Shown: positions 1 to 64,000 of the stretch, one piece after another
Numbering within the stretch: the first letter of the stretch is position 1
Layout: each line of letters opens with the position of its first letter
NCBI RefSeq assembly: GCF_030586465.1
Contig: NZ_JAUQYP010000001.1
Span: 909,400-973,399, forward strand
Source of the DNA: Actinotalea lenta
Lineage (GTDB): Bacteria > Actinomycetota > Actinomycetes > Actinomycetales > Cellulomonadaceae
Length of the DNA stretch: 64,000 nucleotides
Reading direction: 5' to 3'
The notes under the pieces: generated by a model
Database searches by the model: none
The model's input: only the letters and a program-made list of their open reading frames with translations
What the model was told of the DNA's origin: nothing
Translations under genes and position numbers: made by a program

Positions 1-31
1 GCCCACGGGGCGTGTCGCGGCCCCGCAGCTG

Positions 32-694
32 CTAGCGGGATCCGTCGCCGAGAGCCCGCAGCACGTCGACCAGGTCGGCCGGCGAGTCCGCGAGCGCCAC
101 CGCTCCGGCGTCGAGGAGCTCACCGGGCTCTCCGTACCCCCACGCGGCGCCGACGCACGCAATCCCGTGCTCGGCGGCGCCGCGCACGTCGTGCGCCCGG
201 TCGCCCACCATGACGACTCCCGGACCCGCGGCGACGTCCACGGCGGACAGCGCCCGCGCGATGACGTCAGCCTTCGTCGCAACGGTCCCGTCCAGCGTCG
301 CCCCGGCGACGTGCTCGAGGTACGGCGCGACGCCGAAGTGCTCGACGATGCGCCGCGCGTACGGCTCCGGCTTGGACGTCGCCAGGACCAGGCGGACCCC
401 GACGTCGCGCAGTGCGGCCAGGGCGTCCAGCACGCCGTCGTAGAGCCGGTTCTCCAGGTACCCGGTCTCGCCGTAGAACGCACGGTAGGCGTGGATCCCC
501 TCCTCGACCCGGTCCTGCGGCACCCCGAGGTCCGCCAGCACGTCCGCGAGCGGAGGGCCGATGCCGGCGCGGTGCTGGGCCTGGGTCAGCGGCCCCACCC
601 CCACGGCCTGCGCCGCGCGGTCCAGGGCGTGCGAGATGCCCTCGATGGGGTCGGTCAGCGTGCCGTCGAGGTCGAGCAGGGCGGTGGAGATCAC
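32..694 (-). CDS. HAD-superfamily phosphatase (phosphoglycolate phosphatase-like)
   Basis: This 220-residue protein is a haloacid dehalogenase-type hydrolase. Motif I is LDLDGTLTD (Asp8 nucleophile, Asp10 acid/base), a conserved ATSKP follows in the middle (motif II Thr), and GDRAHD near residue 162 is the Mg-binding motif III. The long insert between motifs I and II is an alpha-helical C1 cap, as in Gph/PpaX-type enzymes that dephosphorylate small sugar phosphates or pyrophosphate. The start is GTG at 694, with CAGACT six nt before it. It is divergent from the carbonic-anhydrase gene, with 41 bp between the starts. The substrate cannot be told from sequence. Confidence 0.88.
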   Translation of the reverse strand: MISTALLDLDGTLTDPIEGISHALDRAAQAVGVGPLTQAQHRAGIGPPLADVLADLGVPQDRVEEGIHAYRAFYGETGYLENRLYDGVLDALAALRDVGVRLVLATSKPEPYARRIVEHFGVAPYLEHVAGATLDGTVATKADVIARALSAVDVAAGPGVVMVGDRAHDVRGAAEHGIACVGAAWGYGEPGELLDAGAVALADSPADLVDVLRALGDGSR

Positions 695-723
695 GGGCCC
701 AGTCTGCCGTGGTCGGCCGACGG

Positions 724-729
724 TAGCCT
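724..729 (+). promoter_or_regulatory. TAGCCT -10 box of a probable leaderless transcript
   Basis: The hexamer TAGCCT lies exactly six nt before the GTG of the carbonic-anhydrase gene, and no Shine-Dalgarno sequence is present. In actinobacteria this geometry (TANNNT, six or seven nt, start codon) marks leaderless mRNAs. Inferred from sequence only. Confidence 0.6.
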
Positions 730-735
730 GGCCGG

Positions 736-1257
736 GTGACCAGCCTCCCCTTCGCCGACCGCACGCCCGAGGTCCATCCGACCGCCTGGATCGCCCCGAA
801 CGCCTCGATGATCGGCAAGGTCAAGGTCGATGAGCAGGCCAGCGTCTGGTTCGGCGCCGTGCTGCGCGGCGACATCGACGAGATCGTGCTCGGTCCTCGC
901 TCCAACCTCCAGGACAACGTCGTGGTGCACACCGAGCAGGGGTCGCCGGCGATCGTGGGTGCGGACGTCAGCGTCGGGCACGGGGCTGTCGTGCACGGCT
1001 GCACCATCGAGGACGGCTGCCTGATCGGCATGAACGCCACCGTGCTCACCGATGCGGTGGTGGGCGCCCAGTCCCTGGTCGCCGCGGGCGCCGTCGTGCT
1101 GGAGGGCACGGTCGTCCCGCCGCGGTCGCTGGTCGCCGGCGTGCCCGGCAAGGTGCGCCGCGAGCTGACGGACGACGAGGTCGCCGCGATGCACGGCAAC
1201 TCCGCCCGCTACGTCACGCGCGCCCGGGCGTACGCGGACCAGGGACGCGCGGAGTAG
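736..1257 (+). CDS. Gamma carbonic anhydrase family / hexapeptide-repeat protein
   Basis: This 173-residue protein is a left-handed beta-helix built from imperfect hexapeptide repeats (for example IAPNASMIGKVKVDEQASVW and VSVGHGAVVHGCTIEDGCLIG). Three histidines (in VVHTEQG, VGHGAVVHG) match the zinc ligands of the gamma-CA/PaaY/YrdA family, and the Arg-Gly-Asp (VLRGDIDEI) and Gln (LQDNVVVH) positions are kept. It probably binds a metal at the trimer interface. CO2 hydration is possible, but many family members are thioesterases or have no known activity. It runs convergently into the acyltransferase gene, with a 10-bp gap. Confidence 0.88.
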   Translation: MTSLPFADRTPEVHPTAWIAPNASMIGKVKVDEQASVWFGAVLRGDIDEIVLGPRSNLQDNVVVHTEQGSPAIVGADVSVGHGAVVHGCTIEDGCLIGMNATVLTDAVVGAQSLVAAGAVVLEGTVVPPRSLVAGVPGKVRRELTDDEVAAMHGNSARYVTRARAYADQGRAE

Positions 1258-1267
1258 CCGCCGGGGC

Positions 1268-3397
1268 TCAGCCCGCCCCGGCCAGAGCCGCGGTCAGCGC
1301 CGGCTCCACGACGGGCCGCAGCGTCCGGGCGAACGTCGCGGTCATGTGCCCGTGGTCGAAGTAGACGATCGCCGATCCGATCACGCCGTGGCACACCTGT
1401 CCGTCGCACAGCAGGTCCGTGACGTCCAGGACGCTCACCTTGCCCGACGTGTCGGCCCGGGCCGCGGCCGCCAGCGGGTCCGGCTCGAGCCCGACGTCGC
1501 GCGGGGTGGTGCAGTCCTGCGCCGGTGAGGCGGCGACGCAGTCCGGGACGCTGCTGGGGAAGTTCGGGGTGTCGCGCAGCACGAGCACCTGCGAGCCCGC
1601 GGACGTGAACGCGCCGATGGTGCGGGCGTACGCCTGCTGCGCGACGTCGTCCTGCGCGCCCCGGGCGACCCCTGCCAGCAGCTGGTCCGTGCGCGAGGAC
1701 ATCACGACGAGGTCGTAGCCACCCGCCGTGACCTGCTTGCGCACCCACGCGTTCCAGTCCTCGCAGCCCGTCGTGGCCGCGGGATCGGCGAACGACAACG
1801 GGCGGTCGACGGGGTAGCACACCGAGGACACGTAGGTGGTGATCCGCCACCCCTTGGCCCGGGCGACCTGCTCCAGCGGTGGGAACCAGTGCCCGGCGTG
1901 CGAGTTGCCCACCAGGGCGACGGTCACGGTCGCGTCGGCGGGCCCGTACGTGCAGGTCCTGCGGGTGGTGTACGGCTCGTTGTTCCAGCAGTGGTCCTGG
2001 TACAGGCGAGGCTTGTCCGCTGCTGCGCTCACGGGGGCGGTCCACAGCTGGTGGGCGAAGGCCGAGCAGTCCGCACCGGACAGCTCGGCCGCGGCGCCGA
2101 AGCAGTCCGGGTGGGCGGCCAGCTCCCGGGCGGTCCGGGTGGCCGCGGCCGACTCCTGGTGCCGGGCGTAGGCCTGCAGGGCAAGCCCGGCGGTCACGCC
2201 GAGCCCGGTGCACAGGACGAGCACCAGAGCGGTCGCGCGAGCGGACCGGATCAGGCGGGGGCTGCGCCGGACGGGATCCTCCACCCACACCTTGGTGAGC
2301 CAGGCCAGCCCCACCGCCGCCAGGGCTATGCCTCCGAGCTCCCACCAGGTCAGCTCCCGGTGCACGGCGAACGGCACCAGCACCACCAGGGGCCAGTGCC
2401 ACAGGTACGTGGAGTAGGACACGTCACCCAGGAACTGGGCGCCGCGCAGGCCGAGCAGCCTGCCGGCCACGGAGCCTCCACCCGCGTTCGCCACGATCAC
2501 CGCGGCCGTCCCGAGCGTCGGCAGCAGCGCCGCAGCTCCCGGGAACGGCGTGCTGCCGGAGAAGGTGAGGACGGCGGCCGCGATCGCGGCCAGGCCGACC
2601 AGGGCGAGCGACCCGCGCGCCCGGTGCGGCACGCGCAGGAGCGGCGCCCGGGTGCCGAGCAGCGCGACGCCGCCACCGAGGGCGAGCTCCCACATCCGGG
2701 TCGTCGTCACGTAGTACGCGGCGGCCGGGTCGACGGCGGTCAGGTGCACGGACCACGCGAGCGACCCCAGCAGGACGGCCAGGACGACGACCTCGACGGT
2801 CGGCACCCGCGGCAGCAGCCTGCTCCGCTCACCGGCCGTCGCTCGGTGCACCCCCCACCCCACGATCGCCGCGAGGCCGATCAGGACCGGCCACACCAGG
2901 TAGAACTGCTCCTCCACCGACAGCGACCAGAAGTGCCGCAACGCCGTGGCGGCGCCCTCGGAGGCCAGGTAGTCCGTGGCGCTCGCCGCCAGGGACCAGT
3001 TCTGGACGTACAGGGCGGACGCGACCGCCTCGGCGCCGGCGCGGGCCAGCTGGGAGCTCGGGAGCAGCAGCGCTGCCCCGATCGAGCTCATCGTCACCAC
3101 GAGCGCGGACGCGGGCAGCAGCCGACGGATGCGTCGTCCCCAGAACCGGCCCACAGCCCGCCAGGACCGGGGCTGGTCGCGCAGCAGGTGCGCGGTGATG
3201 AGGTACCCGGAGATCACCAGGAAGACGTCCACGCCGACGTACCCGCCGCTCACCTCGGCGGGCCACAGGTGGTACGCCAGCACCGAGCCGACGGCGAGCG
3301 CTCGCAGACCCTGGATGTCGGCGCGGAGCCCGGCGTGGGGGTCTGCTCGCGTCACCCCGCCCTGGCTCGTCGCCGGGCGGGTCGCGCGTTCGGTCAC
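1268..3397 (-). CDS. Membrane acyltransferase with C-terminal SGNH domain (OafA/YrhL-like)
   Basis: This 709-residue protein has two parts. Residues about 25-390 form an acyltransferase-3 membrane domain with roughly ten helices; it opens with the DIQGLRALAVGSVLAYHLWP signature (catalytic His) and contains RRIRRLLPA. Residues about 430-705 form a periplasmic-side SGNH hydrolase-like domain with block I VGNSHAGHW and a C-terminal Asp-x-x-His (YFDHGHMT). Such two-domain proteins move acetyl groups across the membrane onto cell-wall polymers, exopolysaccharide or peptidoglycan. The GTG at 3397 lacks a clear ribosome site; GTG at 3355 is an alternative start. No polysaccharide cluster lies next to it, so the acceptor is unknown. 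Confidence 0.9.
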   Translation of the reverse strand: MTERATRPATSQGGVTRADPHAGLRADIQGLRALAVGSVLAYHLWPAEVSGGYVGVDVFLVISGYLITAHLLRDQPRSWRAVGRFWGRRIRRLLPASALVVTMSSIGAALLLPSSQLARAGAEAVASALYVQNWSLAASATDYLASEGAATALRHFWSLSVEEQFYLVWPVLIGLAAIVGWGVHRATAGERSRLLPRVPTVEVVVLAVLLGSLAWSVHLTAVDPAAAYYVTTTRMWELALGGGVALLGTRAPLLRVPHRARGSLALVGLAAIAAAVLTFSGSTPFPGAAALLPTLGTAAVIVANAGGGSVAGRLLGLRGAQFLGDVSYSTYLWHWPLVVLVPFAVHRELTWWELGGIALAAVGLAWLTKVWVEDPVRRSPRLIRSARATALVLVLCTGLGVTAGLALQAYARHQESAAATRTARELAAHPDCFGAAAELSGADCSAFAHQLWTAPVSAAADKPRLYQDHCWNNEPYTTRRTCTYGPADATVTVALVGNSHAGHWFPPLEQVARAKGWRITTYVSSVCYPVDRPLSFADPAATTGCEDWNAWVRKQVTAGGYDLVVMSSRTDQLLAGVARGAQDDVAQQAYARTIGAFTSAGSQVLVLRDTPNFPSSVPDCVAASPAQDCTTPRDVGLEPDPLAAAARADTSGKVSVLDVTDLLCDGQVCHGVIGSAIVYFDHGHMTATFARTLRPVVEPALTAALAGAG

Positions 3398-3510
3398 TGC
3401 GTGGGTGCGGGCTCGGTCACCGCGTCAGTATCAGCACGCTCGGCGGATCCCGCCTCCGGAGGTCTGGTCCGCGCCCGCGGGGCGGGAGATCCCGGTGCGA
3501 CCATGGACCG

Positions 3511-3972
3511 ATGGAGTCCTGGCTCCCGTGGGTCGTGATCGGGGCGGTCGTCGTCGTGCTCGTCGTGGTGGACCGGCTCACCGCGGCCGGGCTGTTCGAC
3601 CGGCGCCGCCCCCGTCCGCCACGCGCGGGAGGCGGGGGAGGTGCCGGCGCCCTGGGCGCGGTCCTGGACTTCTACGATCCCAGCCACCGGCACGTCACCG
3701 AGGAGCAGCAGCGCGAGAAGTCGACCACCGTGCAGGTCCCGGGCGAGGCGCCGCCGTTGGTCGACCTGGACTCCGGGGTCGCGACCCTCCCCGGGAACTC
3801 AGCCGTTGGGCAGCAGCGTGGTCCACACCGCGGTGGCACCGCTGTGCCCGGCGAGCACCACGACGATGGTCACGCCGGCAGCGACGACCACCGCCAGAAC
3901 GGCCACGACGGCGCTCCACCAGGTCGGCATCGCGACGGCGTCACCGGTCCGGACCCCGATGCGGTCGGGTAG
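3511..3972 (+). CDS. Small membrane-anchored DUF6191-like protein with run-on C-terminus
   Basis: A hydrophobic helix (residues 4-24) is followed by an Arg/Pro/Gly-rich linker and a conserved segment, LDFYDPSHRHVTEEQQ, ending in VDLDSGVATLP. This matches actinobacterial DUF6191 proteins, which normally stop soon after that motif. Here the frame stays open for about 59 more residues and overlaps the end of the convergent DUF2231 gene by 174 nt. The His/Gly/Asp-rich tail is antisense to that gene's last membrane helix and looks non-native. The gene probably lost its stop codon. Function unknown. Confidence 0.6.
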   Translation: MESWLPWVVIGAVVVVLVVVDRLTAAGLFDRRRPRPPRAGGGGGAGALGAVLDFYDPSHRHVTEEQQREKSTTVQVPGEAPPLVDLDSGVATLPGNSAVGQQRGPHRGGTAVPGEHHDDGHAGSDDHRQNGHDGAPPGRHRDGVTGPDPDAVG

Positions 3973-4320
3973 CGCGGGCATCCACGGCAGTCGCCGCTCG
4001 ACCCAGCTGGTCAGGGTCACCCCGCCCGCGACGACAACGAGCACCGCGGACCACAGCGCCACGTCGGTACCCAGGGCCATGTGCCGGGCCAGCTCGGCCG
4101 AGCCCGGAACCTTGGCCAGCAGCGCCTCGCCGGTCTCCTTGGCGACGGCGGCGGCACCGAACGCGCCGATCGCCAGGACGGCCGGGAGCCACCCGGACCA
4201 CCGCCGGAATCGCGGCCACAGCGCCGCGAGCAGCACCGTCACGGCCGCGACAGGGACCAGGACGACCGCGGCGTGGACGACGAGCGGGTGGACGGGTAGG
4301 CCACCGATGGTTGCGGGCAC
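3799..4320 (-). CDS. DUF2231-type membrane protein
   Basis: This 173-residue integral membrane protein has four predicted helices. It begins VPATIGGLPVHPLVVHAAVVL and ends with GHSGATAVW, both typical of DUF2231 proteins, in which conserved histidines sit at the membrane face. I chose the GTG at 4320 because GGAGGA stands just upstream and the homology begins there; the open frame upstream is not protein-like. The biochemical role of DUF2231 is not established, and a redox or haem-linked role has been suggested for relatives. Its 3' end overlaps the convergent DUF6191-like gene. Confidence 0.8.
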   Translation of the reverse strand: MPATIGGLPVHPLVVHAAVVLVPVAAVTVLLAALWPRFRRWSGWLPAVLAIGAFGAAAVAKETGEALLAKVPGSAELARHMALGTDVALWSAVLVVVAGGVTLTSWVERRLPWMPALPDRIGVRTGDAVAMPTWWSAVVAVLAVVVAAGVTIVVVLAGHSGATAVWTTLLPNG

Positions 4321-4346
4321 GGTCGTCTCCTCCGAGGTGCGGGCCC

Positions 4347-4937
4347 TCAGGCCGTGGGGGTCAGGTTCCAGCTGAGCACAGCGGTGGTGCCGTGCTCGTG
4401 CCCGAGGCGGCTGATCGACGCCGCATCCAGCACGAGTCGTTGCCCGGCCTCCGGCGGCAGCTCCAGCCATCGGCTGGCCAGCACGCGCAGGAGGTGGCCG
4501 TGCGCGACCAGCACGACGGTGCCTCCCGCGTCCACCGTCGGGGCGACGTCGGCCAGGACGGCGGCAGCGCGCGCGGCGACCTGTTCGAGGCTCTCGCCCG
4601 GGGTGTCGCCGGGCTCCACACCGTCGCGGAACACGGTCCAGCGGTCACCGCGGCGTTCGCGGATCTCCGGAGTGGTCAGCCCTTCGTAGGCGCCGTAGTC
4701 CCACTCGACCAGCCGCTCGTCGATCTCGGGCACCAGCCCGCCCAGCTCAGCGGTCTCGCTGGCCCGGCGCAGCGGGCTGGCGACCACCCGGTCCGGGTGG
4801 AGGTCGGCCAGGCGAGCGGAGAGGTCCGCCGCCTGCCTGCGGCCGAGCTCGGTCAGGGGTACGTCGGTGAGCCCGGTGTGCCGCCCGCTCCGGCTCCAGG
4901 CCGTCTCGCCGTGTCGTACGAGCACGATCTCACCCAT
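4347..4937 (-). CDS. Histidine phosphatase family protein (phosphoglycerate mutase-like)
   Basis: This 196-residue protein carries the RHG signature LVRHGETAWS (His9 phospho-acceptor) near its start, the second Arg in SPLRRASETA, Glu in WDYGAYEG, and the second catalytic His in VLVAHGHLLR. The lineage is cofactor-dependent phosphoglycerate mutase/broad phosphatase (CobC/GpmB-like). It is probably a phosphatase rather than a glycolytic mutase. It lies 21 bp after apbE on the same strand and may be the last gene of the flavin operon, though nothing links it functionally. Confidence 0.88.
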   Translation of the reverse strand: MGEIVLVRHGETAWSRSGRHTGLTDVPLTELGRRQAADLSARLADLHPDRVVASPLRRASETAELGGLVPEIDERLVEWDYGAYEGLTTPEIRERRGDRWTVFRDGVEPGDTPGESLEQVAARAAAVLADVAPTVDAGGTVVLVAHGHLLRVLASRWLELPPEAGQRLVLDAASISRLGHEHGTTAVLSWNLTPTA

Positions 4938-4958
4938 CTGGTCTCCGTCCGGGGTGGC

Positions 4959-5804
4959 TCAGACGGCGTTGGCCCAGCGGTGCACCGAGCCGTCCGCCAG
5001 GACCAGCAGGCCGCTGGTCCCGTGCAGAGTCGACACCCAGTCCACCGCGGACGCACCCCGGGCGATCGCGGCGGTGGCGAAGACGTCGGCCCACAGCAGT
5101 GACGGGCCGACCACCGAGGCCGCGAGGAGCTGGGTCGTCGGTGCACCGGTGCGCGGGTCCAGGATGTGGGCGCCGCGCGCGGCGGTGCCGGACGTGGCGA
5201 CGGCACCTTCGGAGACCGGGACGGTGGCGAGCACGCGCGACCGGTCGCGCGGGTCCTCGATCCCGATCAGCCAGGGCTCGCCGTCCGGGGGAGGCGTCAG
5301 CAGCACGTCCCCGCCGGCGCCGATCGCGTAGCCGAGCCCTGGCAGACGGTCCAGGTGGCGGGCAGCGCGTGCCACGCCCCAGGTCTTGGTCAGGCCCGTG
5401 GGGTCGAACAGCCCGTCCGGTCGCGAGTGCCAGGCGTCGAACCACCCGTCGGTGCGCGCCCACGCGGTGCGACACAGGCGCTCGACCTCACGCATCTCGT
5501 CGGACGCGTCGGCCAGGTCGACCTCGCCGCGCTGCAGGTGGCGGAGCTCGGAGTCCTCGCGGTAGGGGCTGAACCGCGCATCGACCGCGCGGAGCTCGTC
5601 GAACAGGTCCGCGACGGCCGCGGCCACCACCTCGTCACGCGCACGGGGGCCGCGCACGTGCACGCTGATGGGCATACCCATGATCTGCTCGACCCACGCC
5701 CGGTGCGGCAGCCCCGGGGCGGGCGTCACCCCACGATCACGCCCCGGTGCGGCCTGATCGTGGGGCTCGTCGGTTCCCCGGTGCTCCTGCGTGGCCGTGC
5801 TCAC
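4959..5804 (-). CDS. apbE: FAD:protein FMN transferase (ApbE)
   Basis: This 281-residue protein attaches FMN covalently to a threonine of a partner protein, using FAD and Mg2+. Its core has the family hallmarks: MGMPISVHV at the start, RFSPYREDSEL, the substrate-loop FDPTGLTKTWGVA, IGAGGDVLL, TSGTAARGAHILDPRTG, and the Mg-binding ADVFATAA near the end. It is about 35 residues longer at the N-terminus than minimal family members, and it has no clear signal peptide. Its start codon overlaps the stop of the FMN-binding gene (ATGA), so the two are translationally coupled; that neighbour is the obvious substrate. Confidence 0.93.
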   Translation of the reverse strand: MSTATQEHRGTDEPHDQAAPGRDRGVTPAPGLPHRAWVEQIMGMPISVHVRGPRARDEVVAAAVADLFDELRAVDARFSPYREDSELRHLQRGEVDLADASDEMREVERLCRTAWARTDGWFDAWHSRPDGLFDPTGLTKTWGVARAARHLDRLPGLGYAIGAGGDVLLTPPPDGEPWLIGIEDPRDRSRVLATVPVSEGAVATSGTAARGAHILDPRTGAPTTQLLAASVVGPSLLWADVFATAAIARGASAVDWVSTLHGTSGLLVLADGSVHRWANAV

Positions 5805-6322
5805 AGCCCTGCCTTGTCCAGGGCGCTCTGCAGCGACTGCAGGTAGCCGTAGCTGGTGAAGGTCGCGCCGCTGACCATCTGGATGTTGGCGTTGCCGGCC
5901 TGGACGACCTCCTGGTTGAGGACCGGGATCGCATAGGCGTTGATCCGCTGGTCCGTCCGCGACCCGTTCGGGTAGTTGGTGGCCTGGGCGTCGCTGATCG
6001 CGCCGCCCTTGACGGTGATCTGGACCGTCACCGGGCCGTACCGGGTCTGGGCGGTGCCACCCGTGTACGTGCCGTCCTTGGCGCTGGACCCGCTCTGTGC
6101 GGAGGTGGAGCCCTTGCCCGTCCCGGACGAGGCGCCCGAGCCGCCCGACGTGCCGGACGAGGTCCCGGTCGAGCCGGTCGAGCCGGACGAGGTCCCCGAT
6201 CCCGTGCCGCCCGCGGCGGGCTGCGCGGCGAGCGCCGCTCCGCGGTTCAGGCTCGTGGGCCAGGAGAACAGCAGCACCAGGCCCGTGATGGTGCTCGCGA
6301 TGGCGATGACGATGCGTCGCAC
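5801..6322 (-). CDS. Membrane-anchored FMN-binding domain protein (flavinylated electron carrier)
   Basis: This protein has 173 residues. An N-terminal membrane helix or signal anchor (RRIVIAIASTITGLVLLFSW) is followed by a Gly/Ser/Thr linker (about 36-83) and one FMN_bind domain. SGATFTS at residues 151-157 is the ApbE flavinylation motif; Thr154 is the likely FMN attachment site. The GTG at 6322 follows GGAGGAAA. It sits between the ferric-reductase-like flavoprotein (14-nt gap) and apbE (overlap), so it probably takes electrons from the former on the outer face of the membrane. The terminal acceptor is unknown. Confidence 0.92.
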   Translation of the reverse strand: MRRIVIAIASTITGLVLLFSWPTSLNRGAALAAQPAAGGTGSGTSSGSTGSTGTSSGTSGGSGASSGTGKGSTSAQSGSSAKDGTYTGGTAQTRYGPVTVQITVKGGAISDAQATNYPNGSRTDQRINAYAIPVLNQEVVQAGNANIQMVSGATFTSYGYLQSLQSALDKAGL

Positions 6323-6336
6323 AGGGTTTCCTCCGG

Positions 6337-7830
6337 TCACCAGGTGAAGTTCTCGGCGTGCACGGCGTGCTTCGGGGCGCCGGCGGAGCGCAGGTCGTCC
6401 GCCACGGCCTCGACCCACGGCCCCGTCCCGCACACGTAGATGTCGGCAGAGGCGAGGTTCGGCACCAGCCGCCGCACGGCCTCGGTGCCAGGCAGGTGGC
6501 CGTGCTTCTGCGGCAGCCACGCCGTGCCGCTGCGGCTTCGCGGACCGACCAGGTCGACCACCTGGAGCGCGCCCGCGGCCGTCAGCCGGTCGACGTCGGC
6601 CTGCATCGGGGCGTCCACACCGGAGCGCAGGCGCCGGATCATCAGGGCCGGACCGTGCGTGAGCCGACCGGCCAGGACCGCCTCCTGGGCGAGGGCGACC
6701 AGCGGGGCCAGACCCAGGCCGGAGCCCATCAGCACCAGCTGCGGGCGGCTGCGCACCAGCGGGTGCAGGCGACCGTACGGCCCTTCGATCATGACCCGTG
6801 TCCCGGGTCGCATCCGGGCGATGCGCTCGCCGTCGTCGCCGGTGACCCCCATGGTCACGCGCAGACCGTGCGTGGTGGGCGCGGCGGACAGCGACAGCGG
6901 GTGCGGCCGTGTCCAGCCCGGACCTGTCATGAACCGGAACACGAAGAACTGTCCGGCGGCCACCTGCAGGTCCGCGAGGTGCGGGCCGTGCATCGCGACC
7001 GTCACCGCTCCCGGGCCGGCCGGCTGCACCGAGGTGACGCGCAGTCGCTGCTGCGCGGAGAGCCGCAGCGGGACGGCGACGCGGTAGACCAGCACCAGGG
7101 CCATCACCAGGCCGTAGGCCGACCACCAGTACACGGTGGCCCAGGTCGAGGCGAGGAAGTCGGTCCCGGTCCACAGCTGGTGCGGCAGCGCCAGGCCGGC
7201 GCCCAGGTAGGCGTACAGGTGCAGCAGGTGCCAGGACTCGTACCGCAGCTTGCGCCGCGCGACGCGGATCGAGGTCACCGTCACGAGCACCAGCAGCGCG
7301 GTGCCGGCCGTGGCCAGCAGCATGCCGGGCGCGGTCGTGATCAGGCTCCACGCCTCCGAGACCACGTTCCAGTGGTCGAGCTGGGCGTAGCCGACCGTGA
7401 TGAACACGATGTGCACGACCATGAGCCAGATGGACGTGAAGCCCACCCAGCGGTGCCAGCGCGTCAGCCGGTCCTGCCCCAACGAGCGCTCGATGAACGG
7501 CACGCGCGCCATCGACAGCACCTGGAGCAGCAGCAGATCCGCGCTGAGCAGGCCGCTGAGCCGGCCGATCGAGTTCAGCGCGCTCGCACCGCCCGCGGCC
7601 AGGTCCTGGACACCACCGTGCTGCTCCCACAGTGCGACGACGATGAGCATCGTCGCCCAGACCACGAGGCCGGCCGCATCGGTCCACCACCGGCGCAGCA
7701 TCGGCGGGCGCAGCCGTAGCAGCGGGGACGTGGAGCGGCCCGTCGACTCCTCCGGGAGGACGCGGCGGGCGCTCGACGACCCCCGCAGGGGAGCGCGTTC
7801 GGTGGCAACCGGGTTCATGCCGACGACCAT
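6337..7830 (-). CDS. Ferric-reductase-like transmembrane flavoprotein (NAD(P)H oxidising)
   Basis: Roughly six membrane helices (about residues 45-250) contain the paired haem-ligand histidines of the ferric-reductase/NOX fold (RWHRWVGF, WHLLHLYAYLG). A FAD domain (GQFFVFRF, RPHPLSLS) and an NAD(P) domain (LVLMGSGLGLAPLVAL, CGTGPW) follow. It would move electrons from cytosolic NAD(P)H through FAD and haem to the FMN protein encoded next. The start is uncertain: GTG 7863, ATG 7830 or ATG 7818. I prefer 7830, which places the upstream CGAAGGTCCC box 46 nt away, like the other three copies. First gene of a three- to four-gene operon. Confidence 0.88.
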   Translation of the reverse strand: MVVGMNPVATERAPLRGSSSARRVLPEESTGRSTSPLLRLRPPMLRRWWTDAAGLVVWATMLIVVALWEQHGGVQDLAAGGASALNSIGRLSGLLSADLLLLQVLSMARVPFIERSLGQDRLTRWHRWVGFTSIWLMVVHIVFITVGYAQLDHWNVVSEAWSLITTAPGMLLATAGTALLVLVTVTSIRVARRKLRYESWHLLHLYAYLGAGLALPHQLWTGTDFLASTWATVYWWSAYGLVMALVLVYRVAVPLRLSAQQRLRVTSVQPAGPGAVTVAMHGPHLADLQVAAGQFFVFRFMTGPGWTRPHPLSLSAAPTTHGLRVTMGVTGDDGERIARMRPGTRVMIEGPYGRLHPLVRSRPQLVLMGSGLGLAPLVALAQEAVLAGRLTHGPALMIRRLRSGVDAPMQADVDRLTAAGALQVVDLVGPRSRSGTAWLPQKHGHLPGTEAVRRLVPNLASADIYVCGTGPWVEAVADDLRSAGAPKHAVHAENFTW

Positions 7831-7876
7831 GTCTAACGAACCTGGGAGGCTCCTGGACGCCACCTAGGGCGCCACT

Positions 7877-7890
7877 GGGACCTTCGTCGC
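7877..7890 (-). promoter_or_regulatory. Candidate DosR/DevR-like operator (GGGACCTTCGTCGC)
   Basis: This 14-mer is identical to the one upstream of the hydrogenase operon. It lies 46 nt upstream of the preferred start of the flavin-reductase operon. Its core, CGAAGGTCCC, recurs at 43724, 45390 and 58451. The left half matches the GGGAC half-site of actinobacterial DosR boxes; the right half is imperfect. Confidence 0.5.
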
Positions 7891-7934
7891 AACTGGGGTG
7901 ACCAGGCGGTTCGAAGCGGTCACCGGGGCTGCGT

Positions 7935-7940
7935 TACGCT
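7935..7940 (+). promoter_or_regulatory. TACGCT -10 box of the SRP RNA promoter
   Basis: TACGCT stands about six nt before the expected 5' end of the SRP RNA. The upstream TCGAAG (7911-7916) is a weak -35 at 18-bp spacing. Predicted from position only. Confidence 0.45.
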
Positions 7941-7944
7941 GGGT

Positions 7945-8038
7945 GCAGACCCCTCGTACGGCGTCATCTCGCTGAACTCCCCCAGGGCCGGAAGGCAGCA
8001 AGGGCAGGTGAGCTCTGGCGGGTGTGCGGGGGGTCCTT
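7945..8038 (+). ncRNA. ffs: Signal recognition particle RNA, small bacterial type (4.5S-like)
   Basis: The universally conserved apical core, with GGAAGGCAGCAAGGGCAG in the hairpin loop region (7990-8007), is present. Flanking strands pair into a long stem: ACCCCTC at the 5' side against GGGGGGT at the 3' side, and CTCCCCCAG against its partner. The length (about 94 nt) fits the short hairpin form of Gram-negatives and actinobacteria. It partners Ffh in co-translational targeting. Ends are approximate. Confidence 0.93.
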
Positions 8039-8047
8039 GCATGTCCC

Positions 8048-8065
8048 GACGGGGCCGGTCCCGTC
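8048..8065 (+). terminator. Possible SRP RNA terminator hairpin
   Basis: GACGGG and CCCGTC form a 6-bp stem around a 6-nt loop, ten bases past the SRP RNA. No T-run follows, which is normal for such GC-rich genomes. Weak. Confidence 0.35.
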
Positions 8066-8173
8066 TCGCTCACCTCGCCGGCCTGAGGGGGCGGCGGCTC
8101 CGGAGAGGGTTGGGCGACTCGAGGCCCGACATGCCGTGGCAGGCCCGTCGGGAGCCTGGAAGCATGGGGGCAC

Positions 8174-9955
8174 ATGTGTGGACTGGTGGGTGAGATCAGG
8201 CTCGACGGCACGCGTGCCGACGTCCTCGCGGTCGACCGGATGGCGGCCACGATGGCCGACCGCGGCCCGGACGACTCGGGTGTCTGGGCGTCCGGGCGGG
8301 TTGCGCTCGGGCATCGGCGCCTGATGATCATCGACCTCTCCGCCGCGAGCGGCCAGCCCCTGGTCGACGCGGCGGCCGGGATCAGCGGCGTGTTCAACGG
8401 CTGCATCTACAACTACGTCGAGCTGCGGCGTGAGCTTGCGGACAAGGGCCACCGGTTCTTCTCGCACGGTGACTCGGAGGTCGTGCTCAAGGCCTACACC
8501 GAGTGGGGCGAGGACTTCGTCGACCACCTCGTGGGGATGTTCGCGGTCGCGATCGTCGAGCGTGACACCGGGCGCGTCGTGCTCGCCCGGGACAGGCTGG
8601 GCATCAAGCCGATGTATGTCGCCGAGGACGCCCACCGGGTGCGGTTCGCCTCCACGCTGCCCGCGTTGCTGGCCGGCGGTGGTGTCGACACCTCGATCGA
8701 CCCGGTGGCGCTGGCGCACTACATGTCGTTCCACGCCGTGGTCCCCGCACCGCGCACGATCCTGCGCGGCGTGCGCAAGCTGCCGCCCGCCACCGTCCGC
8801 GTGTACGAGCCGGACGGCACGCACCGCGACCGGCTGTACTGGGACGCCGCGTTCACCCGCCGCGAGGACCGCGCGGACTGGTCGGAGACGGACTGGCAGG
8901 ACGCGCTCCTGGAGTCGCTGTCCACGGCGGTCCGGCGGCGCATGGTCGCCGACGTGCCGGTGGGCGTGCTGCTGTCCGGCGGCCTGGACTCCTCGCTGGT
9001 CGTCGCGCTGCTGGCCGAGCAGGGCCAGACCGGGCTGTCCACGTTCTCCATCGGGTTCGAGTCCGTCGGCGGCCGCGAGGGGGACGAGTTCCGCTACTCC
9101 GACCTGATCGCGCAACGGTTCGGCACCGACCACCACCGGATCCACATCCCCGCCGCGGACCTGCTGCCGCCGCTCGAGGCCGCCGTCGGCGCGATGTCCG
9201 AGCCGATGGTCAGCCACGACGCGGTGGCCTTCTACCTGCTCTCCGAGCAGGTGGCCCAGCACCTCAAGGTGGTGCAGTCGGGTCAGGGGGCCGACGAGGT
9301 CCTGGGCGGGTACCACTGGTACCCGCCGCTGGCGGCCGTCAGCCGAGACCAGGCGGTGGAGACCTACGCCCGCGCGTTCTTCGACCGCGACGCAGCGGGC
9401 CTCGCGCAGGTGGTCTCGCCCGAGCACCTGCCCGAGGGCGACCCGGCCCGGGAGTTCGTCGCGGCGCACCTGGGCGCTCCTGGGGCAGAGACGGCGGTCG
9501 ACGCGGCGCTGCGGATCGACACCGAGATCATGCTGGTCGACGACCCGGTCAAGCGGGTGGACAACATGACCATGGCGCACGGGCTGGAAGCCCGCGTGCC
9601 GTTCCTCGACCACGACTTCGTCGAGCTCGCCGCGAGCTGCCCGCCCGAGCTCAAGCTCGCCCAGGGTGGCAAGGGTGTGCTCAAGGAGATCGGTCGCCGG
9701 GTGCTGCCGTGGGAGGTCATCGACCGGCCCAAGGGCTACTTCCCGGTGCCCGGCATCACGCACCTGGAGGGCAAGGTGCTGGACCGGGTGCGTGACGCGC
9801 TGTCCGCTCCCGCCGCGCGCGAGCGCGGCCTCTTCCGCCCCGAGTACGTGGACATGCTCCTCGCCGACCCGAACGGGGAGCTGACGCCGCTGCGCGGCAA
9901 CAAGCTCTGGCAGCTCGGCCTGCTCGAGATGTGGCTGCAGACCCAGGGGATCTGA
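8174..9955 (+). CDS. asnO: N-acetylglutaminylglutamine amidotransferase (asparagine-synthase family)
   Basis: This 593-residue glutamine amidotransferase has an N-terminal Ntn domain starting MCGLVG (Cys2 nucleophile) and a C-terminal ATP-pyrophosphatase domain with the SGGLDSS P-loop near residues 268-274. It would convert N-acetylglutaminylglutamine to its terminal amide, NAGGN, using glutamine nitrogen and ATP. I call this role rather than ordinary asparagine synthesis because the next two genes are the dipeptide synthetase and the M42 peptidase that always accompany it in NAGGN clusters. The stop is one base from the next start codon. Confidence 0.88.
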   Translation: MCGLVGEIRLDGTRADVLAVDRMAATMADRGPDDSGVWASGRVALGHRRLMIIDLSAASGQPLVDAAAGISGVFNGCIYNYVELRRELADKGHRFFSHGDSEVVLKAYTEWGEDFVDHLVGMFAVAIVERDTGRVVLARDRLGIKPMYVAEDAHRVRFASTLPALLAGGGVDTSIDPVALAHYMSFHAVVPAPRTILRGVRKLPPATVRVYEPDGTHRDRLYWDAAFTRREDRADWSETDWQDALLESLSTAVRRRMVADVPVGVLLSGGLDSSLVVALLAEQGQTGLSTFSIGFESVGGREGDEFRYSDLIAQRFGTDHHRIHIPAADLLPPLEAAVGAMSEPMVSHDAVAFYLLSEQVAQHLKVVQSGQGADEVLGGYHWYPPLAAVSRDQAVETYARAFFDRDAAGLAQVVSPEHLPEGDPAREFVAAHLGAPGAETAVDAALRIDTEIMLVDDPVKRVDNMTMAHGLEARVPFLDHDFVELAASCPPELKLAQGGKGVLKEIGRRVLPWEVIDRPKGYFPVPGITHLEGKVLDRVRDALSAPAARERGLFRPEYVDMLLADPNGELTPLRGNKLWQLGLLEMWLQTQGI

Positions 9956-9956
9956 G

Positions 9957-11744
9957 ATGAGCACGACCGACGGTGCACCCCCGACGCCCCGCCAGGACAT
10001 CGGCCCGGGTGGCGACCCCGTGATGGCCGCCGGCGAGCCGGATCGTGACGCGCCCGACGAGGGCGTCGTGCTGGACTGCGGGTGGGGCAGGATCGTGTTC
10101 GGCCAGACCTTCGCCCGGCGGACGCACGCGGCCGAGGTGCTGCGCAGCGAGGCTGCCGGAGCTCGCGACATCTGCATGTACCTGCGCGACGCGCACGTGT
10201 TCGTCGCCAAGCACTCCGACGAGTTCTTCGTCGACCCGTCGCTGACCTACCGGCTGGACCTGACCAGCACGGCGCTGGACGCCGAGCCGCCCCCCGGGGT
10301 CACGCTGCACGAGCTGACCCGGCTCGCCGAGGCCGACGCCGTCAACGCCATCTACGCCCGCAACCAGATGGTCACCGCGGCGGCCGACGTGCTGGTGGAC
10401 GTCGCCGAGCGTCCCGAGGTGGTGCACCTGGTGGCCGAGCTGAGCACCGGCGAGATCATCGGCACGGTGACCGGGGTGGACCACGGCGCGCTGTTCGACG
10501 ACCCCGCGAACGGTTCGTCGCTGTGGTGCCTGACGGTCGACCCGTCGATCGCTCCGCCCGGCGTCGGCCAGGCGCTGCTGGCCGCGATCGCCCGGGAGAT
10601 GACCGCGCGGGGCCGGTCCTCGCTCGACCTGTCGGTGCTCGCGGACAACACCGGCGCGATCCGGCTGTACGAGCGGCTCGGGTTCCGCCGGGTCCCGGAC
10701 CTGGTGGTCAAGCGCAAGAACCCCATCAACGAGCGGCTGTTCCGCGCCGCGGTGCCCGACCACTACGAGGAGCTGAACCCGTATGCGCGGCTCGTCGCGG
10801 ACGAGGCGATGCGGCGCGGCATCCGGGTGGAGGTCACCGACGGGCCCTGGGGCGAGCTGCGCCTGACCCACGGTGCGCGCACCGTGCACACCCGGGAGTC
10901 GCTGTCCGAGCTCACCTCGGCGCTGGCGATGGCACGCTGCGACGACAAGCGCGTGACGCGGCGAGTCCTGTCCGACGCCGGGCTGCGGGTGCCGCGCGGC
11001 GCCACGTCGCGCGGTGGGGAGGCAGACCGTGCGCTGCTGGCCGAGCTCGGCCAGGTCGTGGTCAAGCCCGCGAGGGGTGAGCAGGGCCGCGGGATCACCG
11101 TCGGGGTCCGTGACCCCGAAGCGCTCGAACGGGCCGTGTCCGCGGCCCGGGCGCACTGCCCCGACGTGCTCATCGAGGAGATGGTCGCCGGGCAGGACCT
11201 CCGGGTGATCGTGATCGACCACGAGGTCGTGGCGGCCGCGGTGCGGCGGCCCGCGGCAGTGATCGGCGACGGGGTGCACACCGTCGCGGACCTCATCGAG
11301 CGCCAGAGCAGGCGGCGCTCCGCCGCCACGGGTGGCGAGTCCCGCATCCCGGTGGACGCCGGGACGCTGGACACGGTGGCGGCGGCCGGCTGGTCGATGG
11401 ACGACGTGCTGCCCGACGGAGAGGCCCTCACGGTGCGCCGCACGGCCAACCTGCACACCGGTGGCACCATCCACGACGTGACCGCCGGGCTGCACCCGGT
11501 GCTCGCGGAGGCCTGCGTGGCGGCGAGCAGGGCGATCGCGATCCCGGTTACGGGGCTCGACCTGCTGGTGGCGGCGCCCGACCAGCCCGAGTACGTCATC
11601 ATCGAGGCGAACGAGCGGCCGGGCCTGGCCAACCACGAGCCGCAGCCCACCGCTGAACGGTTCATGGACCTGCTGTTCCCCACGACGGCGGCACCGCCCC
11701 GGCTGTGGACCCCGCGCGGGCACGGCGACGGTGCGAGCCGATAG
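9957..11744 (+). CDS. ngg: N-acetylglutaminylglutamine synthetase (GNAT + ATP-grasp fusion)
   Basis: This 595-residue bifunctional enzyme has a GNAT acetyltransferase domain (about 95-240; LWCLTVDPSIAPPGVGQALL, DNTGAIRLYERLGFRRV) joined to an ATP-grasp ligase domain (about 310-590; VVKPARGEQGRGITVG, EEMVAGQDLRVIVID, and NERPGLANHEPQPT at the end). In Sinorhizobium and Pseudomonas the same fusion acetylates glutamine and ligates it to a second glutamine, giving the osmoprotectant precursor. It is in one operon with the amidotransferase upstream and the peptidase downstream. The acidic N-terminal 45 residues are poorly conserved. Confidence 0.9.
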   Translation: MSTTDGAPPTPRQDIGPGGDPVMAAGEPDRDAPDEGVVLDCGWGRIVFGQTFARRTHAAEVLRSEAAGARDICMYLRDAHVFVAKHSDEFFVDPSLTYRLDLTSTALDAEPPPGVTLHELTRLAEADAVNAIYARNQMVTAAADVLVDVAERPEVVHLVAELSTGEIIGTVTGVDHGALFDDPANGSSLWCLTVDPSIAPPGVGQALLAAIAREMTARGRSSLDLSVLADNTGAIRLYERLGFRRVPDLVVKRKNPINERLFRAAVPDHYEELNPYARLVADEAMRRGIRVEVTDGPWGELRLTHGARTVHTRESLSELTSALAMARCDDKRVTRRVLSDAGLRVPRGATSRGGEADRALLAELGQVVVKPARGEQGRGITVGVRDPEALERAVSAARAHCPDVLIEEMVAGQDLRVIVIDHEVVAAAVRRPAAVIGDGVHTVADLIERQSRRRSAATGGESRIPVDAGTLDTVAAAGWSMDDVLPDGEALTVRRTANLHTGGTIHDVTAGLHPVLAEACVAASRAIAIPVTGLDLLVAAPDQPEYVIIEANERPGLANHEPQPTAERFMDLLFPTTAAPPRLWTPRGHGDGASR

Positions 11745-11747
11745 CGT
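11742..11747 (+). promoter_or_regulatory. TAGCGT box seven nt before the M42 peptidase start
   Basis: TAGCGT overlaps the stop codon of ngg and lies seven nt before ATG 11755. It could give a separate leaderless transcript for the peptidase within the operon. Sequence geometry only. Confidence 0.4.
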
Positions 11748-11754
11748 GCCGCGG

Positions 11755-12915
11755 ATGACCCCGGACCTGACGTACCTGCGCCGCGTGCTCGTCGAGCTCC
11801 TGGAGATCCCGAGCCCGACCGGACGCACCGACCACGTGCAGCAGTACGTGGGCGAGCGGTTGGACCGGCTCGGGGTGCCGTTCGTGGTGACCCGCCGCGG
11901 CGCGATCGTCGCGGACCTCGGCGGCCCGGCCGGGGACGGCGCGAGCCGCGCGATCGCGGTGCACACCGACACGATCGGGGCGATGATCCGCCGGCTGAAG
12001 GAGGACGGACGGCTGGAGCTCAAGCCGGTCGGCACGCACAGCTCGCGGTTCTCCGAGGGCGCCGCGGTGTGGGTCTTCCCCGACGACCTCGAGACCGTCT
12101 ACACGGGTCAGGTCCTGCCCCTCAAGGCCTCCGGGCACCGCTGGGACGACGAGGTGGACAGCCAGGGCGTCTCCTGGGACCAGGTCGAGGTGCGGCTGGA
12201 CGAGCACGTCGCGACCGCCGAGGACCTGCGCGCCCTCGGGCTCGACGTCGGCGACTTCGTGGCGCAGCTCGCCAGCCCGGTGATCACGGACCGCGGCTAC
12301 GTACGGTCCCGGCACCTGGACGACAAGGCGGGTGTCGCCGCCACCCTCGCGGCGGTCAAGGCCATCAAGGACTCCGGCGTCGAGCTGCCGGTGCATGCCC
12401 GGCTGCTCGTGACCTGCACCGAGGAGATCGGGCACGGCGCCAGCCACGGGCTCGCCGAGGACGTCGCCGAGATGGTCTCGGTCGACGCGGCGGTGGTCGC
12501 GCCCGGTCAGCAGTCCCGCGAGCGCGCCGTCACGGTGGCGATGGCCGACGGCGTCGGGCCGTTCGACTACCACCTGAGCCGCCGGTTGCACGCGATCGGT
12601 CGGGATGCGGGCCTGGACGTGGTGCGCGACACGTTCGCGCACTACCGGTCCGACGCGGCGTCGGCCCTCGAGGCGGGCGCGCACCTGCGCGTCGCGCTGC
12701 TCGGGTTCGGGGTGGACGCGACTCATGGCCACGAGCGCACCCACCTGGACAGCCTCGCGGGGCTGTCGACGCTGCTGGCGTCGTACCTGGCCAGCGACCT
12801 GGTGTTCCCGCAGTGGGACACCCGGCCGCAGGGACCGCTGTCGGCGTTCCCGTCGCTCGCGGTCCAGCCCGCGCAGGAGGAAGGTCCGCAGGAGGGCCCG
12901 ATCGACGTCGACTAG
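11755..12915 (+). CDS. NAGGN-system M42 family aminopeptidase
   Basis: This 386-residue metallopeptidase has dinuclear-zinc motifs: AIAVHTDTIG (His-x-Asp), HLDDKAG (bridging Asp), CTEEIGHGASHG (catalytic Glu and zinc Glu) and a C-terminal HGHERTHLD. It belongs to the M42 subgroup found only beside the NAGGN synthesis genes. It probably degrades or recycles the acetylated dipeptide, which would set osmolyte levels. ATG 11755 is preferred over GTG 11731 and 11746 because it fits the TAGCGT spacing and the homology start. The C-terminal 30 residues are a Glu/Gln-rich tail. Confidence 0.85.
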   Translation: MTPDLTYLRRVLVELLEIPSPTGRTDHVQQYVGERLDRLGVPFVVTRRGAIVADLGGPAGDGASRAIAVHTDTIGAMIRRLKEDGRLELKPVGTHSSRFSEGAAVWVFPDDLETVYTGQVLPLKASGHRWDDEVDSQGVSWDQVEVRLDEHVATAEDLRALGLDVGDFVAQLASPVITDRGYVRSRHLDDKAGVAATLAAVKAIKDSGVELPVHARLLVTCTEEIGHGASHGLAEDVAEMVSVDAAVVAPGQQSRERAVTVAMADGVGPFDYHLSRRLHAIGRDAGLDVVRDTFAHYRSDAASALEAGAHLRVALLGFGVDATHGHERTHLDSLAGLSTLLASYLASDLVFPQWDTRPQGPLSAFPSLAVQPAQEEGPQEGPIDVD

Positions 12916-12986
12916 GTCCGACCGGGCGTCGCAGCGGCGGGGCCCGGCGCCCTCCCGCCCCGGTTCTCAGCGTCGGCGGCGGCGTC

Positions 12987-12992
12987 TAGGGT
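12987..12992 (+). promoter_or_regulatory. TAGGGT -10 box, leaderless dnaX
   Basis: TAGGGT lies six nt before the GTG start of dnaX. No ribosome-binding site is present. It supports GTG 12999 as the true start. Confidence 0.6.
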
Positions 12993-12998
12993 GGCCGC

Positions 12999-15323
12999 GT
13001 GAGTGAGGCCCTGTACCGGCGCTACCGGCCGGAGACGTTCGCCGAGGTGATCGGTCAGGAGCACGTCACCGGCCCGCTGGTGCAGGCGCTGAGCGCGGAT
13101 CGCATCACCCACGCGTACCTGTTCTCCGGTCCGCGCGGCTGCGGCAAGACGACGTCGGCGCGCATCCTCGCGCGCTGCCTGAACTGCGCCCAGGGCCCCA
13201 CGCCCACGCCGTGCGGCACGTGCGAGTCCTGCCTCGAGCTGGGCCGTGGCGGATCGGGCAGCCTGGACGTCGTCGAGATCGACGCGGCGAGCCACAACGG
13301 TGTGGACGACGCTCGTGACCTGCGCGAGCGCGCAGCGTTCGCGCCTGCGCGCGACCGCTTCAAGGTCTTCATCCTCGACGAGGCGCACATGGTGACCCCG
13401 CAAGGGTTCAACGCGCTGCTCAAGATCGTCGAGGAGCCGCCGCCGCACGTGAAGTTCATCTTCGCGACCACCGAGCCGGACAAGGTGATCGGCACCATCC
13501 GGTCCCGCACCCACCACTACCCGTTCCGGCTCGTGGCGCCGGACACGCTCACGCCGTATCTGGAGGAGCTGTGCGCGGCCGAGGGCGTCCCGGTGGGTGC
13601 CGGGGTGCTCCCGCTCGTGGTGCGTGCCGGCGGCGGCTCCGTCCGCGACTCGCTGTCGGTGCTGGACCAGCTCATCGCGGGCGCCGACGAGGGCGGCCTG
13701 GACTACGAGCGTTCGGTGGCGTTGCTCGGCTACACGCACGCCGCACTGCTGGACGACGTGGTGGACGCGATCTCGGCGCGCGACGGCGCCTCCGCGTTCC
13801 GGGTCGTCGACCGCGTGATCTCGTCGGGCCACGAGCCGCGCCGGTTCATCGAGGACCTTCTCGAGCGGCTGCGGGACCTCATCGTGATCGCGGCGTCGGG
13901 CGAGGCCGCGCGCGCTGCGCTGCGTGACCTGCCGGCCGACCAGCTCGACCGGATGCGGGTGCAGGCCGGCTCCCTCGGGCCGGCCGAGCTGTCCAGGTCC
14001 GCGGACCTGGTGAACACCGCACTGACCGAGATGACGGGTGCGACCTCCCCGCGGCTGCACCTGGAGCTGCTGGTCGCCCGGCTGCTGCTGCCGGCGCGAG
14101 ACGACGGCGGCGTGGTCGCGCGCCTCGAGCGCGTCGAGCGGGCCGTCGAGCACGGAGCGCCCGCTCCGCATCCGTCGGGTGGACCGGCACCTGGGGCGCG
14201 GACCGAGCCCGGGGGGGCCGAAGGGGCGGGAACCCCGCAGCCTCAGCCCGATGCGGGGCGAGCGGAGGCCGAGCCACGCGTCGGGACCGGGCCGCGTGCC
14301 GACTCCGAAGCGCGGGCCGAGCCCGTGCCACCTGCCCGTCCCGAGCCGCCCGGACGCCCGGCGCGGACACCCGAGCCCGCTGCGGCCGAGGCGCGGCCTG
14401 CCGAGCCGGACCAGGCGGCTGCTCCCGAACCCACCGCCCAGGCCGGCCCCGCGTCACGACCGGCGGACCGACCTGCCGGTGTGGCGGCCCCCGAGGCTGA
14501 GACGATCCGACGCCGGTGGCCTGAGGTGCTCCAGACCCTGCGCGGCCTGCGGATGGCGACCTGGGTGCTCGTCAGCGAGAACGCCCAGGTGGCTGCGGTC
14601 GAGCCGGGAGTGGTCCGGCTGGCGTTCAGCACCCCCCAGCTGGCGACGACGTTCCGTACCGGAGCGCATGCCGATCCGGTACGCCGCGCCTTGCACGAGA
14701 CGCTCGGTTTCGAGGCTCGGGTGGAGCCCGTGCTGGCGAACGACGCCGGACCTGCGTCGCCCGGTCCGGCGAGAAGGGGCCCGGCGGCGCCCGGCTCGGC
14801 CGCGAACACCGAGGACCGCCCTGCCCGTGGCATGAGCCGAGAGCAGGCAGAGGCGTCCTGGTCCGCCGCGCCGTCCTCGCGCGGTGCGGCCACGTCCGCG
14901 CCGCCCGCGTCCGCACCGCCCGGACCAGCGGCGGGGGCCGGCCGGAGCGCGGGGGTCGGCGCCGCCGACCGGCCGGGCCGTTCACCGGCCGCAGGGCCGC
15001 GGCGCGAGACACCGGCCGCGTCCGACGGTGTTCCGGACGGGCCCGAACCCGATCCGGAGCCCGAGCCGCCCGCGGAGCCCCCACCCGCCCGTTCGGAGGC
15101 CCGACAGACGCCGCCCGCCCGGCAGGTGCGGCCGGCCACCGGAGCACCGCCGCGGCAGGGCGCGCGCCCGTCGACCCCGAGCCGGCCAGCTCCGGAGGAC
15201 GGCAGCGACGCGAGCCCGGACGACCCGGAGCTCGCGGGCTCAGGGCTCGTCGGCGCCCCGCTGATCGCCCAGATGCTCGGCGGTACCGTCATCGACGAGA
15301 TCCCGGACGAGCCGGTCACCTGA
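12999..15323 (+). CDS. dnaX: DNA polymerase III subunit gamma/tau
   Basis: This 774-residue clamp-loader ATPase starts with LYRRYRPETFAEVIGQEHV. Walker A is GPRGCGKTT (44-52), a zinc-binding Cys cluster (CLNC, CGTCESC) follows, Walker B is VFILDEAHM, and the sensor is TTEP. It loads the beta clamp at the replication fork. Residues about 385-490 and 590-740 are low-complexity Pro/Ala/Arg/Glu linkers; between them lies a small conserved domain (RRRWPEVLQTLRGLRMATWV, 503-590) like domain IV/V of tau. It ends close to the next gene; recR lies downstream, as in many actinobacteria. Confidence 0.96.
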   Translation: MSEALYRRYRPETFAEVIGQEHVTGPLVQALSADRITHAYLFSGPRGCGKTTSARILARCLNCAQGPTPTPCGTCESCLELGRGGSGSLDVVEIDAASHNGVDDARDLRERAAFAPARDRFKVFILDEAHMVTPQGFNALLKIVEEPPPHVKFIFATTEPDKVIGTIRSRTHHYPFRLVAPDTLTPYLEELCAAEGVPVGAGVLPLVVRAGGGSVRDSLSVLDQLIAGADEGGLDYERSVALLGYTHAALLDDVVDAISARDGASAFRVVDRVISSGHEPRRFIEDLLERLRDLIVIAASGEAARAALRDLPADQLDRMRVQAGSLGPAELSRSADLVNTALTEMTGATSPRLHLELLVARLLLPARDDGGVVARLERVERAVEHGAPAPHPSGGPAPGARTEPGGAEGAGTPQPQPDAGRAEAEPRVGTGPRADSEARAEPVPPARPEPPGRPARTPEPAAAEARPAEPDQAAAPEPTAQAGPASRPADRPAGVAAPEAETIRRRWPEVLQTLRGLRMATWVLVSENAQVAAVEPGVVRLAFSTPQLATTFRTGAHADPVRRALHETLGFEARVEPVLANDAGPASPGPARRGPAAPGSAANTEDRPARGMSREQAEASWSAAPSSRGAATSAPPASAPPGPAAGAGRSAGVGAADRPGRSPAAGPRRETPAASDGVPDGPEPDPEPEPPAEPPPARSEARQTPPARQVRPATGAPPRQGARPSTPSRPAPEDGSDASPDDPELAGSGLVGAPLIAQMLGGTVIDEIPDEPVT

Positions 15324-15431
15324 CCGGCGGATGGTCCCTTGTCCACCCCGGCGACCCGCCGGATGATCACGGAAGCCGGGTCGCGGGAGCCGGACGGGGG
15401 AGTGGATGCGCATCGATCACAGCGGTGCCCC

Positions 15432-16223
15432 GTGACGGTGCCGGAGGGTGTGGCCTCGCCGGCCCGGAGGCGTCGTCGTCGCCGGACTCCGCTCGTCGCC
15501 TCCGGCGGGGTCATCCTGCTCGCGGTGACCGCGGCGGCTGTGCCGCTCCTGGCCAGCCATTGGTGGCCGTTCGGCCCGTCGGGTCACGAGGTGGTGGTCC
15601 GGGCGGCGACGCCGGGCCTGACCGGTGACGAGACGCCGGACCGGATGCACGACGACCTGCTCCGCGGCTCATGGTCCGGCGCCGCGTCCTGGCCCCTGAG
15701 CCCGGCGCACGGCGACGTGACCGTGGACGCCTGGGTGGGCCGGCTCAGCGACGAGGACCCGATGGCGGACTACTACGTCGTGCACCTGGCGACCGCCTGG
15801 GTGCACCAGGGGGGCCTGGCCCGGCTGCCGGCGCCGGTGACGCTCACCGTGGTCTCCGACGTGGATGCGCTGGACGGCGTGCACGGTGCGACGCGCAGCT
15901 TCGTCTCCGGTGCCTCGTGCGACGACCTCGTGACGCTGCCGGCGACGACCGCCGCCCACGGTCGCGAGGCCGTGGCGTCCGTGTGCCACGGCTACGGCGT
16001 CCGGTTGCTGGGCCAGGACGCACGCTCGGCGAGCTGGCAGGTGGTGCGGCCCGCCGGCCTCCGGCAGGTCGAGCTCGTGTTCCTCCAGGAGGTCCCGCAC
16101 GGCGCGCGCCCGACCTGGGCCGTCACGATCGCCACCCCGGCGGGCCTCACCGCGAGGCGCCCGTGGGACGCCGGGTCCGTGACGTGGTCGACGGTGACCG
16201 CAACGCTCGCGCCCACCACGTAG
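15432..16223 (+). CDS. Hypothetical membrane-anchored exported protein
   Basis: An Arg-rich cytoplasmic stretch (SPARRRRRRRTPLVASG) precedes one membrane helix (VILLAVTAAAVPLLA), then an extracytoplasmic domain of about 200 residues with two cysteines (SCDDLV, VCHGYG). I recognise no domain. The open frame extends upstream to TTG 15339; GTG 15432 is preferred because the upstream residues lack protein-like character. It ends 9 bp before recR. The position between dnaX and recR is not conserved in the genomes I know, so this gene may be lineage-specific. Confidence 0.6.
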   Translation: MTVPEGVASPARRRRRRRTPLVASGGVILLAVTAAAVPLLASHWWPFGPSGHEVVVRAATPGLTGDETPDRMHDDLLRGSWSGAASWPLSPAHGDVTVDAWVGRLSDEDPMADYYVVHLATAWVHQGGLARLPAPVTLTVVSDVDALDGVHGATRSFVSGASCDDLVTLPATTAAHGREAVASVCHGYGVRLLGQDARSASWQVVRPAGLRQVELVFLQEVPHGARPTWAVTIATPAGLTARRPWDAGSVTWSTVTATLAPTT

Positions 16224-16226
16224 GCT
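16221..16226 (+). promoter_or_regulatory. TAGGCT -10 box, leaderless recR
   Basis: TAGGCT overlaps the stop of the preceding gene (TAG at 16221) and lies six nt before the GTG of recR, giving a probable leaderless transcript. Confidence 0.6.
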
Positions 16227-16232
16227 GATCGC

Positions 16233-16832
16233 GTGTACGAGGGCGTGGTCCAGGACCTGATCGACGAGCTCGGGCGACTGCCCGGCGTCGGTCCCAAGAG
16301 TGCGCAGCGGATCGCGTTCCACCTGCTCGCCGCCGATCCGGCCGACGTACGACGACTGGTCGACGCCCTGACCGAGGTCAAGGCCAGAGTCCGGTTCTGC
16401 GCGGTGTGCGGCAACGTCGCCGAGCAGGAGCGCTGCCAGATCTGCCGCGACCCGCGTCGCTCCGCCGCCGTGATCTGCGTCGTCGAGGAGCCCAAGGACG
16501 TCGTCGCCATCGAGCGGACCCGCGAGTTCCGCGGGACGTACCACGTGCTCGGCGGCGCCATCAACCCGATCGACAACGTGGGTCCCGACGACCTGCGCAT
16601 CTCCCAGCTCATGTCGCGTCTGGCCGACGGATCGGTCACCGAGGTCATCCTCGCCACCGACCCGAACGTCGAGGGCGAGGCCACCGCGACATACCTCGCG
16701 CGGCTGCTCGCGCCGATGGGGTTGCGGATCACCCGCCTCGCCTCGGGCCTGCCCGTGGGCGGGGACCTGGAGTACGCCGATGAGGTCACGCTCGGGCGGG
16801 CCTTCGAAGGACGGAGGCAGATCAGTGCCTGA
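16233..16832 (+). CDS. recR: Recombination mediator RecR
   Basis: This 199-residue protein has the N-terminal helix-hairpin-helix [20 protein letters not shown], a zinc finger with cysteines at CAVCGN and CQIC, and a Toprim domain ([15 protein letters not shown]...[10 protein letters not shown]). It works with RecO and RecF to load RecA on SSB-coated gaps. Length is standard for the family. The 3' end overlaps the start of the DUF5063 gene, a typical actinobacterial pair. Confidence 0.97.
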
Positions 16833-17409
16833 CACACCGACCCAGCCCGGTGAGGTCCCCGCCGATCTCGTCGACCTGGCGCAGACCGTCGCCGAGGAGG
16901 CGGGCACGTTCGTCGACACCCTGACGGAGGTGGCCGCCGGTGCCAACCCGGAGGCCGCCATCCCTCTGCTGCTCCTCGCCGTCTCCGACGTGCTGGGCGT
17001 CGGAGCCCGGCTGGGTGCCGTCGTCGACGTCGTCCCGGCGGAGCGCTTCGAGCCGGACGTCGGCCCCGAGGAGGACCTGGACCCGCTGCGCGCGGGCCTG
17101 GCGAACCTGTTCGAGGGTCTGGACACCTACCTCGAGGTCGCCGACCCGCTGCTCGGCGGCGACCCGGTCCAGTCCTCGCTGTCCGGGGACCTGGTGCTGG
17201 TCGCCGGGGCTCTGGCCCAGGGCCTGCAGCACTACGCCGCCGGCCAGGTCACCGAGGCGCTGTGGTGGTGGCAGTACTCCTACCTGTCCAACTGGGGCGA
17301 GCGGGCGTCGTCGGCGCTACGCGTGCTGCAGACCGTCCTGGCGCACCTGCGGCTGGACGTGGACGAGGACGTCGCCGCCGAGGCGGAGTTCCGCGCCCTG
17401 CACCCCTGA
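16825..17409 (+). CDS. DUF5063 domain protein
   Basis: This 194-residue acidic, mostly alpha-helical soluble protein matches DUF5063, a family that commonly sits directly after recR. The conserved part includes [23 protein letters not shown] 16825 is preceded by GGAGG and overlaps the recR stop by eight nt, so the two are co-translated. No catalytic motif is visible. A link to DNA repair is suggested only by location. Confidence 0.8.
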
Positions 17410-17442
17410 GGGCGGGCGGCCCACGGCGTCGAGCGCCGGCGG

Positions 17443-17988
17443 TCACATGGCTGCGGTGTCCCCGAGCACAGGCTGCAGAGCGTTCCAGCGGTTGATCTCG
17501 CAGCCGTTGTTCCGGGTGAAGTCGGCGTCAACCGGTGTGCCGTCCACGGTTCCCTCGACGTGTGCCGTCTGGGGGCCACCGTAGATCTGCGTGCACGCGG
17601 TGTCCCGCGGCACCGGGTCGAAGGCCGAGGCCCCACCCGCCTGCTCGATCGCCACGCACGCCCACGCCGGGTCGGGGTGGGCGCCGCCGGGCGGGTCGCA
17701 CGTGAGCGACCAGGTCCGGGTGTCCCCGTCACCAGTCCGGTCCACCGTGACGGTCAGCCGGGCCGGCAGGCCGGTGGGTGACAGCACCCCGGAGGGGCGG
17801 GTGCCGGCGGCTCCGCCGTCGGACGGTCCCGGCAGGCCGGTGCTCGTGTCGGGCGGCACCGAGGTCGTCGGGGCGCCGGGGGGAGCGCCACCCCCCGAAC
17901 CTGGGTCGGTCGAGCCGCTGCCGGTGGCACACCCGGCCAGCAGCAGGCCGGGCAGCAGGAGTGCCATGGTCACTCGTGGGTCCCGCAT
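17443..17988 (-). CDS. SSI-family protease inhibitor lipoprotein
   Basis: A lipobox (LLLAG followed by Cys20) and a Gly/Pro/Ser/Thr linker lead to a C-terminal domain matching Streptomyces subtilisin inhibitor: [18 protein letters not shown], the reactive-site loop ACTQIYGGP, and [12 protein letters not shown]. Four cysteines form the two SSI disulphides. By alignment with SSI (Met-Val), the P1-P1' pair would be Gln-Ile. Most SSI proteins are freely secreted; this one is tethered to the membrane surface. It probably inhibits subtilisin-like proteases. Divergent from lysC. Confidence 0.85.
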
Positions 17989-18120
17989 GGGCCCTCCCCT
18001 CGGGTGGTCGGACGGTGTCCGCTTCTACCCCCGTCCATGTTCCCAGCGGGTCCCGCACCTGCACCGGCGGCCCGCACGCCCAGATCCCGGAATGGATGCC
18101 GTCCACCTGGTGGGCGGAAC

Positions 18121-18126
18121 TATGCT
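18121..18126 (+). promoter_or_regulatory. TATGCT -10 box, lysC promoter
   Basis: TATGCT lies 61 nt before the lysC start, in the 199-bp gap between the divergent SSI lipoprotein gene and lysC. No strong -35 is visible. I saw no lysine riboswitch in the leader. Confidence 0.45.
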
Positions 18127-18187
18127 CGCGGGGACTGCCGGGCTCGTGTCCCGCCGCCCGGCCCCCACCAGTTCCGGAGTATTCGCC

Positions 18188-20555
<2,368 letters not shown>

Positions 20556-20623
20556 CCCGTCTCCGGACCGAGGCTCGGAACGCTCACGGGTGCCGGGCGC
20601 CCGGAACGATCGAGCGGTGGGGG

Positions 20624-21121
20624 TCAGCGCGCGAAGTACGGTCCGTGTGGGCGGCCGGCGTCGAGCGCCGCCATGTGCGCGAGCGTGCGGTCGATGCGCT
20701 CGCGCGTGCTGGGGTTGAGTGGCTCGGGAAGCGCATCGGGCGGGAACCAACCGACGTCCGTGGACTCGTCGTCGGCCACCCGCGCCTCACCGGCGACGGG
20801 GCGGCACCAGAAGCACACGTCGAGGTACTGCGCCCGGTCGCCGTTGGGGTAGACCACGGGCTCGCTGCAGGCCACCGATGTCAGGGCGAGCACCTCGACC
20901 TCGACGCCCGTCTCCTCGCGGCACTCCCGCGCGACCGCGACCCCGGGCTCCTCGCCGGGCTCGAGGATGCCGCTCACCACGGCCCAACGACCGTTGTCCG
21001 CGCGGCGCCCGAGCAGGACTTGCCCGTCGCCGTCGATCACCACGGCGGAGACGCCGGGTAACCACAACGGGTCGGTGCCCACGTGGTCGCGCAGCCGCAG
21101 GACGAACTCGGGAACGGGCAT
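20624..21121 (-). CDS. NUDIX hydrolase
   Basis: This is about 165 residues from ATG 21121. The Nudix box is complete: G-x5-E-x7-REETG-V (GILEPGEEPGVAVARECREETGVEV split over residues 52-76). It hydrolyses a nucleoside diphosphate linked to another group. The long N-terminal extension up to 21244 is Arg-rich and probably not translated. No neighbour hints at a substrate. Confidence 0.85.
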   Translation of the reverse strand: MPVPEFVLRLRDHVGTDPLWLPGVSAVVIDGDGQVLLGRRADNGRWAVVSGILEPGEEPGVAVARECREETGVEVEVLALTSVACSEPVVYPNGDRAQYLDVCFWCRPVAGEARVADDESTDVGWFPPDALPEPLNPSTRERIDRTLAHMAALDAGRPHGPYFAR

Positions 21122-21270
21122 GGAGGCGAACTTACCGGCCACGCAGCACCGCGGGGGGACCGGGGCGTGCGCGGGTGTGACGTACGGAACTCGTCCTCTG
21201 CCCCGCAACTGCTGGTGCCGGGCCCGACGCGACCGATCTGTCATCCGGAGTCGTCAACGGAAGGCACAGC

Positions 21271-22425
21271 ATGATCGTCGGTCAGAGAGCAGGAATCCGT
21301 CGGCTGCGCGGGAGGTGGCTGGCCGTGGTGGCGGCGGCAGGGGTCGCCACAGCGTTCTTCCCGAGCCCGGCGACCGCGGCGAGCACGCCCGTCGTCGCCG
21401 GCACCGACGCGACGGTCACGGTCGCGGGGACGAGCGTGACGGCGACGGCGTCGTTCGCGTCGTGGCCGTCGCTGTCGAGCGTCACGTACGGCGTGTGCGT
21501 CCTGAGCGAGTCCGGCGCCCGGGCCGACTTCCCGGCGGTCACCGGCCCGCTGTCCGGGTCCGCCACGTCCTACCGCCAGTCGCGCACGCTGCCGGCGGGT
21601 AGCTACTGGTACGCGCCGTGCGCGCAGGGTCCGAGCGGATGGGTGCAGGTCGGGTCGTCGGCTCCCCTGACCGTCGCCGCGACGACGTCGGCCCCCGCCG
21701 CCATGCCGGTGGGCGACCTCCCCGGCTGGCACCAGGTCACGGCCGAGGACTTCACCACCCCGGTCGCCCTGGGCGGCTGGATGAGCTCGCCGTACACCGC
21801 CCGGTGGTTCGCGTACGACGGGTACGGGGACACCTCGGGTCACGGCGTGTACGACCCCGCCAAGGTGCTCTCGGTGCACGACGGCACGCTCGACTGGTAC
21901 CTGCACACCGAGAACGGCTCGCACCTGGTGGCGGCGCTCGTCCCCGGTATCCCGGCGACGGGGTGGGGGCAGAGGTACGGCCGGTACTCGGTCCGGTTCC
22001 GGTCCGACACGATCCCCGGCTACAAGATGGTGGCGATGCTCTGGCCTGACAGCGACAACTGGGGCGAGGGCGAGGTCGACTTCACGGAGGTCGGTGAGCT
22101 CACCGCGGGCAACACGATCTACGCGAACATGTACGCCACGGGCGACACCTCGACCGGGACGCCCGGCAGCCCCAGCGGGTTCCGGACCCCGGTCCGCGCC
22201 GACGGCAACGGCTGGCACGTCGCGACGGTCGAGTGGGCGCCGGGATCGGTGAAGTACTGGCTGGACGGGGTCGCGCTCGGGACGACGACGCAGGGCGTGC
22301 CGGACACCTCGATGCACCTGGTGCTCCAGGTCGAGACGGCCATCGGCCTGCCGGCACCGGACGACGCGACCGTCGGCCATGTCCAGGTGGACTGGGTGGT
22401 GCAGTACTCACCGGCCGCCGGCTGA
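21271..22425 (+). CDS. Secreted glycoside hydrolase family 16 protein
   Basis: This protein has 384 residues. A signal peptide (to about residue 37, cleavage near ATAAS) is followed by a Thr/Ser-rich beta domain of about 100 residues with two cysteines, then a GH16 beta-jelly-roll (about 145-380). The catalytic motif EVDFTE within WGEGEVDFTEVGEL fits the E-x-D-x-x-E signature of beta-1,3(-1,4)-glucanases and relatives. WHVATVEW and the C-terminal HLVLQVET are also typical. It probably breaks down plant or algal beta-glucan outside the cell. GGAAGG precedes the ATG. Confidence 0.88.
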   Translation: MIVGQRAGIRRLRGRWLAVVAAAGVATAFFPSPATAASTPVVAGTDATVTVAGTSVTATASFASWPSLSSVTYGVCVLSESGARADFPAVTGPLSGSATSYRQSRTLPAGSYWYAPCAQGPSGWVQVGSSAPLTVAATTSAPAAMPVGDLPGWHQVTAEDFTTPVALGGWMSSPYTARWFAYDGYGDTSGHGVYDPAKVLSVHDGTLDWYLHTENGSHLVAALVPGIPATGWGQRYGRYSVRFRSDTIPGYKMVAMLWPDSDNWGEGEVDFTEVGELTAGNTIYANMYATGDTSTGTPGSPSGFRTPVRADGNGWHVATVEWAPGSVKYWLDGVALGTTTQGVPDTSMHLVLQVETAIGLPAPDDATVGHVQVDWVVQYSPAAG

Positions 22426-22465
22426 TCGCCCTGCGTGGGCTCGGTGCTTTGCCGACGGGTACCGA

Positions 22466-22496
22466 CGGAAGGCCCCTGGTGACCAGGGGCCTTCCG
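22466..22496. terminator. Bidirectional hairpin terminator after GH16
   Basis: Arms of 14 bp (CGGAAGGCCCCTGG and its complement) enclose a three-base loop. The hairpin lies 41 bp after the GH16 stop and just beyond the 3' end of the opposing tRNA-Pro, so it can serve both. Confidence 0.85.
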
Positions 22497-22510
22497 GTGC
22501 ACTCCACGAG

Positions 22511-22584
<74 letters not shown>

Positions 22585-22628
22585 ATGAGCCTGGCAAGGA
22601 TAGCCCAGCCGTCGTCGACTCGTGAAAC

Positions 22629-23549
22629 TCAGCGGGGCACGAGGGTGAGCAGCGTCGCCTCGGGTCGGCACGCGAACCGGACGGGTGTGAACGGCGACGT
22701 ACCCAGCCCGGCGGACACGTGCAGCCAGACGGACTCCTCGCCGCCCGGCTCGTCCGGCCGCGGTCCCGGCCAGCCGTGCAGACCCTTGGCTCTGCCGGCG
22801 TCCAGGTCGCAGTTCGTGACGAGCGCACCCCAACCCGGTAGGGCGAGCTGGCCGCCGTGCGTGTGGCCGGCCAGCACCATGTCGACGCCGTCATAGGCCA
22901 TGGTGTCCAGGACCCGCTGGTAGGGCGCGTGCGTGACGCCGAGCCGGAGCGCAGCATCCGGGTGGTGCCGACCCTCAGGGAACCGGTCGAGGTCGAGGTG
23001 GGCGTCGTTCACCCCGACCAGCGACACGAGGCGTCCGTCCGCCACGGCGACGCCGCGGCGGTTGTTGAGGTCCACCCATCCCGCGCCGGTGAGCAGCCGC
23101 GCGAGATCACCGGCCGGGAGGCGGGGATGGTCACGCTCGACGGGTCGGCGCCCGTCGGGCAGCAGGTAGCGCGCGGGGTTCTTCAGTACCGGGGCGTGGT
23201 AGTCGTTGGACCCCATCGCGAAGGCCCCCGGCGTGTGCAGCAGGGGTTCCAGCGCGTGCGCGAGGGCCGGCATGGCGTCCACGTGCGCCCAGTTGTCCCC
23301 GGTGTCGACCACCAGGTGCGGCTCGAGCGTGGCGAGCGAGCGCAGCCACTCGATCTTGTCGTCCTGGCGAGGCGTCAGGTGCAGGTCGGACAGGTGCAGG
23401 ACGCGCAGCGGCTCCTGGCCCGCCGGCAGCAGGGGGACGGTGACCCGCCGCAGGGTGAACAGGTGGGCCTCGGCGAGCGCCCAGGCCAGCCCGGCACCGG
23501 CGGCCAGGGCCGCTGCGCCGAGCGTGCGCGCTGGCGAGATCGCGCCCAC
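22629..23549 (-). CDS. Membrane-associated metallophosphoesterase
   Basis: This 306-residue calcineurin-like phosphoesterase has metal motifs HLSDLHL, DTGDNW, GSND, VTHAP and LAGHTHGGQ. An N-terminal hydrophobic helix (AALAAGAGLAWALAEA) anchors it. It occupies the position of Rv3683, next to ponA2, in Mycobacterium, and lies one base after the PBP gene. A role in cell-envelope lipid or nucleotide turnover is possible but not shown. Confidence 0.9.
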   Translation of the reverse strand: MGAISPARTLGAAALAAGAGLAWALAEAHLFTLRRVTVPLLPAGQEPLRVLHLSDLHLTPRQDDKIEWLRSLATLEPHLVVDTGDNWAHVDAMPALAHALEPLLHTPGAFAMGSNDYHAPVLKNPARYLLPDGRRPVERDHPRLPAGDLARLLTGAGWVDLNNRRGVAVADGRLVSLVGVNDAHLDLDRFPEGRHHPDAALRLGVTHAPYQRVLDTMAYDGVDMVLAGHTHGGQLALPGWGALVTNCDLDAGRAKGLHGWPGPRPDEPGGEESVWLHVSAGLGTSPFTPVRFACRPEATLLTLVPR

Positions 23550-26003
23550 TCAGCCGCCCGTGGTCTGGCCGGGCGGAGGTGTCTGGTCCTTGCCTCCACC
23601 GTGGCCCGGCTTGTCCGTGGGTGTGGGCGACGGCGACGGCGACGGCGGGGGCGGCGGGGGCGGTGCCGCCCCCTGCGACACGGTCAGTGTGACCACGGAG
23701 CCGCGCGTCACGCGCGCCCCGGGGCCGGGCGACGCGGCCGCGACCGTCCCGGCCGGGTAGCTCGAGTAGATGGTGGCGGCGTCCACCTTGACGTGGAACC
23801 CGGCCGCCTCGAGCGTCTTCGTCGCGGCGTCGGGCGACATCCCGAGGATCCTCGGCACGGTGACCTGCACGCCGTAGACCATCGAGGACGGCGGGGCCGG
23901 GAACTGCTCGACGGGCATGCCCTGGCTCGCGGGAGCCATGAACGCGCGCCACGCGGGGGCAGCGATCGTGGACCCGTACACGTAGCGCCTGAAGACGCCG
24001 TTGATCGTCACGTCGTGCATCGGCGTGAACGAGTTCGGGTACCCCACCCAGACCGCGGAGCAGAGCTGCCGCGTGAAACCGACGAACCAGGTGTCCTCGT
24101 TCGCGCTCGTCGTGCCGGTCTTGCCGGAGGCGGGGCGTCGGTCCGGCAGCGGCTGGACGTTCCGCGCGGTACCGCTCCACACCTTGCTCAAGCCGTACGC
24201 CATCGCGTGCGCGAGCTCGGGGCTGATCGCCTGGTGGCACCCGGCGTCCGGGACCGGCAAGGACTTGCCGGTCCGGTCCTTGACCGACTCGATCGCGATC
24301 GGCGAGCAGAAGGTCCCGTCGGCGGAGAACGCCGCGAACGCGGCGGCCATGGTCAGCGGAGCGACGCTGTCGGTGCCGATGACGTTGGACGGGTAGATCC
24401 CGAGCTTGCCGCCGTCGCCCTTGTGCACGCCGAGCTCCTCGGCACCCTGGAACACCTTGCACAGGTCCAGCTTGGTGGCCATGTCCGCGAAGGCGTTGTT
24501 GACGGAGTTCTTCGTCGCGTCCTGGACGGTCATGTAGGCCGGGGATCGCTCCGCGTTCCCGAGCTTCCAGGGCTTGCCGCCGAACCCCGTGCAGGACGCG
24601 TGGAAGTCGCTCATCGGGTAGGTGCGGGGGCTGCCGGCAACGACCTCCTGCAGCGAGTGGCCCTCCTTGAACCACTCGAGCAGGGTGAACGGCTTGAAGG
24701 TCGATCCTGGCGGGAAGCCGCTGGAGCCACCGTAGGCCTGGTCCGTGTTGTAGTTCACGGCGGTGTGGCCGGCCGGCGGTTCGGGTGACGGGTCGAACGC
24801 GCGGTTCTGCGCCATCGCCTTGATCTTCCCGGTGCCCGGCTCCACGACGGACATCGCCACGCCGACGCCGGAGGGGTCCTCGGGCGGCACCGCGCCCTTC
24901 ACGGCCGCGTCGGCGAGGCCCTGCATCGTCGGGTCCAGGGTGGTCGTGATCGACAGGCCGCCCGTGTACAGGAGGTTGTTGCGCTTCGCCTTGGTGTCCC
25001 CGAACACCGGGTCCTGCGCGATGATCTTGGTGACGTAGTCGCAGAAGTATGCCGAGCCGGGCACCGAGTCGTCGGCGGTGACGCAGCCCTGCCGGTCCTT
25101 GCCGATGTTGAGGGTCTTCTCGATCGGGGTGGCGCGGCCCTGGTCGTACTGCTGCTGCGTGATGTCCTTCTCCCGGAGCATCGCGGCGAGCACGACGTTG
25201 CGACGCTCCTGGGACTTCTTCGGGTTACGTTCCGGGTCGTACAGGATCGGGCTCCGGGTGATCCCGGCGATCGTGGCGGCCTGGAGGTAGTCGAGATCCT
25301 TGGCCGGGACGCCGAAGTAGTGCCGCGCGGCGGCCTCGACGCCGTAGACCGAGGCGCCGAACTGCGCGATGTTGAGGTAGCCCTGCAGGATGTCGTCCTT
25401 GCTGAGCTTCTTCTCCAGGGTGACGGCCAGCTTCGCCTCGCGGAGCTTGCGGGCGTAGCCCTCGACGCCCGTGGCATCACGCGCGTCGTTGATCGCCTTG
25501 GCGCGAGCCACCGGGTCGTCGATCTGGTTGGCGGCCTGGATGAGCATGTTCTTGACGTACTGCTGGGTCAGCGTCGAAGCGCCCTGGTTGGAGTCGGTCA
25601 GCTGGTTCTTGACCAGCGCCCGGGCCATGCCCGCGAGGTCGACCGCGCCGTGGTCGTAGAACCGGCGGTCCTCGACATCGATCACCGCGTGCTGCATGGG
25701 CAGCGCGATGTCAGCGAGCGGGACCACGATGCGGTTCTGCGAGTAGAACGTGGCCAGCAGTGTGCCGTCGGCCGCGTAGATGAAGGACTTCTGGCTGAGC
25801 TTGGGCAGCGCCAGCTCGTCCGGCAGGTTGTCGAACATCCCGACGCTGGTCTTCGTCAGCGCGCTGGTGCTGGCGACGGCAGGCATGAACAGACCGGCGG
25901 ACAGCACTCCGCCGACGGTCGCGACGAGCAGGAAGGCGAGCAGCAGCCCGACCGCCTGCAAGGCATTGACCTGCCGGGCGGACGCGGGACGGCGGGACGG
26001 CAT
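23550..26003 (-). CDS. ponA2: Class A penicillin-binding protein with one PASTA domain (PonA2-like)
   Basis: This 817-residue bifunctional peptidoglycan synthase has, in order: a cytoplasmic tail; one membrane helix (about 20-42); a GT51 glycosyltransferase domain (DVEDRRFYDHGAVD with the catalytic Glu; QGASTLTQQYVKN); and a transpeptidase domain with Ser434-x-x-Lys437 (GSTFKPF) and KTGT at 628-631. A PASTA domain (about 712-775) and a Pro/Gly-rich tail follow. ATG 26003 is chosen because the upstream frame crosses a strong inverted repeat. Between the divergent whiB and the phosphoesterase it mirrors ponA2 in Mycobacterium, which is needed under stress and in stationary phase. Confidence 0.93.
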   Translation of the reverse strand: MPSRRPASARQVNALQAVGLLLAFLLVATVGGVLSAGLFMPAVASTSALTKTSVGMFDNLPDELALPKLSQKSFIYAADGTLLATFYSQNRIVVPLADIALPMQHAVIDVEDRRFYDHGAVDLAGMARALVKNQLTDSNQGASTLTQQYVKNMLIQAANQIDDPVARAKAINDARDATGVEGYARKLREAKLAVTLEKKLSKDDILQGYLNIAQFGASVYGVEAAARHYFGVPAKDLDYLQAATIAGITRSPILYDPERNPKKSQERRNVVLAAMLREKDITQQQYDQGRATPIEKTLNIGKDRQGCVTADDSVPGSAYFCDYVTKIIAQDPVFGDTKAKRNNLLYTGGLSITTTLDPTMQGLADAAVKGAVPPEDPSGVGVAMSVVEPGTGKIKAMAQNRAFDPSPEPPAGHTAVNYNTDQAYGGSSGFPPGSTFKPFTLLEWFKEGHSLQEVVAGSPRTYPMSDFHASCTGFGGKPWKLGNAERSPAYMTVQDATKNSVNNAFADMATKLDLCKVFQGAEELGVHKGDGGKLGIYPSNVIGTDSVAPLTMAAAFAAFSADGTFCSPIAIESVKDRTGKSLPVPDAGCHQAISPELAHAMAYGLSKVWSGTARNVQPLPDRRPASGKTGTTSANEDTWFVGFTRQLCSAVWVGYPNSFTPMHDVTINGVFRRYVYGSTIAAPAWRAFMAPASQGMPVEQFPAPPSSMVYGVQVTVPRILGMSPDAATKTLEAAGFHVKVDAATIYSSYPAGTVAAASPGPGARVTRGSVVTLTVSQGAAPPPPPPPSPSPSPTPTDKPGHGGGKDQTPPPGQTTGG

Positions 26004-26027
26004 GGCCACCAGGGTACGGGAGGGCTC

Positions 26028-26063
26028 CACCACCCCTTCACCCGGACGCGTGAAGGGGTGGTG
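26028..26063. promoter_or_regulatory. Perfect 14-bp inverted repeat in the ponA2-whiB intergenic region
   Basis: Arms CACCACCCCTTCAC (26028-26041) and its exact complement (26050-26063) flank an 8-nt spacer. The repeat is 25 bp upstream of the PBP start and 92 bp upstream of whiB. No gene ends here, so it is an operator or a leader hairpin rather than a terminator. Confidence 0.65.
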
Positions 26064-26155
26064 CAGGTTGGCTCTCTCGGGGTCTGACAAGGGCCCGAAC
26101 GGCCCATATCAACCTGGGGTGTGACGAACTACCGTGACCTGAAGGGGAGAGGAGC

Positions 26156-26494
26156 ATGACCGTGCAGGACCAGCACTGGACCGCGTACGGCGCCTGCGGC
26201 AAGGCTTCCCCCGACGACCTGTTCGTCGAGGGCGCGGCGCAGCGGGCTGCGCGCGAGGTGTGCCTGCGCTGCCCGGTGCGGTTCGAGTGCCTGGTGGACG
26301 CGCTCGATCACCGGGTCGCCTTCGGGGTCTGGGGCGGGATGACGGAGCGCGAACGCCGCGCCCTCATGCGCCGGTTCCCGGACGTCGAGTCCTGGCGGGA
26401 GGTCCTCGAAGCCACCCCGGAGCTGGCGCTGGTCGGGGGCGCGCGGCCGCTGCCCGGCACGGACCGTGAGCGTGGGATGGTGCACGGCGGGTAG
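26156..26494 (+). CDS. whiB4: WhiB-family [4Fe-4S] transcription factor (WhiB4-like)
   Basis: This 112-residue protein has the four cluster ligands Cys14, Cys36, Cys39 and Cys45 (C-x21-C-x2-C-x5-C), the GVWGG turn at 57-61, and the basic helix TERERRALMRRF. GGGAGAGGAG precedes the ATG. The identity as WhiB4 rests on its place beside ponA2, DUF4177 and RidA. In Mycobacterium, WhiB4 senses oxygen/redox and modulates antioxidant and beta-lactam responses through ponA2 and beta-lactamase. It probably works here with sigma-A region 4, as known for the family. Confidence 0.9.
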   Translation: MTVQDQHWTAYGACGKASPDDLFVEGAAQRAAREVCLRCPVRFECLVDALDHRVAFGVWGGMTERERRALMRRFPDVESWREVLEATPELALVGGARPLPGTDRERGMVHGG

Positions 26495-26497
26495 CGT
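26492..26497 (+). promoter_or_regulatory. TAGCGT box, leaderless DUF4177 gene
   Basis: TAGCGT overlaps the whiB stop codon and lies seven nt before ATG 26505. No ribosome-binding site is present. Confidence 0.5.
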
Positions 26498-26504
26498 GCC
26501 GCTC

Positions 26505-26669
26505 ATGACGACCTGGGAGTACGCGACCGTTCCGCTCATCGTGCACGCGACCAAGCAGATCCTGGACCAGTGGGGCTCCGACGGATGGGAGCTCGTGCAG
26601 GTCGTGCCCGGGCCCGACGGCTCGGGCCTGGTGGCCTACCTCAAGCGCCCGACGGGTGGCCAGGGATGA
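26505..26669 (+). CDS. DUF4177 small protein
   Basis: This 54-residue protein, TTWEYATVPLIVHATKQILD then WGSDGWELVQVV, matches the DUF4177 family (Rv3678A in M. tuberculosis). Its stop overlaps the start of the RidA gene (ATGA), so the two are coupled. ATG 26505 is preferred over the in-frame upstream GTG by homology and by the TAGCGT spacing. Function unknown. Confidence 0.85.
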   Translation: MTTWEYATVPLIVHATKQILDQWGSDGWELVQVVPGPDGSGLVAYLKRPTGGQG

Positions 26670-27139
26670 CGACGAGCCCCTCGCACCGGCTTCACGAGCT
26701 CGGCCTCACCCTTCCCCCGGTGCCTGCACCCGCCGCCGCCTACGTGCCCGCGGTACGGACGGGCGGCTACGTGTGGACCGCCGGTCAGCTGCCGTTCGTC
26801 GACGGTGCGCTGCCCGTGACGGGCAAGGTGGGCGACGGGGACGGGCTGGTGCCGCCCGGCGTGGCGTACGAGCAGGCCCGCGTCGCCGTGCTCAACGCCC
26901 TCGCCGCGGTCGCCGAGCAGGCCGGGAGCATCGACCGGGTCGCCAGGGTGGTCAAGCTCATCGGCTTCGTGGCCAGCGACCCGTCCTTCACCGGTCAGCC
27001 CGCCGTGATCAACGGGGCGAGCGAGCTGGTGGGCCAGGTGTTCGGGCCCGCGGGCCTGCACGCCCGCACGGCGGTCGGCGTCGCGGTGCTGCCGATGGAC
27101 GCGCCCGTCGAGGTCGAGCTGGTCGTCGAGCTGACCTGA
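26666..27139 (+). CDS. RidA family protein (YjgF/YER057c/UK114)
   Basis: This 157-residue protein is a RidA-type trimeric enamine/imine deaminase-fold protein of the long actinobacterial subgroup (Rv3678c). Conserved segments are VRTGGYVWTAGQLPFVDG, ARVAVLNALAAV, and the C-terminal GLHARTAVGVAVLPMDAPVEVE, in which Arg binds substrate carboxylate. RidA proteins quench reactive 2-aminoacrylate; substrate in this subgroup is uncertain. Convergent with crp, 42 bp apart. Confidence 0.9.
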   Translation: MTTSPSHRLHELGLTLPPVPAPAAAYVPAVRTGGYVWTAGQLPFVDGALPVTGKVGDGDGLVPPGVAYEQARVAVLNALAAVAEQAGSIDRVARVVKLIGFVASDPSFTGQPAVINGASELVGQVFGPAGLHARTAVGVAVLPMDAPVEVELVVELT

Positions 27140-27181
27140 CGGTCGGCGTCCCGGTCCGGAGCAGGGCCCAGGTCCGGGCCG

Positions 27182-27859
27182 TCACTTGGCGCGGCGCTCG
27201 AGGCGTTCGATGTCCAGCAGGACGACGGCTCGTCCCTCGCGTCGCAGCCACCCGCGCGACGTGAAGTCCGCCAGTGCCTTGTTGACGGTCTCTCGCGAGG
27301 CGCCGACGAGCTGGGCCAGCTCCTCCTGGGTCAGGCCGTGCGCCACGCGCAGGCCGTCCTCGGCGGGCTCGCCGAACCGGGTCGACAGGTCCAGCAGCGC
27401 CTTGGCCACGCGGCCCGGCACGTCGGCGAACACGAGGTCGCCCATCGCCTCGTTGGTGCGGCGCAGCCGGTGCGCGAGCGCCTGGAGCAGGTGGGTCGCG
27501 ACCGGTGGGTGCTCGCCGATCCAGTCGATCAGCTCGGCATGGCTGAGCTCGAACAGCAGGGCGTCGTTGACGGCCGTCGCCGTCGCGGTCCGCGGACCCG
27601 GGTCGAACAGCGACAGCTCCCCGAACATCTCACCGGGCCCCAGCACCGACAGCAGGTTCTCCCGCCCGTCCGGCGCGCGGCGCCCGAGCTTCACCGAACC
27701 GGCGCCGATGACGTAGAGCCGGTCACCCGGGTCGCCCTCCCGGAACACGGCGCGCCCGCGCGGGAGGTCGATCCGCTCCATCGTGCGCAGCAGGGCCCGC
27801 GAAGCGTCCTCGTCGATGGCCGCGAACAAGGGGGCCTGCAGGACAGCGTCGTCGTTCAC
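27182..27859 (-). CDS. crp: Crp/Fnr-family transcription regulator (cAMP receptor-like)
   Basis: This 225-residue protein has a cyclic-nucleotide-binding domain (about 20-130; phosphate-binding cassette GEMFGELSLFDPGPRTATATA) and a winged helix with recognition helix in LTQEELAQLVGASRETVNKAL (about 170-190). It lacks Fnr-type cysteines, so it is a cAMP-type Crp, like Rv3676 of M. tuberculosis, whose locus this mirrors. GTG 27859 follows GGAGG. Confidence 0.93.
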   Translation of the reverse strand: MNDDAVLQAPLFAAIDEDASRALLRTMERIDLPRGRAVFREGDPGDRLYVIGAGSVKLGRRAPDGRENLLSVLGPGEMFGELSLFDPGPRTATATAVNDALLFELSHAELIDWIGEHPPVATHLLQALAHRLRRTNEAMGDLVFADVPGRVAKALLDLSTRFGEPAEDGLRVAHGLTQEELAQLVGASRETVNKALADFTSRGWLRREGRAVVLLDIERLERRAK

Positions 27860-27960
27860 CGGAACCTCCGCTGGGTGTGACCCACGTCTCGTTCGGCTCC
27901 ACCCTAGGCGCACATCGGTGCCGATGGTCCAGCCCGGCCCATTCCGCGGCGCGCGGGGCG

Positions 27961-28359
27961 TCAGCCCTCCTCGGCGCTGCGTTCCAGCTCGTCGAGCACC
28001 AGCCGCATCACGAGCCGCTCGGTCGTCTTCTCCTCGGCGGTGTCCAGCCGGGCGGCGTACGTCGCCAGGCGCCGGTCGAGCTCGCGCAGCCGGTGCATCG
28101 CCCCGACGCGGTCCTCCGCGGGATCCCGGCAGACGGCGGTCCGCAGCTCCTCCACCACCGGGACGTCGGCATGGGCGGGCAGGACGTCCCAGGTGAGCTC
28201 CCCGATGGCCTCGGGCGGGGCGTAGCTGGCCACCAGGAGGTCGAGACGGGCGCGCACCAGCCGGCGCCACCGGTTGACCGTGGCGCGCTCGGCGCGGACC
28301 GCGCGGCGGGTGGCGGCGGAGTCCAGGCCGGTCGAGGGCTCGCCGTACGCGATCGTCAT
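27961..28359 (-). CDS. Small helical protein, possibly RsiG-like
   Basis: This 132-residue protein is dominated by two long charged helices (NRWRRLVRARLDLL near 29-42; ELDRRLATYAARLDTAEEKT near 100), which suggests an antiparallel coiled coil. The first helix resembles the c-di-GMP-binding helix of RsiG, the anti-sigma partner of WhiG; only Arg32 and Asp40 of the E-S-R-Q/H-D pattern are kept. It may be a distant, non-binding relative, or unrelated. Divergent from nth. Confidence 0.55.
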   Translation of the reverse strand: MTIAYGEPSTGLDSAATRRAVRAERATVNRWRRLVRARLDLLVASYAPPEAIGELTWDVLPAHADVPVVEELRTAVCRDPAEDRVGAMHRLRELDRRLATYAARLDTAEEKTTERLVMRLVLDELERSAEEG

Positions 28360-28512
28360 CGCCGTCCTTCGCTCGGGAGTCGGTGCGAGCGCGGTGGCGC
28401 CCGATAGACGGATCGGTGCCGGTGCGACGGTGCTTGAGCCGGCGCGGCGCGGTTCACCCCAACGGTCGTCAGCTGTCCCCCATCCGTACGCAGCGGTGTG
28501 GGCGACGGCGCC

Positions 28513-28518
28513 TAGGGT
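28513..28518 (+). promoter_or_regulatory. TAGGGT -10 box, leaderless nth
   Basis: TAGGGT lies six nt before the ATG of nth without a ribosome site. Confidence 0.6.
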
Positions 28519-28524
28519 GGGCGC

Positions 28525-29262
28525 ATGCCGCCTGCCTCGCCGCCGCACGAGACGCCGTTGGCGCGGACGCGCCGCGCCAGGAAGATCGACCGCGCGCTGG
28601 CCGAGCGCTACCCGGATGCCCACTGCGAGCTCGACTTCCGCACCCCGCTCGAGCTGCTGGTCGCCACGCTGCTGTCCGCCCAGACGACCGACGTCCGGGT
28701 GAACCTCGTCACCCCGGCGCTCTTCGCGCGGTACCCCGACGCCGAGGCTTACGCGGGTGCCGACCAGGCCGAGCTCGAGGAGCTGATCCGCTCCACCGGG
28801 TTCTTCCGGTCCAAGGCACGTGCGCTGATCGGTCTCGGCCGCGCCCTGGTCGAGGGCTTCGACGGCGAGGTCCCCGGACGCATGACGGACCTGGTCTCGT
28901 TGCCGGGTGTGGGACGCAAGACGGCGAACGTCGTGCTCGGCAACGCGTTCGGGGTGCCGGGCCTGCCCGTCGACACCCACGTGCTGCGGGTCACGGGCCG
29001 GCTCGGGCTGATCGACTCCGAGGACCCGGTGCAGGTCGAGGCGGAGCTGTGCGGCATGCTCCAGCGCCGCGACTGGACCATGGCGTCGCACCGGTTCATC
29101 GCGCACGGCCGGCGCACCTGCCACGCGCGCCGCCCGGCGTGCGGCGCCTGCCCGGTGGCGCGCTGGTGCCCGTCGGCCGGACTCGGACCGATGGATCCCG
29201 AGGAGGCCGGCCGCCTGGTGAAGGCGTCGGCGCACGTCGTCGGCGTGATCGCCGGGGGCTGA
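28525..29262 (+). CDS. nth: Endonuclease III (DNA glycosylase/AP lyase)
   Basis: This 245-residue base-excision enzyme removes oxidised pyrimidines. It has the helix-hairpin-helix [14 protein letters not shown] with catalytic Lys132, then Asp150 in VDTHVLRV (18 residues apart, as in E. coli). The C-terminal [4Fe-4S] ligands are arranged C-x6-C-x2-C-x5-C ([17 protein letters not shown]). About 30 residues longer at the N-terminus than E. coli Nth. It neighbours crp, as in Mycobacterium. Confidence 0.97.
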
Positions 29263-29269
29263 CGGCGCG

Positions 29270-30175
29270 TCAGGCCAGCGAGCCGAGCCAGTCCAGGAGC
29301 AGCGCCCCGGTCTCCTCGGGCGCTTCCTCCGGGAGGAAGTGCCCGGCACGGGAGACCACCTCGAGGCGGTAGGGACGGCCGCCCGCCCAGCCGCCCACCG
29401 TCCGCAACGGCAGGCATCGGTCCTGGTCGCCGTGGACCTGAAGGACCGGCACGTCCAGCGGCTCGCGCACGGCCGCGAGGTAGCGCCGGCCGTCGACGCG
29501 GGGAGTGGACCGCACCAGCCAGCGCAGCGTCTCCATCGACGAGTGCGCCGCGAACGGAACCTGCATCGCTGTGCTGTACGTCGTGGCCTCGTCCGCCGTC
29601 GGCCAGTCCCCGGCTCCCCACTCGCGCAGCAGGCGGGCGGCGAGGTCCCCGTGGGTCAGCCGGCGTTCCGGAAACCACGGGAGCTGGAAGAAGGCCAGAT
29701 GGCGCGTCGTGGGCCGCAGCAGCAGGGGTCTGGCGGCCGCGGCCGTGTGCAGCCGTGCGGGATGCGATGCGGAGAAGGCCGCCACCGCGCGCGTGACCCC
29801 CGGACGCAGCCCAGGCATCGACCACGCGACCGTGCCGCCCAGCCCGTGGCCGACCACCACCGCCTCGCTGCGGCCCAGGGACCGGATCACCCCGGCGACG
29901 TCGCGCGTCAGCGTGGGCACGTCGTAGCCCTGCGGCGGCTTGTCCGAGGCGCCCGAGCCGCGCAGATCCATCGCGGCCACGCGGTACCCGGCCTCGGCGA
30001 GCCGGGGGATGTGATGGCGCCAGGCCCACCACATCTGCGGGAACCCGTGCAGCAGCACGACCAGCGGCCCGTCACCCGCCTCGGCCACGTGGAACCGGGC
30101 CCCGTTCGCGGCCACGAAGCGGTGCTGCCACGGCCCGTCCACCAGGACGGACGACGACTCCGGTGCGGTACGCAC
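29270..30175 (-). CDS. Alpha/beta hydrolase-fold protein lacking the nucleophile
   Basis: This 301-residue protein is of the epoxide hydrolase/haloalkane dehalogenase type: oxyanion HGFP (HGFPQMWWAW), DLRGSGASDKP, a cap with paired aromatics, and a C-terminal GHFLPEEAPEE with the catalytic His. At the nucleophile elbow, where an Asp or Ser is expected (G-x-D/S-x-G), it reads GHGLGG, so the nucleophile is Gly. It may be a non-hydrolytic member or use another residue. Its GTG start abuts the nhaA stop, so it is in the nhaA transcript. Confidence 0.82.
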   Translation of the reverse strand: MRTAPESSSVLVDGPWQHRFVAANGARFHVAEAGDGPLVVLLHGFPQMWWAWRHHIPRLAEAGYRVAAMDLRGSGASDKPPQGYDVPTLTRDVAGVIRSLGRSEAVVVGHGLGGTVAWSMPGLRPGVTRAVAAFSASHPARLHTAAAARPLLLRPTTRHLAFFQLPWFPERRLTHGDLAARLLREWGAGDWPTADEATTYSTAMQVPFAAHSSMETLRWLVRSTPRVDGRRYLAAVREPLDVPVLQVHGDQDRCLPLRTVGGWAGGRPYRLEVVSRAGHFLPEEAPEETGALLLDWLGSLA

Positions 30176-31429
30176 CTAGGCCGCCGCAACCGAGGCGTGG
30201 TGGCGGTCACGACGGGCCAGCAGGGCGCCGCCGATCGCGGCGGCCACCGCCGAGGCCACCACGATCGCCGCGCGGACGTGCTCCTCGGTCGCCGTGCCCT
30301 CGCCGTACGCGAGCGAACCGATCAGCAGCGACACGGTGAAGCCGATCCCTGCGACGAACCCGACGGCGAGCACGTCGCCCCACCCGAGGCCGCGTGCCAG
30401 GGGTGTGCGGGTGAGTGTGGAGACCACCCACGTGCCACCGAGGATCCCGAGAGGTTTGCCGAGCACCAGCCCGAGCACCACCCCCTGGGCGACGGGGTCC
30501 TTGGCGGCCGACGCGAGCGCGTCGCCGCTCAGCGACACCCCGGCCGCGAAGAGCGCGAACACCGGCACCGCCACGCCCGCGGAGATCGGACGCCACCGGT
30601 GCTCGATGTGCGCCGCGAGGCTGTGCTCCTCGCTCGCGTCCGGCGTGGCCGGCACCACGAGGCCGAGCACGACGCCTGCGATCGTGGCGTGCACCCCCGA
30701 GGCGTGCATGAAGCCCCAGGCGAGCAGGGCGAGCGGGACCAGGAGCCAGGGTGTCGTGACCCGGCGGCGGGTGAGCAGGCCGAACACGGCTGCCACGGCC
30801 AGTGACGCCGCCAGCCAGCCGATCGAGATCGACTCTGAGTAGACGATCGCGATCACGACGATCGCCAGGAGGTCGTCCACCACGGCCAGCGTGAGCAGGA
30901 AGGCGCGCAGGGAGTTCGGCAGGCTCCGGCCGACCACCGCGAGCACGGCGATGGCGAACGCGATGTCGGTCGCCGTGGGCACCGCCCAGCCCCGCAGGTC
31001 GCCGCCGTCGAGGTTCACCAGCACGAACAGCAGCGCCGGGACCGCCATGCCCCCGATCGCCGCGACCACGGGCAGGGCGGCGCTCGCCGGGCGGCGCAGC
31101 TCGCCCGCGACGATCTCGCGCTTGAGCTCGAGGCCCACCACGAAGAAGAACACGGTGAGCAGGCCGTCGGTGGCCCAGTGCGCGAGCGTCAGGTCCAGGT
31201 GCAGGGCCGCCGGCCCGACGACGGTGTGCAGCACGGTGCGGTAGCTGTCCGACCAGGGCGAGTTGGCCCACAGCAGGGCTGCCACGGCTCCGACCAGCAG
31301 CAGTGCGCCACCGGCCTTCTCGGTCCGCAGGACGTCGACGATGTTGCGCTCGTCGTCCGGTGCGATCCGGGCGAACAGGCCGGAGACGGGGCGTGCGGCC
31401 AGGCGTGCCAGTCGGGCTCGGCGCGACAT
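30176..31429 (-). CDS. nhaA: Na+/H+ antiporter NhaA
   Basis: This 417-residue polytopic protein matches NhaA throughout. It starts with VDVLRTEKAGGALLLVGAVAALLWANSPW, holds TDGLLTVFFFVVGLELKREI, PTATDIAFAIAVLA with the paired Asp of the ion site (also LTLAVVDDLLAIVVIA), and ends GFTVSLLIGSLAY. It exchanges Na+ for H+ for pH and salt homeostasis. ATG 31429 follows GAGGAG and removes a 35-residue non-conserved extension. Confidence 0.95.
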   Translation of the reverse strand: MSRRARLARLAARPVSGLFARIAPDDERNIVDVLRTEKAGGALLLVGAVAALLWANSPWSDSYRTVLHTVVGPAALHLDLTLAHWATDGLLTVFFFVVGLELKREIVAGELRRPASAALPVVAAIGGMAVPALLFVLVNLDGGDLRGWAVPTATDIAFAIAVLAVVGRSLPNSLRAFLLTLAVVDDLLAIVVIAIVYSESISIGWLAASLAVAAVFGLLTRRRVTTPWLLVPLALLAWGFMHASGVHATIAGVVLGLVVPATPDASEEHSLAAHIEHRWRPISAGVAVPVFALFAAGVSLSGDALASAAKDPVAQGVVLGLVLGKPLGILGGTWVVSTLTRTPLARGLGWGDVLAVGFVAGIGFTVSLLIGSLAYGEGTATEEHVRAAIVVASAVAAAIGGALLARRDRHHASVAAA

Positions 31430-31502
31430 GCGACTCCTCGGGTGGATGACGTGCCGACCAGACTTCCCGGCTCTCCCGGCTCCCAGGATAGGCGAGGGCG
31501 CA

Positions 31503-32222
31503 TCAGGCCGGTTCCTCGGCTCCCCGCGAGGCATCCTGGTCGGTCCGGCCGCGGGGCGGGTCGAACCGGTAGCCGACGTTGCGGACCGTCCCGATCAGCT
31601 GCTCGTGCTCCGGGCCCAGCTTGGCGCGCAGCCGCCGGACGTGGACGTCCACCGTGCGGGTGCCGCCGAAGTAGTCGTATCCCCAGACCTCCTGGAGCAG
31701 CTGCGCGCGGGTGAAGACGCGGCCCGGGTGCTGGGCGAGGTACCGCAGCAGCTCGAACTCCTTGTAGGTCAGGTCCAGCGCACGGCCCCGGACCCGAGCC
31801 GTGTAGCCGCCGGGGTCGATGCTCAGGTCCCCCGACGAGATCTCCTCGGGCTCGTCCCGGTCGCCGCCGGCCGCCGCGCGCTCCATGACGAGGCGCAGCC
31901 TGGCCTCGACCTCGGCGGGCGACGCGTCCTCGAGCAGCAGGTCCGCCGCGCCCCACTCGTCGGTGACCACCGTCAGACCGCCCTCGGTGAGCACGAGCAC
32001 GAGCGGCACCGAGAGCCCGGTCGCGCGCAGCAGACGGCACGTGGACCGGGCCGTGGCCAGGTCGCGTCGGGCGTCCAGGAGGAGCACGTCCGCGTCCGGA
32101 GCGTCCAGCAGGGCCGACGGCTCGACGGGCAGCACCCTGACCCGGTGGGCGAGCAGCCCCAGCGCCGGCAGCACGTGGGCCGAGCCCCCGGTCGACGGTG
32201 TCAGCAGGAGCAGGTCTGCCAC
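31503..32222 (-). CDS. glnR: GlnR-type winged-helix response regulator
   Basis: This 239-residue protein begins [20 protein letters not shown], as GlnR of Streptomyces does. It has an atypical receiver domain ([16 protein letters not shown]) and an OmpR-type DNA-binding domain almost identical to GlnR ([39 protein letters not shown]). GlnR is an orphan regulator of nitrogen assimilation (glnA, amtB, nir genes). GTG 32222 follows GGAGGA. No histidine kinase is adjacent, as expected for GlnR. Confidence 0.93.
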
Positions 32223-32335
32223 TGTCGGTCCTCCAGAGGTGGGCGCCCCAACGGTACCGGGGTGTCGCCCGTGCCCGGCGCGGTTTCTGCGACACTGCTG
32301 CCCGTGCCTGCACCCCCTGCCCGGCCCGAGCACTG

Positions 32336-33070
32336 ATGCACGTCACGACACGGGCCGTCCTGACCGCCGCGGCCGCCGCCGCCGTGGCGGCTGCCGGGGT
32401 GTTCGGAGAGCCCTGGCTCACGGCGGTGTCGGTGCTGGTCGCCCTCGGTTTCGCGACCGGGTGGCCGCGCCTGCTGCGACTGCCGGCACCGCAGGGCTCG
32501 GCGGTGGTCGTCGCCCTCGGCGGAGCTGGGGGCGTGCTGGCCGTGAGCCTGACGCGAGGAGACCCGGTGCTGCGTGGCCTGCCGGAGGTCGTCGCGCTCG
32601 CGGTCCTCCTGGCCTTCGTCAACGAGCTCGTCAGGACCGACGGCCGGCGACGGCTCGTCGAGTCGGTCGCCGGCGGGGTGAGCGGCGTGCTCATCGGTTC
32701 GGCCGCAGCAGGCTGGCCGGCCGCGCTGCGGACACCGGCCGACGTCGGCCTGGTCGTGACCGGTGCGCTGGCACTGTTCTTCGCTGCTGCGGCGTCCGCC
32801 GTGCCGTTCGGGGGCTGGACCGCGGCGGGTATCACCGTGTTCGCCGGAGCTCTCGGCGGGCTCGGCGCGGGCATCGTGATGGCTCCGGTCGGGCCTGCCG
32901 CGGGCACCCTGCTTGGGCTCGCCGTGGGTCTGCTCGTCGCGGTGCTGCACGTCCTCCTGGACCGCGTGCCCGCGCTGGCCCGCCGGTCGGCGTCCGTCGC
33001 GGCCCTGCTGCTGCCCGTCTCGGTGAGCGGGATCCTCGTGTACATCGTGGGGCGTGTCCTGCTCGGCTGA
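32336..33070 (+). CDS. Hypothetical integral membrane protein
   Basis: This 244-residue very hydrophobic protein has about eight membrane helices, rich in Ala/Val/Gly/Leu. I recognise no family motif. It is divergent from glnR and followed by a run of small conserved genes on the same strand. The ATG at 32336 is chosen because residues before it in the frame are not protein-like. Confidence 0.7.
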
Positions 33071-33104
33071 CCGCGCCGACCGGCGCGGCACGGCCGACGG
33101 CCCG

Positions 33105-33110
33105 TAGGAT
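33105..33110 (+). promoter_or_regulatory. TAGGAT -10 box, leaderless small membrane protein
   Basis: TAGGAT lies seven nt before ATG 33118. Confidence 0.55.
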
Positions 33111-33117
33111 CGCGGAC

Positions 33118-33225
33118 ATGACCGGTCTCGAGCTGTTCTACATCGGCCTTCTGGTGGCGACCACGGTGACCATCGGCTGGTTCGCCGTGTACGTCGTCCT
33201 CAAGCTCTTCAAGGGCCAGCGCTGA
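33118..33225 (+). CDS. 35-residue single-pass membrane peptide
   Basis: TGLELFYIGLLVATTVTIGW then FAVYVVLKLFKGQR: a single hydrophobic helix with a basic KLFKGQR tail. The TAGGAT -10 box seven nt before its ATG and the three-base gap to the nitrobindin-like gene support it as real. Similar tiny basic-tailed membrane proteins sit before nitrobindin/YgfZ genes in other actinobacteria, as far as I recall. Function unknown. Confidence 0.65.
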   Translation: MTGLELFYIGLLVATTVTIGWFAVYVVLKLFKGQR

Positions 33226-33228
33226 GCG

Positions 33229-33741
33229 ATGCCCTTCGTCATCCCCGAGGGGCTGGCTCCCGAGGTGTACCCGCTCGCCTGGCTGGTGGGGCGGTGGCGG
33301 GGCACCGGTGAGGTCTCCTACCCCCAGGTCCCGCGCGTCGAGGTCACCGGGCAGGTGGAGGTCGACCACGACGGGGGCCCGTACCTGACCTGGCGATCCA
33401 CCCTGACCCTGGCCGGCTCCGACCGGGTGTGGGGGACCGAGCAGGGCTTCTGGCGCGTCCCGGCGGACCGCCCCGACGACCTGGGGGAGGGTCAGTTCCC
33501 GGTCGAGCTGATGCTCACCGACCCGGCCGGATACCTCACGCTGTACGCCGGCGTGGTCGCGGGGGGGCGCATCGACCTGGCGTCGGACCTCATGGCGCGT
33601 ACCCCCGACGCCGCGGAGCTGACGGCCGCGACGCGGCTGCTGGGCCTGGTGGACGGGGAGCTGATGTGGACCTGGGACATCGCGGCGTTCGGCGAGCCCC
33701 TGCAGTCCTACGCGGCGCTGCGGATGGAGCGGCTCGCATGA
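33229..33741 (+). CDS. Ferric nitrobindin-like protein lacking the haem histidine
   Basis: This 170-residue beta-barrel protein of the FABP/nitrobindin (THAP4-like) family has the signature G-x-W-x-G-x-G (LVGRWRGTGEVSYP) and WGTEQGFWRV. The C-terminal strand reads LQSYAALRMERL where haem-binding nitrobindins have His (L-x-P-H-L); here the position is Tyr. Relatives without the His are known and may not bind haem. Its stop overlaps the ygfZ start (ATGA). Confidence 0.88.
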   Translation: MPFVIPEGLAPEVYPLAWLVGRWRGTGEVSYPQVPRVEVTGQVEVDHDGGPYLTWRSTLTLAGSDRVWGTEQGFWRVPADRPDDLGEGQFPVELMLTDPAGYLTLYAGVVAGGRIDLASDLMARTPDAAELTAATRLLGLVDGELMWTWDIAAFGEPLQSYAALRMERLA

Positions 33742-34835
33742 GCAGCCCCCTGCTCGCGCGGCCCGGCGCGGTCGAGGCGTCCGGTCCCGACGCCGGCGTG
33801 GCCTGGCACTACGGGGACCCGACGGGCGAGCAGCGGGCGCTCGAGGCCGGCGGTGCGGTGGTGGACCAGTCGCACCTCGGGGTGGTCACCGTCACCGGCC
33901 CGGACCGCCTGACCTGGCTGCACTCGATCACGTCCCAGCACCTGGAGGCGCTGCCCCCGCGTACCTCCACCGAGACGCTCGTCCTCAGCCCGCACGGGCA
34001 CATCGAGCACGCCGCGGGGGTCGTGGACGACGGCGAGACGACGTGGCTGATCACCGAGACCGCGCCCGCGCTGGCCGCCTGGCTGGACTCGATGCGGTTC
34101 ACCCGCCGGGTCGAGATCGCCGACGTCACCGAGGCCTGGGCCGCGGTGGGCGAGGCGGTTCGCCAGGAGGGTGCCGAGGGCGAGCCCGTCACCTGGGCGG
34201 ACCCGTGGCCGCAGGTCGCGGCCGGGGGGACCCGTTACGGGGCGCCCGACCAGGAGCACCCCGGCCGGGAGCGCGCCTGGCGGCTCGTGCTGGTCCCGCG
34301 CACGGCGCTGGCCGACGAGGTCGGCGCGCGCGAACGCGCCGGCTGGCGACCCGCCGGGACCTGGGCGCTGGAGGCCCTGCGCATCGAGGCCTGGCGGCCG
34401 AGGGCCGCAACGGAGGTCGACCACCGGACCATCCCGCACGAGCTCGACTGGCTGCGCACCGCGGTGCACCTCGCCAAGGGCTGCTACCGGGGCCAGGAGA
34501 CGGTGGCCCGCGTGCACAACATGAGCCGTCCGCCGCGTCGGCTCGCCCTGCTGCACCTGGACGGCTCGGGACACCTGCTGCCTGAACCGGGTGCACCCGT
34601 GCGGGCCGGGGAGCGTGAGGTGGGGCGTGTGACGACGGTGGCCCGCCACCACGTGCTGGGCCCGGTGGCCCTGGGTGTGCTGCGACGCGGCACGCCGAGC
34701 GACGTCGAGCTGCTCGTGGACTGCGACGGTGGGCCCGTGGCCGCCGGCCAGGAGGTCGTCGTGCCGGCCGAGGGCGTGTCGAGCGACCGCCCTGCGCCGC
34801 GTCCACGGCTGGGGATCACCCCGCCGGGTCGGTGA
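33738..34835 (+). CDS. ygfZ: Folate-binding YgfZ/GcvT-like protein (Fe-S cluster maintenance)
   Basis: This 365-residue protein of the GcvT fold has the signature KGCYRGQE in the middle (LAKGCYRGQETVARV), the site of the YgfZ redox Cys. The N-terminal half has DRLTWLHSITSQHL. It supports repair of certain iron-sulphur enzymes using tetrahydrofolate. The start overlaps the nitrobindin-like gene, a pairing seen in many actinobacteria. The hydrogenase and nth in this window are Fe-S proteins, but no direct link is shown. Confidence 0.92.
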   Translation: MSSPLLARPGAVEASGPDAGVAWHYGDPTGEQRALEAGGAVVDQSHLGVVTVTGPDRLTWLHSITSQHLEALPPRTSTETLVLSPHGHIEHAAGVVDDGETTWLITETAPALAAWLDSMRFTRRVEIADVTEAWAAVGEAVRQEGAEGEPVTWADPWPQVAAGGTRYGAPDQEHPGRERAWRLVLVPRTALADEVGARERAGWRPAGTWALEALRIEAWRPRAATEVDHRTIPHELDWLRTAVHLAKGCYRGQETVARVHNMSRPPRRLALLHLDGSGHLLPEPGAPVRAGEREVGRVTTVARHHVLGPVALGVLRRGTPSDVELLVDCDGGPVAAGQEVVVPAEGVSSDRPAPRPRLGITPPGR

Positions 34836-34851
34836 CCCGGGTGAGTCGCCG

Positions 34852-35931
34852 GTGAGGTTCGGGCCGGAGCTGGCGGCCCGTGCGCGCCAGGGATGGGCAC
34901 GGGTGCGCAGGGCGGCGGTCCCCGTCGCGCTCGCGTCGGTCGGCGCCGGGGGCGCCTACGCGATCGCACGCTACGGGCTCGGCCACCCCAAGCCCTTCTT
35001 CGCCCCGGTGGCGGCGTGGATCGCGCTCGGGTTCAGTGCGGACCGCAACCTGCGTCGCGTCGCCGAGCTCGCCATCGGGGTGGCGATCGGGGTGCTGGCC
35101 GGGGACCAGCTCGTGCACCGGATCGGCACGGGGGCGATCCAGGTGGCCGTCGTGCTCGCCCTGGCGGTGCTCCTGGCCAGGTTGCTGGACCGCGGTGACC
35201 TGCTGGCCGTGCAGGCCGGCGTCCAGGCCATGATCGTGGTGGTGCTGCCGGCGTCCGGTGCGGGCGGTCCGGTGGGTCGGTGGCTGGACGCGGCCGTGGG
35301 TGGCCTGGTGGCCCTGGTGATCGCCGCCCTGACTCCGCAGGACCCGCGGCGCCGCGCCCGCTCGGTCGCCGAGGAGGCCATGACGGAGATCGCCGAGGTG
35401 CTCGGCACGTTGGCGCAGGGGTTGCGCACCGGTGACCCCGCCTTGGCCCGGCAGGCGCTGCTGCGCGGGCGCGCGTCGCAGCCGGTGCTGGACGCCTGGC
35501 ACGCCGCGGCCGTCAGTGCGCGCCAGGCGGCGCGCCTCTCGCCTGCGTTCCGGCGGCATCGTGACGAGCTCGCGGCCCTCGTGGCGGCCGCGACGCTGGC
35601 CGACCGGGCGATGCGGAACGCACGCGTGCTGGCGCGGCGCGCGGAGAGCGTGGCGGGCGACGAGGACGTCGCCGCCCTGGCCGAGGTCGTGGAGCTGGCG
35701 CGGCGCGGTGCCCAGGAGACCGCGGCGGCGTTGTCCACCGGCGCGGGGACGGGCGCCGCCGTGCGGACACTCGCCAGGGCCGCGGAGCAGAGCGACCCGT
35801 GGCACCTCGCGCCGGGCGGCGACCTGCACGTCCAGGGCCTGGTGCTCCTGCTGCGCTCCCTCGTGGTGGACCTCGCCGAGACCGCGGGCGTGGAGCCGGA
35901 GGCGGCGCGCGCGATGCTCCCGGAGATCTGA
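34852..35931 (+). CDS. FUSC-family membrane protein
   Basis: This 359-residue protein has a hydrophobic half of about five or six helices (AYAIARYGLGHPKPFFAPVA onward) and a soluble, helical C-terminal half rich in Ala/Arg. It matches the fusaric-acid-resistance/aromatic-acid exporter-like family (DUF939/FUSC_2), probably exporting an organic acid; this is inferred from family. GTG 34852 is the start consistent with homology. Confidence 0.8.
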   Translation: MRFGPELAARARQGWARVRRAAVPVALASVGAGGAYAIARYGLGHPKPFFAPVAAWIALGFSADRNLRRVAELAIGVAIGVLAGDQLVHRIGTGAIQVAVVLALAVLLARLLDRGDLLAVQAGVQAMIVVVLPASGAGGPVGRWLDAAVGGLVALVIAALTPQDPRRRARSVAEEAMTEIAEVLGTLAQGLRTGDPALARQALLRGRASQPVLDAWHAAAVSARQAARLSPAFRRHRDELAALVAAATLADRAMRNARVLARRAESVAGDEDVAALAEVVELARRGAQETAAALSTGAGTGAAVRTLARAAEQSDPWHLAPGGDLHVQGLVLLLRSLVVDLAETAGVEPEAARAMLPEI

Positions 35932-35999
35932 CGGGATTCACCCGCCGGGTCACCTGGGCGGAGTACCAAGGTCATCCGGCGAGGGGTCGATGGAGAGAC

Positions 36000-37049
36000 A
36001 TGCCCTCCGACGGTCTGCTCGAGCCCCGGGACCATGTGTCCGCGGGGCGCACGGGCGCCGCCGTGACCCTCCTGGCCGCCGGGGCCATGGTGGGCTACGA
36101 GGTGCTCGGCGCCGTCCTGGGCCTGTCCCGCTCCACCCCCACGACGCTCGTGCAGGCCACCGTGATCGGGTCGGTCCTGGTGCTTGCCGGCACGTTGGTC
36201 GGGTCCGTGCCGGACCGCGTGCCGCGGTGGGTGTGGACGGCGGGCTCGGTCCTGGGGGTGGCCGTCGTGCTGTGGCTGGGGCTGGTGACCCACGACTCCC
36301 GGGCGGCGGGGCAGATCGGCTTCATCTACCCGGTGGTCTTCGCCGCGGCCAACCTGCGCGCACCGGTGGCGTGGACGGTGTCCGCGCTCGCAGCGTCGAG
36401 CGACGTCGTCCTGTCCGTGGTCGTCCTGCCCGCCCGGGAGGCTGTCGCGGACGCCTTCGTGATGACGGCAGCCCTGGCGATGGTCACGGCCGCGCTCCAG
36501 ATGGTGGCGGACCGCCAGGATGCCCTGACCGGCCGGCTCAGCGAGATCGCCGCGATCGACCAGCTGACGGGGCTCGCCAGCCGGCGGCGGCTGGAGGAGG
36601 TGGCGCACGAGGTGCTCGCCACCCCGTGCCCGGCGGAGGACCTCGCGCTGGGCACGGGGCTCGCGATCGTGGACCTGGACCACTTCAAGGCCCTCAACGA
36701 CACCTACGGACACCCCGTGGGCGACGCGGCGCTCGTGCACGTCGCAGCGTTGCTGCGCACCTCGTGCCCGAGCAAGGCGACCGTCGCGCGGCTCGGCGGG
36801 GACGAGCTCGCCGTCCTGCTGCCGTGCGGGCCGCCGGAGGAGGTGGGGACCGTGATGGAGCGGTTCCACGACGCCGTCCGCACGAGCCCCATGAACCATC
36901 TGGGACGCGTCCTCGCGCTGAGCGTCAGCGTCGGCGGGACGCACGTGCCCGCGATGCAGGAGCCGGACCTCGCGGTGCTCTACGCGCGCGCCGACGAGGC
37001 GCTCTACCAGGCCAAGCTCCAGGGCCGTGGGCGCGTGGTGGTCGAGTAG
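36000..37049 (+). CDS. Membrane-bound diguanylate cyclase (GGDEF domain)
   Basis: This 349-residue protein has six or so N-terminal membrane helices (about 18-175), then a GGDEF domain (about 185-345). Conserved elements are DQLTGLASRRRLE, DLDHFKALNDTYGHPVGD, and the active site RLGGDELAVLL (GGDEL, an accepted variant). No RxxD inhibitory site is present at the usual place. It should make c-di-GMP from two GTP. A GGAGAG is just ahead of the ATG. The membrane part may sense a ligand. Confidence 0.92.
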   Translation: MPSDGLLEPRDHVSAGRTGAAVTLLAAGAMVGYEVLGAVLGLSRSTPTTLVQATVIGSVLVLAGTLVGSVPDRVPRWVWTAGSVLGVAVVLWLGLVTHDSRAAGQIGFIYPVVFAAANLRAPVAWTVSALAASSDVVLSVVVLPAREAVADAFVMTAALAMVTAALQMVADRQDALTGRLSEIAAIDQLTGLASRRRLEEVAHEVLATPCPAEDLALGTGLAIVDLDHFKALNDTYGHPVGDAALVHVAALLRTSCPSKATVARLGGDELAVLLPCGPPEEVGTVMERFHDAVRTSPMNHLGRVLALSVSVGGTHVPAMQEPDLAVLYARADEALYQAKLQGRGRVVVE

Positions 37050-37089
37050 CGTCCGCGGCCGGGCGTCGTGGCCGGCCGGAGGGCGCCCG

Positions 37090-37095
37090 TAGGCT
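37090..37095 (+). promoter_or_regulatory. TAGGCT -10 box, leaderless DUF2516 gene
   Basis: TAGGCT lies six nt before GTG 37102. Confidence 0.6.
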
Positions 37096-37101
37096 GGTCC
37101 C

Positions 37102-37422
37102 GTGATCCGCACCGCTCAGCTCCTCGTGTTCGGCCTGCTGTACCTGGCCGTGTTCGTGTTCAGCCTGCTCGCGCTGATCGACGCCGCACGGCGGCCCTCC
37201 CAGGCCTTCGTGGCAGCCGGCAAGCGGACCAAAGGCTTCTGGGTGGGCGTCACCGGGGCGTGTACCGCGGTGTCCTTCGCGGCGATGCCTCCGCTGGGCG
37301 CGCCCCTCGGGTTCCTCGTGCTGATCGCGGCCGTCGGCGCGATCGTCTACCTGGTCGACGTCCGCCCGGCGCTGGGATCCGGACCGCGGCGTCCGGGCCC
37401 GCGCCGCTCCGGCGGCTGGTGA
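37102..37422 (+). CDS. DUF2516 membrane protein
   Basis: This 106-residue protein has three membrane helices and the segment [24 protein letters not shown], characteristic of actinobacterial DUF2516. It stops one base before dtd, so they are one transcript. Function unknown. Confidence 0.85.
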
Positions 37423-37423
37423 C

Positions 37424-37861
37424 GTGCGCGCCGTCGTGCAACGGGTGACCCGGGCGGCGGTCCGGGTCGACGGTGAGGTGGTCGGAGCGATCGACGAGCC
37501 GGGGCTCGTCGTCCTGCTCGGGGCGACCCACGACGACGGTCCGGCGGAGGTGGCATGGATCGCGCGCAAGGTGGCCGACCTGCGCATCCTGCGGGACGAG
37601 CAGGCCGCCGTCGACGCGGGCGCGCCGGTGCTCGTGGTCAGTCAGTTCACGCTCTACGCCGACGTGCGCAAGGGCCGCCGGCCCACCTGGAACGCCGCGG
37701 CCCCCGGCGCGGTCGCCGAGCCCCTCGTCGACCAGGTCGTCGACGAGCTGCGTGCCCGGGGGCTGCGGGTGGCGACCGGCGTGTTCGGAGCGGACATGGC
37801 GGTGGAGCTCACCAACGACGGACCCGTGACCCTGGTGCTGGAGACCCCTGCGCGCGCCTGA
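37424..37861 (+). CDS. dtd: D-aminoacyl-tRNA deacylase
   Basis: This 145-residue enzyme hydrolyses D-amino acids from mischarged tRNA. It has the two defining motifs: [15 protein letters not shown] (catalytic Thr) and TNDGPVTL (the NxGPVT loop with cis Gly-Pro). [17 protein letters not shown] is the typical N-terminus. Full length. Confidence 0.97.
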
Positions 37862-37882
37862 CCGAGGGTGCAGGCTGGTCGG

Positions 37883-38407
37883 ATGCGGATCACAGCGGAA
37901 CGCGGAGACCTCACCCGGACGAGGGCCGACGTGCTGGTCAACGCCGCCAACTCCAGCCTGCTCGGAGGCGGCGGCGTGGACGGTGCCCTGCACGCGGCGG
38001 CGGGGCCGGCCCTGCTGGCCGCCTGCCAGGAGGTGCGGCGGACCACCTGGCCGGACGGCTTGCCGGTGGGTGAGGCCGTCGCGACCGAGGCCGGCGATCT
38101 CCCGGCGCGCTGGGTGGTGCACACCGTGGGGCCCAACCGGCACGCCGGGCAGACCGACCCCGACCTCCTCGCGTCCTGCTTCCGCCGTTCGCTGGACGTC
38201 GCGCACGGTCTGGGTGCGGCGTCGGTCGCGTTCCCGGCCGTGAGCGGTGGTGTGTACGGGTGGGCGATGGCGGAGGTCGCGCGGATCGCGGTCGACGCGG
38301 TGCGGCGGTGGTCCCGGGGCCACGCCGGAAGCAGCGTCGCCGAGGTGCGCTTCGTGCTGTTCTCCGACGACGCGGCGAACGCGTTCGTGGCGGCACTGGA
38401 GGGCTGA
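37883..38407 (+). CDS. Macrodomain protein (O-acetyl-ADP-ribose deacetylase type)
   Basis: This 174-residue protein of the MacroD/YmdB subfamily has the ADP-ribose binding motifs VLVNAANSSLLGGGGVDGAL, WVVHTVGP, and FPAVSGGVYGW. It removes ADP-ribose from proteins or hydrolyses O-acetyl-ADP-ribose. ATG 37883 is preferred to GTG 37868: homologues start MRIT and a CAGGCT box stands six nt before it. Confidence 0.92.
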   Translation: MRITAERGDLTRTRADVLVNAANSSLLGGGGVDGALHAAAGPALLAACQEVRRTTWPDGLPVGEAVATEAGDLPARWVVHTVGPNRHAGQTDPDLLASCFRRSLDVAHGLGAASVAFPAVSGGVYGWAMAEVARIAVDAVRRWSRGHAGSSVAEVRFVLFSDDAANAFVAALEG

Positions 38408-38451
38408 GGGCTCCGGGCTCGCCCCGGTTGGCCGACCGCCGTGCGGGCGCG

Positions 38452-39327
38452 TCAGCGGGTGCCGGGCCCCATCAGGTCCAAGAGCTCCTCGAGCACGCGC
38501 ACCACGCCGGCCTCGGTGTTGGCCGGCGCGCGGAACCGTGCGGCGGCGGCGGCCCGGGGGTGCGCGTTGCCCATCGCGAACGAGACCCCCGCTGCGGCGA
38601 GCATGCCCAGGTCGTTGAGATGGTCGCCGAAGGCGGCGGTCTGCTCGCGTGTGACGCCCAGCTCGAGCTGGAGCCTGCGCAGGGCGGCACCCTTGTCGGT
38701 GCCGGCGCCGGTGACGTCCGCCCAGTGGTCGTGCCCCTGGACCACCGCGTACCCCGGGGCCGTCCGGTGCAAGCCCTCGAGCAGCGCGGCGTCCACCCCG
38801 TCGGCGCTGTAGACCGAGACCTTGAGCGCGTCCGCGGCGCCCTCGAGCACGTCGGGCACCCGCACGACGGAGTGGAAGAAGCCCGCGGCGCGGGCGGCCA
38901 CGGCGTCCGAAGGCGTCTCCAGCAGCACGGTGCCCGGCCCGGACACCGCGATCGCCAACCGGTCGGCGAACCCGGGCAGGTCCCGCATCCCGCGCACCGT
39001 CCGGGCGACCGCCTCGGTCCCCAGGACCTCGGCGTGCAGCACCTGGCCGCGGTGCTCGAGGAAGGCGCCGTTGTCGCAGATCAGCGACATGCGGGCGAGC
39101 CGCCCCCCGAACACCTCGACGAGCGTGTGACGTTGCCGTCCGCTCGCTGCGCACAGCTGCACGCCCCGCTCCTCCAGCCGGTCGGCGAGCGACCAGAAGC
39201 GTGGGTCCACGGACACGCCGTGGCCGAGCAGCGTGCCGTCCAGGTCCACTGCGACCAGGCGCAGGGCTGCGGCCTCGGCGGTCGTGGGCAGCGAGGTCGG
39301 GGCCCCGGCCGTGGGTGGGCGCGTCAT
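38452..39327 (-). CDS. Cof-type HAD hydrolase
   Basis: This 291-residue phosphatase of the HAD IIB (Cof) subfamily has motif I VAVDLDGTLL, motif II CAASGR, Lys in GTDKGAALRRL, and motif IV AFGDHLNDLGML; the C2 cap lies between. It acts on sugar phosphates or nucleotide-like substrates. The start at 39327 has CACAAT six nt upstream, a degenerate leaderless box. Divergent from the thioesterase gene. Confidence 0.9.
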   Translation of the reverse strand: MTRPPTAGAPTSLPTTAEAAALRLVAVDLDGTLLGHGVSVDPRFWSLADRLEERGVQLCAASGRQRHTLVEVFGGRLARMSLICDNGAFLEHRGQVLHAEVLGTEAVARTVRGMRDLPGFADRLAIAVSGPGTVLLETPSDAVAARAAGFFHSVVRVPDVLEGAADALKVSVYSADGVDAALLEGLHRTAPGYAVVQGHDHWADVTGAGTDKGAALRRLQLELGVTREQTAAFGDHLNDLGMLAAAGVSFAMGNAHPRAAAAARFRAPANTEAGVVRVLEELLDLMGPGTR

Positions 39328-39350
39328 CCCACCATTGTGCCCGTGCGCGG

Positions 39351-39356
39351 TAGCGT
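39351..39356 (+). promoter_or_regulatory. TAGCGT -10 box, leaderless thioesterase
   Basis: TAGCGT lies seven nt before GTG 39364, which supports GTG 39364 over ATG 39367 as the start. Confidence 0.5.
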
Positions 39357-39363
39357 CGGGCGC

Positions 39364-39819
39364 GTGATGGACGAGGTCGCGCGGGGGTCGGCGGGGCGCG
39401 GGGTGCTGCGCACCCAGGTGCGGTGGTCGGACGTCGACCTGTTCGGGCACGTCAACAACGCTGCCTATCTGCGCTACCTCGACGACGCGCGGTTCGCGCT
39501 GTTCGACATGGGCGTCGATGAGGACGGGCAGCTGACGTCCTCCAGGCTCGTGGTGGTCAAGCACGAGATCGACTACCTCGGTCGGCTGACCTACCGGCCG
39601 CAGCCCATCGACGTCGAGGTGTGGGCGCCGCGGGTCGGCCGGACCTCCGTCGACATGGCCTACGAGGTGCTCGACGCCGCGCGCACGGTCTACCTGCGCG
39701 CTCGCAGCCGGATGGTCCAGCTCGACGCGGCAAGCGGCACACCCCGGCCCTTCACGCCCGACGAGCGAGCGGCGTTCGAGGCCTACCCGGGTGACGACCC
39801 GGTGCTGCACGCCTGGTAG
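39364..39819 (+). CDS. Hotdog-fold acyl-CoA thioesterase
   Basis: This 151-residue protein is of the 4-hydroxybenzoyl-CoA thioesterase/YbgC type. The catalytic motif is [20 protein letters not shown] (Asp and the conserved His-Val-Asn). It probably releases free acids from acyl-CoA; the chain is not predictable. It lies 160 bp ahead of clpC. Confidence 0.9.
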
Positions 39820-39854
39820 GTGGGCGTGCACGGGGGATCGCCGGCGGCGGCTGA

Positions 39855-39880
39855 GCGAACGGATCACGCCGGGGGCGAAC
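39855..39880. promoter_or_regulatory. Two GCGAAC half-sites 20 bp apart upstream of clpC (ClgR-like)
   Basis: GCGAAC at 39855-39860 and 39875-39880, two helical turns apart, lie 100-125 bp before clpC. On the other strand they read GTTCGCT/C, the start of the ClgR operator known for actinobacterial clp genes. The second half-sites (GCG) are imperfect. Confidence 0.4.
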
Positions 39881-39979
39881 ACGGGACGTCTCGGGCAGGT
39901 GCCGCGGTTAGCCTTGCAGAACGCCGTCCCAGGCACGCGGGAGACCTTCCTGCGGCCCACCCCCCGGCAAGGAGTGCTG

Positions 39980-42532
39980 ATGTTCGAGAGATTCACCGAC
40001 CGGGCCCGCCGCGTGGTCGTCCTCGCCCAGGAAGAGGCGCGGATGCTCAACCACAACTACATCGGGACCGAGCACATCCTCTTGGGCCTGATCCACGAGG
40101 GTGAGGGCGTCGCGGCCAAGGCGCTCGAGTCGCTGGGGATCTCGCTGGACGCCGTGCGCTCGCAGGTCCAGGAGATCATCGGTGAGGGGCAGCAGGCCCC
40201 GTCCGGTCACATCCCGTTCACCCCGCGCGCCAAGAAGGTGCTCGAGCTGTCGCTGCGTGAGGCGCTGCAGCTGGGCCACAACTACATCGGGACCGAGCAC
40301 ATCCTGCTCGGTCTGATCCGCGAGGGTGAGGGCGTCGCCGCCCAGGTGCTGGGCAAGCTCGGCGCCGACCTCAACCGGGTCCGCCAGCAGGTCATCCAGC
40401 TGCTGTCCGGCTACCAGGGCAAGGAAGCGGTCGCTGCGGGTGGCCCGCAGGAGGGCACCCCCTCCGGCTCCGCGGTGCTCGACCAGTTCGGCCGCAACCT
40501 CACCCAGGCCGCGCGCGAGGGCAAGCTCGACCCGGTCATCGGGCGCGAGAAGGAGATCGAGCGGGTCATGCAGGTGCTCTCCCGCCGCACCAAGAACAAC
40601 CCGGTGCTGATCGGCGAGCCCGGCGTCGGCAAGACCGCCGTCGTCGAGGGTCTCGCGCAGGACATCGTGCGCGGCGACGTGCCCGAGACCCTCAAGGACA
40701 AGCAGCTGTACACGCTCGACCTCGGCGCCCTGGTCGCCGGGTCCCGCTACCGCGGTGACTTCGAGGAGCGGCTGAAGAAGGTCCTCAAGGAGATCCGGAC
40801 GCGCGGCGACATCATCCTGTTCATCGACGAGATCCACACCCTCGTGGGTGCGGGCGCCGCCGAGGGCGCGATCGACGCCGCGAGCATCCTCAAGCCGATG
40901 CTGGCCCGGGGCGAGCTGCAGACCATCGGTGCGACCACCCTCGAGGAGTACCGCAAGCACGTCGAGAAGGACGCCGCGCTGGAGCGCCGCTTCCAGCCGA
41001 TCCAGGTCGCCGAGCCGACGCTGCCGCACACCATCGAGATCCTCAAGGGGCTGCGCGACCGCTACGAGGCGCACCACCGGGTGTCCATCACCGACGGTGC
41101 GCTGGTGGCCGCCGCTCAGCTGGCGGACCGCTACGTCAACGACCGGTTCCTGCCGGACAAGGCGATCGACCTCATCGACGAGGCGGGCGCGCGCCTGCGC
41201 ATCCGTCGGATGACGGCCCCGCCGGAGCTGCGTGAGCTCGACGAGCAGATCGCCGAGGCGCGCCGCGACAAGGAGTCGGCGATCGACGAGCAGGACTTCG
41301 AGAAGGCCGCGCGGCTGCGCGACACCGAGAAGCAGCTCACGGCGCGCCGCTCCGAGCGCGAGAAGGCCTGGAAGTCCGGTGACCTGGACTCGGTGGCCGA
41401 GGTCGACGAGGAGCTGATCGCCGAGGTGCTCGCGCTGGCCACCGGGATCCCCGTGGTCAAGCTCACCGAGGAGGAGTCCAGCAGGCTGCTGCGCATGGAG
41501 GACGAGCTGCACAAGCGGGTCGTCGGCCAGAACGACGCGATCAAGGCGCTGTCCCAGGCCATCCGGCGCACGCGGGCCGGCCTGAAGGACCCCAAGCGTC
41601 CGGGCGGGTCGTTCATCTTCGCCGGGCCGACCGGCGTGGGGAAGACCGAGCTGGCCAAGGCGCTCGCGGAGTTCCTGTTCGGCGACGAGGACGCGCTCAT
41701 CCAGCTCGACATGAGCGAGTTCTCCGAGAAGCACACCGTCTCGCGGCTGTTCGGCTCGCCCCCCGGCTACGTGGGCTACGACGAGGGCGGCCAGCTCACC
41801 GAGAAGGTGCGCCGCCGGCCGTTCTCCGTGGTGCTGTTCGACGAGGTCGAGAAGGCCCACGCGGACATCTTCAACTCGCTGCTGCAGATCCTCGAGGACG
41901 GGCGCCTGACCGACTCCCAGGGCCGGGTGGTGGACTTCAAGAACACCATCATCATCATGACCACCAACCTCGGCACGCGGGACATCGCCAAGGGTGTGCA
42001 GACCGGCTTCCAGGCCGGCGGCGACCTGTCGACGTCCTACGAGCGGATGAAGGCGAAGGTCAACGACGAGCTCAAGCAGCACTTCCGGCCCGAGTTCCTC
42101 AACCGCGTCGACGACGTGGTGGTGTTCCCGCAGCTGTCGCAGGACGAGATCATCCGGATCGTCGACCTGATGATCGCCAAGCTGGAGACCCGCCTGAAGG
42201 ACAAGGACATGGGCATCGAGCTCACGCCCGCGGCCAAGCAGCTGCTCGCCGAGAAGGGTTACGACCCGGTCCTGGGAGCCCGGCCGTTGCGCCGCGCGAT
42301 CCAGCGCGAGGTCGAGGACACCCTGAGCGAGAAGATCCTGTTCGGCGAGCTGCGCCCGGGCCAGACCGTCGTGGTCGACGCCCAGGGTGAGGGGCTCCTC
42401 GGGGAGTTCATCTTCCACGGCCGCGGCGGTGACGCCGAGACCGACTCCGGCGAGCCGGTCGGGGTCTCGGTGGCGTCCATGCCGCCGCTGACCACCACGG
42501 ACGAGGCGTCGTCCGGGGACGACCAGGACTGA
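39980..42532 (+). CDS. clpC: ATP-dependent Clp protease ATPase subunit ClpC
   Basis: This 850-residue AAA+ unfoldase feeds substrates to ClpP. Domains: two Clp-N repeats (about 1-145, each with [14 protein letters not shown]), AAA-1 with Walker A GEPGVGKT (212-219) and Walker B ILFIDEIH, an M/UVR segment (about 414-455), and AAA-2 with Walker A GPTGVGKT (549-556) and [16 protein letters not shown] precedes the ATG. It ends at a perfect terminator. Normally essential in actinobacteria. Confidence 0.98.
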
Positions 42533-42542
42533 CGACGCCGGA

Positions 42543-42588
42543 ACGACCGACGCCCGGCCCCGCAACCGCGGGGCCGGGCGTCGGTCGT
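42543..42588 (+). terminator. Strong clpC terminator, 21-bp perfect stem
   Basis: A 21-bp arm from 42543 to 42563 pairs exactly with 42568-42588 around a 4-nt AACC loop, starting 11 bp after the clpC stop. No T-run. The stem is symmetrical, so it could stop transcription from either side. Confidence 0.9.
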
Positions 42589-42638
42589 CTCCCGCCGGAC
42601 GTGACGGCGGGCGCCCGCCCGACTGGCACAGTGGCGCC

Positions 42639-43700
42639 ATGAGGCCGCCCGTCACGGTGCCCTACGGCACGCAGCACCCCGCCCAGTTCGCCGAGCTGAG
42701 CCTCCCGGACGGACCGGCGCGTGGCGTCGTCGTCCTGGTGCACGGCGGGTTCTGGCGTGCCCGGTACGGCCTGGAGGGTGCGCGGCCCCTCGCGACGGAC
42801 CTCGCGCGGCGGGGATGGGTCGCGTGGAACCTCGAGTACCGGCGGGTCGGTGACGGCGGGGGCCACCCGGCGACGTTCGACGACGTCGCGGCGGGGATCG
42901 ACGCCCTGCGCCCCGCGGCCCACGAGCACGAGTTCGGGCTCGACACGGTGCTCGCGCTCGGCCACTCGGCCGGCGGTCACCTGGCCACCTGGGCGGCGTC
43001 GCGCACGCGCTGCACGAGGTGGGCGCACGACGATGCGGTCGAGCTGACCGGCGTGGTCGCGCAGGCCGCCGTGCTGGACCTGGTGGCCGCCGCCGACCTC
43101 GGCGCGGGGGCGGTCGCGCAGCTGCTCGGGCACGCGCCGGGCACGGCCGACGTCGCCCTGGACCCCATCCGGCAGGTCCCGCTGGGCGCGCCCGTGCGAT
43201 GCGTGCACGGCCGGGCCGACGACGTGGTCCCGCCGACGCAGTCCGAGGCGTACGTGTCCGCCGCGCGCGCGGCGGGAGGAGACGTAGCGCTCCTCCCGGT
43301 CGACGGCGGCCACTTCGCAGTGATCGATGTCGACGACCCGTCGTGGCCCGTCCAGCTCTGGGCGCTCGCGTCCATGACCCACCCGCCGGACACCGTGCGC
43401 AGGTTCCTGGACCGGGGACGTCTCGAACGCATGCCGCGACGGCAGGCGGACCGCGCCCTGGTGCGGCGCTGGCTGGCCACCCGGGTCAGCGCGGTGCAGG
43501 ACCCGGTGTCCGAGCGCGCGCTCACCGACCGGCTGGCAGCCGTCGTGCGGGACCCGGTGGGCGTCCGCCGGGACCTGGTCGATGCGGGTCTGCTGTCGCG
43601 GACGCGCGACGGGGCGGAGTACTGGCGTACGCACGTCACGGAGTTCGACGGGCTGGAGATCACCGAGGTGATCGACGCCGCGCTCCACGACGCACCCTGA
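42639..43700 (+). CDS. Alpha/beta hydrolase fused to a DUF2087 domain
   Basis: This protein has 353 residues. The N-terminal hydrolase (about 1-245) has oxyanion HGGFW, nucleophile Ser110 in LGHSAGGH, acid Asp in HGRADDVVPP, and His in DGGHFAV, so it is probably active. Residues about 250-335 (TVRRFLDRGRLERMPRRQ to DGAEYWR) match DUF2087, a small helical module usually found alone or after a DNA-binding domain. The reading frame is continuous across the join. The combination is unusual; the purpose is unknown. Confidence 0.82.
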   Translation: MRPPVTVPYGTQHPAQFAELSLPDGPARGVVVLVHGGFWRARYGLEGARPLATDLARRGWVAWNLEYRRVGDGGGHPATFDDVAAGIDALRPAAHEHEFGLDTVLALGHSAGGHLATWAASRTRCTRWAHDDAVELTGVVAQAAVLDLVAAADLGAGAVAQLLGHAPGTADVALDPIRQVPLGAPVRCVHGRADDVVPPTQSEAYVSAARAAGGDVALLPVDGGHFAVIDVDDPSWPVQLWALASMTHPPDTVRRFLDRGRLERMPRRQADRALVRRWLATRVSAVQDPVSERALTDRLAAVVRDPVGVRRDLVDAGLLSRTRDGAEYWRTHVTEFDGLEITEVIDAALHDAP

Positions 43701-43719
43701 GGGCGGACGCGCGGCGACC

Positions 43720-43733
43720 GCGCCGAAGGTCCC
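43720..43733 (+). promoter_or_regulatory. Candidate DosR/DevR-like operator upstream of SDR gene
   Basis: GCGCCGAAGGTCCC (reverse GGGACCTTCGGCGC) lies 36 bp before the SDR start. It shares CGAAGGTCCC with the boxes at 7881, 45390 and 58451. A second GC-rich half (TCGGCCC) follows at 43738-43744. Confidence 0.5.
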
Positions 43734-43769
43734 TTCATCGGCCCTGATCGTTCCTCCATCCTGGGGCGC

Positions 43770-44798
43770 ATGCGCATCGCCGTGCTCGGGGCCACCGGAT
43801 TCCTCAGCAGTGCCGTCGTGGATGCCGCGTTGGCGGCAGGTCACGACGTGATCGCCGTGTCGCGCGGCAACCAGGGAGAGCCTCCGCCCGGCACCACGTG
43901 GGTGCGTGCGGACCGCGACGACGTCGCGTCGCTGTCGGGAGCGATGGCGCCGTTCCTGGACACCATCGACTCGGTGATCGACTGCAGCGGGTTCACCGTC
44001 GAGGGAGCGATCGCCGCGGCCGCCGTGTTCAAGAAGGTCCCGCACTACGTGTACGTGTCGAGCATCTCCGCGTACCGCAACTGGCCCCCCGGACCGATCC
44101 AGGGTGAGGACGACGAGCTCGCACACCCGGACGACGACCTGACGCACGCGGGCCCCATGAAGGCGCAGAGCGAGCGCATCCTGCGCGCCGCCGTGGGCAA
44201 GCGACTGCTCGCGGTCCGCGCCGGGATCATCATCGGGCCCGGTGACGACACCCACCGGCTGACCACGTGGCTGCACCGGATCGCGACCGAGCGGTGGGTC
44301 GGCGTGCCGGCGGCGCGGAGCCAGCCGATCGCCGTGATCGACGTGCGCGACCTCGCCTCCTGGATGGTCACCGCCGCCGAGGAGCTCGTCATCGGTCCGC
44401 TCAACGCGACCGGACCGGAGGGCATGTGCACGTTCGGCGAGATGCTCGAGGCGTGCGCCGACGCGGTGCGGTCCACCGGTCGTGAGCCGGCCACGTTCGT
44501 CAACCTGCACGACGCAGAGATGCGCGCAGCCGGCGTCAAGCCCTGGTCGGACCTGCCCTTCGTGCTGCCGGGCGACGTCGCGCACACCGTGTGGCAGGTG
44601 GACACCACGCGGGCTCGTGAGCTCGCGGTACCCGTGCGGCCCATCGCCGACTCGGTCGCGGACACCTGGGCGTGGCAGATCAAGGCGAACCTCCGGCACC
44701 CCCCGGTGCCGCGGGTCGTGCAGGACCTGACCACCCGCAAGGTCGCGGAGAAGCTCGCCAAGGAGGCGGCTGCAGCCGAGGAGACCGCGAACGTCTGA
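43770..44798 (+). CDS. NAD-dependent epimerase/dehydratase-type SDR
   Basis: This 342-residue extended SDR has the nucleotide-binding motif VLGATGFLSSAVV. The catalytic area YVYVSSISAYRNW carries Ser/Tyr; the usual YxxxK is replaced by a divergent segment (GPMKAQSERIL), so catalysis may be atypical. It probably acts on a nucleotide-linked or small carbonyl compound. The upstream DosR-like box suggests redox-linked expression. The end is convergent with trmL. Confidence 0.8.
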   Translation: MRIAVLGATGFLSSAVVDAALAAGHDVIAVSRGNQGEPPPGTTWVRADRDDVASLSGAMAPFLDTIDSVIDCSGFTVEGAIAAAAVFKKVPHYVYVSSISAYRNWPPGPIQGEDDELAHPDDDLTHAGPMKAQSERILRAAVGKRLLAVRAGIIIGPGDDTHRLTTWLHRIATERWVGVPAARSQPIAVIDVRDLASWMVTAAEELVIGPLNATGPEGMCTFGEMLEACADAVRSTGREPATFVNLHDAEMRAAGVKPWSDLPFVLPGDVAHTVWQVDTTRARELAVPVRPIADSVADTWAWQIKANLRHPPVPRVVQDLTTRKVAEKLAKEAAAAEETANV

Positions 44799-44846
44799 CG
44801 CGTCCCGCGTCGCCTCGGCGTGACGACCGCTCGGCGACCCGGCGTC

Positions 44847-45311
44847 TCAGGAGGCGCCGGGGAAGCCGAGGCGACGCCACGCCTCGTACGTGGCGACGGC
44901 CGCGGCGTTGGCGAGGTTCATCGAACGTCGACCCGGGACCATCGGGATGCGCACCTGTCCCGTGACCCGTGGGTGGGCGAGCACGTCCTCGGGCAGCCCG
45001 CTGGGTTCGGGGCCGAACAGGAGCGCGTCGTCGTCACGCCAGTCCACCTCGGTGTTCCAGCGCGGTGCGCGGGTGGTGAACGCCCAGACCCGCGCGCGTG
45101 GCAGGGCTGACAGCAGGGCGTCCACGTCCGGGTGCACGACGACGTGCGCGAGGTCGTGGTAGTCCAGTCCGGCCCGCCGCAGCCGCGGCTCGTCGAGCGT
45201 GAACCCGAGCGGCTCGACCAGGTGCAGGGTTGCGCCGGTGCCGGCCACCATCCGGATCGCGTTGCCGGTGTTGCCCGCGATCCGCGGCTCGAACAGGACG
45301 ACGTGCAGCAC
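44847..45311 (-). CDS. trmL: tRNA (cytidine(34)-2'-O)-methyltransferase
   Basis: This 154-residue SPOUT methyltransferase has the knot motifs EPRIAGNTGNAIRM, LLFGPEPSGLP and IPMVPGRRSMNLANAAAVATYE. It methylates the wobble base of tRNA-Leu isoacceptors. Size and motifs match TrmL/YibK. Convergent with the SDR gene. Confidence 0.95.
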   Translation of the reverse strand: MLHVVLFEPRIAGNTGNAIRMVAGTGATLHLVEPLGFTLDEPRLRRAGLDYHDLAHVVVHPDVDALLSALPRARVWAFTTRAPRWNTEVDWRDDDALLFGPEPSGLPEDVLAHPRVTGQVRIPMVPGRRSMNLANAAAVATYEAWRRLGFPGAS

Positions 45312-45385
45312 GCCACGAGTCTGCCAGCCCCCCGCGCCCGAGGCCGGAGCGGCATGCCCCAGGGGGTATCTCCGCAGGTCAGCGC

Positions 45386-45399
45386 GCGACGAAGGTCCC
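45386..45399 (+). promoter_or_regulatory. Candidate DosR/DevR-like operator upstream of hydBGDA
   Basis: GCGACGAAGGTCCC is identical, as a 14-mer, to the site upstream of the flavin-reductase operon (7877-7890). It lies 59 bp before the hydB start in the only gap ahead of the hydrogenase operon. Confidence 0.55.
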
Positions 45400-45458
45400 T
45401 GGAAACGTGCCGGTCAGCAGGAGAAACGTGAGGAGCACTATCGGCGAGGAGGCGTCCA

Positions 45459-46592
45459 ATGACGGACGGACCACGGATCATCGGCCGGGACCAGCTGGCC
45501 CGGCTCGTCGAGGTGCTGACCGCCCGGGGCTATGCGGTGGTGGCGCCTACGGTGCGCGCGGGGGCGGTGGTGCTCGACGAGGTGGTCGGTGCGGACGATC
45601 TGCCGTGGGGCGTCGGTGACGTCCAGGATGCGGGAACCTACCGGCTGCGCGAGCGGGACGACGAGGCCGTGTTCGGCCAGGCCGCGGCGGTCCGCGCGGT
45701 CAAGCCGGTCCTGTTCCCCGCCGACGAGCTCATCTGGCGCGGTCATCGCAGCGGCACCGACTTCGCCGTGACCGACCGCGAGGGCTCGCCTCAGCGGCCG
45801 GTGGCCTTCCTGGGGGTGCGCGACTGCGACCTGCGGGCCCTGGCGCGCCACGACGAGGTCCTGGCGGGGCGTGCCTTCGCCGACACCCGCTACCAGCGCC
45901 GCCGCGCGGGGACGTTCCTGGCGGCGGTGACGTGCGCCGAGCCGGGTGGCACGTGCTTCTGCACCTCGATGGGCGGCGGTCCGCACCCGGAGAACGGCTA
46001 CGACCTGGCGCTGACGGAGCTGCTCGACCCGCACCGCTTCGTGGTCGAGGTAGGTTCGGACACCGGCGCGGACGTGCTCGCGGAGCTGGACTCGGAGCCG
46101 GCCGGAGCCCAGGACCTGGCAGCGGTGCACGACGTCGTCGCGCACGCCACCGAGTCGATGGGTCGGTCCATGGACACCGAGGGCCTGCGCGACCTGCTCT
46201 ACGCCTCGGCGGAGAGCCCGGTCTGGGACGAGGTCGGCAATCGCTGCCTGACCTGCATGAACTGCACCATGGTGTGCCCGACCTGCTTCTGCACCACCGT
46301 CGAGGACGTCTCCGCACTCGGGAGCGCCGATGCCGAGCGCCGCCGGGTCTGGGACTCGTGCTTCTCCGAGGAGTTCGCCCACATCCACGGTGGCAGCCTG
46401 CGCACCGAGGTCAGGTCCCGGTACCGCCAGTGGATCACGCACAAGCTCGCCGCCTGGCAGGACCAGTTCGGATCGCTCGGCTGTGTGGGCTGCGGTCGGT
46501 GCATCACCTGGTGCCCGGTGGGCATCGACATCACGGCGGAGGCCGCCAAGCTCCGCGCCGCCGCGCCGCTCACCGTGGGAGGTGCCCGATGA
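45459..46592 (+). CDS. hydB: [NiFe] hydrogenase group 3b, beta subunit (4Fe-4S)
   Basis: This 377-residue electron-transfer subunit is of the HydB/sulfhydrogenase type. The C-terminal half has two clusters of cysteines: C263LTCMNCTMVCPTCFC and C342VGCGRCITWCPVG, each a 4Fe-4S ligand set, with further Cys (GGTCFCTSMGG) midway. It relays electrons between the HydG flavin and the NiFe site. GGAGG precedes ATG. Each gene overlaps the next by ATGA-type junctions (hydB-hydG-hydD-hydA), the same order as Pyrococcus hydBGDA. Confidence 0.93.
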   Translation: MTDGPRIIGRDQLARLVEVLTARGYAVVAPTVRAGAVVLDEVVGADDLPWGVGDVQDAGTYRLRERDDEAVFGQAAAVRAVKPVLFPADELIWRGHRSGTDFAVTDREGSPQRPVAFLGVRDCDLRALARHDEVLAGRAFADTRYQRRRAGTFLAAVTCAEPGGTCFCTSMGGGPHPENGYDLALTELLDPHRFVVEVGSDTGADVLAELDSEPAGAQDLAAVHDVVAHATESMGRSMDTEGLRDLLYASAESPVWDEVGNRCLTCMNCTMVCPTCFCTTVEDVSALGSADAERRRVWDSCFSEEFAHIHGGSLRTEVRSRYRQWITHKLAAWQDQFGSLGCVGCGRCITWCPVGIDITAEAAKLRAAAPLTVGGAR

Positions 46593-47440
46593 CCGCAACG
46601 CTGGACCGCCCCGTCGCCCCCGACGCGATGGCGCCCGCGCGCTACCGGATCGGACGCACCCGCCAGGACACGCGGGACACCTTCACCATCGAGCTCGAGC
46701 CGGTGGACGGCCCCATGCTGCGCTACCGCGCCGGTCAGTTCACCATGCTGGACGCGTTCGGTGTCGGCGAGGTCCCGATCTCGATCTCCGGCGACCCGAC
46801 CCGCCCCGGCCCGCTCGAGCACACCATCCGTGACGTCGGAGCTGTCACCCACGCCTTGATCGCCGCACCGCGCGGTGCCGTGCTCGGCGTCCGCGGCCCG
46901 TTCGGGACGTCCTGGGACGTCGCGGACGGCATGGGCGGCGACGTCGTCCTGGTGGCCGGCGGCATCGGGCTCGCGCCGCTGCGACCGGCCCTGCTCGAGA
47001 TCGTCCGGCACCGGGACCGGTACAACCGCGTGGTCCTGCTGTACGGCGCTCGCACCCCCGAGGACATCCTGTTCGGCGACGAGCTGCGCAGCTGGGCCCA
47101 CGACCACGGCATCGTCGTCGAGGTCACCGTGGACAACGGGCAGCACGCCTGGCGCGGCAAGGTCGGCCTGGTCACGAACCTGGTCCCGCGGGCCGGGTTC
47201 GACCCGCACTCCACCCTCGCACTGGTCTGCGGCCCGGAGGTGATGATGCGCTCGGCCGCGCAGGCGCTCGTGGCGCGCGGTGTGCCCGGCGACCGCGTCC
47301 GGCTGTCGCTCGAACGCAGCATGAAGTGCGGCGTGGGGCTGTGCGGCCACTGCCAGCTGCGTGACCTGTTCGTGTGCGTCGACGGCCCGGTGCTCGGGTA
47401 CGACCGGTTGGCGCCGCTGCTGAGCGTGAGGGAGCTGTGA
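46589..47440 (+). CDS. hydG: [NiFe] hydrogenase group 3b, gamma subunit (FAD/NAD(P)H)
   Basis: This 283-residue FNR-fold diaphorase has YRAGQFTML (FAD side), [17 protein letters not shown] (NAD(P) site), and a C-terminal 2Fe-2S-type motif ([22 protein letters not shown]). It couples hydrogen turnover to NAD(P)H. The ATG overlaps the hydB stop. Cofactor preference cannot be read with certainty, but the family is usually NADP(H)-dependent. Confidence 0.94.
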
Positions 47441-48267
47441 TGTTCGACGAGTCCCTGAAGTCCTCCGCCCGGCCCAAGCTCGCCGTGTGGAAGTTCGCGT
47501 CCTGCGACGGCTGCCAGCTCAGCCTGCTCAACTGCGAGGAGGAGCTGCTCACGGTCGCGGGCGCGGTGTCCATCGCGTACTTCCCGGAGGCCACCCGCGG
47601 CGTGGTCGAGGGCCCGTACGACGTGTCCCTGGTCGAGGGTTCGGTGACCACGCCGGAGGAGATCGAGCGGATCGCCCAGATCCGGGAGATGTCCCGGGTC
47701 GTGGTGACGCTCGGCGCGTGCGCTACGAGCGGCGGGATCCAGGCGCTGCGCAACTTCGCCGACGTCGCCGAGTTCCGCTCGGTGGTCTACGCGCACCCGG
47801 AGTACCTGTCCACGCTGGCCCGCTCCACGCCGATCTCCGCGCACATCAGCGTCGACCTCGAGCTGCGCGGCTGCCCGATCGACAAGGGGCAGCTGCTCGA
47901 GGTCCTCGGGGCCCTCGTCGAGCACCGCCGCCCGCGGATCCCGTCGTACTCGGTGTGTGCCGAGTGCAAGCGCCGCGGCACGGTGTGCGTCGCGGTCGCG
48001 CACGGGACCCCGTGCCTCGGGCCGGTCACCCAGGCCGGCTGCGGCGCGCTCTGCCCCGCCTACGAGCGCGGCTGCTACGGCTGCTTCGGGCCGCAGAACA
48101 CCCCGAACACGGCCTCGCTGTCCGACCACCTGGTGGCCACGGGCATGAGCCCGGAGATGGCGATGCGGGTGTACCGCACGTTCAACGCGGCCTCGGAGCC
48201 GTTCCGGCGGGAGAGCGAGCGCCAGGAGAGGGCGGTCGTCGCGTCCGGGAAGGGGAACGCACGATGA
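47440..48267 (+). CDS. hydD: [NiFe] hydrogenase group 3b, delta (small) subunit
   Basis: This 275-residue protein of the NADH:ubiquinone oxidoreductase 20 kDa fold has a proximal-cluster motif ([19 protein letters not shown]), then [11 protein letters not shown] and RGCPID. The C-terminal part carries [29 protein letters not shown] and CYGCFGPQ, ligands for further 4Fe-4S clusters. It overlaps the hydG stop by one base. It bridges the NiFe site to the flavin/Fe-S modules. Confidence 0.94.
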
Positions 48268-49589
48268 CCCAGGTCAGCGACCGGCCGAGCGCCGGCACCC
48301 CGCACCCCACCCAGACCCTGCAGGTGGGCATGCTCGCCAGGGTCGAGGGCGAGGGCGGCCTGCACGTGGAGATCCACGACGGCCGCGTCACCGACGTGCA
48401 GCTGCGGATCTTCGAGCCGCCACGGTTCTACGAGGCGTTCCTGCGGGGCCGCGCCTACACCGAGCCGCCGGACATCACGGCGCGGATCTGCGGGATCTGC
48501 CCGGTGGCGTACCAGTTCAGCTCCTGCCTGGCGATGGAGGACGCCTGCGGCGTCACGGTGCCCGACCACATCCGCACGATGCGGCGGCTGCTGTACTGCG
48601 GCGAGTGGATCGAGAGCCACGCGTTGCACATGTTCCTGCTGCACGCGCCGGACTTCCTCGGCTACCCGGGTGCGGTCGAGATGGCCGCGGACCACCCGGA
48701 TGTCGTCGCGACGGGGCTGCGCCTGAAGAAGGCCGGCAACGACCTGATGGACCTGGTGGGCGGCCGGTCCGTGCACCCGATCAACGTGCGGCTCGGCGGC
48801 TTCTACCACCTGCCGACGGTCGCCGAGCTCCGCGCGATCCGCCCCCGCCTGGCCGCGGCCCTCGACGACGCCGTCGCTACGGTCCGGCTGGTCTCGACGT
48901 TCGACTTCCCGGAGATGGAGCAGCGCTACCCGTACCTCGCGCTCCGACCGGACGTCGGCTACCCGCTCGAGGGTGGGCACGTGGTCACGAGCGAGGGCGA
49001 CTCCTGGCCGGTGCAGGAGTTCCGCGAGCACATCGCGGAGTTCCACGTCGAGCACTCCACGGCGCTGCACTCCACCCTCGACGGTCAGCCGTACGTGGTG
49101 GGGCCGCTCGCAAGGTACTCGCTCAACCACGACCGGCTGTCCCCGCTCGCCCGCGAGCTGGCGCACGAGGCCGGCCTGGGCGTGACGTGCCGCAACCCGT
49201 TCCGCTCGATCGTGGTGCGTGGCGTCGAGCTCGTGGAGGCGCTGGTCGAGGCGCTGCGCATCATCGACGAGTGGGTCGACGGCCGGCCGGCGTCGGTGCC
49301 CGTGCCGGCCCGCGCGGGGGAGGGCTTCGGGGCGACCGAGGCGCCGCGTGGCGTGCTGTTCCACCGGTACGTCATCGACGACGCCGGGACGATCAAGGAC
49401 GCGCAGATCGTGCCGCCGACCGCGCAGAACCAGCCGAGCATCGAAGGCGACCTGCGCGAGCTCGCCGAGCGGTGGGTCGCCCTTGGTGACCACGACCTCG
49501 GCCACCGCGCCGAGCTCGCGATCCGCAACTACGACCCGTGCATCTCGTGCTCGGTGCACGCCGTCGAGGTGACCGTCCACCGCACCTGA
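48264..49589 (+). CDS. hydA: [NiFe] hydrogenase group 3b, alpha (large, catalytic) subunit
   Basis: This 441-residue catalytic subunit reversibly interconverts H2 and protons. The Ni/Fe ligands are all present: L1 RICGIC (Cys76, Cys79) and L2 DPCISCSVH (Cys426, Cys429). A nine-residue tail (AVEVTVHRT) follows His432, the usual cut site of maturation endopeptidase, so the precursor form is encoded. No hyp maturation or endopeptidase genes are in this window; they must lie elsewhere. In actinobacteria such enzymes support fermentation-like redox balance at low oxygen. Confidence 0.95.
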
Positions 49590-49604
49590 CGCGGGCGGTC
49601 CGCA

Positions 49605-49639
49605 CGTCGAGGGGCGCTCCCGCGGGGCGCCCCTCGACG
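49605..49639 (+). terminator. Terminator after the hydrogenase operon
   Basis: A 13-bp perfect stem (CGTCGAGGGGCGC at 49605-49617, complement at 49627-49639) with a 9-nt loop, 16 bp after the hydA stop. It sits just before the convergent SRPBCC gene end and can act for both. Confidence 0.85.
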
Positions 49640-49653
49640 CACGCCACGCGGTG

Positions 49654-50289
49654 TCAGGCGGCGGCGCTCTCGGCGCGGTCGCGGATCCCGCGCAGCATGC
49701 GCTCGGTCATCAGGAAGCTCACCCAGGACACCGGTACGACGAGCCTGCCCACCCAGCCGGCCTGGTAGGCGTAGCGTTCGCGCACCACGAGCCGGCAGCC
49801 GCTCTCGGTGGGGCGCAGCACGAAGGCCCACGAGAACGTGAACGGCACAGGGTCGGCGTCGTCCGGGTCCGCCGGTGACTGCCCGTGCAGCACCAGCGCG
49901 TGCGGGGGGTCGCAGATCGCGACGTCGAGGGCGAAGTCCTCGGCCAGGTGCACCTGGTCGCCGACGGCGAGGTCCTGCCAACGCTCCTCGATCCGGTCGG
50001 CGGAGTGGATGCCCAGGCCCGCCAGGTTCTCGAGAGCGTCGTAGGAGTAGAAGCCGCCGCGGCCCTGTCCCAGCTGCACCAGCCACGGGAACACGGCCTC
50101 GGGTGGCGCCGCGACGTCGATGGCTCGGGTCGCGGCCAGGTCGGCCAGGGGGACGAGCCCGTCGCCCGGCAGGCTCGTGACCTGTTCAGGCGGAGTGGAC
50201 CCCCAGGTGAGCTGCCGCCGGTGGCACGCGCGGACCACAGGGACGAGGGCGACCGTCGCCGCACCAGCGACCAGGAGACGTCGGGACAT
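49654..50289 (-). CDS. SRPBCC-fold protein with N-terminal membrane anchor
   Basis: This 211-residue protein has an N-terminal hydrophobic stretch (RRLLVAGAATVALVPVVRA) and a START/SRPBCC lipid-binding fold: DVAAPPEAVFPWLVQLGQGRGGFYSYDALENL is typical of actinobacterial SRPBCC. The membrane end is basic. It may bind a hydrophobic ligand; no enzyme motif. Divergent from the aldo/keto reductase gene. Confidence 0.8.
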   Translation of the reverse strand: MSRRLLVAGAATVALVPVVRACHRRQLTWGSTPPEQVTSLPGDGLVPLADLAATRAIDVAAPPEAVFPWLVQLGQGRGGFYSYDALENLAGLGIHSADRIEERWQDLAVGDQVHLAEDFALDVAICDPPHALVLHGQSPADPDDADPVPFTFSWAFVLRPTESGCRLVVRERYAYQAGWVGRLVVPVSWVSFLMTERMLRGIRDRAESAAA

Positions 50290-50376
50290 GGCCCCAGCCA
50301 ACCCGCCCGGGGGCCGCAGGGCGAGGGCCGATCGGCCCACCACCACGGGACGGCCCCACCAGCGGCCGCCGGGCCC

Positions 50377-50382
50377 TACGGT
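50377..50382 (+). promoter_or_regulatory. TACGGT -10 box, leaderless aldo/keto reductase
   Basis: TACGGT lies six nt before the GTG 50389 start. Confidence 0.55.
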
Positions 50383-50388
50383 GGCCCG

Positions 50389-51417
50389 GTGACCACTGAA
50401 CCCTCCTTCCGCGCCGACGACGACCGCTACGCCTCGATGCCCTACCGACGCTGCGGGCGCAGCGGCCTGTCCCTGCCGTCCCTGTCGCTGGGCCTGTGGC
50501 ACAACTTCGGTGCCGGCCGCCCCTACGAGGTGCAGCGTGCGGTGCTGCGCCGGGCGTTCGACCTGGGCGTCACGCACCTCGACCTGGCGAACAACTACGG
50601 ACCGCCGTACGGCTCGGCCGAGGAGACGTTCGGCCGGGTGCTCGCCGCGGACCTGCGTCCCTACCGCGACGAGCTGGTGATCTCCACCAAGGCCGGCTAC
50701 GACATGTGGCCCGGTCCCTACGGCGACGGCGGCTCGCGCAAGTACCTGCTCGCCTCGCTCGACCAGTCCCTGACCCGCATGGGCCTGGACTACGTCGACA
50801 TCTTCTACTCGCACCGCCCCGACCCCACGACCCCGCTGGAGGAGACCGTCGGCGCGCTGCTCACCGCGGTGCACTCCGGCAGGGCGCTGTACGTGGGCAT
50901 CTCGAACTACTCACCGTCCGCGACGCGGCGCGCCGCGCAGATGCTCGCGGCCGAGGGGGTCCGGCTGCTGGTCCACCAGCCGCGCTACTCGATGCTCGAC
51001 CGGTACGTCGAGCAGCCACCCGAGGGCGAGAGCGAGTCGTTGCTCGAGGTCGTCGACGAGCTCGGGGTGGGGGTCGCGGTGTTCAGCCCGCTCGCCCAGG
51101 GCCTGCTCACGGACCGCTACCTCGCCGGGGAGGTCCCGGCGGACTCGCGGGCCGCGACCAGCAGGTTCCTCAGCGACGCCCAGATCACCCCGGAGTACCT
51201 CGCGATGGTGCGTGGACTGGCACGCGTCGCCGAGGCGCGCGGCCAGTCGGTCGCACAGCTCGCGCTGTCGTGGGTGCTGCGCGACCCGAGGGTCACGACC
51301 GCGATCATCGGGGCGTCGAGCGTCGCACAGCTCGAGGACAACGTCGCGGCGCTCCAGGCGTCGCCGTTGTCGGACTCGGAGCTCGCCGAGGTCGAGGCGC
51401 TCCTCGCGGCCGGCTGA
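50389..51417 (+). CDS. Aldo/keto reductase (YghZ-like)
   Basis: This 342-residue TIM-barrel oxidoreductase has YRRCGRSGLSLPSLSLGLWHNFG at the start, the catalytic tetrad (Asp/Tyr in HLDLANNYG, Lys in STKAGY, His in FYSHRPDP), and the NADPH loop SPLAQGLLT. It is close to L-glyceraldehyde-3-phosphate/methylglyoxal reductases. It probably detoxifies aldehydes. Followed by a terminator. Confidence 0.92.
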   Translation: MTTEPSFRADDDRYASMPYRRCGRSGLSLPSLSLGLWHNFGAGRPYEVQRAVLRRAFDLGVTHLDLANNYGPPYGSAEETFGRVLAADLRPYRDELVISTKAGYDMWPGPYGDGGSRKYLLASLDQSLTRMGLDYVDIFYSHRPDPTTPLEETVGALLTAVHSGRALYVGISNYSPSATRRAAQMLAAEGVRLLVHQPRYSMLDRYVEQPPEGESESLLEVVDELGVGVAVFSPLAQGLLTDRYLAGEVPADSRAATSRFLSDAQITPEYLAMVRGLARVAEARGQSVAQLALSWVLRDPRVTTAIIGASSVAQLEDNVAALQASPLSDSELAEVEALLAAG

Positions 51418-51446
51418 CGGCTCCAGCGGGTCGTCGCCAGGCGGGA

Positions 51447-51480
51447 CGGCACCGGCCCCCGGTCGGCGGGGCCGGTGCCG
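51447..51480. terminator. Bidirectional terminator between aldo/keto reductase and epimerase
   Basis: 13-bp perfect arms (CGGCACCGGCCCC at 51447-51459; 51468-51480) with an 8-nt loop between two converging genes. Confidence 0.85.
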
Positions 51481-51498
51481 CGGCCCGCACCGAGCGGC

Positions 51499-52350
51499 TC
51501 AGCCGGCCTCGTCGCGCCAGGAGTGCTCCGGTGCGTAGCCGAGCAGGGCTCGCGCTCCGTCGATCGCCAGGAGCGTCTCGTTGCCCACCAGCTCCTTCGT
51601 GAGCGGCACGCCCGGGAACACCTCGGCCATCAGCTCCGCCGACGGGCGCGCCATGATCGTGTCGGCCGCCGCGATGATGACGTTCTGCGAGCCGGTCGTC
51701 TCCTGCTCCAGGCCGAGCCTGGCGGCCTGCGCCACGTCGCGTACGTCGACGTACCCCCACAGGTTCCAGCGGCGCAGCCGGGCGTCGTCCTGGTAGCCGG
51801 GCACCGCGGCGTAGTCCTGGGGTCGGTGGATGTTGGACAGCCGGAGCCCGACGAACGGGATCCCGGACCACTGCGAGACGTGGTGCGCGGTCTGCTCGCC
51901 GAGCACCTTCGACAGCGCGTACGTCGAGGTGGGCACCGGGAAGTGCGCCTCGTCCACCGGTGCGTACCGAGGCGGGACGTCGAAGGGCAGGCCGAGGGTC
52001 GTCTCCGAGGAGGCCCACACGACCTTGCGTAGTCCCACCCGCGCGGCGGCCAGGAACACGTTGCCGTTGACCGCCGTGTTGACCGCCAGGGTGTCGGGCG
52101 CGGGGGCGCGGCCCGGCGCCGGGATGTTGCCCAGGTGCACGACGGCGTCGGACCCTGCCAGCACCTCCACCGCCGCGCCGTAGTCGGTGAGGTCCGCGAC
52201 CACCAGCTCGGTGCCCAGCGTGCCCAGCGCCTCATGGCCGGGCGGGCCCGCCAGGTCGGTGGCGACCACCCGGTACCCGTGCTCGAGCAGGTCCCCGACG
52301 ACCGCCCGTCCTGCTTTGCCGAATGCTCCTGTGACCGTGATCGTCTCCAT
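51499..52350 (-). CDS. NAD-dependent epimerase/dehydratase (extended SDR)
   Basis: This 283-residue SDR has TVTGAFGKAGRAVV (nucleotide-binding), Ser-Glu-Thr in VVWASSETTLG, and the YxxxK pair in TYALSKVLGE. It has the look of sugar- or uronate-type dehydrogenases (LxGEQ after the Lys). CACGAT stands six nt before the ATG. The substrate is unknown. Divergent from the MFS exporter. Confidence 0.88.
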   Translation of the reverse strand: METITVTGAFGKAGRAVVGDLLEHGYRVVATDLAGPPGHEALGTLGTELVVADLTDYGAAVEVLAGSDAVVHLGNIPAPGRAPAPDTLAVNTAVNGNVFLAAARVGLRKVVWASSETTLGLPFDVPPRYAPVDEAHFPVPTSTYALSKVLGEQTAHHVSQWSGIPFVGLRLSNIHRPQDYAAVPGYQDDARLRRWNLWGYVDVRDVAQAARLGLEQETTGSQNVIIAAADTIMARPSAELMAEVFPGVPLTKELVGNETLLAIDGARALLGYAPEHSWRDEAG

Positions 52351-52419
52351 ACACCCATCGTGCCCGTCCGTGGCGTACGACGCGCAGCGGGGAGGTCGGC
52401 GCCCTAGGCTCGCTCGGAG

Positions 52420-53916
52420 ATGACCGAGCACCGCGCCCCCGGGCGCCCCGACGAGCGCAAGGGTGACGACCCCACCGCCGACCCTCGCGCGGGTGCGCGC
52501 GACCCGAGCCCCGAGCCCGGGCAGGACCCGCGGCGCTGGAAGGCGCTCAGTGTCGCGCTCACGGCGGGGTTCATGACCCTGCTCGACGTGAGCATCGTCA
52601 ACGTGGCCCTGCCCTCGATCCGTTCCGCCCTGGACGCCTCCGCGGCGCAGCTGCAGTGGGTCGTCTCCGGGTACGCGCTCACGTTCGGCCTGGTGCTGGT
52701 GGCCTCGGGCCGGCTCGGCGACGCCAGGGGGCGGCGCGCCATGTTCGGCGTGGGCATCGGGGTGTTCACGGTGGCGAGCGTGGTCGCCGGGCTGGCCCCG
52801 GCCGCAGGCTGGCTGGTGGCGGCGCGCCTCGTGCAGGGCGTCGGTGGGGGGATCCTCAACCCGCAGATCTCGGGCCTGGTCCAGCAGCTGTTCCGGGGAG
52901 CCGAGCGCGGACGGGCGTTCGGCAGGCTCGGGACCACGATCGGGATCTCCACGGCGGTCGGCCCGGTGCTGGGCGGTGTGATCCTCAGCGTGGCGGGCAC
53001 GCAGGAGGGCTGGCGCTGGGTCTTCCTGGTGAACCTTCCGGTCGGCCTGCTGACGTTCCTGCTCGCCCGGCACTTCATCGACCCTGTCGAAGAGCCCGAG
53101 CCGGCGCGTGACCTGGACCCGGTCGGTGCGGTGCTGCTGGGCGCGGGCGTCGTCGGGCTGCTGTGGCCGTTGGTGTCCGACAGCTGGCAGGGGGTGGACG
53201 CCGTCCTCCTGACCGCCGGCGTCCTCGCGATCGCGGGGTTCTGGTGGTGGGAGCGCAGGATGGCCCGGCGGGGCCGTGCGCCGATGGTTCGGCTGTCGCT
53301 GTTCAGCCAGCCCGGCTACGCCGCGGGAGCCCTGCTGGGTCTGGTGTACTTCTCCGGCTTCACCGGGATCTTCTTCGTGCTGACGCTGTTCTTCCAGAAC
53401 GGCCTGGGCTACACCCCGCTGCAGGCAGGGCTAGGTCTGACGCCGTTCGCCGTCGGGTCGGCGGCGACGGCGACGATCGGCGGTCGCCTGGTGGGGCGGC
53501 ACGGCCGGCGTGTGGTGGTCGGGGGGCTCATCCTGGTGAGCGCCGGGCTCGTGCTCACCGAGCTGGCCATCCGGGCGCGGCACGGCACGTCGACCGGGTG
53601 GTGGTTGGCCGCACCTCTCCTGCTGGCAGGGCTCGGCAGCGGGTTCGTGATCTCGCCCAACGTCACCCTCACCCTCGAGAACGTGCCCGTGGGCCAGGCG
53701 GGGACCGCGGGTGGGGTCCTGCAGACCGGGCAGCGCCTGGGGACCGCGGCCGGGATCGCCCTGGTGGGTGCGCTGTACTTCCGCGGGCTGGCGGCCACCG
53801 GCGACGCGGCGCTCGCCGCGTCGCACGGCCTGCGCGCAGCGCTGGCCTCCTCAGCGGTCGCTCTGGTGATCGGGATCGTGGACCTGGCTCGGCGGGCGCG
53901 GCGCGGGTCGGTCTGA
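52420..53916 (+). CDS. MFS drug exporter (DHA2/EmrB-QacA family)
   Basis: This 498-residue permease has about 14 membrane helices. The N-terminal charged stretch (about 40 residues) leads to LTAGFMTLLDVSIVNVALPSI, characteristic of DHA2. Motif A (GRLGDARGRR) and the drug/H+ motif C-like SGYALTFGLVLVASG are present. It exports hydrophobic compounds. Followed by a terminator that separates it from glpK. Confidence 0.9.
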   Translation: MTEHRAPGRPDERKGDDPTADPRAGARDPSPEPGQDPRRWKALSVALTAGFMTLLDVSIVNVALPSIRSALDASAAQLQWVVSGYALTFGLVLVASGRLGDARGRRAMFGVGIGVFTVASVVAGLAPAAGWLVAARLVQGVGGGILNPQISGLVQQLFRGAERGRAFGRLGTTIGISTAVGPVLGGVILSVAGTQEGWRWVFLVNLPVGLLTFLLARHFIDPVEEPEPARDLDPVGAVLLGAGVVGLLWPLVSDSWQGVDAVLLTAGVLAIAGFWWWERRMARRGRAPMVRLSLFSQPGYAAGALLGLVYFSGFTGIFFVLTLFFQNGLGYTPLQAGLGLTPFAVGSAATATIGGRLVGRHGRRVVVGGLILVSAGLVLTELAIRARHGTSTGWWLAAPLLLAGLGSGFVISPNVTLTLENVPVGQAGTAGGVLQTGQRLGTAAGIALVGALYFRGLAATGDAALAASHGLRAALASSAVALVIGIVDLARRARRGSV

Positions 53917-53950
53917 GACCGTCGCGCGCCGCGGCCGCGAGCACCGCATG

Positions 53951-53982
53951 GCGACGGCCGCCCCCGAAGGGACGGCCGTCGC
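53951..53982. terminator. Bidirectional terminator between MFS gene and glpK
   Basis: GCGACGGCCG (53951-53960) pairs with 53973-53982 around a 12-nt loop, between converging genes. Confidence 0.75.
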
Positions 53983-54069
53983 GTGGGGCTCGGCCCACCG
54001 ATCCCGGTCCGCGAGCGGGCCGGCGCGCCGAGCCCTCCTGGGCCGGGCAGGCGGAGCCCGCCTGGGACG

Positions 54070-55587
54070 TCACTCGGTGTCGGCGTCCACCCAGTCGAAG
54101 GTCTTGGTGACGGCCTTCTTCCAGTTCCGGTACGTCTTCTCCCGTGCCTCGACGTCCATGTCGGGCGTCCAGCGCTTGTCCTCGGCCCAGTTGTCGATGA
54201 CGTCCTGCTCGCCCGACCAGAACCCGACGGCGATGCCGGCCGCGTAGGCCGCGCCGAGAGCGGTGGTCTCGGCGACCTTCGGTCGCACCACGTCCACGCC
54301 GAGGATGTCCGCCTGGAACTCCATGAGCAGCTCGTTGGCGATCATGCCGCCGTCGACCTTGAGCTCCTTGAGCTCGACGCCGGAGTCGGCGTTCATCGCG
54401 TCCAGCACCTCGCGGGTCTGGAAGGCGGTGGCCTCGAGCGCCGCCCGGGCGATGTGGCCCTTGGTGACGTACCGCGTGAGGCCGGCGATCACGCCGCGCG
54501 CGTCGCCGCGCCAGTACGGCGCGAACAGGCCGGAGAACGCCGGCACGAAGTACGCGCCGCCGTTGTCCTCGACCGTCTTGGCCAGGTCCTCGACCTCGGG
54601 TGCCGAGGAGATCAGGCCCAGGTTGTCGCGCAGCCACTGGATCAGCGAGCCGGTGACCGCGATCGAGCCCTCGAGGGCGTAGATCGGGGCGTTGTCGCCG
54701 ATCTTGTAGCACACCGTGGTGAGCAGGCCGTTCTTGGACGGGACCGGCTCGGTCCCGGTGTTGAGCAGCATGAAGTTGCCGGTGCCGTAGGTGTTCTTGG
54801 CGTCGCCGACCTCGAAGCACGCCTGGCCGAAGGTCGCAGCCTGCTGGTCGCCGAGGATGCCCGCGATCGGCACACCCGGGACCATGCCGCCCTCGCGGCC
54901 GTGGCCGTAGACCTCGGAGGAGGACTTGATCTCGGGCAGCATGGACATCGGGATGCCCATCTCGCCGGCGATCTCCGCGTCCCAGCTCAGCGTCGACAGG
55001 TCCATGAGCATGGTCCGCGAGGCGTTGGTGACGTCGGTGACGTGCACGCCGCCGTCGACCCCGCCGGTCATGTTCCACAGCACCCACGCGTCGGTGTTGC
55101 CGAACGCCAGCTGCCCGGCCTCGGCCTTCTCCCTGGCGCCCTCGACGTTGTCGAGGATCCAGCGGACCTTCGGGCCCGAGAAGTAGGTCGCCAGCGGGAG
55201 GCCGACCCTGGCCTTGTAGCGCTCGGCGCCGCCGCCCAGCGCCGCCAGCTCGTCACAGATCTTCTGCGTGCGGGTGTCCTGCCAGACGATCGCGTTGTAG
55301 ACGGGCTCGCCCGTCGTCTTGTCCCACACGACAGAGGTCTCGCGCTGGTTGGTGATGCCGACCGCCGCGATGTCCCGGTAGGTGAGGTTGGCCCTGGTCA
55401 GCGCCAGGCCGACGACCTCGCGGATGTTGTCCCAGATCTCCATCGGGTTGTGCTCGACCCAACCCGGCTTCGGGAAGATCTGCTCGTGCTCCTTCTGCCC
55501 GGTCGACACGATCGACCCGGAGTGGTCGAACACGATGGCACGCGAGCTCGTGGTGCCCTGGTCGATGGCGAGGATGTAGTCAGCCAT
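54070..55587 (-). CDS. glpK: Glycerol kinase
   Basis: This 505-residue kinase makes sn-glycerol-3-phosphate. It begins [21 protein letters not shown] and has the glycerol site GITNQRET and the signature [16 protein letters not shown]-site [13 protein letters not shown], and [12 protein letters not shown] 55587 has AAGGACGG upstream. It is the last gene of the glp cluster, separated from glpF by a 215-bp gap with a hairpin. Confidence 0.97.
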
Positions 55588-55756
55588 GTCCGTCCTTCGT
55601 CGATTGAACGGTGCGGTGGGGTTCCACCGCGGTGAGGGTGAGGTCACGCTCGGGACGTGGCCCGGGTGACGCACCGCTGGGGCGCGTCGTCGTGCGTGTC
55701 GCAGCACAGGGCGCGGCTCGCACAGGAGTTGCGACGGGGCCGAGGGCCCCGGGGTG

Positions 55757-55781
55757 CGGGGTCGCTACCGGAGCGACCCCG
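55757..55781 (-). terminator. Hairpin in the glpF-glpK gap
   Basis: CGGGGTCGCT (55757-55766) pairs with 55772-55781, 5-nt loop, 22 bp after glpF. It may end transcription or attenuate read-through into glpK. Confidence 0.6.
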
Positions 55782-55802
55782 CGACCACAGGAGTCGGTCG
55801 TG

Positions 55803-56534
55803 CTAGACGACGTACCACTGGGCGACGAGGCCCGCGAGGGCGCCGCCGACGATCGGGCCGAAGACCGGGACCCAGGAGTAGGCCCAGTCGGACGAGCCCT
55901 TGCCCGGGATCGGCAGGATCGCGTGCGCGATGCGCGGGCCGAGGTCACGGTTCGGGTTGATGGCGTACCCGGTGGGACCACCGAGGCTCGCGCCGATGCC
56001 GACCACCAGGAGGGCCACGGCGAGCGGGCCAAGGCCGGTCGGCGTCTTGCCGAACGCGATGATGACGAACACCAGGACGAACGTGCCGATGACCTCAGTG
56101 ATGAAGTTCCAGCCGTAGGACCGGATGGCCGGACCGGTGGAGAAGACGCCCAGCTTGACGGCCGGGTCGGCGTCCTCGTCGAAGTGCTTCTTGTAGGCCA
56201 GCCAGGCCAGGACGGCGCCGAGGAAGGCGCCGAACATCTCGCCGCCCAGGTAGACCATCGTCGAGGCGAAGGAGACCTCGACCCCGGGTGCGTACTCCTT
56301 GGCGCCGTTGGCCAGCAGGCCGATCGTCACGGCGAAGTTCAGGTGGGCACCGCTCTTGTAGGCCGAGTAGACACCGGCGAACACGCCGAGGCCCCATCCG
56401 AAGTTGATGAGGAGCCAACCACCGTCGAACCCCTTGTTCTTCGGAAGGATGACGTTCGCCACGACTCCTGCACCGAGCAGGAGCAGCATCGCCGTGCCCA
56501 CGGTCTCGGAGACGAACACTTCTCCCAGTGACAT
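55803..56534 (-). CDS. glpF: Glycerol facilitator (aquaglyceroporin), atypical NPA boxes
   Basis: This 243-residue MIP-family channel has about six membrane helices. The two half-helix boxes are altered: the first reads HLNFAVTI (NFA) and the second INPNRDLGPR (NPN) instead of NPA. The selectivity Arg after box two is kept. It sits between glpD and glpK on the same strand, so glycerol uptake is the likely role. AGGAAAAG precedes the ATG. Confidence 0.93.
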   Translation of the reverse strand: MSLGEVFVSETVGTAMLLLLGAGVVANVILPKNKGFDGGWLLINFGWGLGVFAGVYSAYKSGAHLNFAVTIGLLANGAKEYAPGVEVSFASTMVYLGGEMFGAFLGAVLAWLAYKKHFDEDADPAVKLGVFSTGPAIRSYGWNFITEVIGTFVLVFVIIAFGKTPTGLGPLAVALLVVGIGASLGGPTGYAINPNRDLGPRIAHAILPIPGKGSSDWAYSWVPVFGPIVGGALAGLVAQWYVV

Positions 56535-56637
56535 CTGCTTTTCCTCGTTTCACTCGCGGACTTCGTTGTCACAAGCACCCGCAGCAGGGGGCCGCGGGCA
56601 GAGGTGGAGCACCCGGGGATCGCCCGGGAGTAGGGGG

Positions 56638-58395
56638 TCAGGTATCGGCCGGCGTACGGCCGAGCGGGACCAGGGGGACGAGGTCGGCCGCCTGCAGGCG
56701 CACCGCTTCCGCCTCGGCGTCGTCCGCCACGAACGAGGCCTGCTCGTCGGCCTCGCACCGCGCCCGGTAGGAGTCGATCTCCGCCTGGCGGCGTCCGGCG
56801 TCCCAGCCGAGGCGCTCGGCGACCAGGTCGGCGATCTCCTCGACGGCCGCCAGGCCGCGGTCCCGCTGCTCGTAGACCAGGCGGGTGCGGTGCAGCATGA
56901 CGTCCTCGAGGTGCAGGACGCCCTCGTGGGTCGCGGCGTAGGCGATCTCGGCGCGCAGGTAGGCCGGAGCGCCCTCCAGGGGCCGACCGAGCGAGGGGTC
57001 GGCATCCACGGAGTCCATGATCTCGGCCAGCAGTGCGCCGTACCGGTGCAGCAGGTGGTCGACCATGGCGGACGTCCACCCGTAGGCGGCGCCGATCTGC
57101 CGTGCCTGGCGCTGCAGCACCGCGTGGCCCTCGGCGCCGGCGAGCGCGATGCGGTCGGTGAGCGACGGCAGGCTCGCGGCCCGCTCGCCGAGCGCGAAGT
57201 CCACGGCGTCCTTGGCCATCACCCGGTAGGTGGTGAGCTTGCCGCCGGCGATGACCGTCAGACCCGGGGTCGGCGAGGCGACGGTGTGCTCGCGGGACAC
57301 CTTGGCCGACGACGTGCCCTCCTTGGTGCCCGGCTGGAGCAACGGGCGCAGACCGGCCCACACCCCGATGACGTCGTCGCGGGTCAGGGGGCGCGCCAGG
57401 ACGGCGTTCGCGTGGTCGATGACGTAGTCGATGTCCGCGGAGGTCGCGACCGGGTGCACCAGCTGCTGCTTCCACTCGGTGTCGGTGGTGCCGATCACCC
57501 AGTAGCGCGACCACGGGATGACGAACAGCACGGACTTCTCGGTCTGCAGGATCAGGCCGACGTCGCCGCGGATCCGGTCGCGCGGCACGACGATGTGGAT
57601 GCCCTTGGAGGCGAGCACGTGCAGGCCGCCGTCGGTGTCGGCCAGCGCCTCGGTCTCTTCGGTCCACACGCCGGTCGCGTTGATGACCTGGTCGGCCTTG
57701 CAGGTGAACCGCTCCCCGGTCTCCAGGTCCTGGAGCACCGCCCCGTCCACCACGCCCGTGCCGCGCTTGGTCAGCTCGACGACCTGGGTGCGGCTGGCCG
57801 CGTGCGCCCCGTAGCTGACGGCGGTCCTGATGAGGGTCTCGACCAGGCGGGCGTCGTCGACGCTCGCGTCGTAGTAGCGCACCGCGCCGACGGCTGCGTC
57901 GTGCCGCAGGTCGGGGAAGAGTCGCTCCATGCCGGCGCGGCTGACGTGCCGGTGCCACGGCATCGCACGCTTGCCCGGCGCGATCGAGGCGAGGGTGTCG
58001 TACAGCGCGACGCCGGCCCCCACGTAGGCGCGCTCCCAGTAGGCGTTCTCGAGCGGGTACAGGAACGACACCGGTCGCACCAGGTGGGGCGCGATCCGCT
58101 TGAGCAGCAGGTCGCGCTCCGTGAGCGCCTCGTGCACCAGGTGGAAGTCGAGCATCTGCAGGTATCGCAGTCCGCCGTGCACCAGCTTGCTGGACCGGCT
58201 GGACGTCCCGCTGGCCCAGTCCTGGGCCTCAACGATCCCGACGCGCAGGCCGCGGGTCACGGCGTCCAGGGCGATGCCGGCGCCGGTGACGCCACCACCG
58301 ATAACCAGGATGTCGAGCTCACGCCCCTGGCCACTGTCGGCCAAGGCCTCGAGCGCATGCTGCCGGGTCTGCGGCGTCAGGGCTGCCGTTCTCAC
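56638..58395 (-). CDS. glpD: Glycerol-3-phosphate dehydrogenase, FAD-dependent (aerobic type)
   Basis: This 585-residue flavoprotein oxidises glycerol-3-phosphate to dihydroxyacetone phosphate. The FAD site is LDILVIGGGVTGAGIALDAV, with SSRSSKLVHGGLRYL, and an FAD C-terminal domain. GTG 58395 follows GAGGAGG. It starts the glp operon and is divergent from the SorC regulator; between them lie a DosR-like box and an inverted repeat. Electrons probably go to quinone. Confidence 0.95.
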   Translation of the reverse strand: MRTAALTPQTRQHALEALADSGQGRELDILVIGGGVTGAGIALDAVTRGLRVGIVEAQDWASGTSSRSSKLVHGGLRYLQMLDFHLVHEALTERDLLLKRIAPHLVRPVSFLYPLENAYWERAYVGAGVALYDTLASIAPGKRAMPWHRHVSRAGMERLFPDLRHDAAVGAVRYYDASVDDARLVETLIRTAVSYGAHAASRTQVVELTKRGTGVVDGAVLQDLETGERFTCKADQVINATGVWTEETEALADTDGGLHVLASKGIHIVVPRDRIRGDVGLILQTEKSVLFVIPWSRYWVIGTTDTEWKQQLVHPVATSADIDYVIDHANAVLARPLTRDDVIGVWAGLRPLLQPGTKEGTSSAKVSREHTVASPTPGLTVIAGGKLTTYRVMAKDAVDFALGERAASLPSLTDRIALAGAEGHAVLQRQARQIGAAYGWTSAMVDHLLHRYGALLAEIMDSVDADPSLGRPLEGAPAYLRAEIAYAATHEGVLHLEDVMLHRTRLVYEQRDRGLAAVEEIADLVAERLGWDAGRRQAEIDSYRARCEADEQASFVADDAEAEAVRLQAADLVPLVPLGRTPADT

Positions 58396-58446
58396 ACTCG
58401 TCCTCCTCGACGTGCTGCCGGGATGCCGCGCCCCGGCCTCAAGCCG

Positions 58447-58460
58447 GGGTCGAAGGTCCC
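58447..58460. promoter_or_regulatory. Candidate DosR/DevR-like operator in the glpD-sorC gap
   Basis: GGGTCGAAGGTCCC (reverse GGGACCTTCGACCC) is the most symmetrical of the four boxes. It lies 52 bp upstream of glpD and ten bp before the TATGCT -10 of the divergent gene, at its -35 position. Confidence 0.5.
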
Positions 58461-58470
58461 GCGTCGCCCC

Positions 58471-58476
58471 TATGCT
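58471..58476 (+). promoter_or_regulatory. TATGCT -10 box of the SorC-family regulator gene
   Basis: TATGCT lies 78 bp before GTG 58554. The DosR-like box overlaps its -35 position and the inverted repeat at 58501 lies just downstream of the expected start point. Confidence 0.5.
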
Positions 58477-58500
58477 GGGGGGCACGCGAACGAACGCGCA

Positions 58501-58526
58501 ACCCGGCTGCACATACGTGCACCGGG
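58501..58526. promoter_or_regulatory. Inverted repeat, candidate SorC-regulator operator
   Basis: ACCCGG-C-TGCAC and GTGCA-CCGGGT face each other across ATAC: 11 paired bases per arm with one bulge. It is in the glpD-regulator gap, 28 bp before the regulator start, fitting autoregulation plus control of glpD. Confidence 0.55.
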
Positions 58527-58553
58527 TCCGGGGGTGAGAGCGAGGCGACGACG

Positions 58554-59510
58554 GTGGACCACGAGGACGTGCTCCGAGCGGCTTCGATGTACTACCTGCA
58601 GGACATGAAGATGGAGGTCATCGCCCGACATCTGGGCACCTCCCGCTCGACCGTGTCCAGGGTGATCAAGAAGGCTCGCAGCAGCGGGATCGTGGAGATC
58701 CACCTGCGCCCTGCACGCACGCGCGCCCCCGGTCTGTCCCGCACGATCGCCCGTCGCTACGGCATCGAGGCGTACGTCGCGCCGGTGTCCGACTCGGCCA
58801 CGGACGTCGAACGACTCGACCAGGTCGCGGTCACGACGGCCAAGCTGATCTCGGCCTGGTTCGACTCGGACATGGTGCTCGGTGTCGCGTGGGGCACGAC
58901 CCTCGCCGCGATCGGGCGTCGGCTCATCCCGAAACCGACCCGGAACAGCGCCATCGTGCAGCTCAACGGCGCGGTCAACACCAGGACCAGCGGGCTCGAG
59001 TACGCCTCCGACCTCATCAGCGGCTTCGGCACGGCGTTCGACGCCGCGGTGCACCACTTCCCGGTGCCGGCCTTCTTCGACTACCCCGACACCAAGGCGG
59101 CCATGTGGCGTGAGCGATCGGTGCAGCGGGTGCTCGATGTGCAACGACGTGCAGACATCGCGCTGTTCGGCGTGGGTGCCGTCAGCGGCGGACTGCCCTC
59201 GCACGTGTACTCCGCGGGCTACCTGGAACCCGAGGACGTGGACCTCCTGCACCGCGAGGGCGTGGTCGGCGACGTGTGCACGGTCTTCCTGCGGGCCGAC
59301 GGCAGCTACTCCGACATCCCGCTGAACGCACGGGCCACCGGACCGACACCAGCCGAGCTGCAGCGGATCGGCCGGCGGGTGTGTGCAGCGGCGGGTGATG
59401 CGAAGGTCGCCCCGCTGCGCGCCGCCCTCGCGGCCGGGGTCGTCACGGATCTCGTGATCGACGAGCTCACCGCGGACCTGCTGGTGAACGAGAACGCTCC
59501 GGAGCACTAA
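58554..59510 (+). CDS. SorC/DeoR-family sugar-binding transcription regulator
   Basis: This 318-residue regulator has an N-terminal helix-turn-helix (MKMEVIARHLGTSRSTVSRVIKKA, about 17-40) and a C-terminal SorC sugar-phosphate-binding domain (VLGVAWGTTLAAIG, ADIALFGVGAVSGG). It is divergent from glpD and probably regulates the glp genes, responding to glycerol-3-phosphate or a similar phosphate. The partner role is inferred from position. Confidence 0.9.
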   Translation: MDHEDVLRAASMYYLQDMKMEVIARHLGTSRSTVSRVIKKARSSGIVEIHLRPARTRAPGLSRTIARRYGIEAYVAPVSDSATDVERLDQVAVTTAKLISAWFDSDMVLGVAWGTTLAAIGRRLIPKPTRNSAIVQLNGAVNTRTSGLEYASDLISGFGTAFDAAVHHFPVPAFFDYPDTKAAMWRERSVQRVLDVQRRADIALFGVGAVSGGLPSHVYSAGYLEPEDVDLLHREGVVGDVCTVFLRADGSYSDIPLNARATGPTPAELQRIGRRVCAAAGDAKVAPLRAALAAGVVTDLVIDELTADLLVNENAPEH

Positions 59511-59513
59511 CGT
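59508..59513 (+). promoter_or_regulatory. TAACGT -10 box, leaderless acetyltransferase gene
   Basis: TAACGT overlaps the stop codon of the SorC gene and stands six nt before ATG 59520. Confidence 0.5.
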
Positions 59514-59519
59514 GGCCGG

Positions 59520-60092
59520 ATGAGCCAGGAGACCGGGAGCACGTCGGGCGACGCGTCGCTTGCGGGGCTCGCGGCGAGCGCGGGGTCCGTGTTCCGGATC
59601 CGGCCGGCGATGCCTCGGGACGTCCGGGCGATCCGGGACCTCGTGTCCCCGTATGCGGAGCAGCGCATCCTGCTGGCCAAGGAGCTGGTCGGCTACTACG
59701 AGTCGGTCGGTGACTTCCACGTCGCCGTCGACGCCTCGCAGCACCCCGTGGGCTGCGGCGCGCTGCACGTGATGTGGTCGGACCTCGCCGAGGTCCGCAC
59801 GCTCGCCGTGCATCCTGCCTGGCGGCGCCGCGGGGTCGGGCACGCCCTGCTCGAGTCCCTGGTCGCTCGCGCGCGTGACCTCGGCCTGCGCCGGCTGTTC
59901 TGCCTGACCTTCGAGGTCGAGTTCTTCCGCGCGCACGGCTTCCGCCCGATCGTGGGCACGCCGGTCGCGCCCGACGTCTACTCCGAGCTGTTGCGCTCGC
60001 ACGACGACGGCGTCGCCGAGTTCCTCGACCTCGCCCACGTCAAGCCCAACACCCTGGGCAACACCCGCATGCTGCTCGACCTGGACGCGTAA
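59520..60092 (+). CDS. argA: Amino-acid N-acetyltransferase (N-acetylglutamate synthase, GNAT type)
   Basis: This 190-residue GNAT has IRPAMPRDVRAIRDLVSPYA, acetyl-CoA loop VHPAWRRRGVGHALLESLV, and the tail LAHVKPNTLGNTRMLLDL, typical of short NAGS in actinobacteria (Rv2747 type). It makes N-acetylglutamate for arginine synthesis. It ends at the start of the 19-bp repeat array. Confidence 0.9.
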   Translation: MSQETGSTSGDASLAGLAASAGSVFRIRPAMPRDVRAIRDLVSPYAEQRILLAKELVGYYESVGDFHVAVDASQHPVGCGALHVMWSDLAEVRTLAVHPAWRRRGVGHALLESLVARARDLGLRRLFCLTFEVEFFRAHGFRPIVGTPVAPDVYSELLRSHDDGVAEFLDLAHVKPNTLGNTRMLLDLDA

Positions 60093-60100
60093 GCCCCCGA

Positions 60101-60290
60101 CGCAGATCGCGGCCCCCGGCGCAGATCGCGGCGCCGCTCGCAGATTGCGGCCCCCGGCGCGCCGCGATGTGCGACTCGCGCCGCGATGTGCGACTGGCGC
60201 CGCGATGTGCGACTCGCGCCGCGGTGCGTACCCGCTGCCGCGGTGCGTACCCGCTGGTGCGGTGCGTACCCGTCGCTGCGGTGCGCCGGC
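60101..60290. repeat. Ten-unit, 19-bp-period tandem array made of three sub-families
   Basis: From 60101 to 60290 the sequence steps with an exact 19-bp period. Three units are of type A (CGCAGATCGCGG core; 60101, 60120, 60139), three of type B (CGCGATGTGCGACT core; 60158, 60177, 60196), and four of type C (GCGGTGCGTACCC core, last degenerate; 60215, 60234, 60253, 60272). The complement of A (CCGCGATCTGCG) nearly equals the B core (CCGCGATGTGCG), so A and B blocks are inverted and can fold. It lies between converging genes. The period is not a multiple of three, so it is not coding. Confidence 0.85.
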
Positions 60291-60302
60291 CGGCGCGGGC
60301 GT

Positions 60303-61226
60303 TCAGTCCTGGACGGCCTTGGCGACGGCGACGGCGACGGTGAGCCGGCGCTCCTCGGCTGAGGTGGGCGGGCGGGAGGCGGCGGCCGCGTCCTCGACCA
60401 GCCACAGCGCATGCACCACCTCGCGGACCACGACCCAGTCCCGCGCCCGATCGGGGTCGAGGTCCAGCACGTCCACCGCGGCGTCCAACCGCCGCCGGAC
60501 CGCTGCCCGAACCCCGGCGGGGTGCGCGACGACCTCCCCCCAGCGATTCCAGAGCAGCGGCGACGGCTCGAAGTGCGGGTCGCCGGAGAGGGGCTTGGGG
60601 TCGATCGCCAGCCACGGCTCACGCGTGGCGGCGAGCACGTTGCCGTAGTGCGCGTCGGCGTGCAGCAGCGTCCCGTCCGTCGCGGCGTCCGCGGCGAACG
60701 CGCGGCACAGCGCCGTGGCCTGCTCGACGAGCCTGTGCGGGACCGGGGAGGACCGGGGCAGCGCCGCCAGCCTCCCGGCCCAGTCCGCGGCGCGCTCGGA
60801 CAGCAGCCGCAGCTGGGGCGGTGCGGGCCGGTGCAGGCGTGCGAGCAGACCCGCCGTGACCTCGCACGCCCGGACGTCGTCGACGGTGCTCAGGTCCCGC
60901 GGCTGAGCGCGCTCGAGGAGCAGCGCCCACCGGCGGGGATCGGCGCGCAGCAGCAGGACCGCCCCCTGTCCCTCCCAGTGCCGCAGCGCGAGGTGCTCGT
61001 GCTCGGCCTCGTGGTGCGGCCAGGTCACCTTCAGCACGGCCTCGCGACCGTCGGCCCGCACCGGGAGGACCACGGCGCACTCGCCATGCACCGCGGCGCC
61101 GTCCGGGACCAGGTCCCAGTCGGCGAGCAGGGCGTCGAGGGCTCGGGGCAGGGCGTCCAGCCACGGGCGCCAGGTCGGGTCACGCTCGGGCAGCGCCAGC
61201 AGCCCCGGCGGCAGGCGTGGGCTCAC
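60303..61226 (-). CDS. APH(6)-family kinase-like protein (aminoglycoside/hydroxyurea phosphotransferase fold)
   Basis: This 307-residue protein has the kinase fold signature LLHADAHYGNVLAA (catalytic Asp and Asn) and LAIDPKPLSGDPHFE (Mg-binding Asp), as in streptomycin 6-kinase (APH(6)) and related small-molecule kinases. Many chromosomal copies do not confer resistance and their substrate is unknown. Its GTG overlaps the mutY stop, so it is co-transcribed with a DNA-repair gene. Confidence 0.85.
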   Translation of the reverse strand: MSPRLPPGLLALPERDPTWRPWLDALPRALDALLADWDLVPDGAAVHGECAVVLPVRADGREAVLKVTWPHHEAEHEHLALRHWEGQGAVLLLRADPRRWALLLERAQPRDLSTVDDVRACEVTAGLLARLHRPAPPQLRLLSERAADWAGRLAALPRSSPVPHRLVEQATALCRAFAADAATDGTLLHADAHYGNVLAATREPWLAIDPKPLSGDPHFEPSPLLWNRWGEVVAHPAGVRAAVRRRLDAAVDVLDLDPDRARDWVVVREVVHALWLVEDAAAASRPPTSAEERRLTVAVAVAKAVQD

Positions 61227-62161
61227 CGCGGCGCCGCAGCGGGTGGGGTGGGCGCAGCGGTCCGTGCCCCCTGCAGGTGGGGGCCGCGGGGCAGCCGCAG
61301 CCCGTCGCCGTTCCGCTCGACGAGGTGGTCGGCCAGCAGCCCGGCGAGAACGCGCTCGCGCTGGTCTGCATCAGGGCACGCGGCCTCGACCGCGGCCGCC
61401 TCCACGGTGCCCCCGCCCACGGCCTCGCGCAGCAGGGCCATCACCGCCCCCCGCGCCTGGCGGTCCGTCCCGTGCCAGCCCTGGCGTCGACGGCGCTGGG
61501 CGAGCGCGTCCGGCGGGCGGCCCTCCGCGAGCCAGGCGCAGCGGTCGGCGACCGGGCAGCTCGTGCAGGCCGGCGCGCGCGCCGTGCAGACCAGCGCCCC
61601 GAGCTCCATCACCGCCGCGTTCCAGCGCGCCGCGCTCGCGTCGTCGGGCGGCACGACCGCGGCCGCCCGGGTGCGCTCGCCCGCGGTCAGGTGCGCGGTG
61701 GGCAGTGCCGCGCCGTCCAGTGCCCGCGCGAGCACCCGGCGGACGTTGGTGTCCAGCACCACGCTGCGCCGCCCGTGCGCGAAGGCGACGACCGCGGCGG
61801 CGGTGTACTCGCCGATGCCGGGTAGCGACCTCAGCCCCGCCTCGTCGGCCGGCAGCACCCCGCCGTGCCGCTCGACCACCGTCAGAGCGCAGTCGTGCAG
61901 CCGCAGCGCGCGCCGCGGGTAGCCGAGCCGGCCCCACGCGCGCAGCACCTCGTCGTGCCCGGCCCCGGCGAGCTCCGCCGGGCCCGGCCAGCGCTCCTGC
62001 CAGGCCCGCCAGACCGGCAGGACCCTGACCACGGGCGTCTGCTGCAGCATCACCTCGCTGACCAGCACCGACCAGGGTGTCCGGTCCGCGGCGCGCCAGG
62101 GCAGGTCCCGACGATGGGCGTCGAACCAGTGCAGGATCGGCGGGACCAGCGGGTGAGGCAC
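61223..62161 (-). CDS. mutY: A/G-specific adenine glycosylase
   Basis: This 312-residue base-excision enzyme removes adenine opposite 8-oxoguanine. Catalytic Glu is in SEVMLQQTPV, helix-hairpin-helix LPGIGEYTAAAVVAFA, Asp in VLDTNVRRVLAR, and the 4Fe-4S cluster ligands in C-x6-C-x2-C-x5-C (CTARAPACTSCPVADRC). GTG 62161 is the start. Near disA, as in Mycobacterium. Confidence 0.96.
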   Translation of the reverse strand: MPHPLVPPILHWFDAHRRDLPWRAADRTPWSVLVSEVMLQQTPVVRVLPVWRAWQERWPGPAELAGAGHDEVLRAWGRLGYPRRALRLHDCALTVVERHGGVLPADEAGLRSLPGIGEYTAAAVVAFAHGRRSVVLDTNVRRVLARALDGAALPTAHLTAGERTRAAAVVPPDDASAARWNAAVMELGALVCTARAPACTSCPVADRCAWLAEGRPPDALAQRRRRQGWHGTDRQARGAVMALLREAVGGGTVEAAAVEAACPDADQRERVLAGLLADHLVERNGDGLRLPRGPHLQGARTAAPTPPAAAPR

Positions 62162-62254
62162 TCGTCGATGATGCCGGACGGCGCGCCTCGGCGCGCCATC
62201 GCGGCCCGTGCCCAGCCCGGCCGTACCGTGACGATGGCGAACCCGGGAGGTGCG

Positions 62255-62863
62255 ATGAGTGCACTGATGCGCCCCGTGGGCCCTCGGCCTGCAGGCGTCT
62301 ACTGGCGCAGGCGGATCGTCCTGCTCGCGGTGATCGCGGTGGTGGCTGTGGTGGGGGTCACCGCGCTGCTCGGACGCGGCTCCGCGTCAGCCGCCACGGA
62401 CAAGGCCGGCTCGGGCGGGCACGCGCCGCTCGCGCCGTCACCCACCGAAACCGCCGACACCACCCAGGGTCCGCCGGCGTGCGGGCCCGACACCCTGGCG
62501 GTCACCCTCACTCCCGACCACCGGACCTACCCCGCTGGTGCCGCACCGGTCTTCACCGTGACCCTCACGAACACCTCGGACGCGAGCTGCACGGTCGACG
62601 CCGGTGAGGCGAGTCGCGAGGTGCTCATCATGTCGGGCGAGGACCGGATCTGGTCCTCGCTGGACTGCCCCGCCACGGAGAACGCGAAGCGGATGCTGCT
62701 GCTGCCGGCGGGCGGTCGGGACGAGTCCGCCGTGACCTGGTCGCGGGTCCGGTCGGAGCAGGGCTGCACCCAGGGGCTGCCCGCGCCGAAGCCCGGCACG
62801 TACACGGCGGTGGCCAAGGTCGCTGGCGTCTCGTCGACCGCCTCCGTCTTCATCCTGAAGTAG
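62255..62863 (+). CDS. Hypothetical anchored extracytoplasmic protein
   Basis: This 202-residue protein has one membrane helix (IVLLAVIAVVAVVGVTALL), a linker rich in Ser/Thr/Ala/Pro, and a beta-sandwich-like domain with cysteines (PACGPDTLAVTL, SCTVDAG, LDCPA, GCTQG). It occupies the disA-mutY slot held by a similar protein (Rv3587c) in Mycobacterium. GGGAGG precedes ATG 62255, so this is chosen over ATG 62234. No known function. Confidence 0.75.
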   Translation: MSALMRPVGPRPAGVYWRRRIVLLAVIAVVAVVGVTALLGRGSASAATDKAGSGGHAPLAPSPTETADTTQGPPACGPDTLAVTLTPDHRTYPAGAAPVFTVTLTNTSDASCTVDAGEASREVLIMSGEDRIWSSLDCPATENAKRMLLLPAGGRDESAVTWSRVRSEQGCTQGLPAPKPGTYTAVAKVAGVSSTASVFILK

Positions 62864-62888
62864 CGCGCCGTCCCAGCGCCGCGCGCGG

Positions 62889-63956
62889 TCAGACGTACCG
62901 CTCGAGGATCGAGGACTCCGCGAGCCGGGACAGGCCCTCGCGGACCGTCCGCGCGCGCTGCTCTCCGACGCCGTCGACGCTCATCAGCTCGTCGATCCCG
63001 GCGGCGAGCAGCCGCTGGAGGTTGCCGAAGTGCGTGACGAGCCTGTCGATCACGCCGACCGGGATGCGGGGCACCTTGGACAGCAGCCGGTAGCCGCGGG
63101 GGCCGACGGCGCCGTCCAGGGCGTCGTCGACCACGGACAGCCCGAGGATGCGGGCGATGTGCGGCAGCTCGAGGAGCTCGCCCGGGCTCAGTGACGCGAG
63201 CTCGGCGTGCACGTCGGCGACCCGGTCCGCGCCCTGGCCGTCCAGGTAGTCCTTGACGACGAGCTGACGGTCCACCGCGACCCCGCCCACCAGCTCCTCG
63301 AGCTGGAGGGCCATGAGGCGGCCGTCGGTGCCGAGCTCGACGACGTAGCCGGCGATCTCCTCGGAGATCCGGCGCACCATCTCCAGGCGCTGGACCACCG
63401 CGGCGACGTCCCGCACGGTGACCAGGTCCTCGATCTCCAGCGCGGAGAGCGTCCCGCTGACCTCGTCCAGGCGTGCCTTGTACCGCTCGAGCGTTGCCAG
63501 GGCCTGGTTCGCGCGGGACTGGATGACGTCCGAGGACTCCAGCACGTGCCTGGTCTCGCCCACGTACAGCGCGATGATCTGCATCGACTGGCTCACGGAC
63601 ACCACCGGGAAGCCGGACTGCTTGGCCACCCGCTCGGCCGTGCGGTGCCGGGTCCCGGACTCCGTGGTCTCGATGGTCGGGTCGGGCAGCAGCTGCACCG
63701 CAGCGCGCACGATGCGCCGGCCGTCGACCACGACGGCCCCGTCCATCTTGGCCAGCTCGCGCAGGCGGGTGGCGCTGAACTCGACGTCCAGCACGAAGCC
63801 GCCGGAGCACATCGAGCCCACGACGTCGTCGAACCCGAGGACGATCAGCGCCCCCGTCCGTCCGCGCAGGATCCGCTCCAGGCCGTCGCGCAGCTCGGTG
63901 CCGGGCGCGACCGCGGCGAGGGTGGACCGCAGGAGGTCCTCGGGAACCAGGGGCAC
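62889..63956 (-). CDS. disA: Diadenylate cyclase DisA (DNA integrity scanning)
   Basis: This 355-residue enzyme makes cyclic di-AMP from two ATP. The DAC domain has the DGA motif (KMDGAVVVD) and RHR motif ([10 protein letters not shown]); the middle is a helical spine, and the C-terminal helix-hairpin-helix ([19 protein letters not shown]) binds DNA branches. GTG 63956 is the start. radA often lies upstream, but only 44 bp are visible here. Confidence 0.97.
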
Positions 63957-64000
63957 GCTGCGGATCCTAGTGGCCGGAGGCGGCGAGCGGCCGCTCCGGG

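Follow-up and report, generated by a model that had tools for sequence, protein, structure and literature searches.

Does a short word that recurs before four redox-related genes mark one DosR-like regulon, as the initial annotation proposed, and which regulator would read it? The question arises in the window, a 64,000-nucleotide stretch of an Actinotalea lenta contig, where the 10-mer has exactly four exact copies, at 43724, 45390 and 58451 on the forward strand and at 7877-7886 on the reverse strand, against an expected 0.16. At least four copies were found in 0 of 100 dinucleotide shuffles of the window. All four lie outside genes, as the annotation had said, with genes called by a script trained on the window covering 91.9% of it. 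The two extended 14-mers, at 7877-7890 (reverse strand) and 45386-45399 (forward strand), are indeed identical, both reading GCGACGAAGGTCCC. The 10-mer forms one arm of the palindrome GGGACCWWGGTCCC, in all likelihood the docking site for a low-oxygen, DosR-type regulator. The features concerned are these, with mismatches counted against GGGACCWWGGTCCC:

4959-5729: ApbE gene (ApbE 1.3e-32), in the same run as the ferric-reductase-like gene
6337..7830, reverse strand: ferric-reductase-like transmembrane gene, first in its gene run (Ferric_reduct 8.4e-18)
7877..7890, reverse strand: box GCGACGAAGGTCCC upstream of the ferric-reductase-like and ApbE genes, 2 mismatches
43720..43733, forward strand: candidate DosR-type box GCGCCGAAGGTCCC before the SDR gene, with a single strong arm and 3 mismatches
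43757..43762, forward strand: -10-like hexamer CATCCT, 23 nt after the SDR box and 7 nt before the ATG
43770..44798, forward strand: NAD-dependent epimerase/SDR gene (Pfam Epimerase, E 1.3e-12)
45386..45399, forward strand: candidate DosR-type box GCGACGAAGGTCCC of the hydB operon, 2 mismatches
45424..45429, forward strand: putative weak -10-like hexamer AAACGT, 24 nt after the hydB box
45459..49589, forward strand: predicted four-gene group 3b-type hydrogenase operon from the gene calls (Fer4_22 subunit, FAD/NAD subunit, the gene at 47437-48267, NiFe large subunit)
56638..58395, reverse strand: glpD-like FAD glycerol-phosphate oxidase/dehydrogenase (DAO 1.5e-49, DAO_C 2.8e-33)
58447..58460, forward strand: box GGGTCGAAGGTCCC between glpD and SorC, 2 mismatches
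58554..59510, forward strand: SorC-type regulator with a sugar-binding domain (Sugar-bind 7.6e-54)

From the end of the box to the start codon there are 46 nt (ATG 7830), 36 nt (SDR), 59 nt (hydB), 55 nt (glpD, 58395) and 93 nt (SorC, 58554), and the proposed spacing of 36-60 bp thus holds for every gene except SorC. Three window sites have at most two mismatches to GGGACCWWGGTCCC. As a count this is unremarkable, since 25 of 200 shuffles give at least three; the unusual part is that all three are intergenic. Genome-wide, there are 26 copies of the 10-mer and 5 of the reversed word. Ten of the 26 fall outside gene calls, an enrichment relative to the 8.1% of the window that is non-coding (binomial P = 2e-5). 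One of these ten, L022, is probably coding, judged by eye from an in-frame lipobox, and counting it so gives 9/26 (P = 1e-4). As to whether the word might be equally common inside genes, it is over-represented outside them, but 16 of the 26 genome copies are coding.

Across 61 family genomes the full palindrome GGGACCWWGGTCCC occurs 78 times, compared with 4 times for the reversed control, and its perfect form is absent from 20 of the 61. Outside called genes lie 74 of the 75 sites examined, a set that leaves out two palindromes in G035 and one in G026 and drops the duplicate sites L311 and L318; the caller yields no genes at three lower-GC loci (L309, L316 and L317), of which L309 and L317 precede cydA by eye. 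The 88 genes scanned 3' of palindromes include cydA (16), anaerobic ribonucleotide reductase (NRDD, 6), Usp (4), HisKA_3 GAF kinases (4) and Mqo (3), and in two cases DosR-like regulator genes (L347, L357). A TANNNT hexamer starts 22-24 nt after the palindrome 23 times, whereas none of the other 57 offsets has more than 3 such starts. Because GGTCCC sits at this distance of 22-24 nt from the -10, we dropped the idea that the box is a -35 element. Of 128 sites of the form CSWWGGTCCC, 105 were placed and 32 are intergenic; among the latter, the gene calls give L231, L232 and L266 only poor boundaries, and L282 abuts the end of a gene. A loose scan with GGGACNNNNGTCCC and 2 mismatches was uninformative (7470 matches versus 6788 for the control), and three spellings of the palindrome had no occurrence, as spelled, among the matches listed from open PMC text. 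Some pairs of rows in our comparisons (L086/L141 and L089/L142) probably represent the same genome twice.

The genes behind the box agree in part with those that the annotation suggested looking for. Hypoxia and nitrate genes are there (cydA, NRDD and narK loci), and the family of sites is strongly promoter-associated. Universal-stress genes are nearly missing in this genome: only 1 of its 7 Usp genes has an upstream site with at most two mismatches, and a hand-weighted score applied to the Usp loci gave no intergenic box and one palindrome, in L064. Many own-genome sites, those of narK and the SDR gene included, have one strong arm only.

Orthologous promoters separate the four window boxes, and uniform action of all four failed on this comparison. 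The hydB box is the best supported. It is kept in 5/5 Actinotalea-type promoters (63-100% protein identity), with 0-1% of shuffles as good, and we rejected a chance-only reading for it. Of 14 homologous hydB loci, four were scanned; in one more, L096 (45% identity), no box was seen by eye. The place of AAACGT fits the 22-24 nt TANNNT peak, with only its A and last T agreeing with TANNNT, and the sulfhydrogenase alpha and gamma matches of the operon lie below the curated cut-off. The SDR box stands at -50 to -37 from the start in 5/5 close rows (about 3 species), reading CCTAAGTCCC in two of them, with 4.5-21% of shuffles as good, and is not at that place in nine remoter homologues (54-58% identity). 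The arrangement CATCCTGGG...ATG is kept in L140-L142, the SDR transcript is predicted to be leaderless, and the gene is a likely regulon member. Membership is doubtful for the ferric-reductase site, where the box occurs in 1/6 orthologous promoters scanned and in none of the five outside this genome (four remoter homologues of 27-29% identity, L136-L139, were left out). It is also doubtful for the glpD/SorC site, where the box occurs in 3/15 and is separated by 10 nt from a conserved -10 TATGCT, which is not the activator place. The DosR-like reading is supported, and the proposed membership of four genes only in part: hydB and, probably, the SDR gene belong, and the other two promoters are doubtful.

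So, which regulator would read the box? In this genome the palindrome precedes cydA, cydB, two further genes and a GAF kinase gene, the last convergent with the gene of a DosR-clade regulator, L072, and box, cydAB, kinase and regulator all lie within about 8 kb. In 16 genomes (G035 not among them) a listed perfect box and a DosR-like match could be compared. The distance between the two is 7.5-8.3 kb in seven and 0.7-4.0 kb in three, and in the other six they are far apart or on different contigs. The genome's own dosR-like gene has no nearby box; within 11 kb there is a single intergenic site with 3 mismatches, about 2.5 kb upstream. The DosR-like LuxR regulator that the annotation suggested looking for exists: the best PDB match of L072, encoded at C1:2770360-2771040 of this genome, is 3c3w, DevR/DosR (E 4.5e-52), followed by VraR (5.5e-37). 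It is a divergent DosR, scoring 180 bits to DevR versus 268 for the canonical DosR of a relative, and groups with DosR-like proteins of relatives at a fork of 98/97 in a tree that contains no named DosR. The base contacts of DosR are Lys179, Lys182 and Asn183 (PMC4082495). This K-K-N triad occurs only in L072 among nine own regulators aligned, and EKTVKN is present in L072 and the seven orthologues aligned. The gene neighbourhood suggests that the histidine kinase is its partner; it has two GAF stretches, HisKA_3 and HATPase_c, and its ATPase domain resembles that of DevS/DosT.

Ownership by a different regulator is unlikely, one candidate being an ArsR/SufR-like HTH protein encoded beside narK, with CCGAAGGTCCC as its single-arm target and with control over its own gene. 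Of 18 orthologue rows (L109 dropped, L118 added), 15 do have a GGTCCC arm 35-59 nt ahead of the point where the match to this HTH gene begins, a placement that also counts for the DosR-type reading. The left arm there is mostly poor, and a site with three or fewer mismatches stands at that place only in L100, L101, L108, L110 and L113. However, the perfect palindrome in relatives precedes DosR-like, GAF-kinase and Usp genes, the box occupies an activator place that would be unusual for an ArsR-type repressor, and the predicted OsdR narG2 site has the same sequence (PMC5069765). L074, a second DosR-like response regulator encoded beside a PAS-GAF kinase, belongs to the same clade as L072 and is only slightly behind it as a match to DevR (E 2.6e-50), but carries Ser at the position of the DNA-contacting Lys179 and has no intergenic site with at most three mismatches in its 12-kb neighbourhood, which makes it a poor candidate for the true owner. 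We consider it very improbable that chance alone brought the four copies together in the window, as a word common in this GC-rich genome. The coding copies, the poor conservation of two sites and the ordinary number of near-palindromes would fit such a cluster, whereas the shuffles, the intergenic enrichment and the retention of sequence or place by the hydB and SDR boxes across species would not. Taken site by site, a chance origin is unlikely for the hydB box and possible for those at 7877 and 58451.

The DosR-type reading is, in our judgement, well ahead of an even bet: the box family would be a low-oxygen operator through which a low-oxygen or respiratory kinase, acting by way of L072, brings about class II activation of cyd, narK, pflB and hydB targets. 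In this scheme CGAAGGTCCC would be the conserved arm plus spacer of the operator, with GGGACCWWGGTCCC as its full form in the family. Low oxygen, or another respiratory signal, would be sensed by the two-GAF histidine kinase encoded 3' of cydAB, which would phosphorylate the convergent DosR-clade response regulator. The regulator would then bind the box centred near -42 and, acting as a class II activator, switch on transcription from the -10 next to it. In this genome the cyd genes would be among the targets together with the kinase gene, which would give positive feedback, as would the ArsR-type regulator-narK(-narG) locus, pflB and the hydrogenase operon, with the SDR gene as a probable further target.

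We lean slightly toward a wider reading, in which Cellulomonadaceae-type actinobacteria have a separate DosR clade with its kinase in the cytochrome bd cluster, and GGGACCWWGGTCCC recruits this DosR, as a class II activator, to an entire anaerobic programme (bd oxidase, nitrate/nitrite reduction, pyruvate formate-lyase, anaerobic ribonucleotide reductase and group 3b-type hydrogenase). This would be a respiration/fermentation switch and not a dormancy switch. If true, environmental actinobacteria would offer a DosR system open to laboratory study, whose targets differ from the mycobacterial dormancy regulon, and the box would be sharp enough for regulon prediction across the family. The role of group 3b-type hydrogenase in aerobes is debated, and a conserved promoter site would tie it to a low-oxygen regulator.

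The mycobacterial DosR/DevR consensus is a GGGAC...GTCCC palindrome with the centre TWWA. The system described here resembles the mycobacterial one in its LuxR-type regulator, which shares all three base-contact residues, its GAF histidine kinase and its GGGAC...GTCCC palindrome with a 4-nt centre, but that centre is CWWG, the kinase lies 3' of cydAB, cydA, NRDD and pflB would be among the targets, and the own Usp genes mostly have no box. Hydrogenases provide a further likeness, as the dos-regulated proteins of M. smegmatis include Hhy and Hyh (PMC8125079). The parallel with OsdR/OsdK of Streptomyces coelicolor (PMC5069765) extends to the sequence itself: the exact 10-mer, within GGGACCTTCG, is part of some predicted OsdR sites, at narG2, SCO0167 and SCO5979. 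A nitrate reductase is among the OsdR targets, and the SCO5978-5979 region is bound by OsdR. The OsdR consensus, AGGGCCGATCGGCCCT, is different from the box here, and osdR lies near many Usp genes, whereas the regulator of this genome is convergent with a kinase that follows cydAB (PMC5069765).

The 10-mer CGAAGGTCCC occurs at the four window positions listed in the initial annotation (7877, 43724, 45390 and 58451) and nowhere else in the window; none of 100 shuffles attained four copies. As also claimed, all four copies fall outside called genes, which make up 92% of the window. The A. lenta genome (3.31 Mb) contains 26 copies versus 5 of the backward word, and the 10-mer is commoner than this control in 19 of 19 same-genus genomes. 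Given 8.1% non-coding background, the 10 of 26 genomic copies that are intergenic according to our gene caller represent a clear excess (binomial P = 2e-5); one of them (locus L022) is probably coding, and nine copies give P = 1e-4.

At hydB promoters of four relatives (named or MAG) the box is kept as CNWWGGTCCCTGG within diverged surroundings. The widened word CSWWGGTCCC is present 128 times in A. lenta versus 68 for the control. We placed 105 of the 128, and 32 are intergenic (P = 3e-11), including 3 that are poorly bounded and 1 touching a gene. The intergenic share is high for the spellings CCAAGG (7/16), CCTTGG (5/12), CCTAGG (2/2), CGAAGG (10/26) and CGTTGG (4/9), and low for CCATGG (2/14), CGATGG (2/22) and CGTAGG (0/4). 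This intergenic set includes a perfect palindrome, GGGACCAAGGTCCC, 82 bp upstream of cydA. The second perfect palindrome of A. lenta (L325:4145, G000:C2:276144) lies between genes that by eye are WhiB-like and small membrane, the latter lacking a Pfam match. Upstream of pflB is an imperfect palindrome with 2 mismatches, and another, with 3, is closer to the gene.

Across 61 family genomes, GGGACCWWGGTCCC occurs 78 times versus 4 for the reversed word; 41 genomes have the perfect palindrome and 20 do not. Almost all distinct fetched sites (74 of 75) are outside called genes. Pfam matches of the 88 genes starting ≤200 bp from a palindrome include CydA (16, plus two cydA genes identified by eye), anaerobic ribonucleotide reductase (6), Usp (4), GAF (4), HisKA_3 (4), Mqo (3), NIR_SIR_ferr (3), response regulator/GerE (2) and MFS_1 (2). 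The palindrome separates a DosR-like gene from a Usp gene at two loci (L347, L357) and a GAF kinase gene from a Usp gene at two others (L359, L360), settings that resemble those of DosR in Streptomyces and Mycobacterium, as described in PMC5069765. A membrane gene, DoxX-like by eye, often adjoins the perfect palindrome (L298, L304, L311/L344, L319-L321, L323, L347, L352, L359); the L298 copy has no Pfam match.

In the 88 palindrome promoters, TANNNT begins 22, 23 or 24 nt past the palindrome in 13, 5 and 5 cases; no other offset within 0-59 exceeds 3 cases. This peak centers the box near -42, the position of a class II activator. By eye, similar spacing is seen in A. lenta at cydA (TACGGT, 24), pflB (TAGCCT, 23), the narK regulator (GAATAT/AATATT, 23-24) and SDR (CATCCT, 23); hydB has a weak AAACGT 24 nt past its box. 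The SDR and narK regulator transcripts would be leaderless. In 15 of 18 rows, the promoter of the narK regulator preserves the GGTCCC arm. ArsR/SufR-like HTH genes (L250:13489-14220, L116, L121, L122) number up to several per genome, and in the promoters of some paralogues a variant, for instance CCGAAGTCCTAGATC, lies at a comparable distance from the start.

The proposal that all four window sites belong to one regulon holds in part. Membership of hydB is strongly indicated: the box is in 5/5 promoters, and ≤1% of shuffles are equally good. SDR is a likely member, with the box at a constant place (-50 to -37) in 5/5 close rows (about 3 species), although only the right arm is good and 4.5-21% of shuffles equal the site. 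Nine SDR homologues at 54-58% identity have no box at that place. Several of these remoter promoters (L143-L151) have a different element, GTCCGCC...GGCGGA. Ferric reductase and SorC/glpD are both doubtful members, and their boxes are perhaps recent gains. The ferric-reductase box is found in 1/6 promoters, with a weak GAGCCT 24 nt past it. Divergent from that gene is an RNA gene, so the 7877 box is upstream of this as well:

7945-8041, + strand, bacterial small SRP RNA gene (Rfam RF00169, 63.6 bits)

For SorC/glpD, the 3 closest promoters among 15 have sites; these are separated by 10 nt from a conserved -10 and do not occupy the activator position for either direction of transcription. A block around TATGCT, CGAACGAACGCGCAACC and GTGCACNNANGTGCA is conserved upstream of SorC (58480-58540 and L165-L179) and probably represents the promoter and SorC operator.

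The A. lenta genome has twelve GerE places. The protein encoded at C1:2770360-2771040 has DevR as its best match, and is matched at 84-96% identity in 18/18 same-genus relatives (one partial). A phylogeny of 18 regulators groups it with the relatives' DosR-like proteins and L074 (98/97), and it alone among nine own regulators aligned has the K-K-N triad, residues that contact DNA in DosR according to PMC4082495. Its gene is convergent with a two-GAF kinase gene that lies downstream of cydA, cydB and a pair of genes resembling, by eye, the CydDC transporter. In 16 genomes, the perfect box nearest the DosR-like gene is 7.5-8.3 kb away in 7, 0.7-4.0 kb away in 3, and far or on a different contig in 6; the A. 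lenta gene itself has no box nearby. Several points count against the proposed DosR-type regulon: many boxes are single-armed, the organism's own Usp genes mostly lack a box, its dosR-like gene has none close by, a second DosR-like protein (L074) is encoded in A. lenta, and 20 of the 61 family genomes have no perfect palindrome.

This kind of system is already known from OsdR sites and Dos-regulated hydrogenases. In PMC5069765, the predicted OsdR sites of Table 1 include AGGGACCTTCGGCCCC for both narG2 and SCO0167, plus CGGGACCTTCGGCCCT for SCO5979, and the SCO5978-5979 region is among those bound in gel shifts; PMC8125079 describes the M. smegmatis hydrogenases Hhy and Hyh as dos-regulated. 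Among the matches listed in our literature search, none reports this palindrome in this family. A. lenta differs from the known DosR/OsdR systems in its divergent regulator, its cyd-linked kinase and its set of predicted targets.

Follow-up and report, generated by a model that had tools for sequence, protein, structure and literature searches.

The 64,000-nt window, that is, the whole stretch of DNA analysed, contains four copies of the 10-mer CGAAGGTCCC. These copies, each extended to a 14-bp predicted box, are listed below with the genes beside them and with one further palindrome.

4959..5729, - strand: ApbE-type flavin transferase (PF02424)
5801..6322, - strand: FMN-binding domain protein (PF04205)
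6337..7830, - strand: ferric-reductase-like transmembrane protein (PF01794)
7877..7890: predicted DevR-type box GGGACCTTCGTCGC, 46 bp ahead of the ferric-reductase operon (ATG 7830, - strand)
43720..43733: predicted DevR-type box (GGGACCTTCGGCGC on the - strand), 36 bp ahead of the SDR-type gene start at 43770
43770..44798, + strand: NAD-dependent epimerase/dehydratase (extended SDR)
45386..45399: predicted DevR-type box (GGGACCTTCGTCGC on the - strand), 59 bp ahead of the hydrogenase operon start at 45459
45459..46592, + strand: hydrogenase/sulfhydrogenase beta-type Fe-S subunit (Fer4_22)
46589..47440, + strand: hydrogenase gamma-type NAD(P)/FAD subunit
47440..48267, + strand: hydrogenase small (delta) subunit, Oxidored_q6
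48264..49589, + strand: [NiFe]-hydrogenase large (alpha) subunit, PF00374
50325..50338: perfect palindrome GGGCCGATCGGCCC, 50 bp ahead of an aldo/keto reductase gene, candidate only
56638..58395, - strand: glycerol-3-phosphate dehydrogenase (glpD type)
58447..58460: predicted DevR-type box (GGGACCTTCGACCC on the - strand), between glpD and the SorC-type regulator gene
58554..59510, + strand: SorC/DeoR-type regulator with a sugar-binding domain (PF04198)

Exact matches to CGAAGGTCCC occur at 7877-7886 on the - strand and at 43724-43733, 45390-45399 and 58451-58460 on the + strand, where the first-pass annotation had placed them. All four are intergenic according to our own gene calls, and the distances to start codons, measured from the 10-mer (46, 36, 59 and 55 bp), agree with the 36-60 bp given there. 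The copy at 58451 lies 55 bp from the glpD start (58395) and 93 bp from the SorC-type start (58554). An SRP RNA gene is located 54 bp from the box at 7877..7890, on the side away from the ferric-reductase operon. The hydrogenase operon encodes four subunits (alpha-beta-gamma-delta); NCBIfam sulfhydrogenase models match these subunits below their cut-offs, and the enzyme is predicted to be group 3b-like.

The four exact copies compare with 0.16 expected, and this count was reached in none of 100 shuffles. Sites with one mismatch are nearer to chance (14 found versus 7.2 expected, 14 being reached in 3 of 100 shuffles). Only two of the 2129 10-mers with at least four non-overlapping copies in the window are wholly intergenic, and CGAAGGTCCC is the only dispersed one; the other, ATCGCGGCGC, forms a local tandem array at 60125-60197 and was set aside. 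CGAAGGTCCC constitutes one arm of the 14-bp palindrome GGGACCWWSGKCCC, which at the sequence level has the layout of DevR/OsdR sites; mycobacterial DosR/DevR uses GGGAC half-sites. The 14-mers at 7877-7890 and 45386-45399, reported earlier as identical, both read GGGACCTTCGTCGC. The OsdR-like palindrome at 50325 was rejected as a regulon member because the sister genome, G099, lacks such a site ahead of its ortholog.

The annotation had found no further intergenic copy, which holds within the window, where no other exact copy exists, but not for the 3.31 Mb genome, which carries 26 exact copies (10 intergenic, 14 coding and 2 ambiguous). The intergenic share is thus 10/24 once the ambiguous copies are dropped, and 6/20 outside the window (p=2.6e-3), the reference fraction of intergenic DNA (7.4%) being that measured in the window. 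The congeners G107 (18/32) and G089 (11/33, with 33 of its 34 copies entering the count) together have 29/65 intergenic copies, whereas intergenic DNA makes up 0.074 of the window (binomial 3e-16). The 91 copies read across the three genomes divide into 39 between genes, 50 within coding sequence and 2 ambiguous ones; as about 7% of the window is intergenic, the sequence is not as common inside genes as between them. The second arm, which played no part in choosing copies, is also enriched intergenically, matching [GT]CCC at 2.79 of 4 positions in the 39 intergenic copies versus 1.46 in the 50 coding ones (p=1.7e-9; p=1.2e-8 without the four window sites), and perfect palindromes of the form GGGAC-n4-GTCCC are found ahead of cydA and ctaC.

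Raw counts are less informative. At up to two mismatches, the 14-mer occurs 201 times in the genome versus 162 for a reversed control, a mild excess at which single weak sites are not callable, and such counting was dropped as too noisy. Among 121 family genomes, the 10-mer exceeds its reversed control in our own genus (289 versus 101; 11/11 genomes), but also in genus g24 (91 versus 29), whereas counts are flat in g7 (182 versus 189) and reversed in g9 (75 versus 124). None of the four g24 genomes contains a match to DevS at 1e-30 or to the DevR2 query, described below, at 1e-40. Since the control is blind to codon bias (GGG ACC TTC encodes Gly-Thr-Phe), 10-mer counts alone are weak evidence, and in view of g24, g7 and g9 we relied on where copies lie relative to genes, on the second arm and on the promoters of orthologs.

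The intergenic copies elsewhere point to candidate redox and hypoxia promoters, as a genome-wide scan had been expected to reveal. In the same genome, perfect boxes lie ahead of cydABDC-devS and of ctaC-ctaD (aa3 oxidase), and further boxes precede narK-narG/moa (narG, narK, MoaA) and moaCB (MoaC/MoaB). Two hydrogenase operons are present, both with box-like sites. Copies in congeners precede pflB, adhE/hsp20 (AdhE, Hsp20), nrdD, usp, a P-type ATPase gene and hydrogenase genes, the USP and P-type ATPase boxes being found in G089 and the Hsp20 box in G107. The core targets of mycobacterial DosR comprise USP, Hsp20, P-type ATPase and nitrate genes; of these, nitrate genes (nar/moa) are preceded by boxes in the genome under study and the remainder in congeners. 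The USP gene near C1:2532885 in our genome is only the second gene, behind a DUF4192 gene. Several intergenic copies in our genome lack an evident redox target; they lie in the gap between mtrA and mtrB and next to a TraR/DksA-type gene, a gene with no Pfam match and the DUF4192 gene.

Conservation, scored with up to two mismatches, is pronounced at two promoters. A box is found at about the same place in all 11 hydrogenase orthologs, our own included, versus 0/11 for the reversed control (Fisher 1.4e-6). This set leaves out L113 (from a gene split as L109/L113, start uncalled), the fragment L110 and the second-hydrogenase paralogs L111 and L112; the omitted L113 carries a box. The cydA promoters of the best 30 of 117 genomes, our own included, have a box in 29 cases versus 2/30 for the control (Fisher 1.1e-13), 17 of them without any mismatch. 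Among the 45 usable promoters of 80 named DevR1 loci, 23 carry the cydA box versus 2 for the control; the 22 misses comprise two Cellulomonas (L310 and L382, 3 mismatches each) and 20 Actinomycetaceae-type or Actinomycetales genomes. A plain GGAC-n4-GTCC pair occurs 198-274 bp upstream in some Actinomycetaceae/Actinomycetales-type loci (L327, L330, L348, L378 and L384, only L348 being among the 45), and none was seen in the other such loci inspected.

The remaining window sites are less conserved. For glpD, 8 of the best 30 of 108 genomes, our own included, have the box (control 2/30), and in the sister genome G099 GGGACCTCGGACCC likewise lies 93 bp from the start of the SorC-type gene. SDR promoters score 1/11, the site in our genome included and locus L244 left out (control 1/11), and ferric-reductase promoters 3/30 (best 30 of 41 genomes, our own included; control 1/30). 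Some ferric-reductase starts, as placed by our own caller, look misplaced, and those upstream sequences were therefore also read directly. G099 lacks the ferric-reductase box and keeps, in the corresponding position, only the GGGAC arm of the SDR box (GGGACTTAGGGCGG, 3 mismatches). Of the four operons proposed to be under common control, predicted membership is thus firm for the hydrogenase and moderate for glpD/SorC, while the SDR and ferric-reductase boxes are unconserved. That these two are lineage-specific or chance sites, and the proposed set only partly a regulon, seems to us evenly poised: both are exact copies at promoter distance, the ferric-reductase 14-mer has the same letters as the conserved hydrogenase 14-mer, and regulon membership may turn over between species. 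Such a reading would refine the proposal of a DosR-like regulon rather than rule it out.

The annotation had suggested looking for a DosR-like LuxR regulator, and two DevR-like regulator genes were identified.

C1:2770357-2771040, - strand: DevR1, DevR/DosR-type LuxR regulator
C1:2614050-2614697: DevR2, second DevR-like regulator, beside a PAS-GAF kinase

In a comparison with a PDB set that took in 2 of the 12 GerE places, the best solved relative of DevR1 is DevR (3c3w, 4.5e-52; next 5.5e-37). The equivalents of Lys179, Lys182 and Asn183, named as DevR contact residues in PMC4082495, are kept in 80/80 named DevR1 orthologs. The devR1 gene is separate, closing an rnc-fpg row and lying convergent with devS, which is the last gene of the cydABDC-devS row; no box of up to two mismatches was found in the devR1 promoter (L089), unlike the perfect box of the cydABDC-devS row. 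DevS has a GAF-GAF-HisKA_3-HATPase architecture, and its best solved match is DevS GAF-A (1.6e-33). Equivalents of the heme residues His149 and Tyr171 occur in all 30 closest orthologs, our own included; among 67 named orthologs with the region aligned, His is aligned in only 37 and Tyr in 60. From residue identity, DevS is a predicted heme kinase.

DevR1 is the most likely reader of the boxes. DevR2 may read them instead, or share them with DevR1, since NarL-family paralogs are able to share sites; its closest solved protein is also DevR (2.6e-50; next 1.8e-28), and it keeps the Lys182 and Asn183 equivalents in the alignment. We consider this improbable, as DevR2 has Ser in place of Lys179, and in 10/10 other genus genomes sampled the DevR2 query gave only 37-40% identity at best, at the cyd-linked DevR1 places, yet the boxes are conserved in these genomes and the 10-mer exceeds its control in 11/11. 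It is very unlikely that a regulator of another family is the reader: an ArsR-like gene adjoins the box beside narK (L078) and its relatives adjoin boxes at two G107 loci (L145, L161), but the hydrogenase and cydA boxes showed no such neighbour, a perfect copy precedes the kinase operon, and the box has the layout of DevR sites (OsdR consensus AGGGCCGATCGGCCCT, PMC5069765). Chance or the base composition of a GC-rich genome, which would suit the small excesses seen when the window is scanned with one mismatch and the genome with two, is scarcely credible given the exact window count, the 10-mer census, the intergenic and second-arm bias and, above all, the orthologous promoters.

A response regulator of the DevR/DosR/OsdR type thus very probably binds these boxes, and the DosR-like regulon proposed earlier is supported by the intergenic and second-arm bias of the genomic copies, conservation at hydrogenase and cydA promoters and the encoded DevR1 and GAF-GAF kinase. 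Oxygen leaving the heme in the first GAF domain of DevS would cause the kinase to phosphorylate DevR1, dimers of which would bind GGGACCWWSGKCCC, mostly some 35-120 bp ahead of start codons. Binding would switch on the bd oxidase together with devS, a positive feedback, as well as nitrate respiration and molybdenum-cofactor genes and the group 3b-like hydrogenase; glycerol-3-phosphate redox genes, and perhaps flavin redox genes, may be further targets. We tentatively suggest, at somewhat less than even confidence, that DevR-DevS of Cellulomonadaceae, and probably also of Actinomycetaceae, serves as the main regulator of anaerobic growth instead of as a dormancy switch, taking the role of FNR/ArcA. 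A single heme kinase, whose gene is grouped with those of the bd oxidase that it helps to induce, would then govern bd and nitrate respiration, the supply of Moco, fermentation through PFL/AdhE, anaerobic reduction of ribonucleotides and hydrogenase.

To our knowledge, oxygen sensing in facultatively anaerobic actinobacteria is little described beyond mycobacteria and streptomycetes. Titles and abstract openings of open-licence papers revealed none on DevR/DosR in Cellulomonas or Actinotalea, a weak absence. With the box defined, the regulator gene named and the known heme residues present in the kinase, oxygen sensing becomes directly testable in harmless laboratory species that degrade cellulose, and a predicted target list including a hydrogenase is now available.

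The regulator, the box and the kind of system are already known; what is new is the lineage, together with the arrangement of devS behind cydABDC and the content of anaerobic-growth genes. A hydrogenase of this type is reportedly under a DosR-type regulator in Mycobacterium smegmatis; here the lineage differs and two such operons are present. With OsdR/OsdK of Streptomyces coelicolor, the system shares a GC-rich palindrome, although the OsdR consensus core is GGGCCGATCGGCCC and the box described here carries A as its fourth letter and WW in the middle. The targets predicted for OsdR include nitrate, USP and alcohol-dehydrogenase genes (PMC5069765). With DevR/DosR-DevS/DosT of M. tuberculosis, it shares a NarL-type regulator with equal base-contacting residues, a GAF-GAF kinase with the heme His/Tyr, the GGGAC palindrome and, among candidate targets, USP, Hsp20, P-type ATPase and nitrate genes. 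Unlike in M. tuberculosis, devS ends the cydABDC row while devR1 lies apart at the end of the rnc-fpg row, cydA carries a box, and the candidate targets include pflB, adhE, nrdD and hydrogenase.

The 10-mer CGAAGGTCCC occurs exactly four times in the window, at the positions given in the first-pass annotation and nowhere else, against 0.16 copies expected, and none of 100 shuffles reaches four. All copies are intergenic, as had been proposed, with a start codon 36-59 bp away according to codon-usage gene calls. As a correction for many words, all window 10-mers with at least four copies (n=2129) were enumerated. CGAAGGTCCC is the sole dispersed one that is wholly intergenic, the other wholly intergenic word being a local tandem array. 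The CGAAGGTCCC signal in the window is weak when one mismatch is allowed. Adjoining 19-bp tandem-repeat arrays are found at window positions 60093-60285, directly after the gene at 59520-60092.

On the opposite strand, the four boxes read GGGACCTTCG followed by TCGC, GCGC, TCGC and ACCC, which corresponds to the palindrome GGGAC-n4-G[GT]CCC, although its second arm is imperfect. The source genome (3.31 Mb, 3 contigs) contains 26 exact 10-mers, all of which were inspected. Two congeners that had no part in motif discovery, G107 (32 of 32 copies inspected) and G089 (33 of 34), were covered as well. Intergenic and coding copies number 10 and 14 (plus two ambiguous) in the source genome, 18 and 14 in G107, and 11 and 22 in G089. 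Relative to an intergenic baseline of 7.4%, measured in window DNA, the 29/65 intergenic copies of the two congeners are enriched (binomial 3e-16; 6e-11 with an assumed baseline of 12%), as are 6/20 copies in the source genome without the window (p=2.6e-3; 0.026 at 12%). Intergenic copies match the [GT]CCC second arm at 2.79 of 4 positions, versus 1.46 of 4 in coding copies (p=1.7e-9). Since this arm lies outside the search word throughout, its better match is independent evidence for a palindromic site, presumably bound by a protein. The excess of the 14-mer with up to two mismatches in the whole source genome is weak, which counts against a DevR-type regulon.

Box copies in the source genome (contigs C1 and C2)
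C1:1241443, exact 10-mer box between moaE-like/moaA and ArsR-like regulator-narK-narG
C1:2560461, perfect palindrome with the exact 10-mer, before ctaC-ctaD
C2:144408, exact 10-mer box between moaCB and a PAS-GGDEF-EAL gene
82 bp before cydA, perfect GGGACCAAGGTCCC, mismatched to the search word
C2:276144, perfect palindrome mismatched to the search word, WhiB gene 212 bp away
C1:1563251 and C2:272958, copies mismatched to the search word, before two flavodoxin-domain genes
C1:240597, copy mismatched to the search word, before a geranylgeranyl-reductase-family gene, then nuoA and nuoB

The copy at C1:1241443 was classed as ambiguous because the called moaE start overlaps it. Exact copies at a gene lacking a Pfam match, a TraR/DksA-type gene, the mtrA-mtrB gap and a DUF4192 gene (USP gene next) have no clear redox link, and such copies without redox sense also speak against a DevR-type regulon. 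The window holds a perfect palindrome, GGGCCGATCGGCCC, at 50325-50338, which forms the OsdR consensus core in Streptomyces, with an aldo/keto reductase gene 50 bp on; no counterpart was found before the ortholog of this gene in the sister genome G099. The palindrome-like GGGCCGTTCGGGCC (window 26092-26105) lies 50 bp upstream of a WhiB gene (26156-26494). A second hydrogenase beta-type gene (C2:214243, 60% identity) is accompanied by two weaker box-like sites at a spacing of 74 bp, and G099 has the same pair.

Conservation was assessed at orthologous promoters, with the reversed box as control. The hydrogenase operon features a box (up to two mismatches) in 11/11 promoters, own included and one locus dropped, 47-59 bp before the start (control 0/11), and cydA in 29/30 (control 2/30). 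Values are 8/30 for glpD (control 2; Fisher 0.04), 3/30 for the ferric reductase (control 1) and 1/11 for the SDR gene (control 1). G099 retains the glpD/SorC box at an identical 93-bp distance to the SorC-type start and one box arm at the SDR gene; no box was found at its ferric-reductase promoter. Of the four redox promoters first proposed to share the box, these comparisons thus firmly indicate a conserved site at the hydrogenase, moderately at glpD/SorC and weakly at the SDR gene, and leave the ferric-reductase site unsupported.

Boxes among the 18 intergenic copies of G107 lie at the ArsR-like regulator/moaCB-like gene pair, pflB, adhE/hsp20, the hydrogenase, an FMN reductase (408 bp off), an MFS transporter and a DUF4914 gene (L154:398-2386, downstream of the box). 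The last hints at a possible low-oxygen role for this function-unknown family. The 11 in G089 include usp, nrdD, SDR, P-type ATPase, zinc alcohol dehydrogenase and hydrogenase genes. Several remaining targets in both are not redox genes or have no assignment. Judging by sequence, the narK regulator, moaC and the hydrogenase are boxed both among these congeners and in the source genome, as is one more pair (44% identity), whose source-genome member is 210 bp from a near-match.

GerE domains occur at 12 places in the source genome, and two such proteins, picked by eye, were compared with solved structures. DevR is by far the nearest solved relative of both DevR1 (C1:2770357-2771040, minus strand; 4.5e-52, next 5.5e-37) and DevR2 (C1:2614050-2614697; 2.6e-50, next 1.8e-28), the latter adjoining a PAS-GAF kinase gene. 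The three DevR residues described as base contacts in PMC4082495 are kept by DevR1, in 80/80 named orthologs. The closest named DevR1 proteins (85-86%) are from Actinotalea and Cellulomonas bogoriensis, which makes it very probable that the source organism belongs to Actinotalea or a near relative. A near ortholog of DevR2 was found in 0/10 other genus genomes sampled, so DevR1 is the likelier reader of the box.

The devR1 gene ends the rnc-fpg-devR1 row. It faces devS, which closes the cydABDC-devS row, and the kinase operon itself carries a box. Among 80 named DevR1 loci, 70 have a devS match and 67 a cydC match on the DNA analysed. The devS product (GAF-GAF-HisKA_3-HATPase) has a first GAF that matches DevS GAF-A structures, and residues equivalent to His149 and Tyr171 (120 and 142 in the source-genome protein) occur in 30/30 closest orthologs. 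Points against a DevR-type regulon are that the heme His is unaligned in 30/67 named devS orthologs, that no box was found upstream of devR1 in the source genome, and that one genus has high 10-mer counts though the kinase was not found. In four genera of the family (g5, g15, g17 and g19), the best devS match begins only at residue 147-176, and the kinase seems to lack a heme-type first GAF domain. The 10-mer is nevertheless very frequent in g19 (271 copies vs 60 of the reversed control in 6 genomes).

Palindrome, promoter bias, conservation and the key residues of DevR1 and DevS support the initial suggestion of a DosR-like box, which would make this a member of the known DevR/DosR kind. In such a system, DevS would bind heme, phosphotransfer would link kinase and regulator, and the regulator would bind the box. 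Low oxygen would lead to activation, with positive feedback via devS, and the window operons may be under joint control.

Among described systems, DevR/DosR of Mycobacterium and OsdR of Streptomyces (PMC5069765) come closest. In the CO response of M. smegmatis, PMC8125079 lists cytochrome bd separately from the dos regulon; in contrast, the lineage analysed here has a strongly conserved box at cydA. The boxed genes (nitrate, Moco, PFL, AdhE, NrdD and hydrogenase; the PFL, AdhE and NrdD boxes each from one congener) lean towards anaerobic growth rather than dormancy only.
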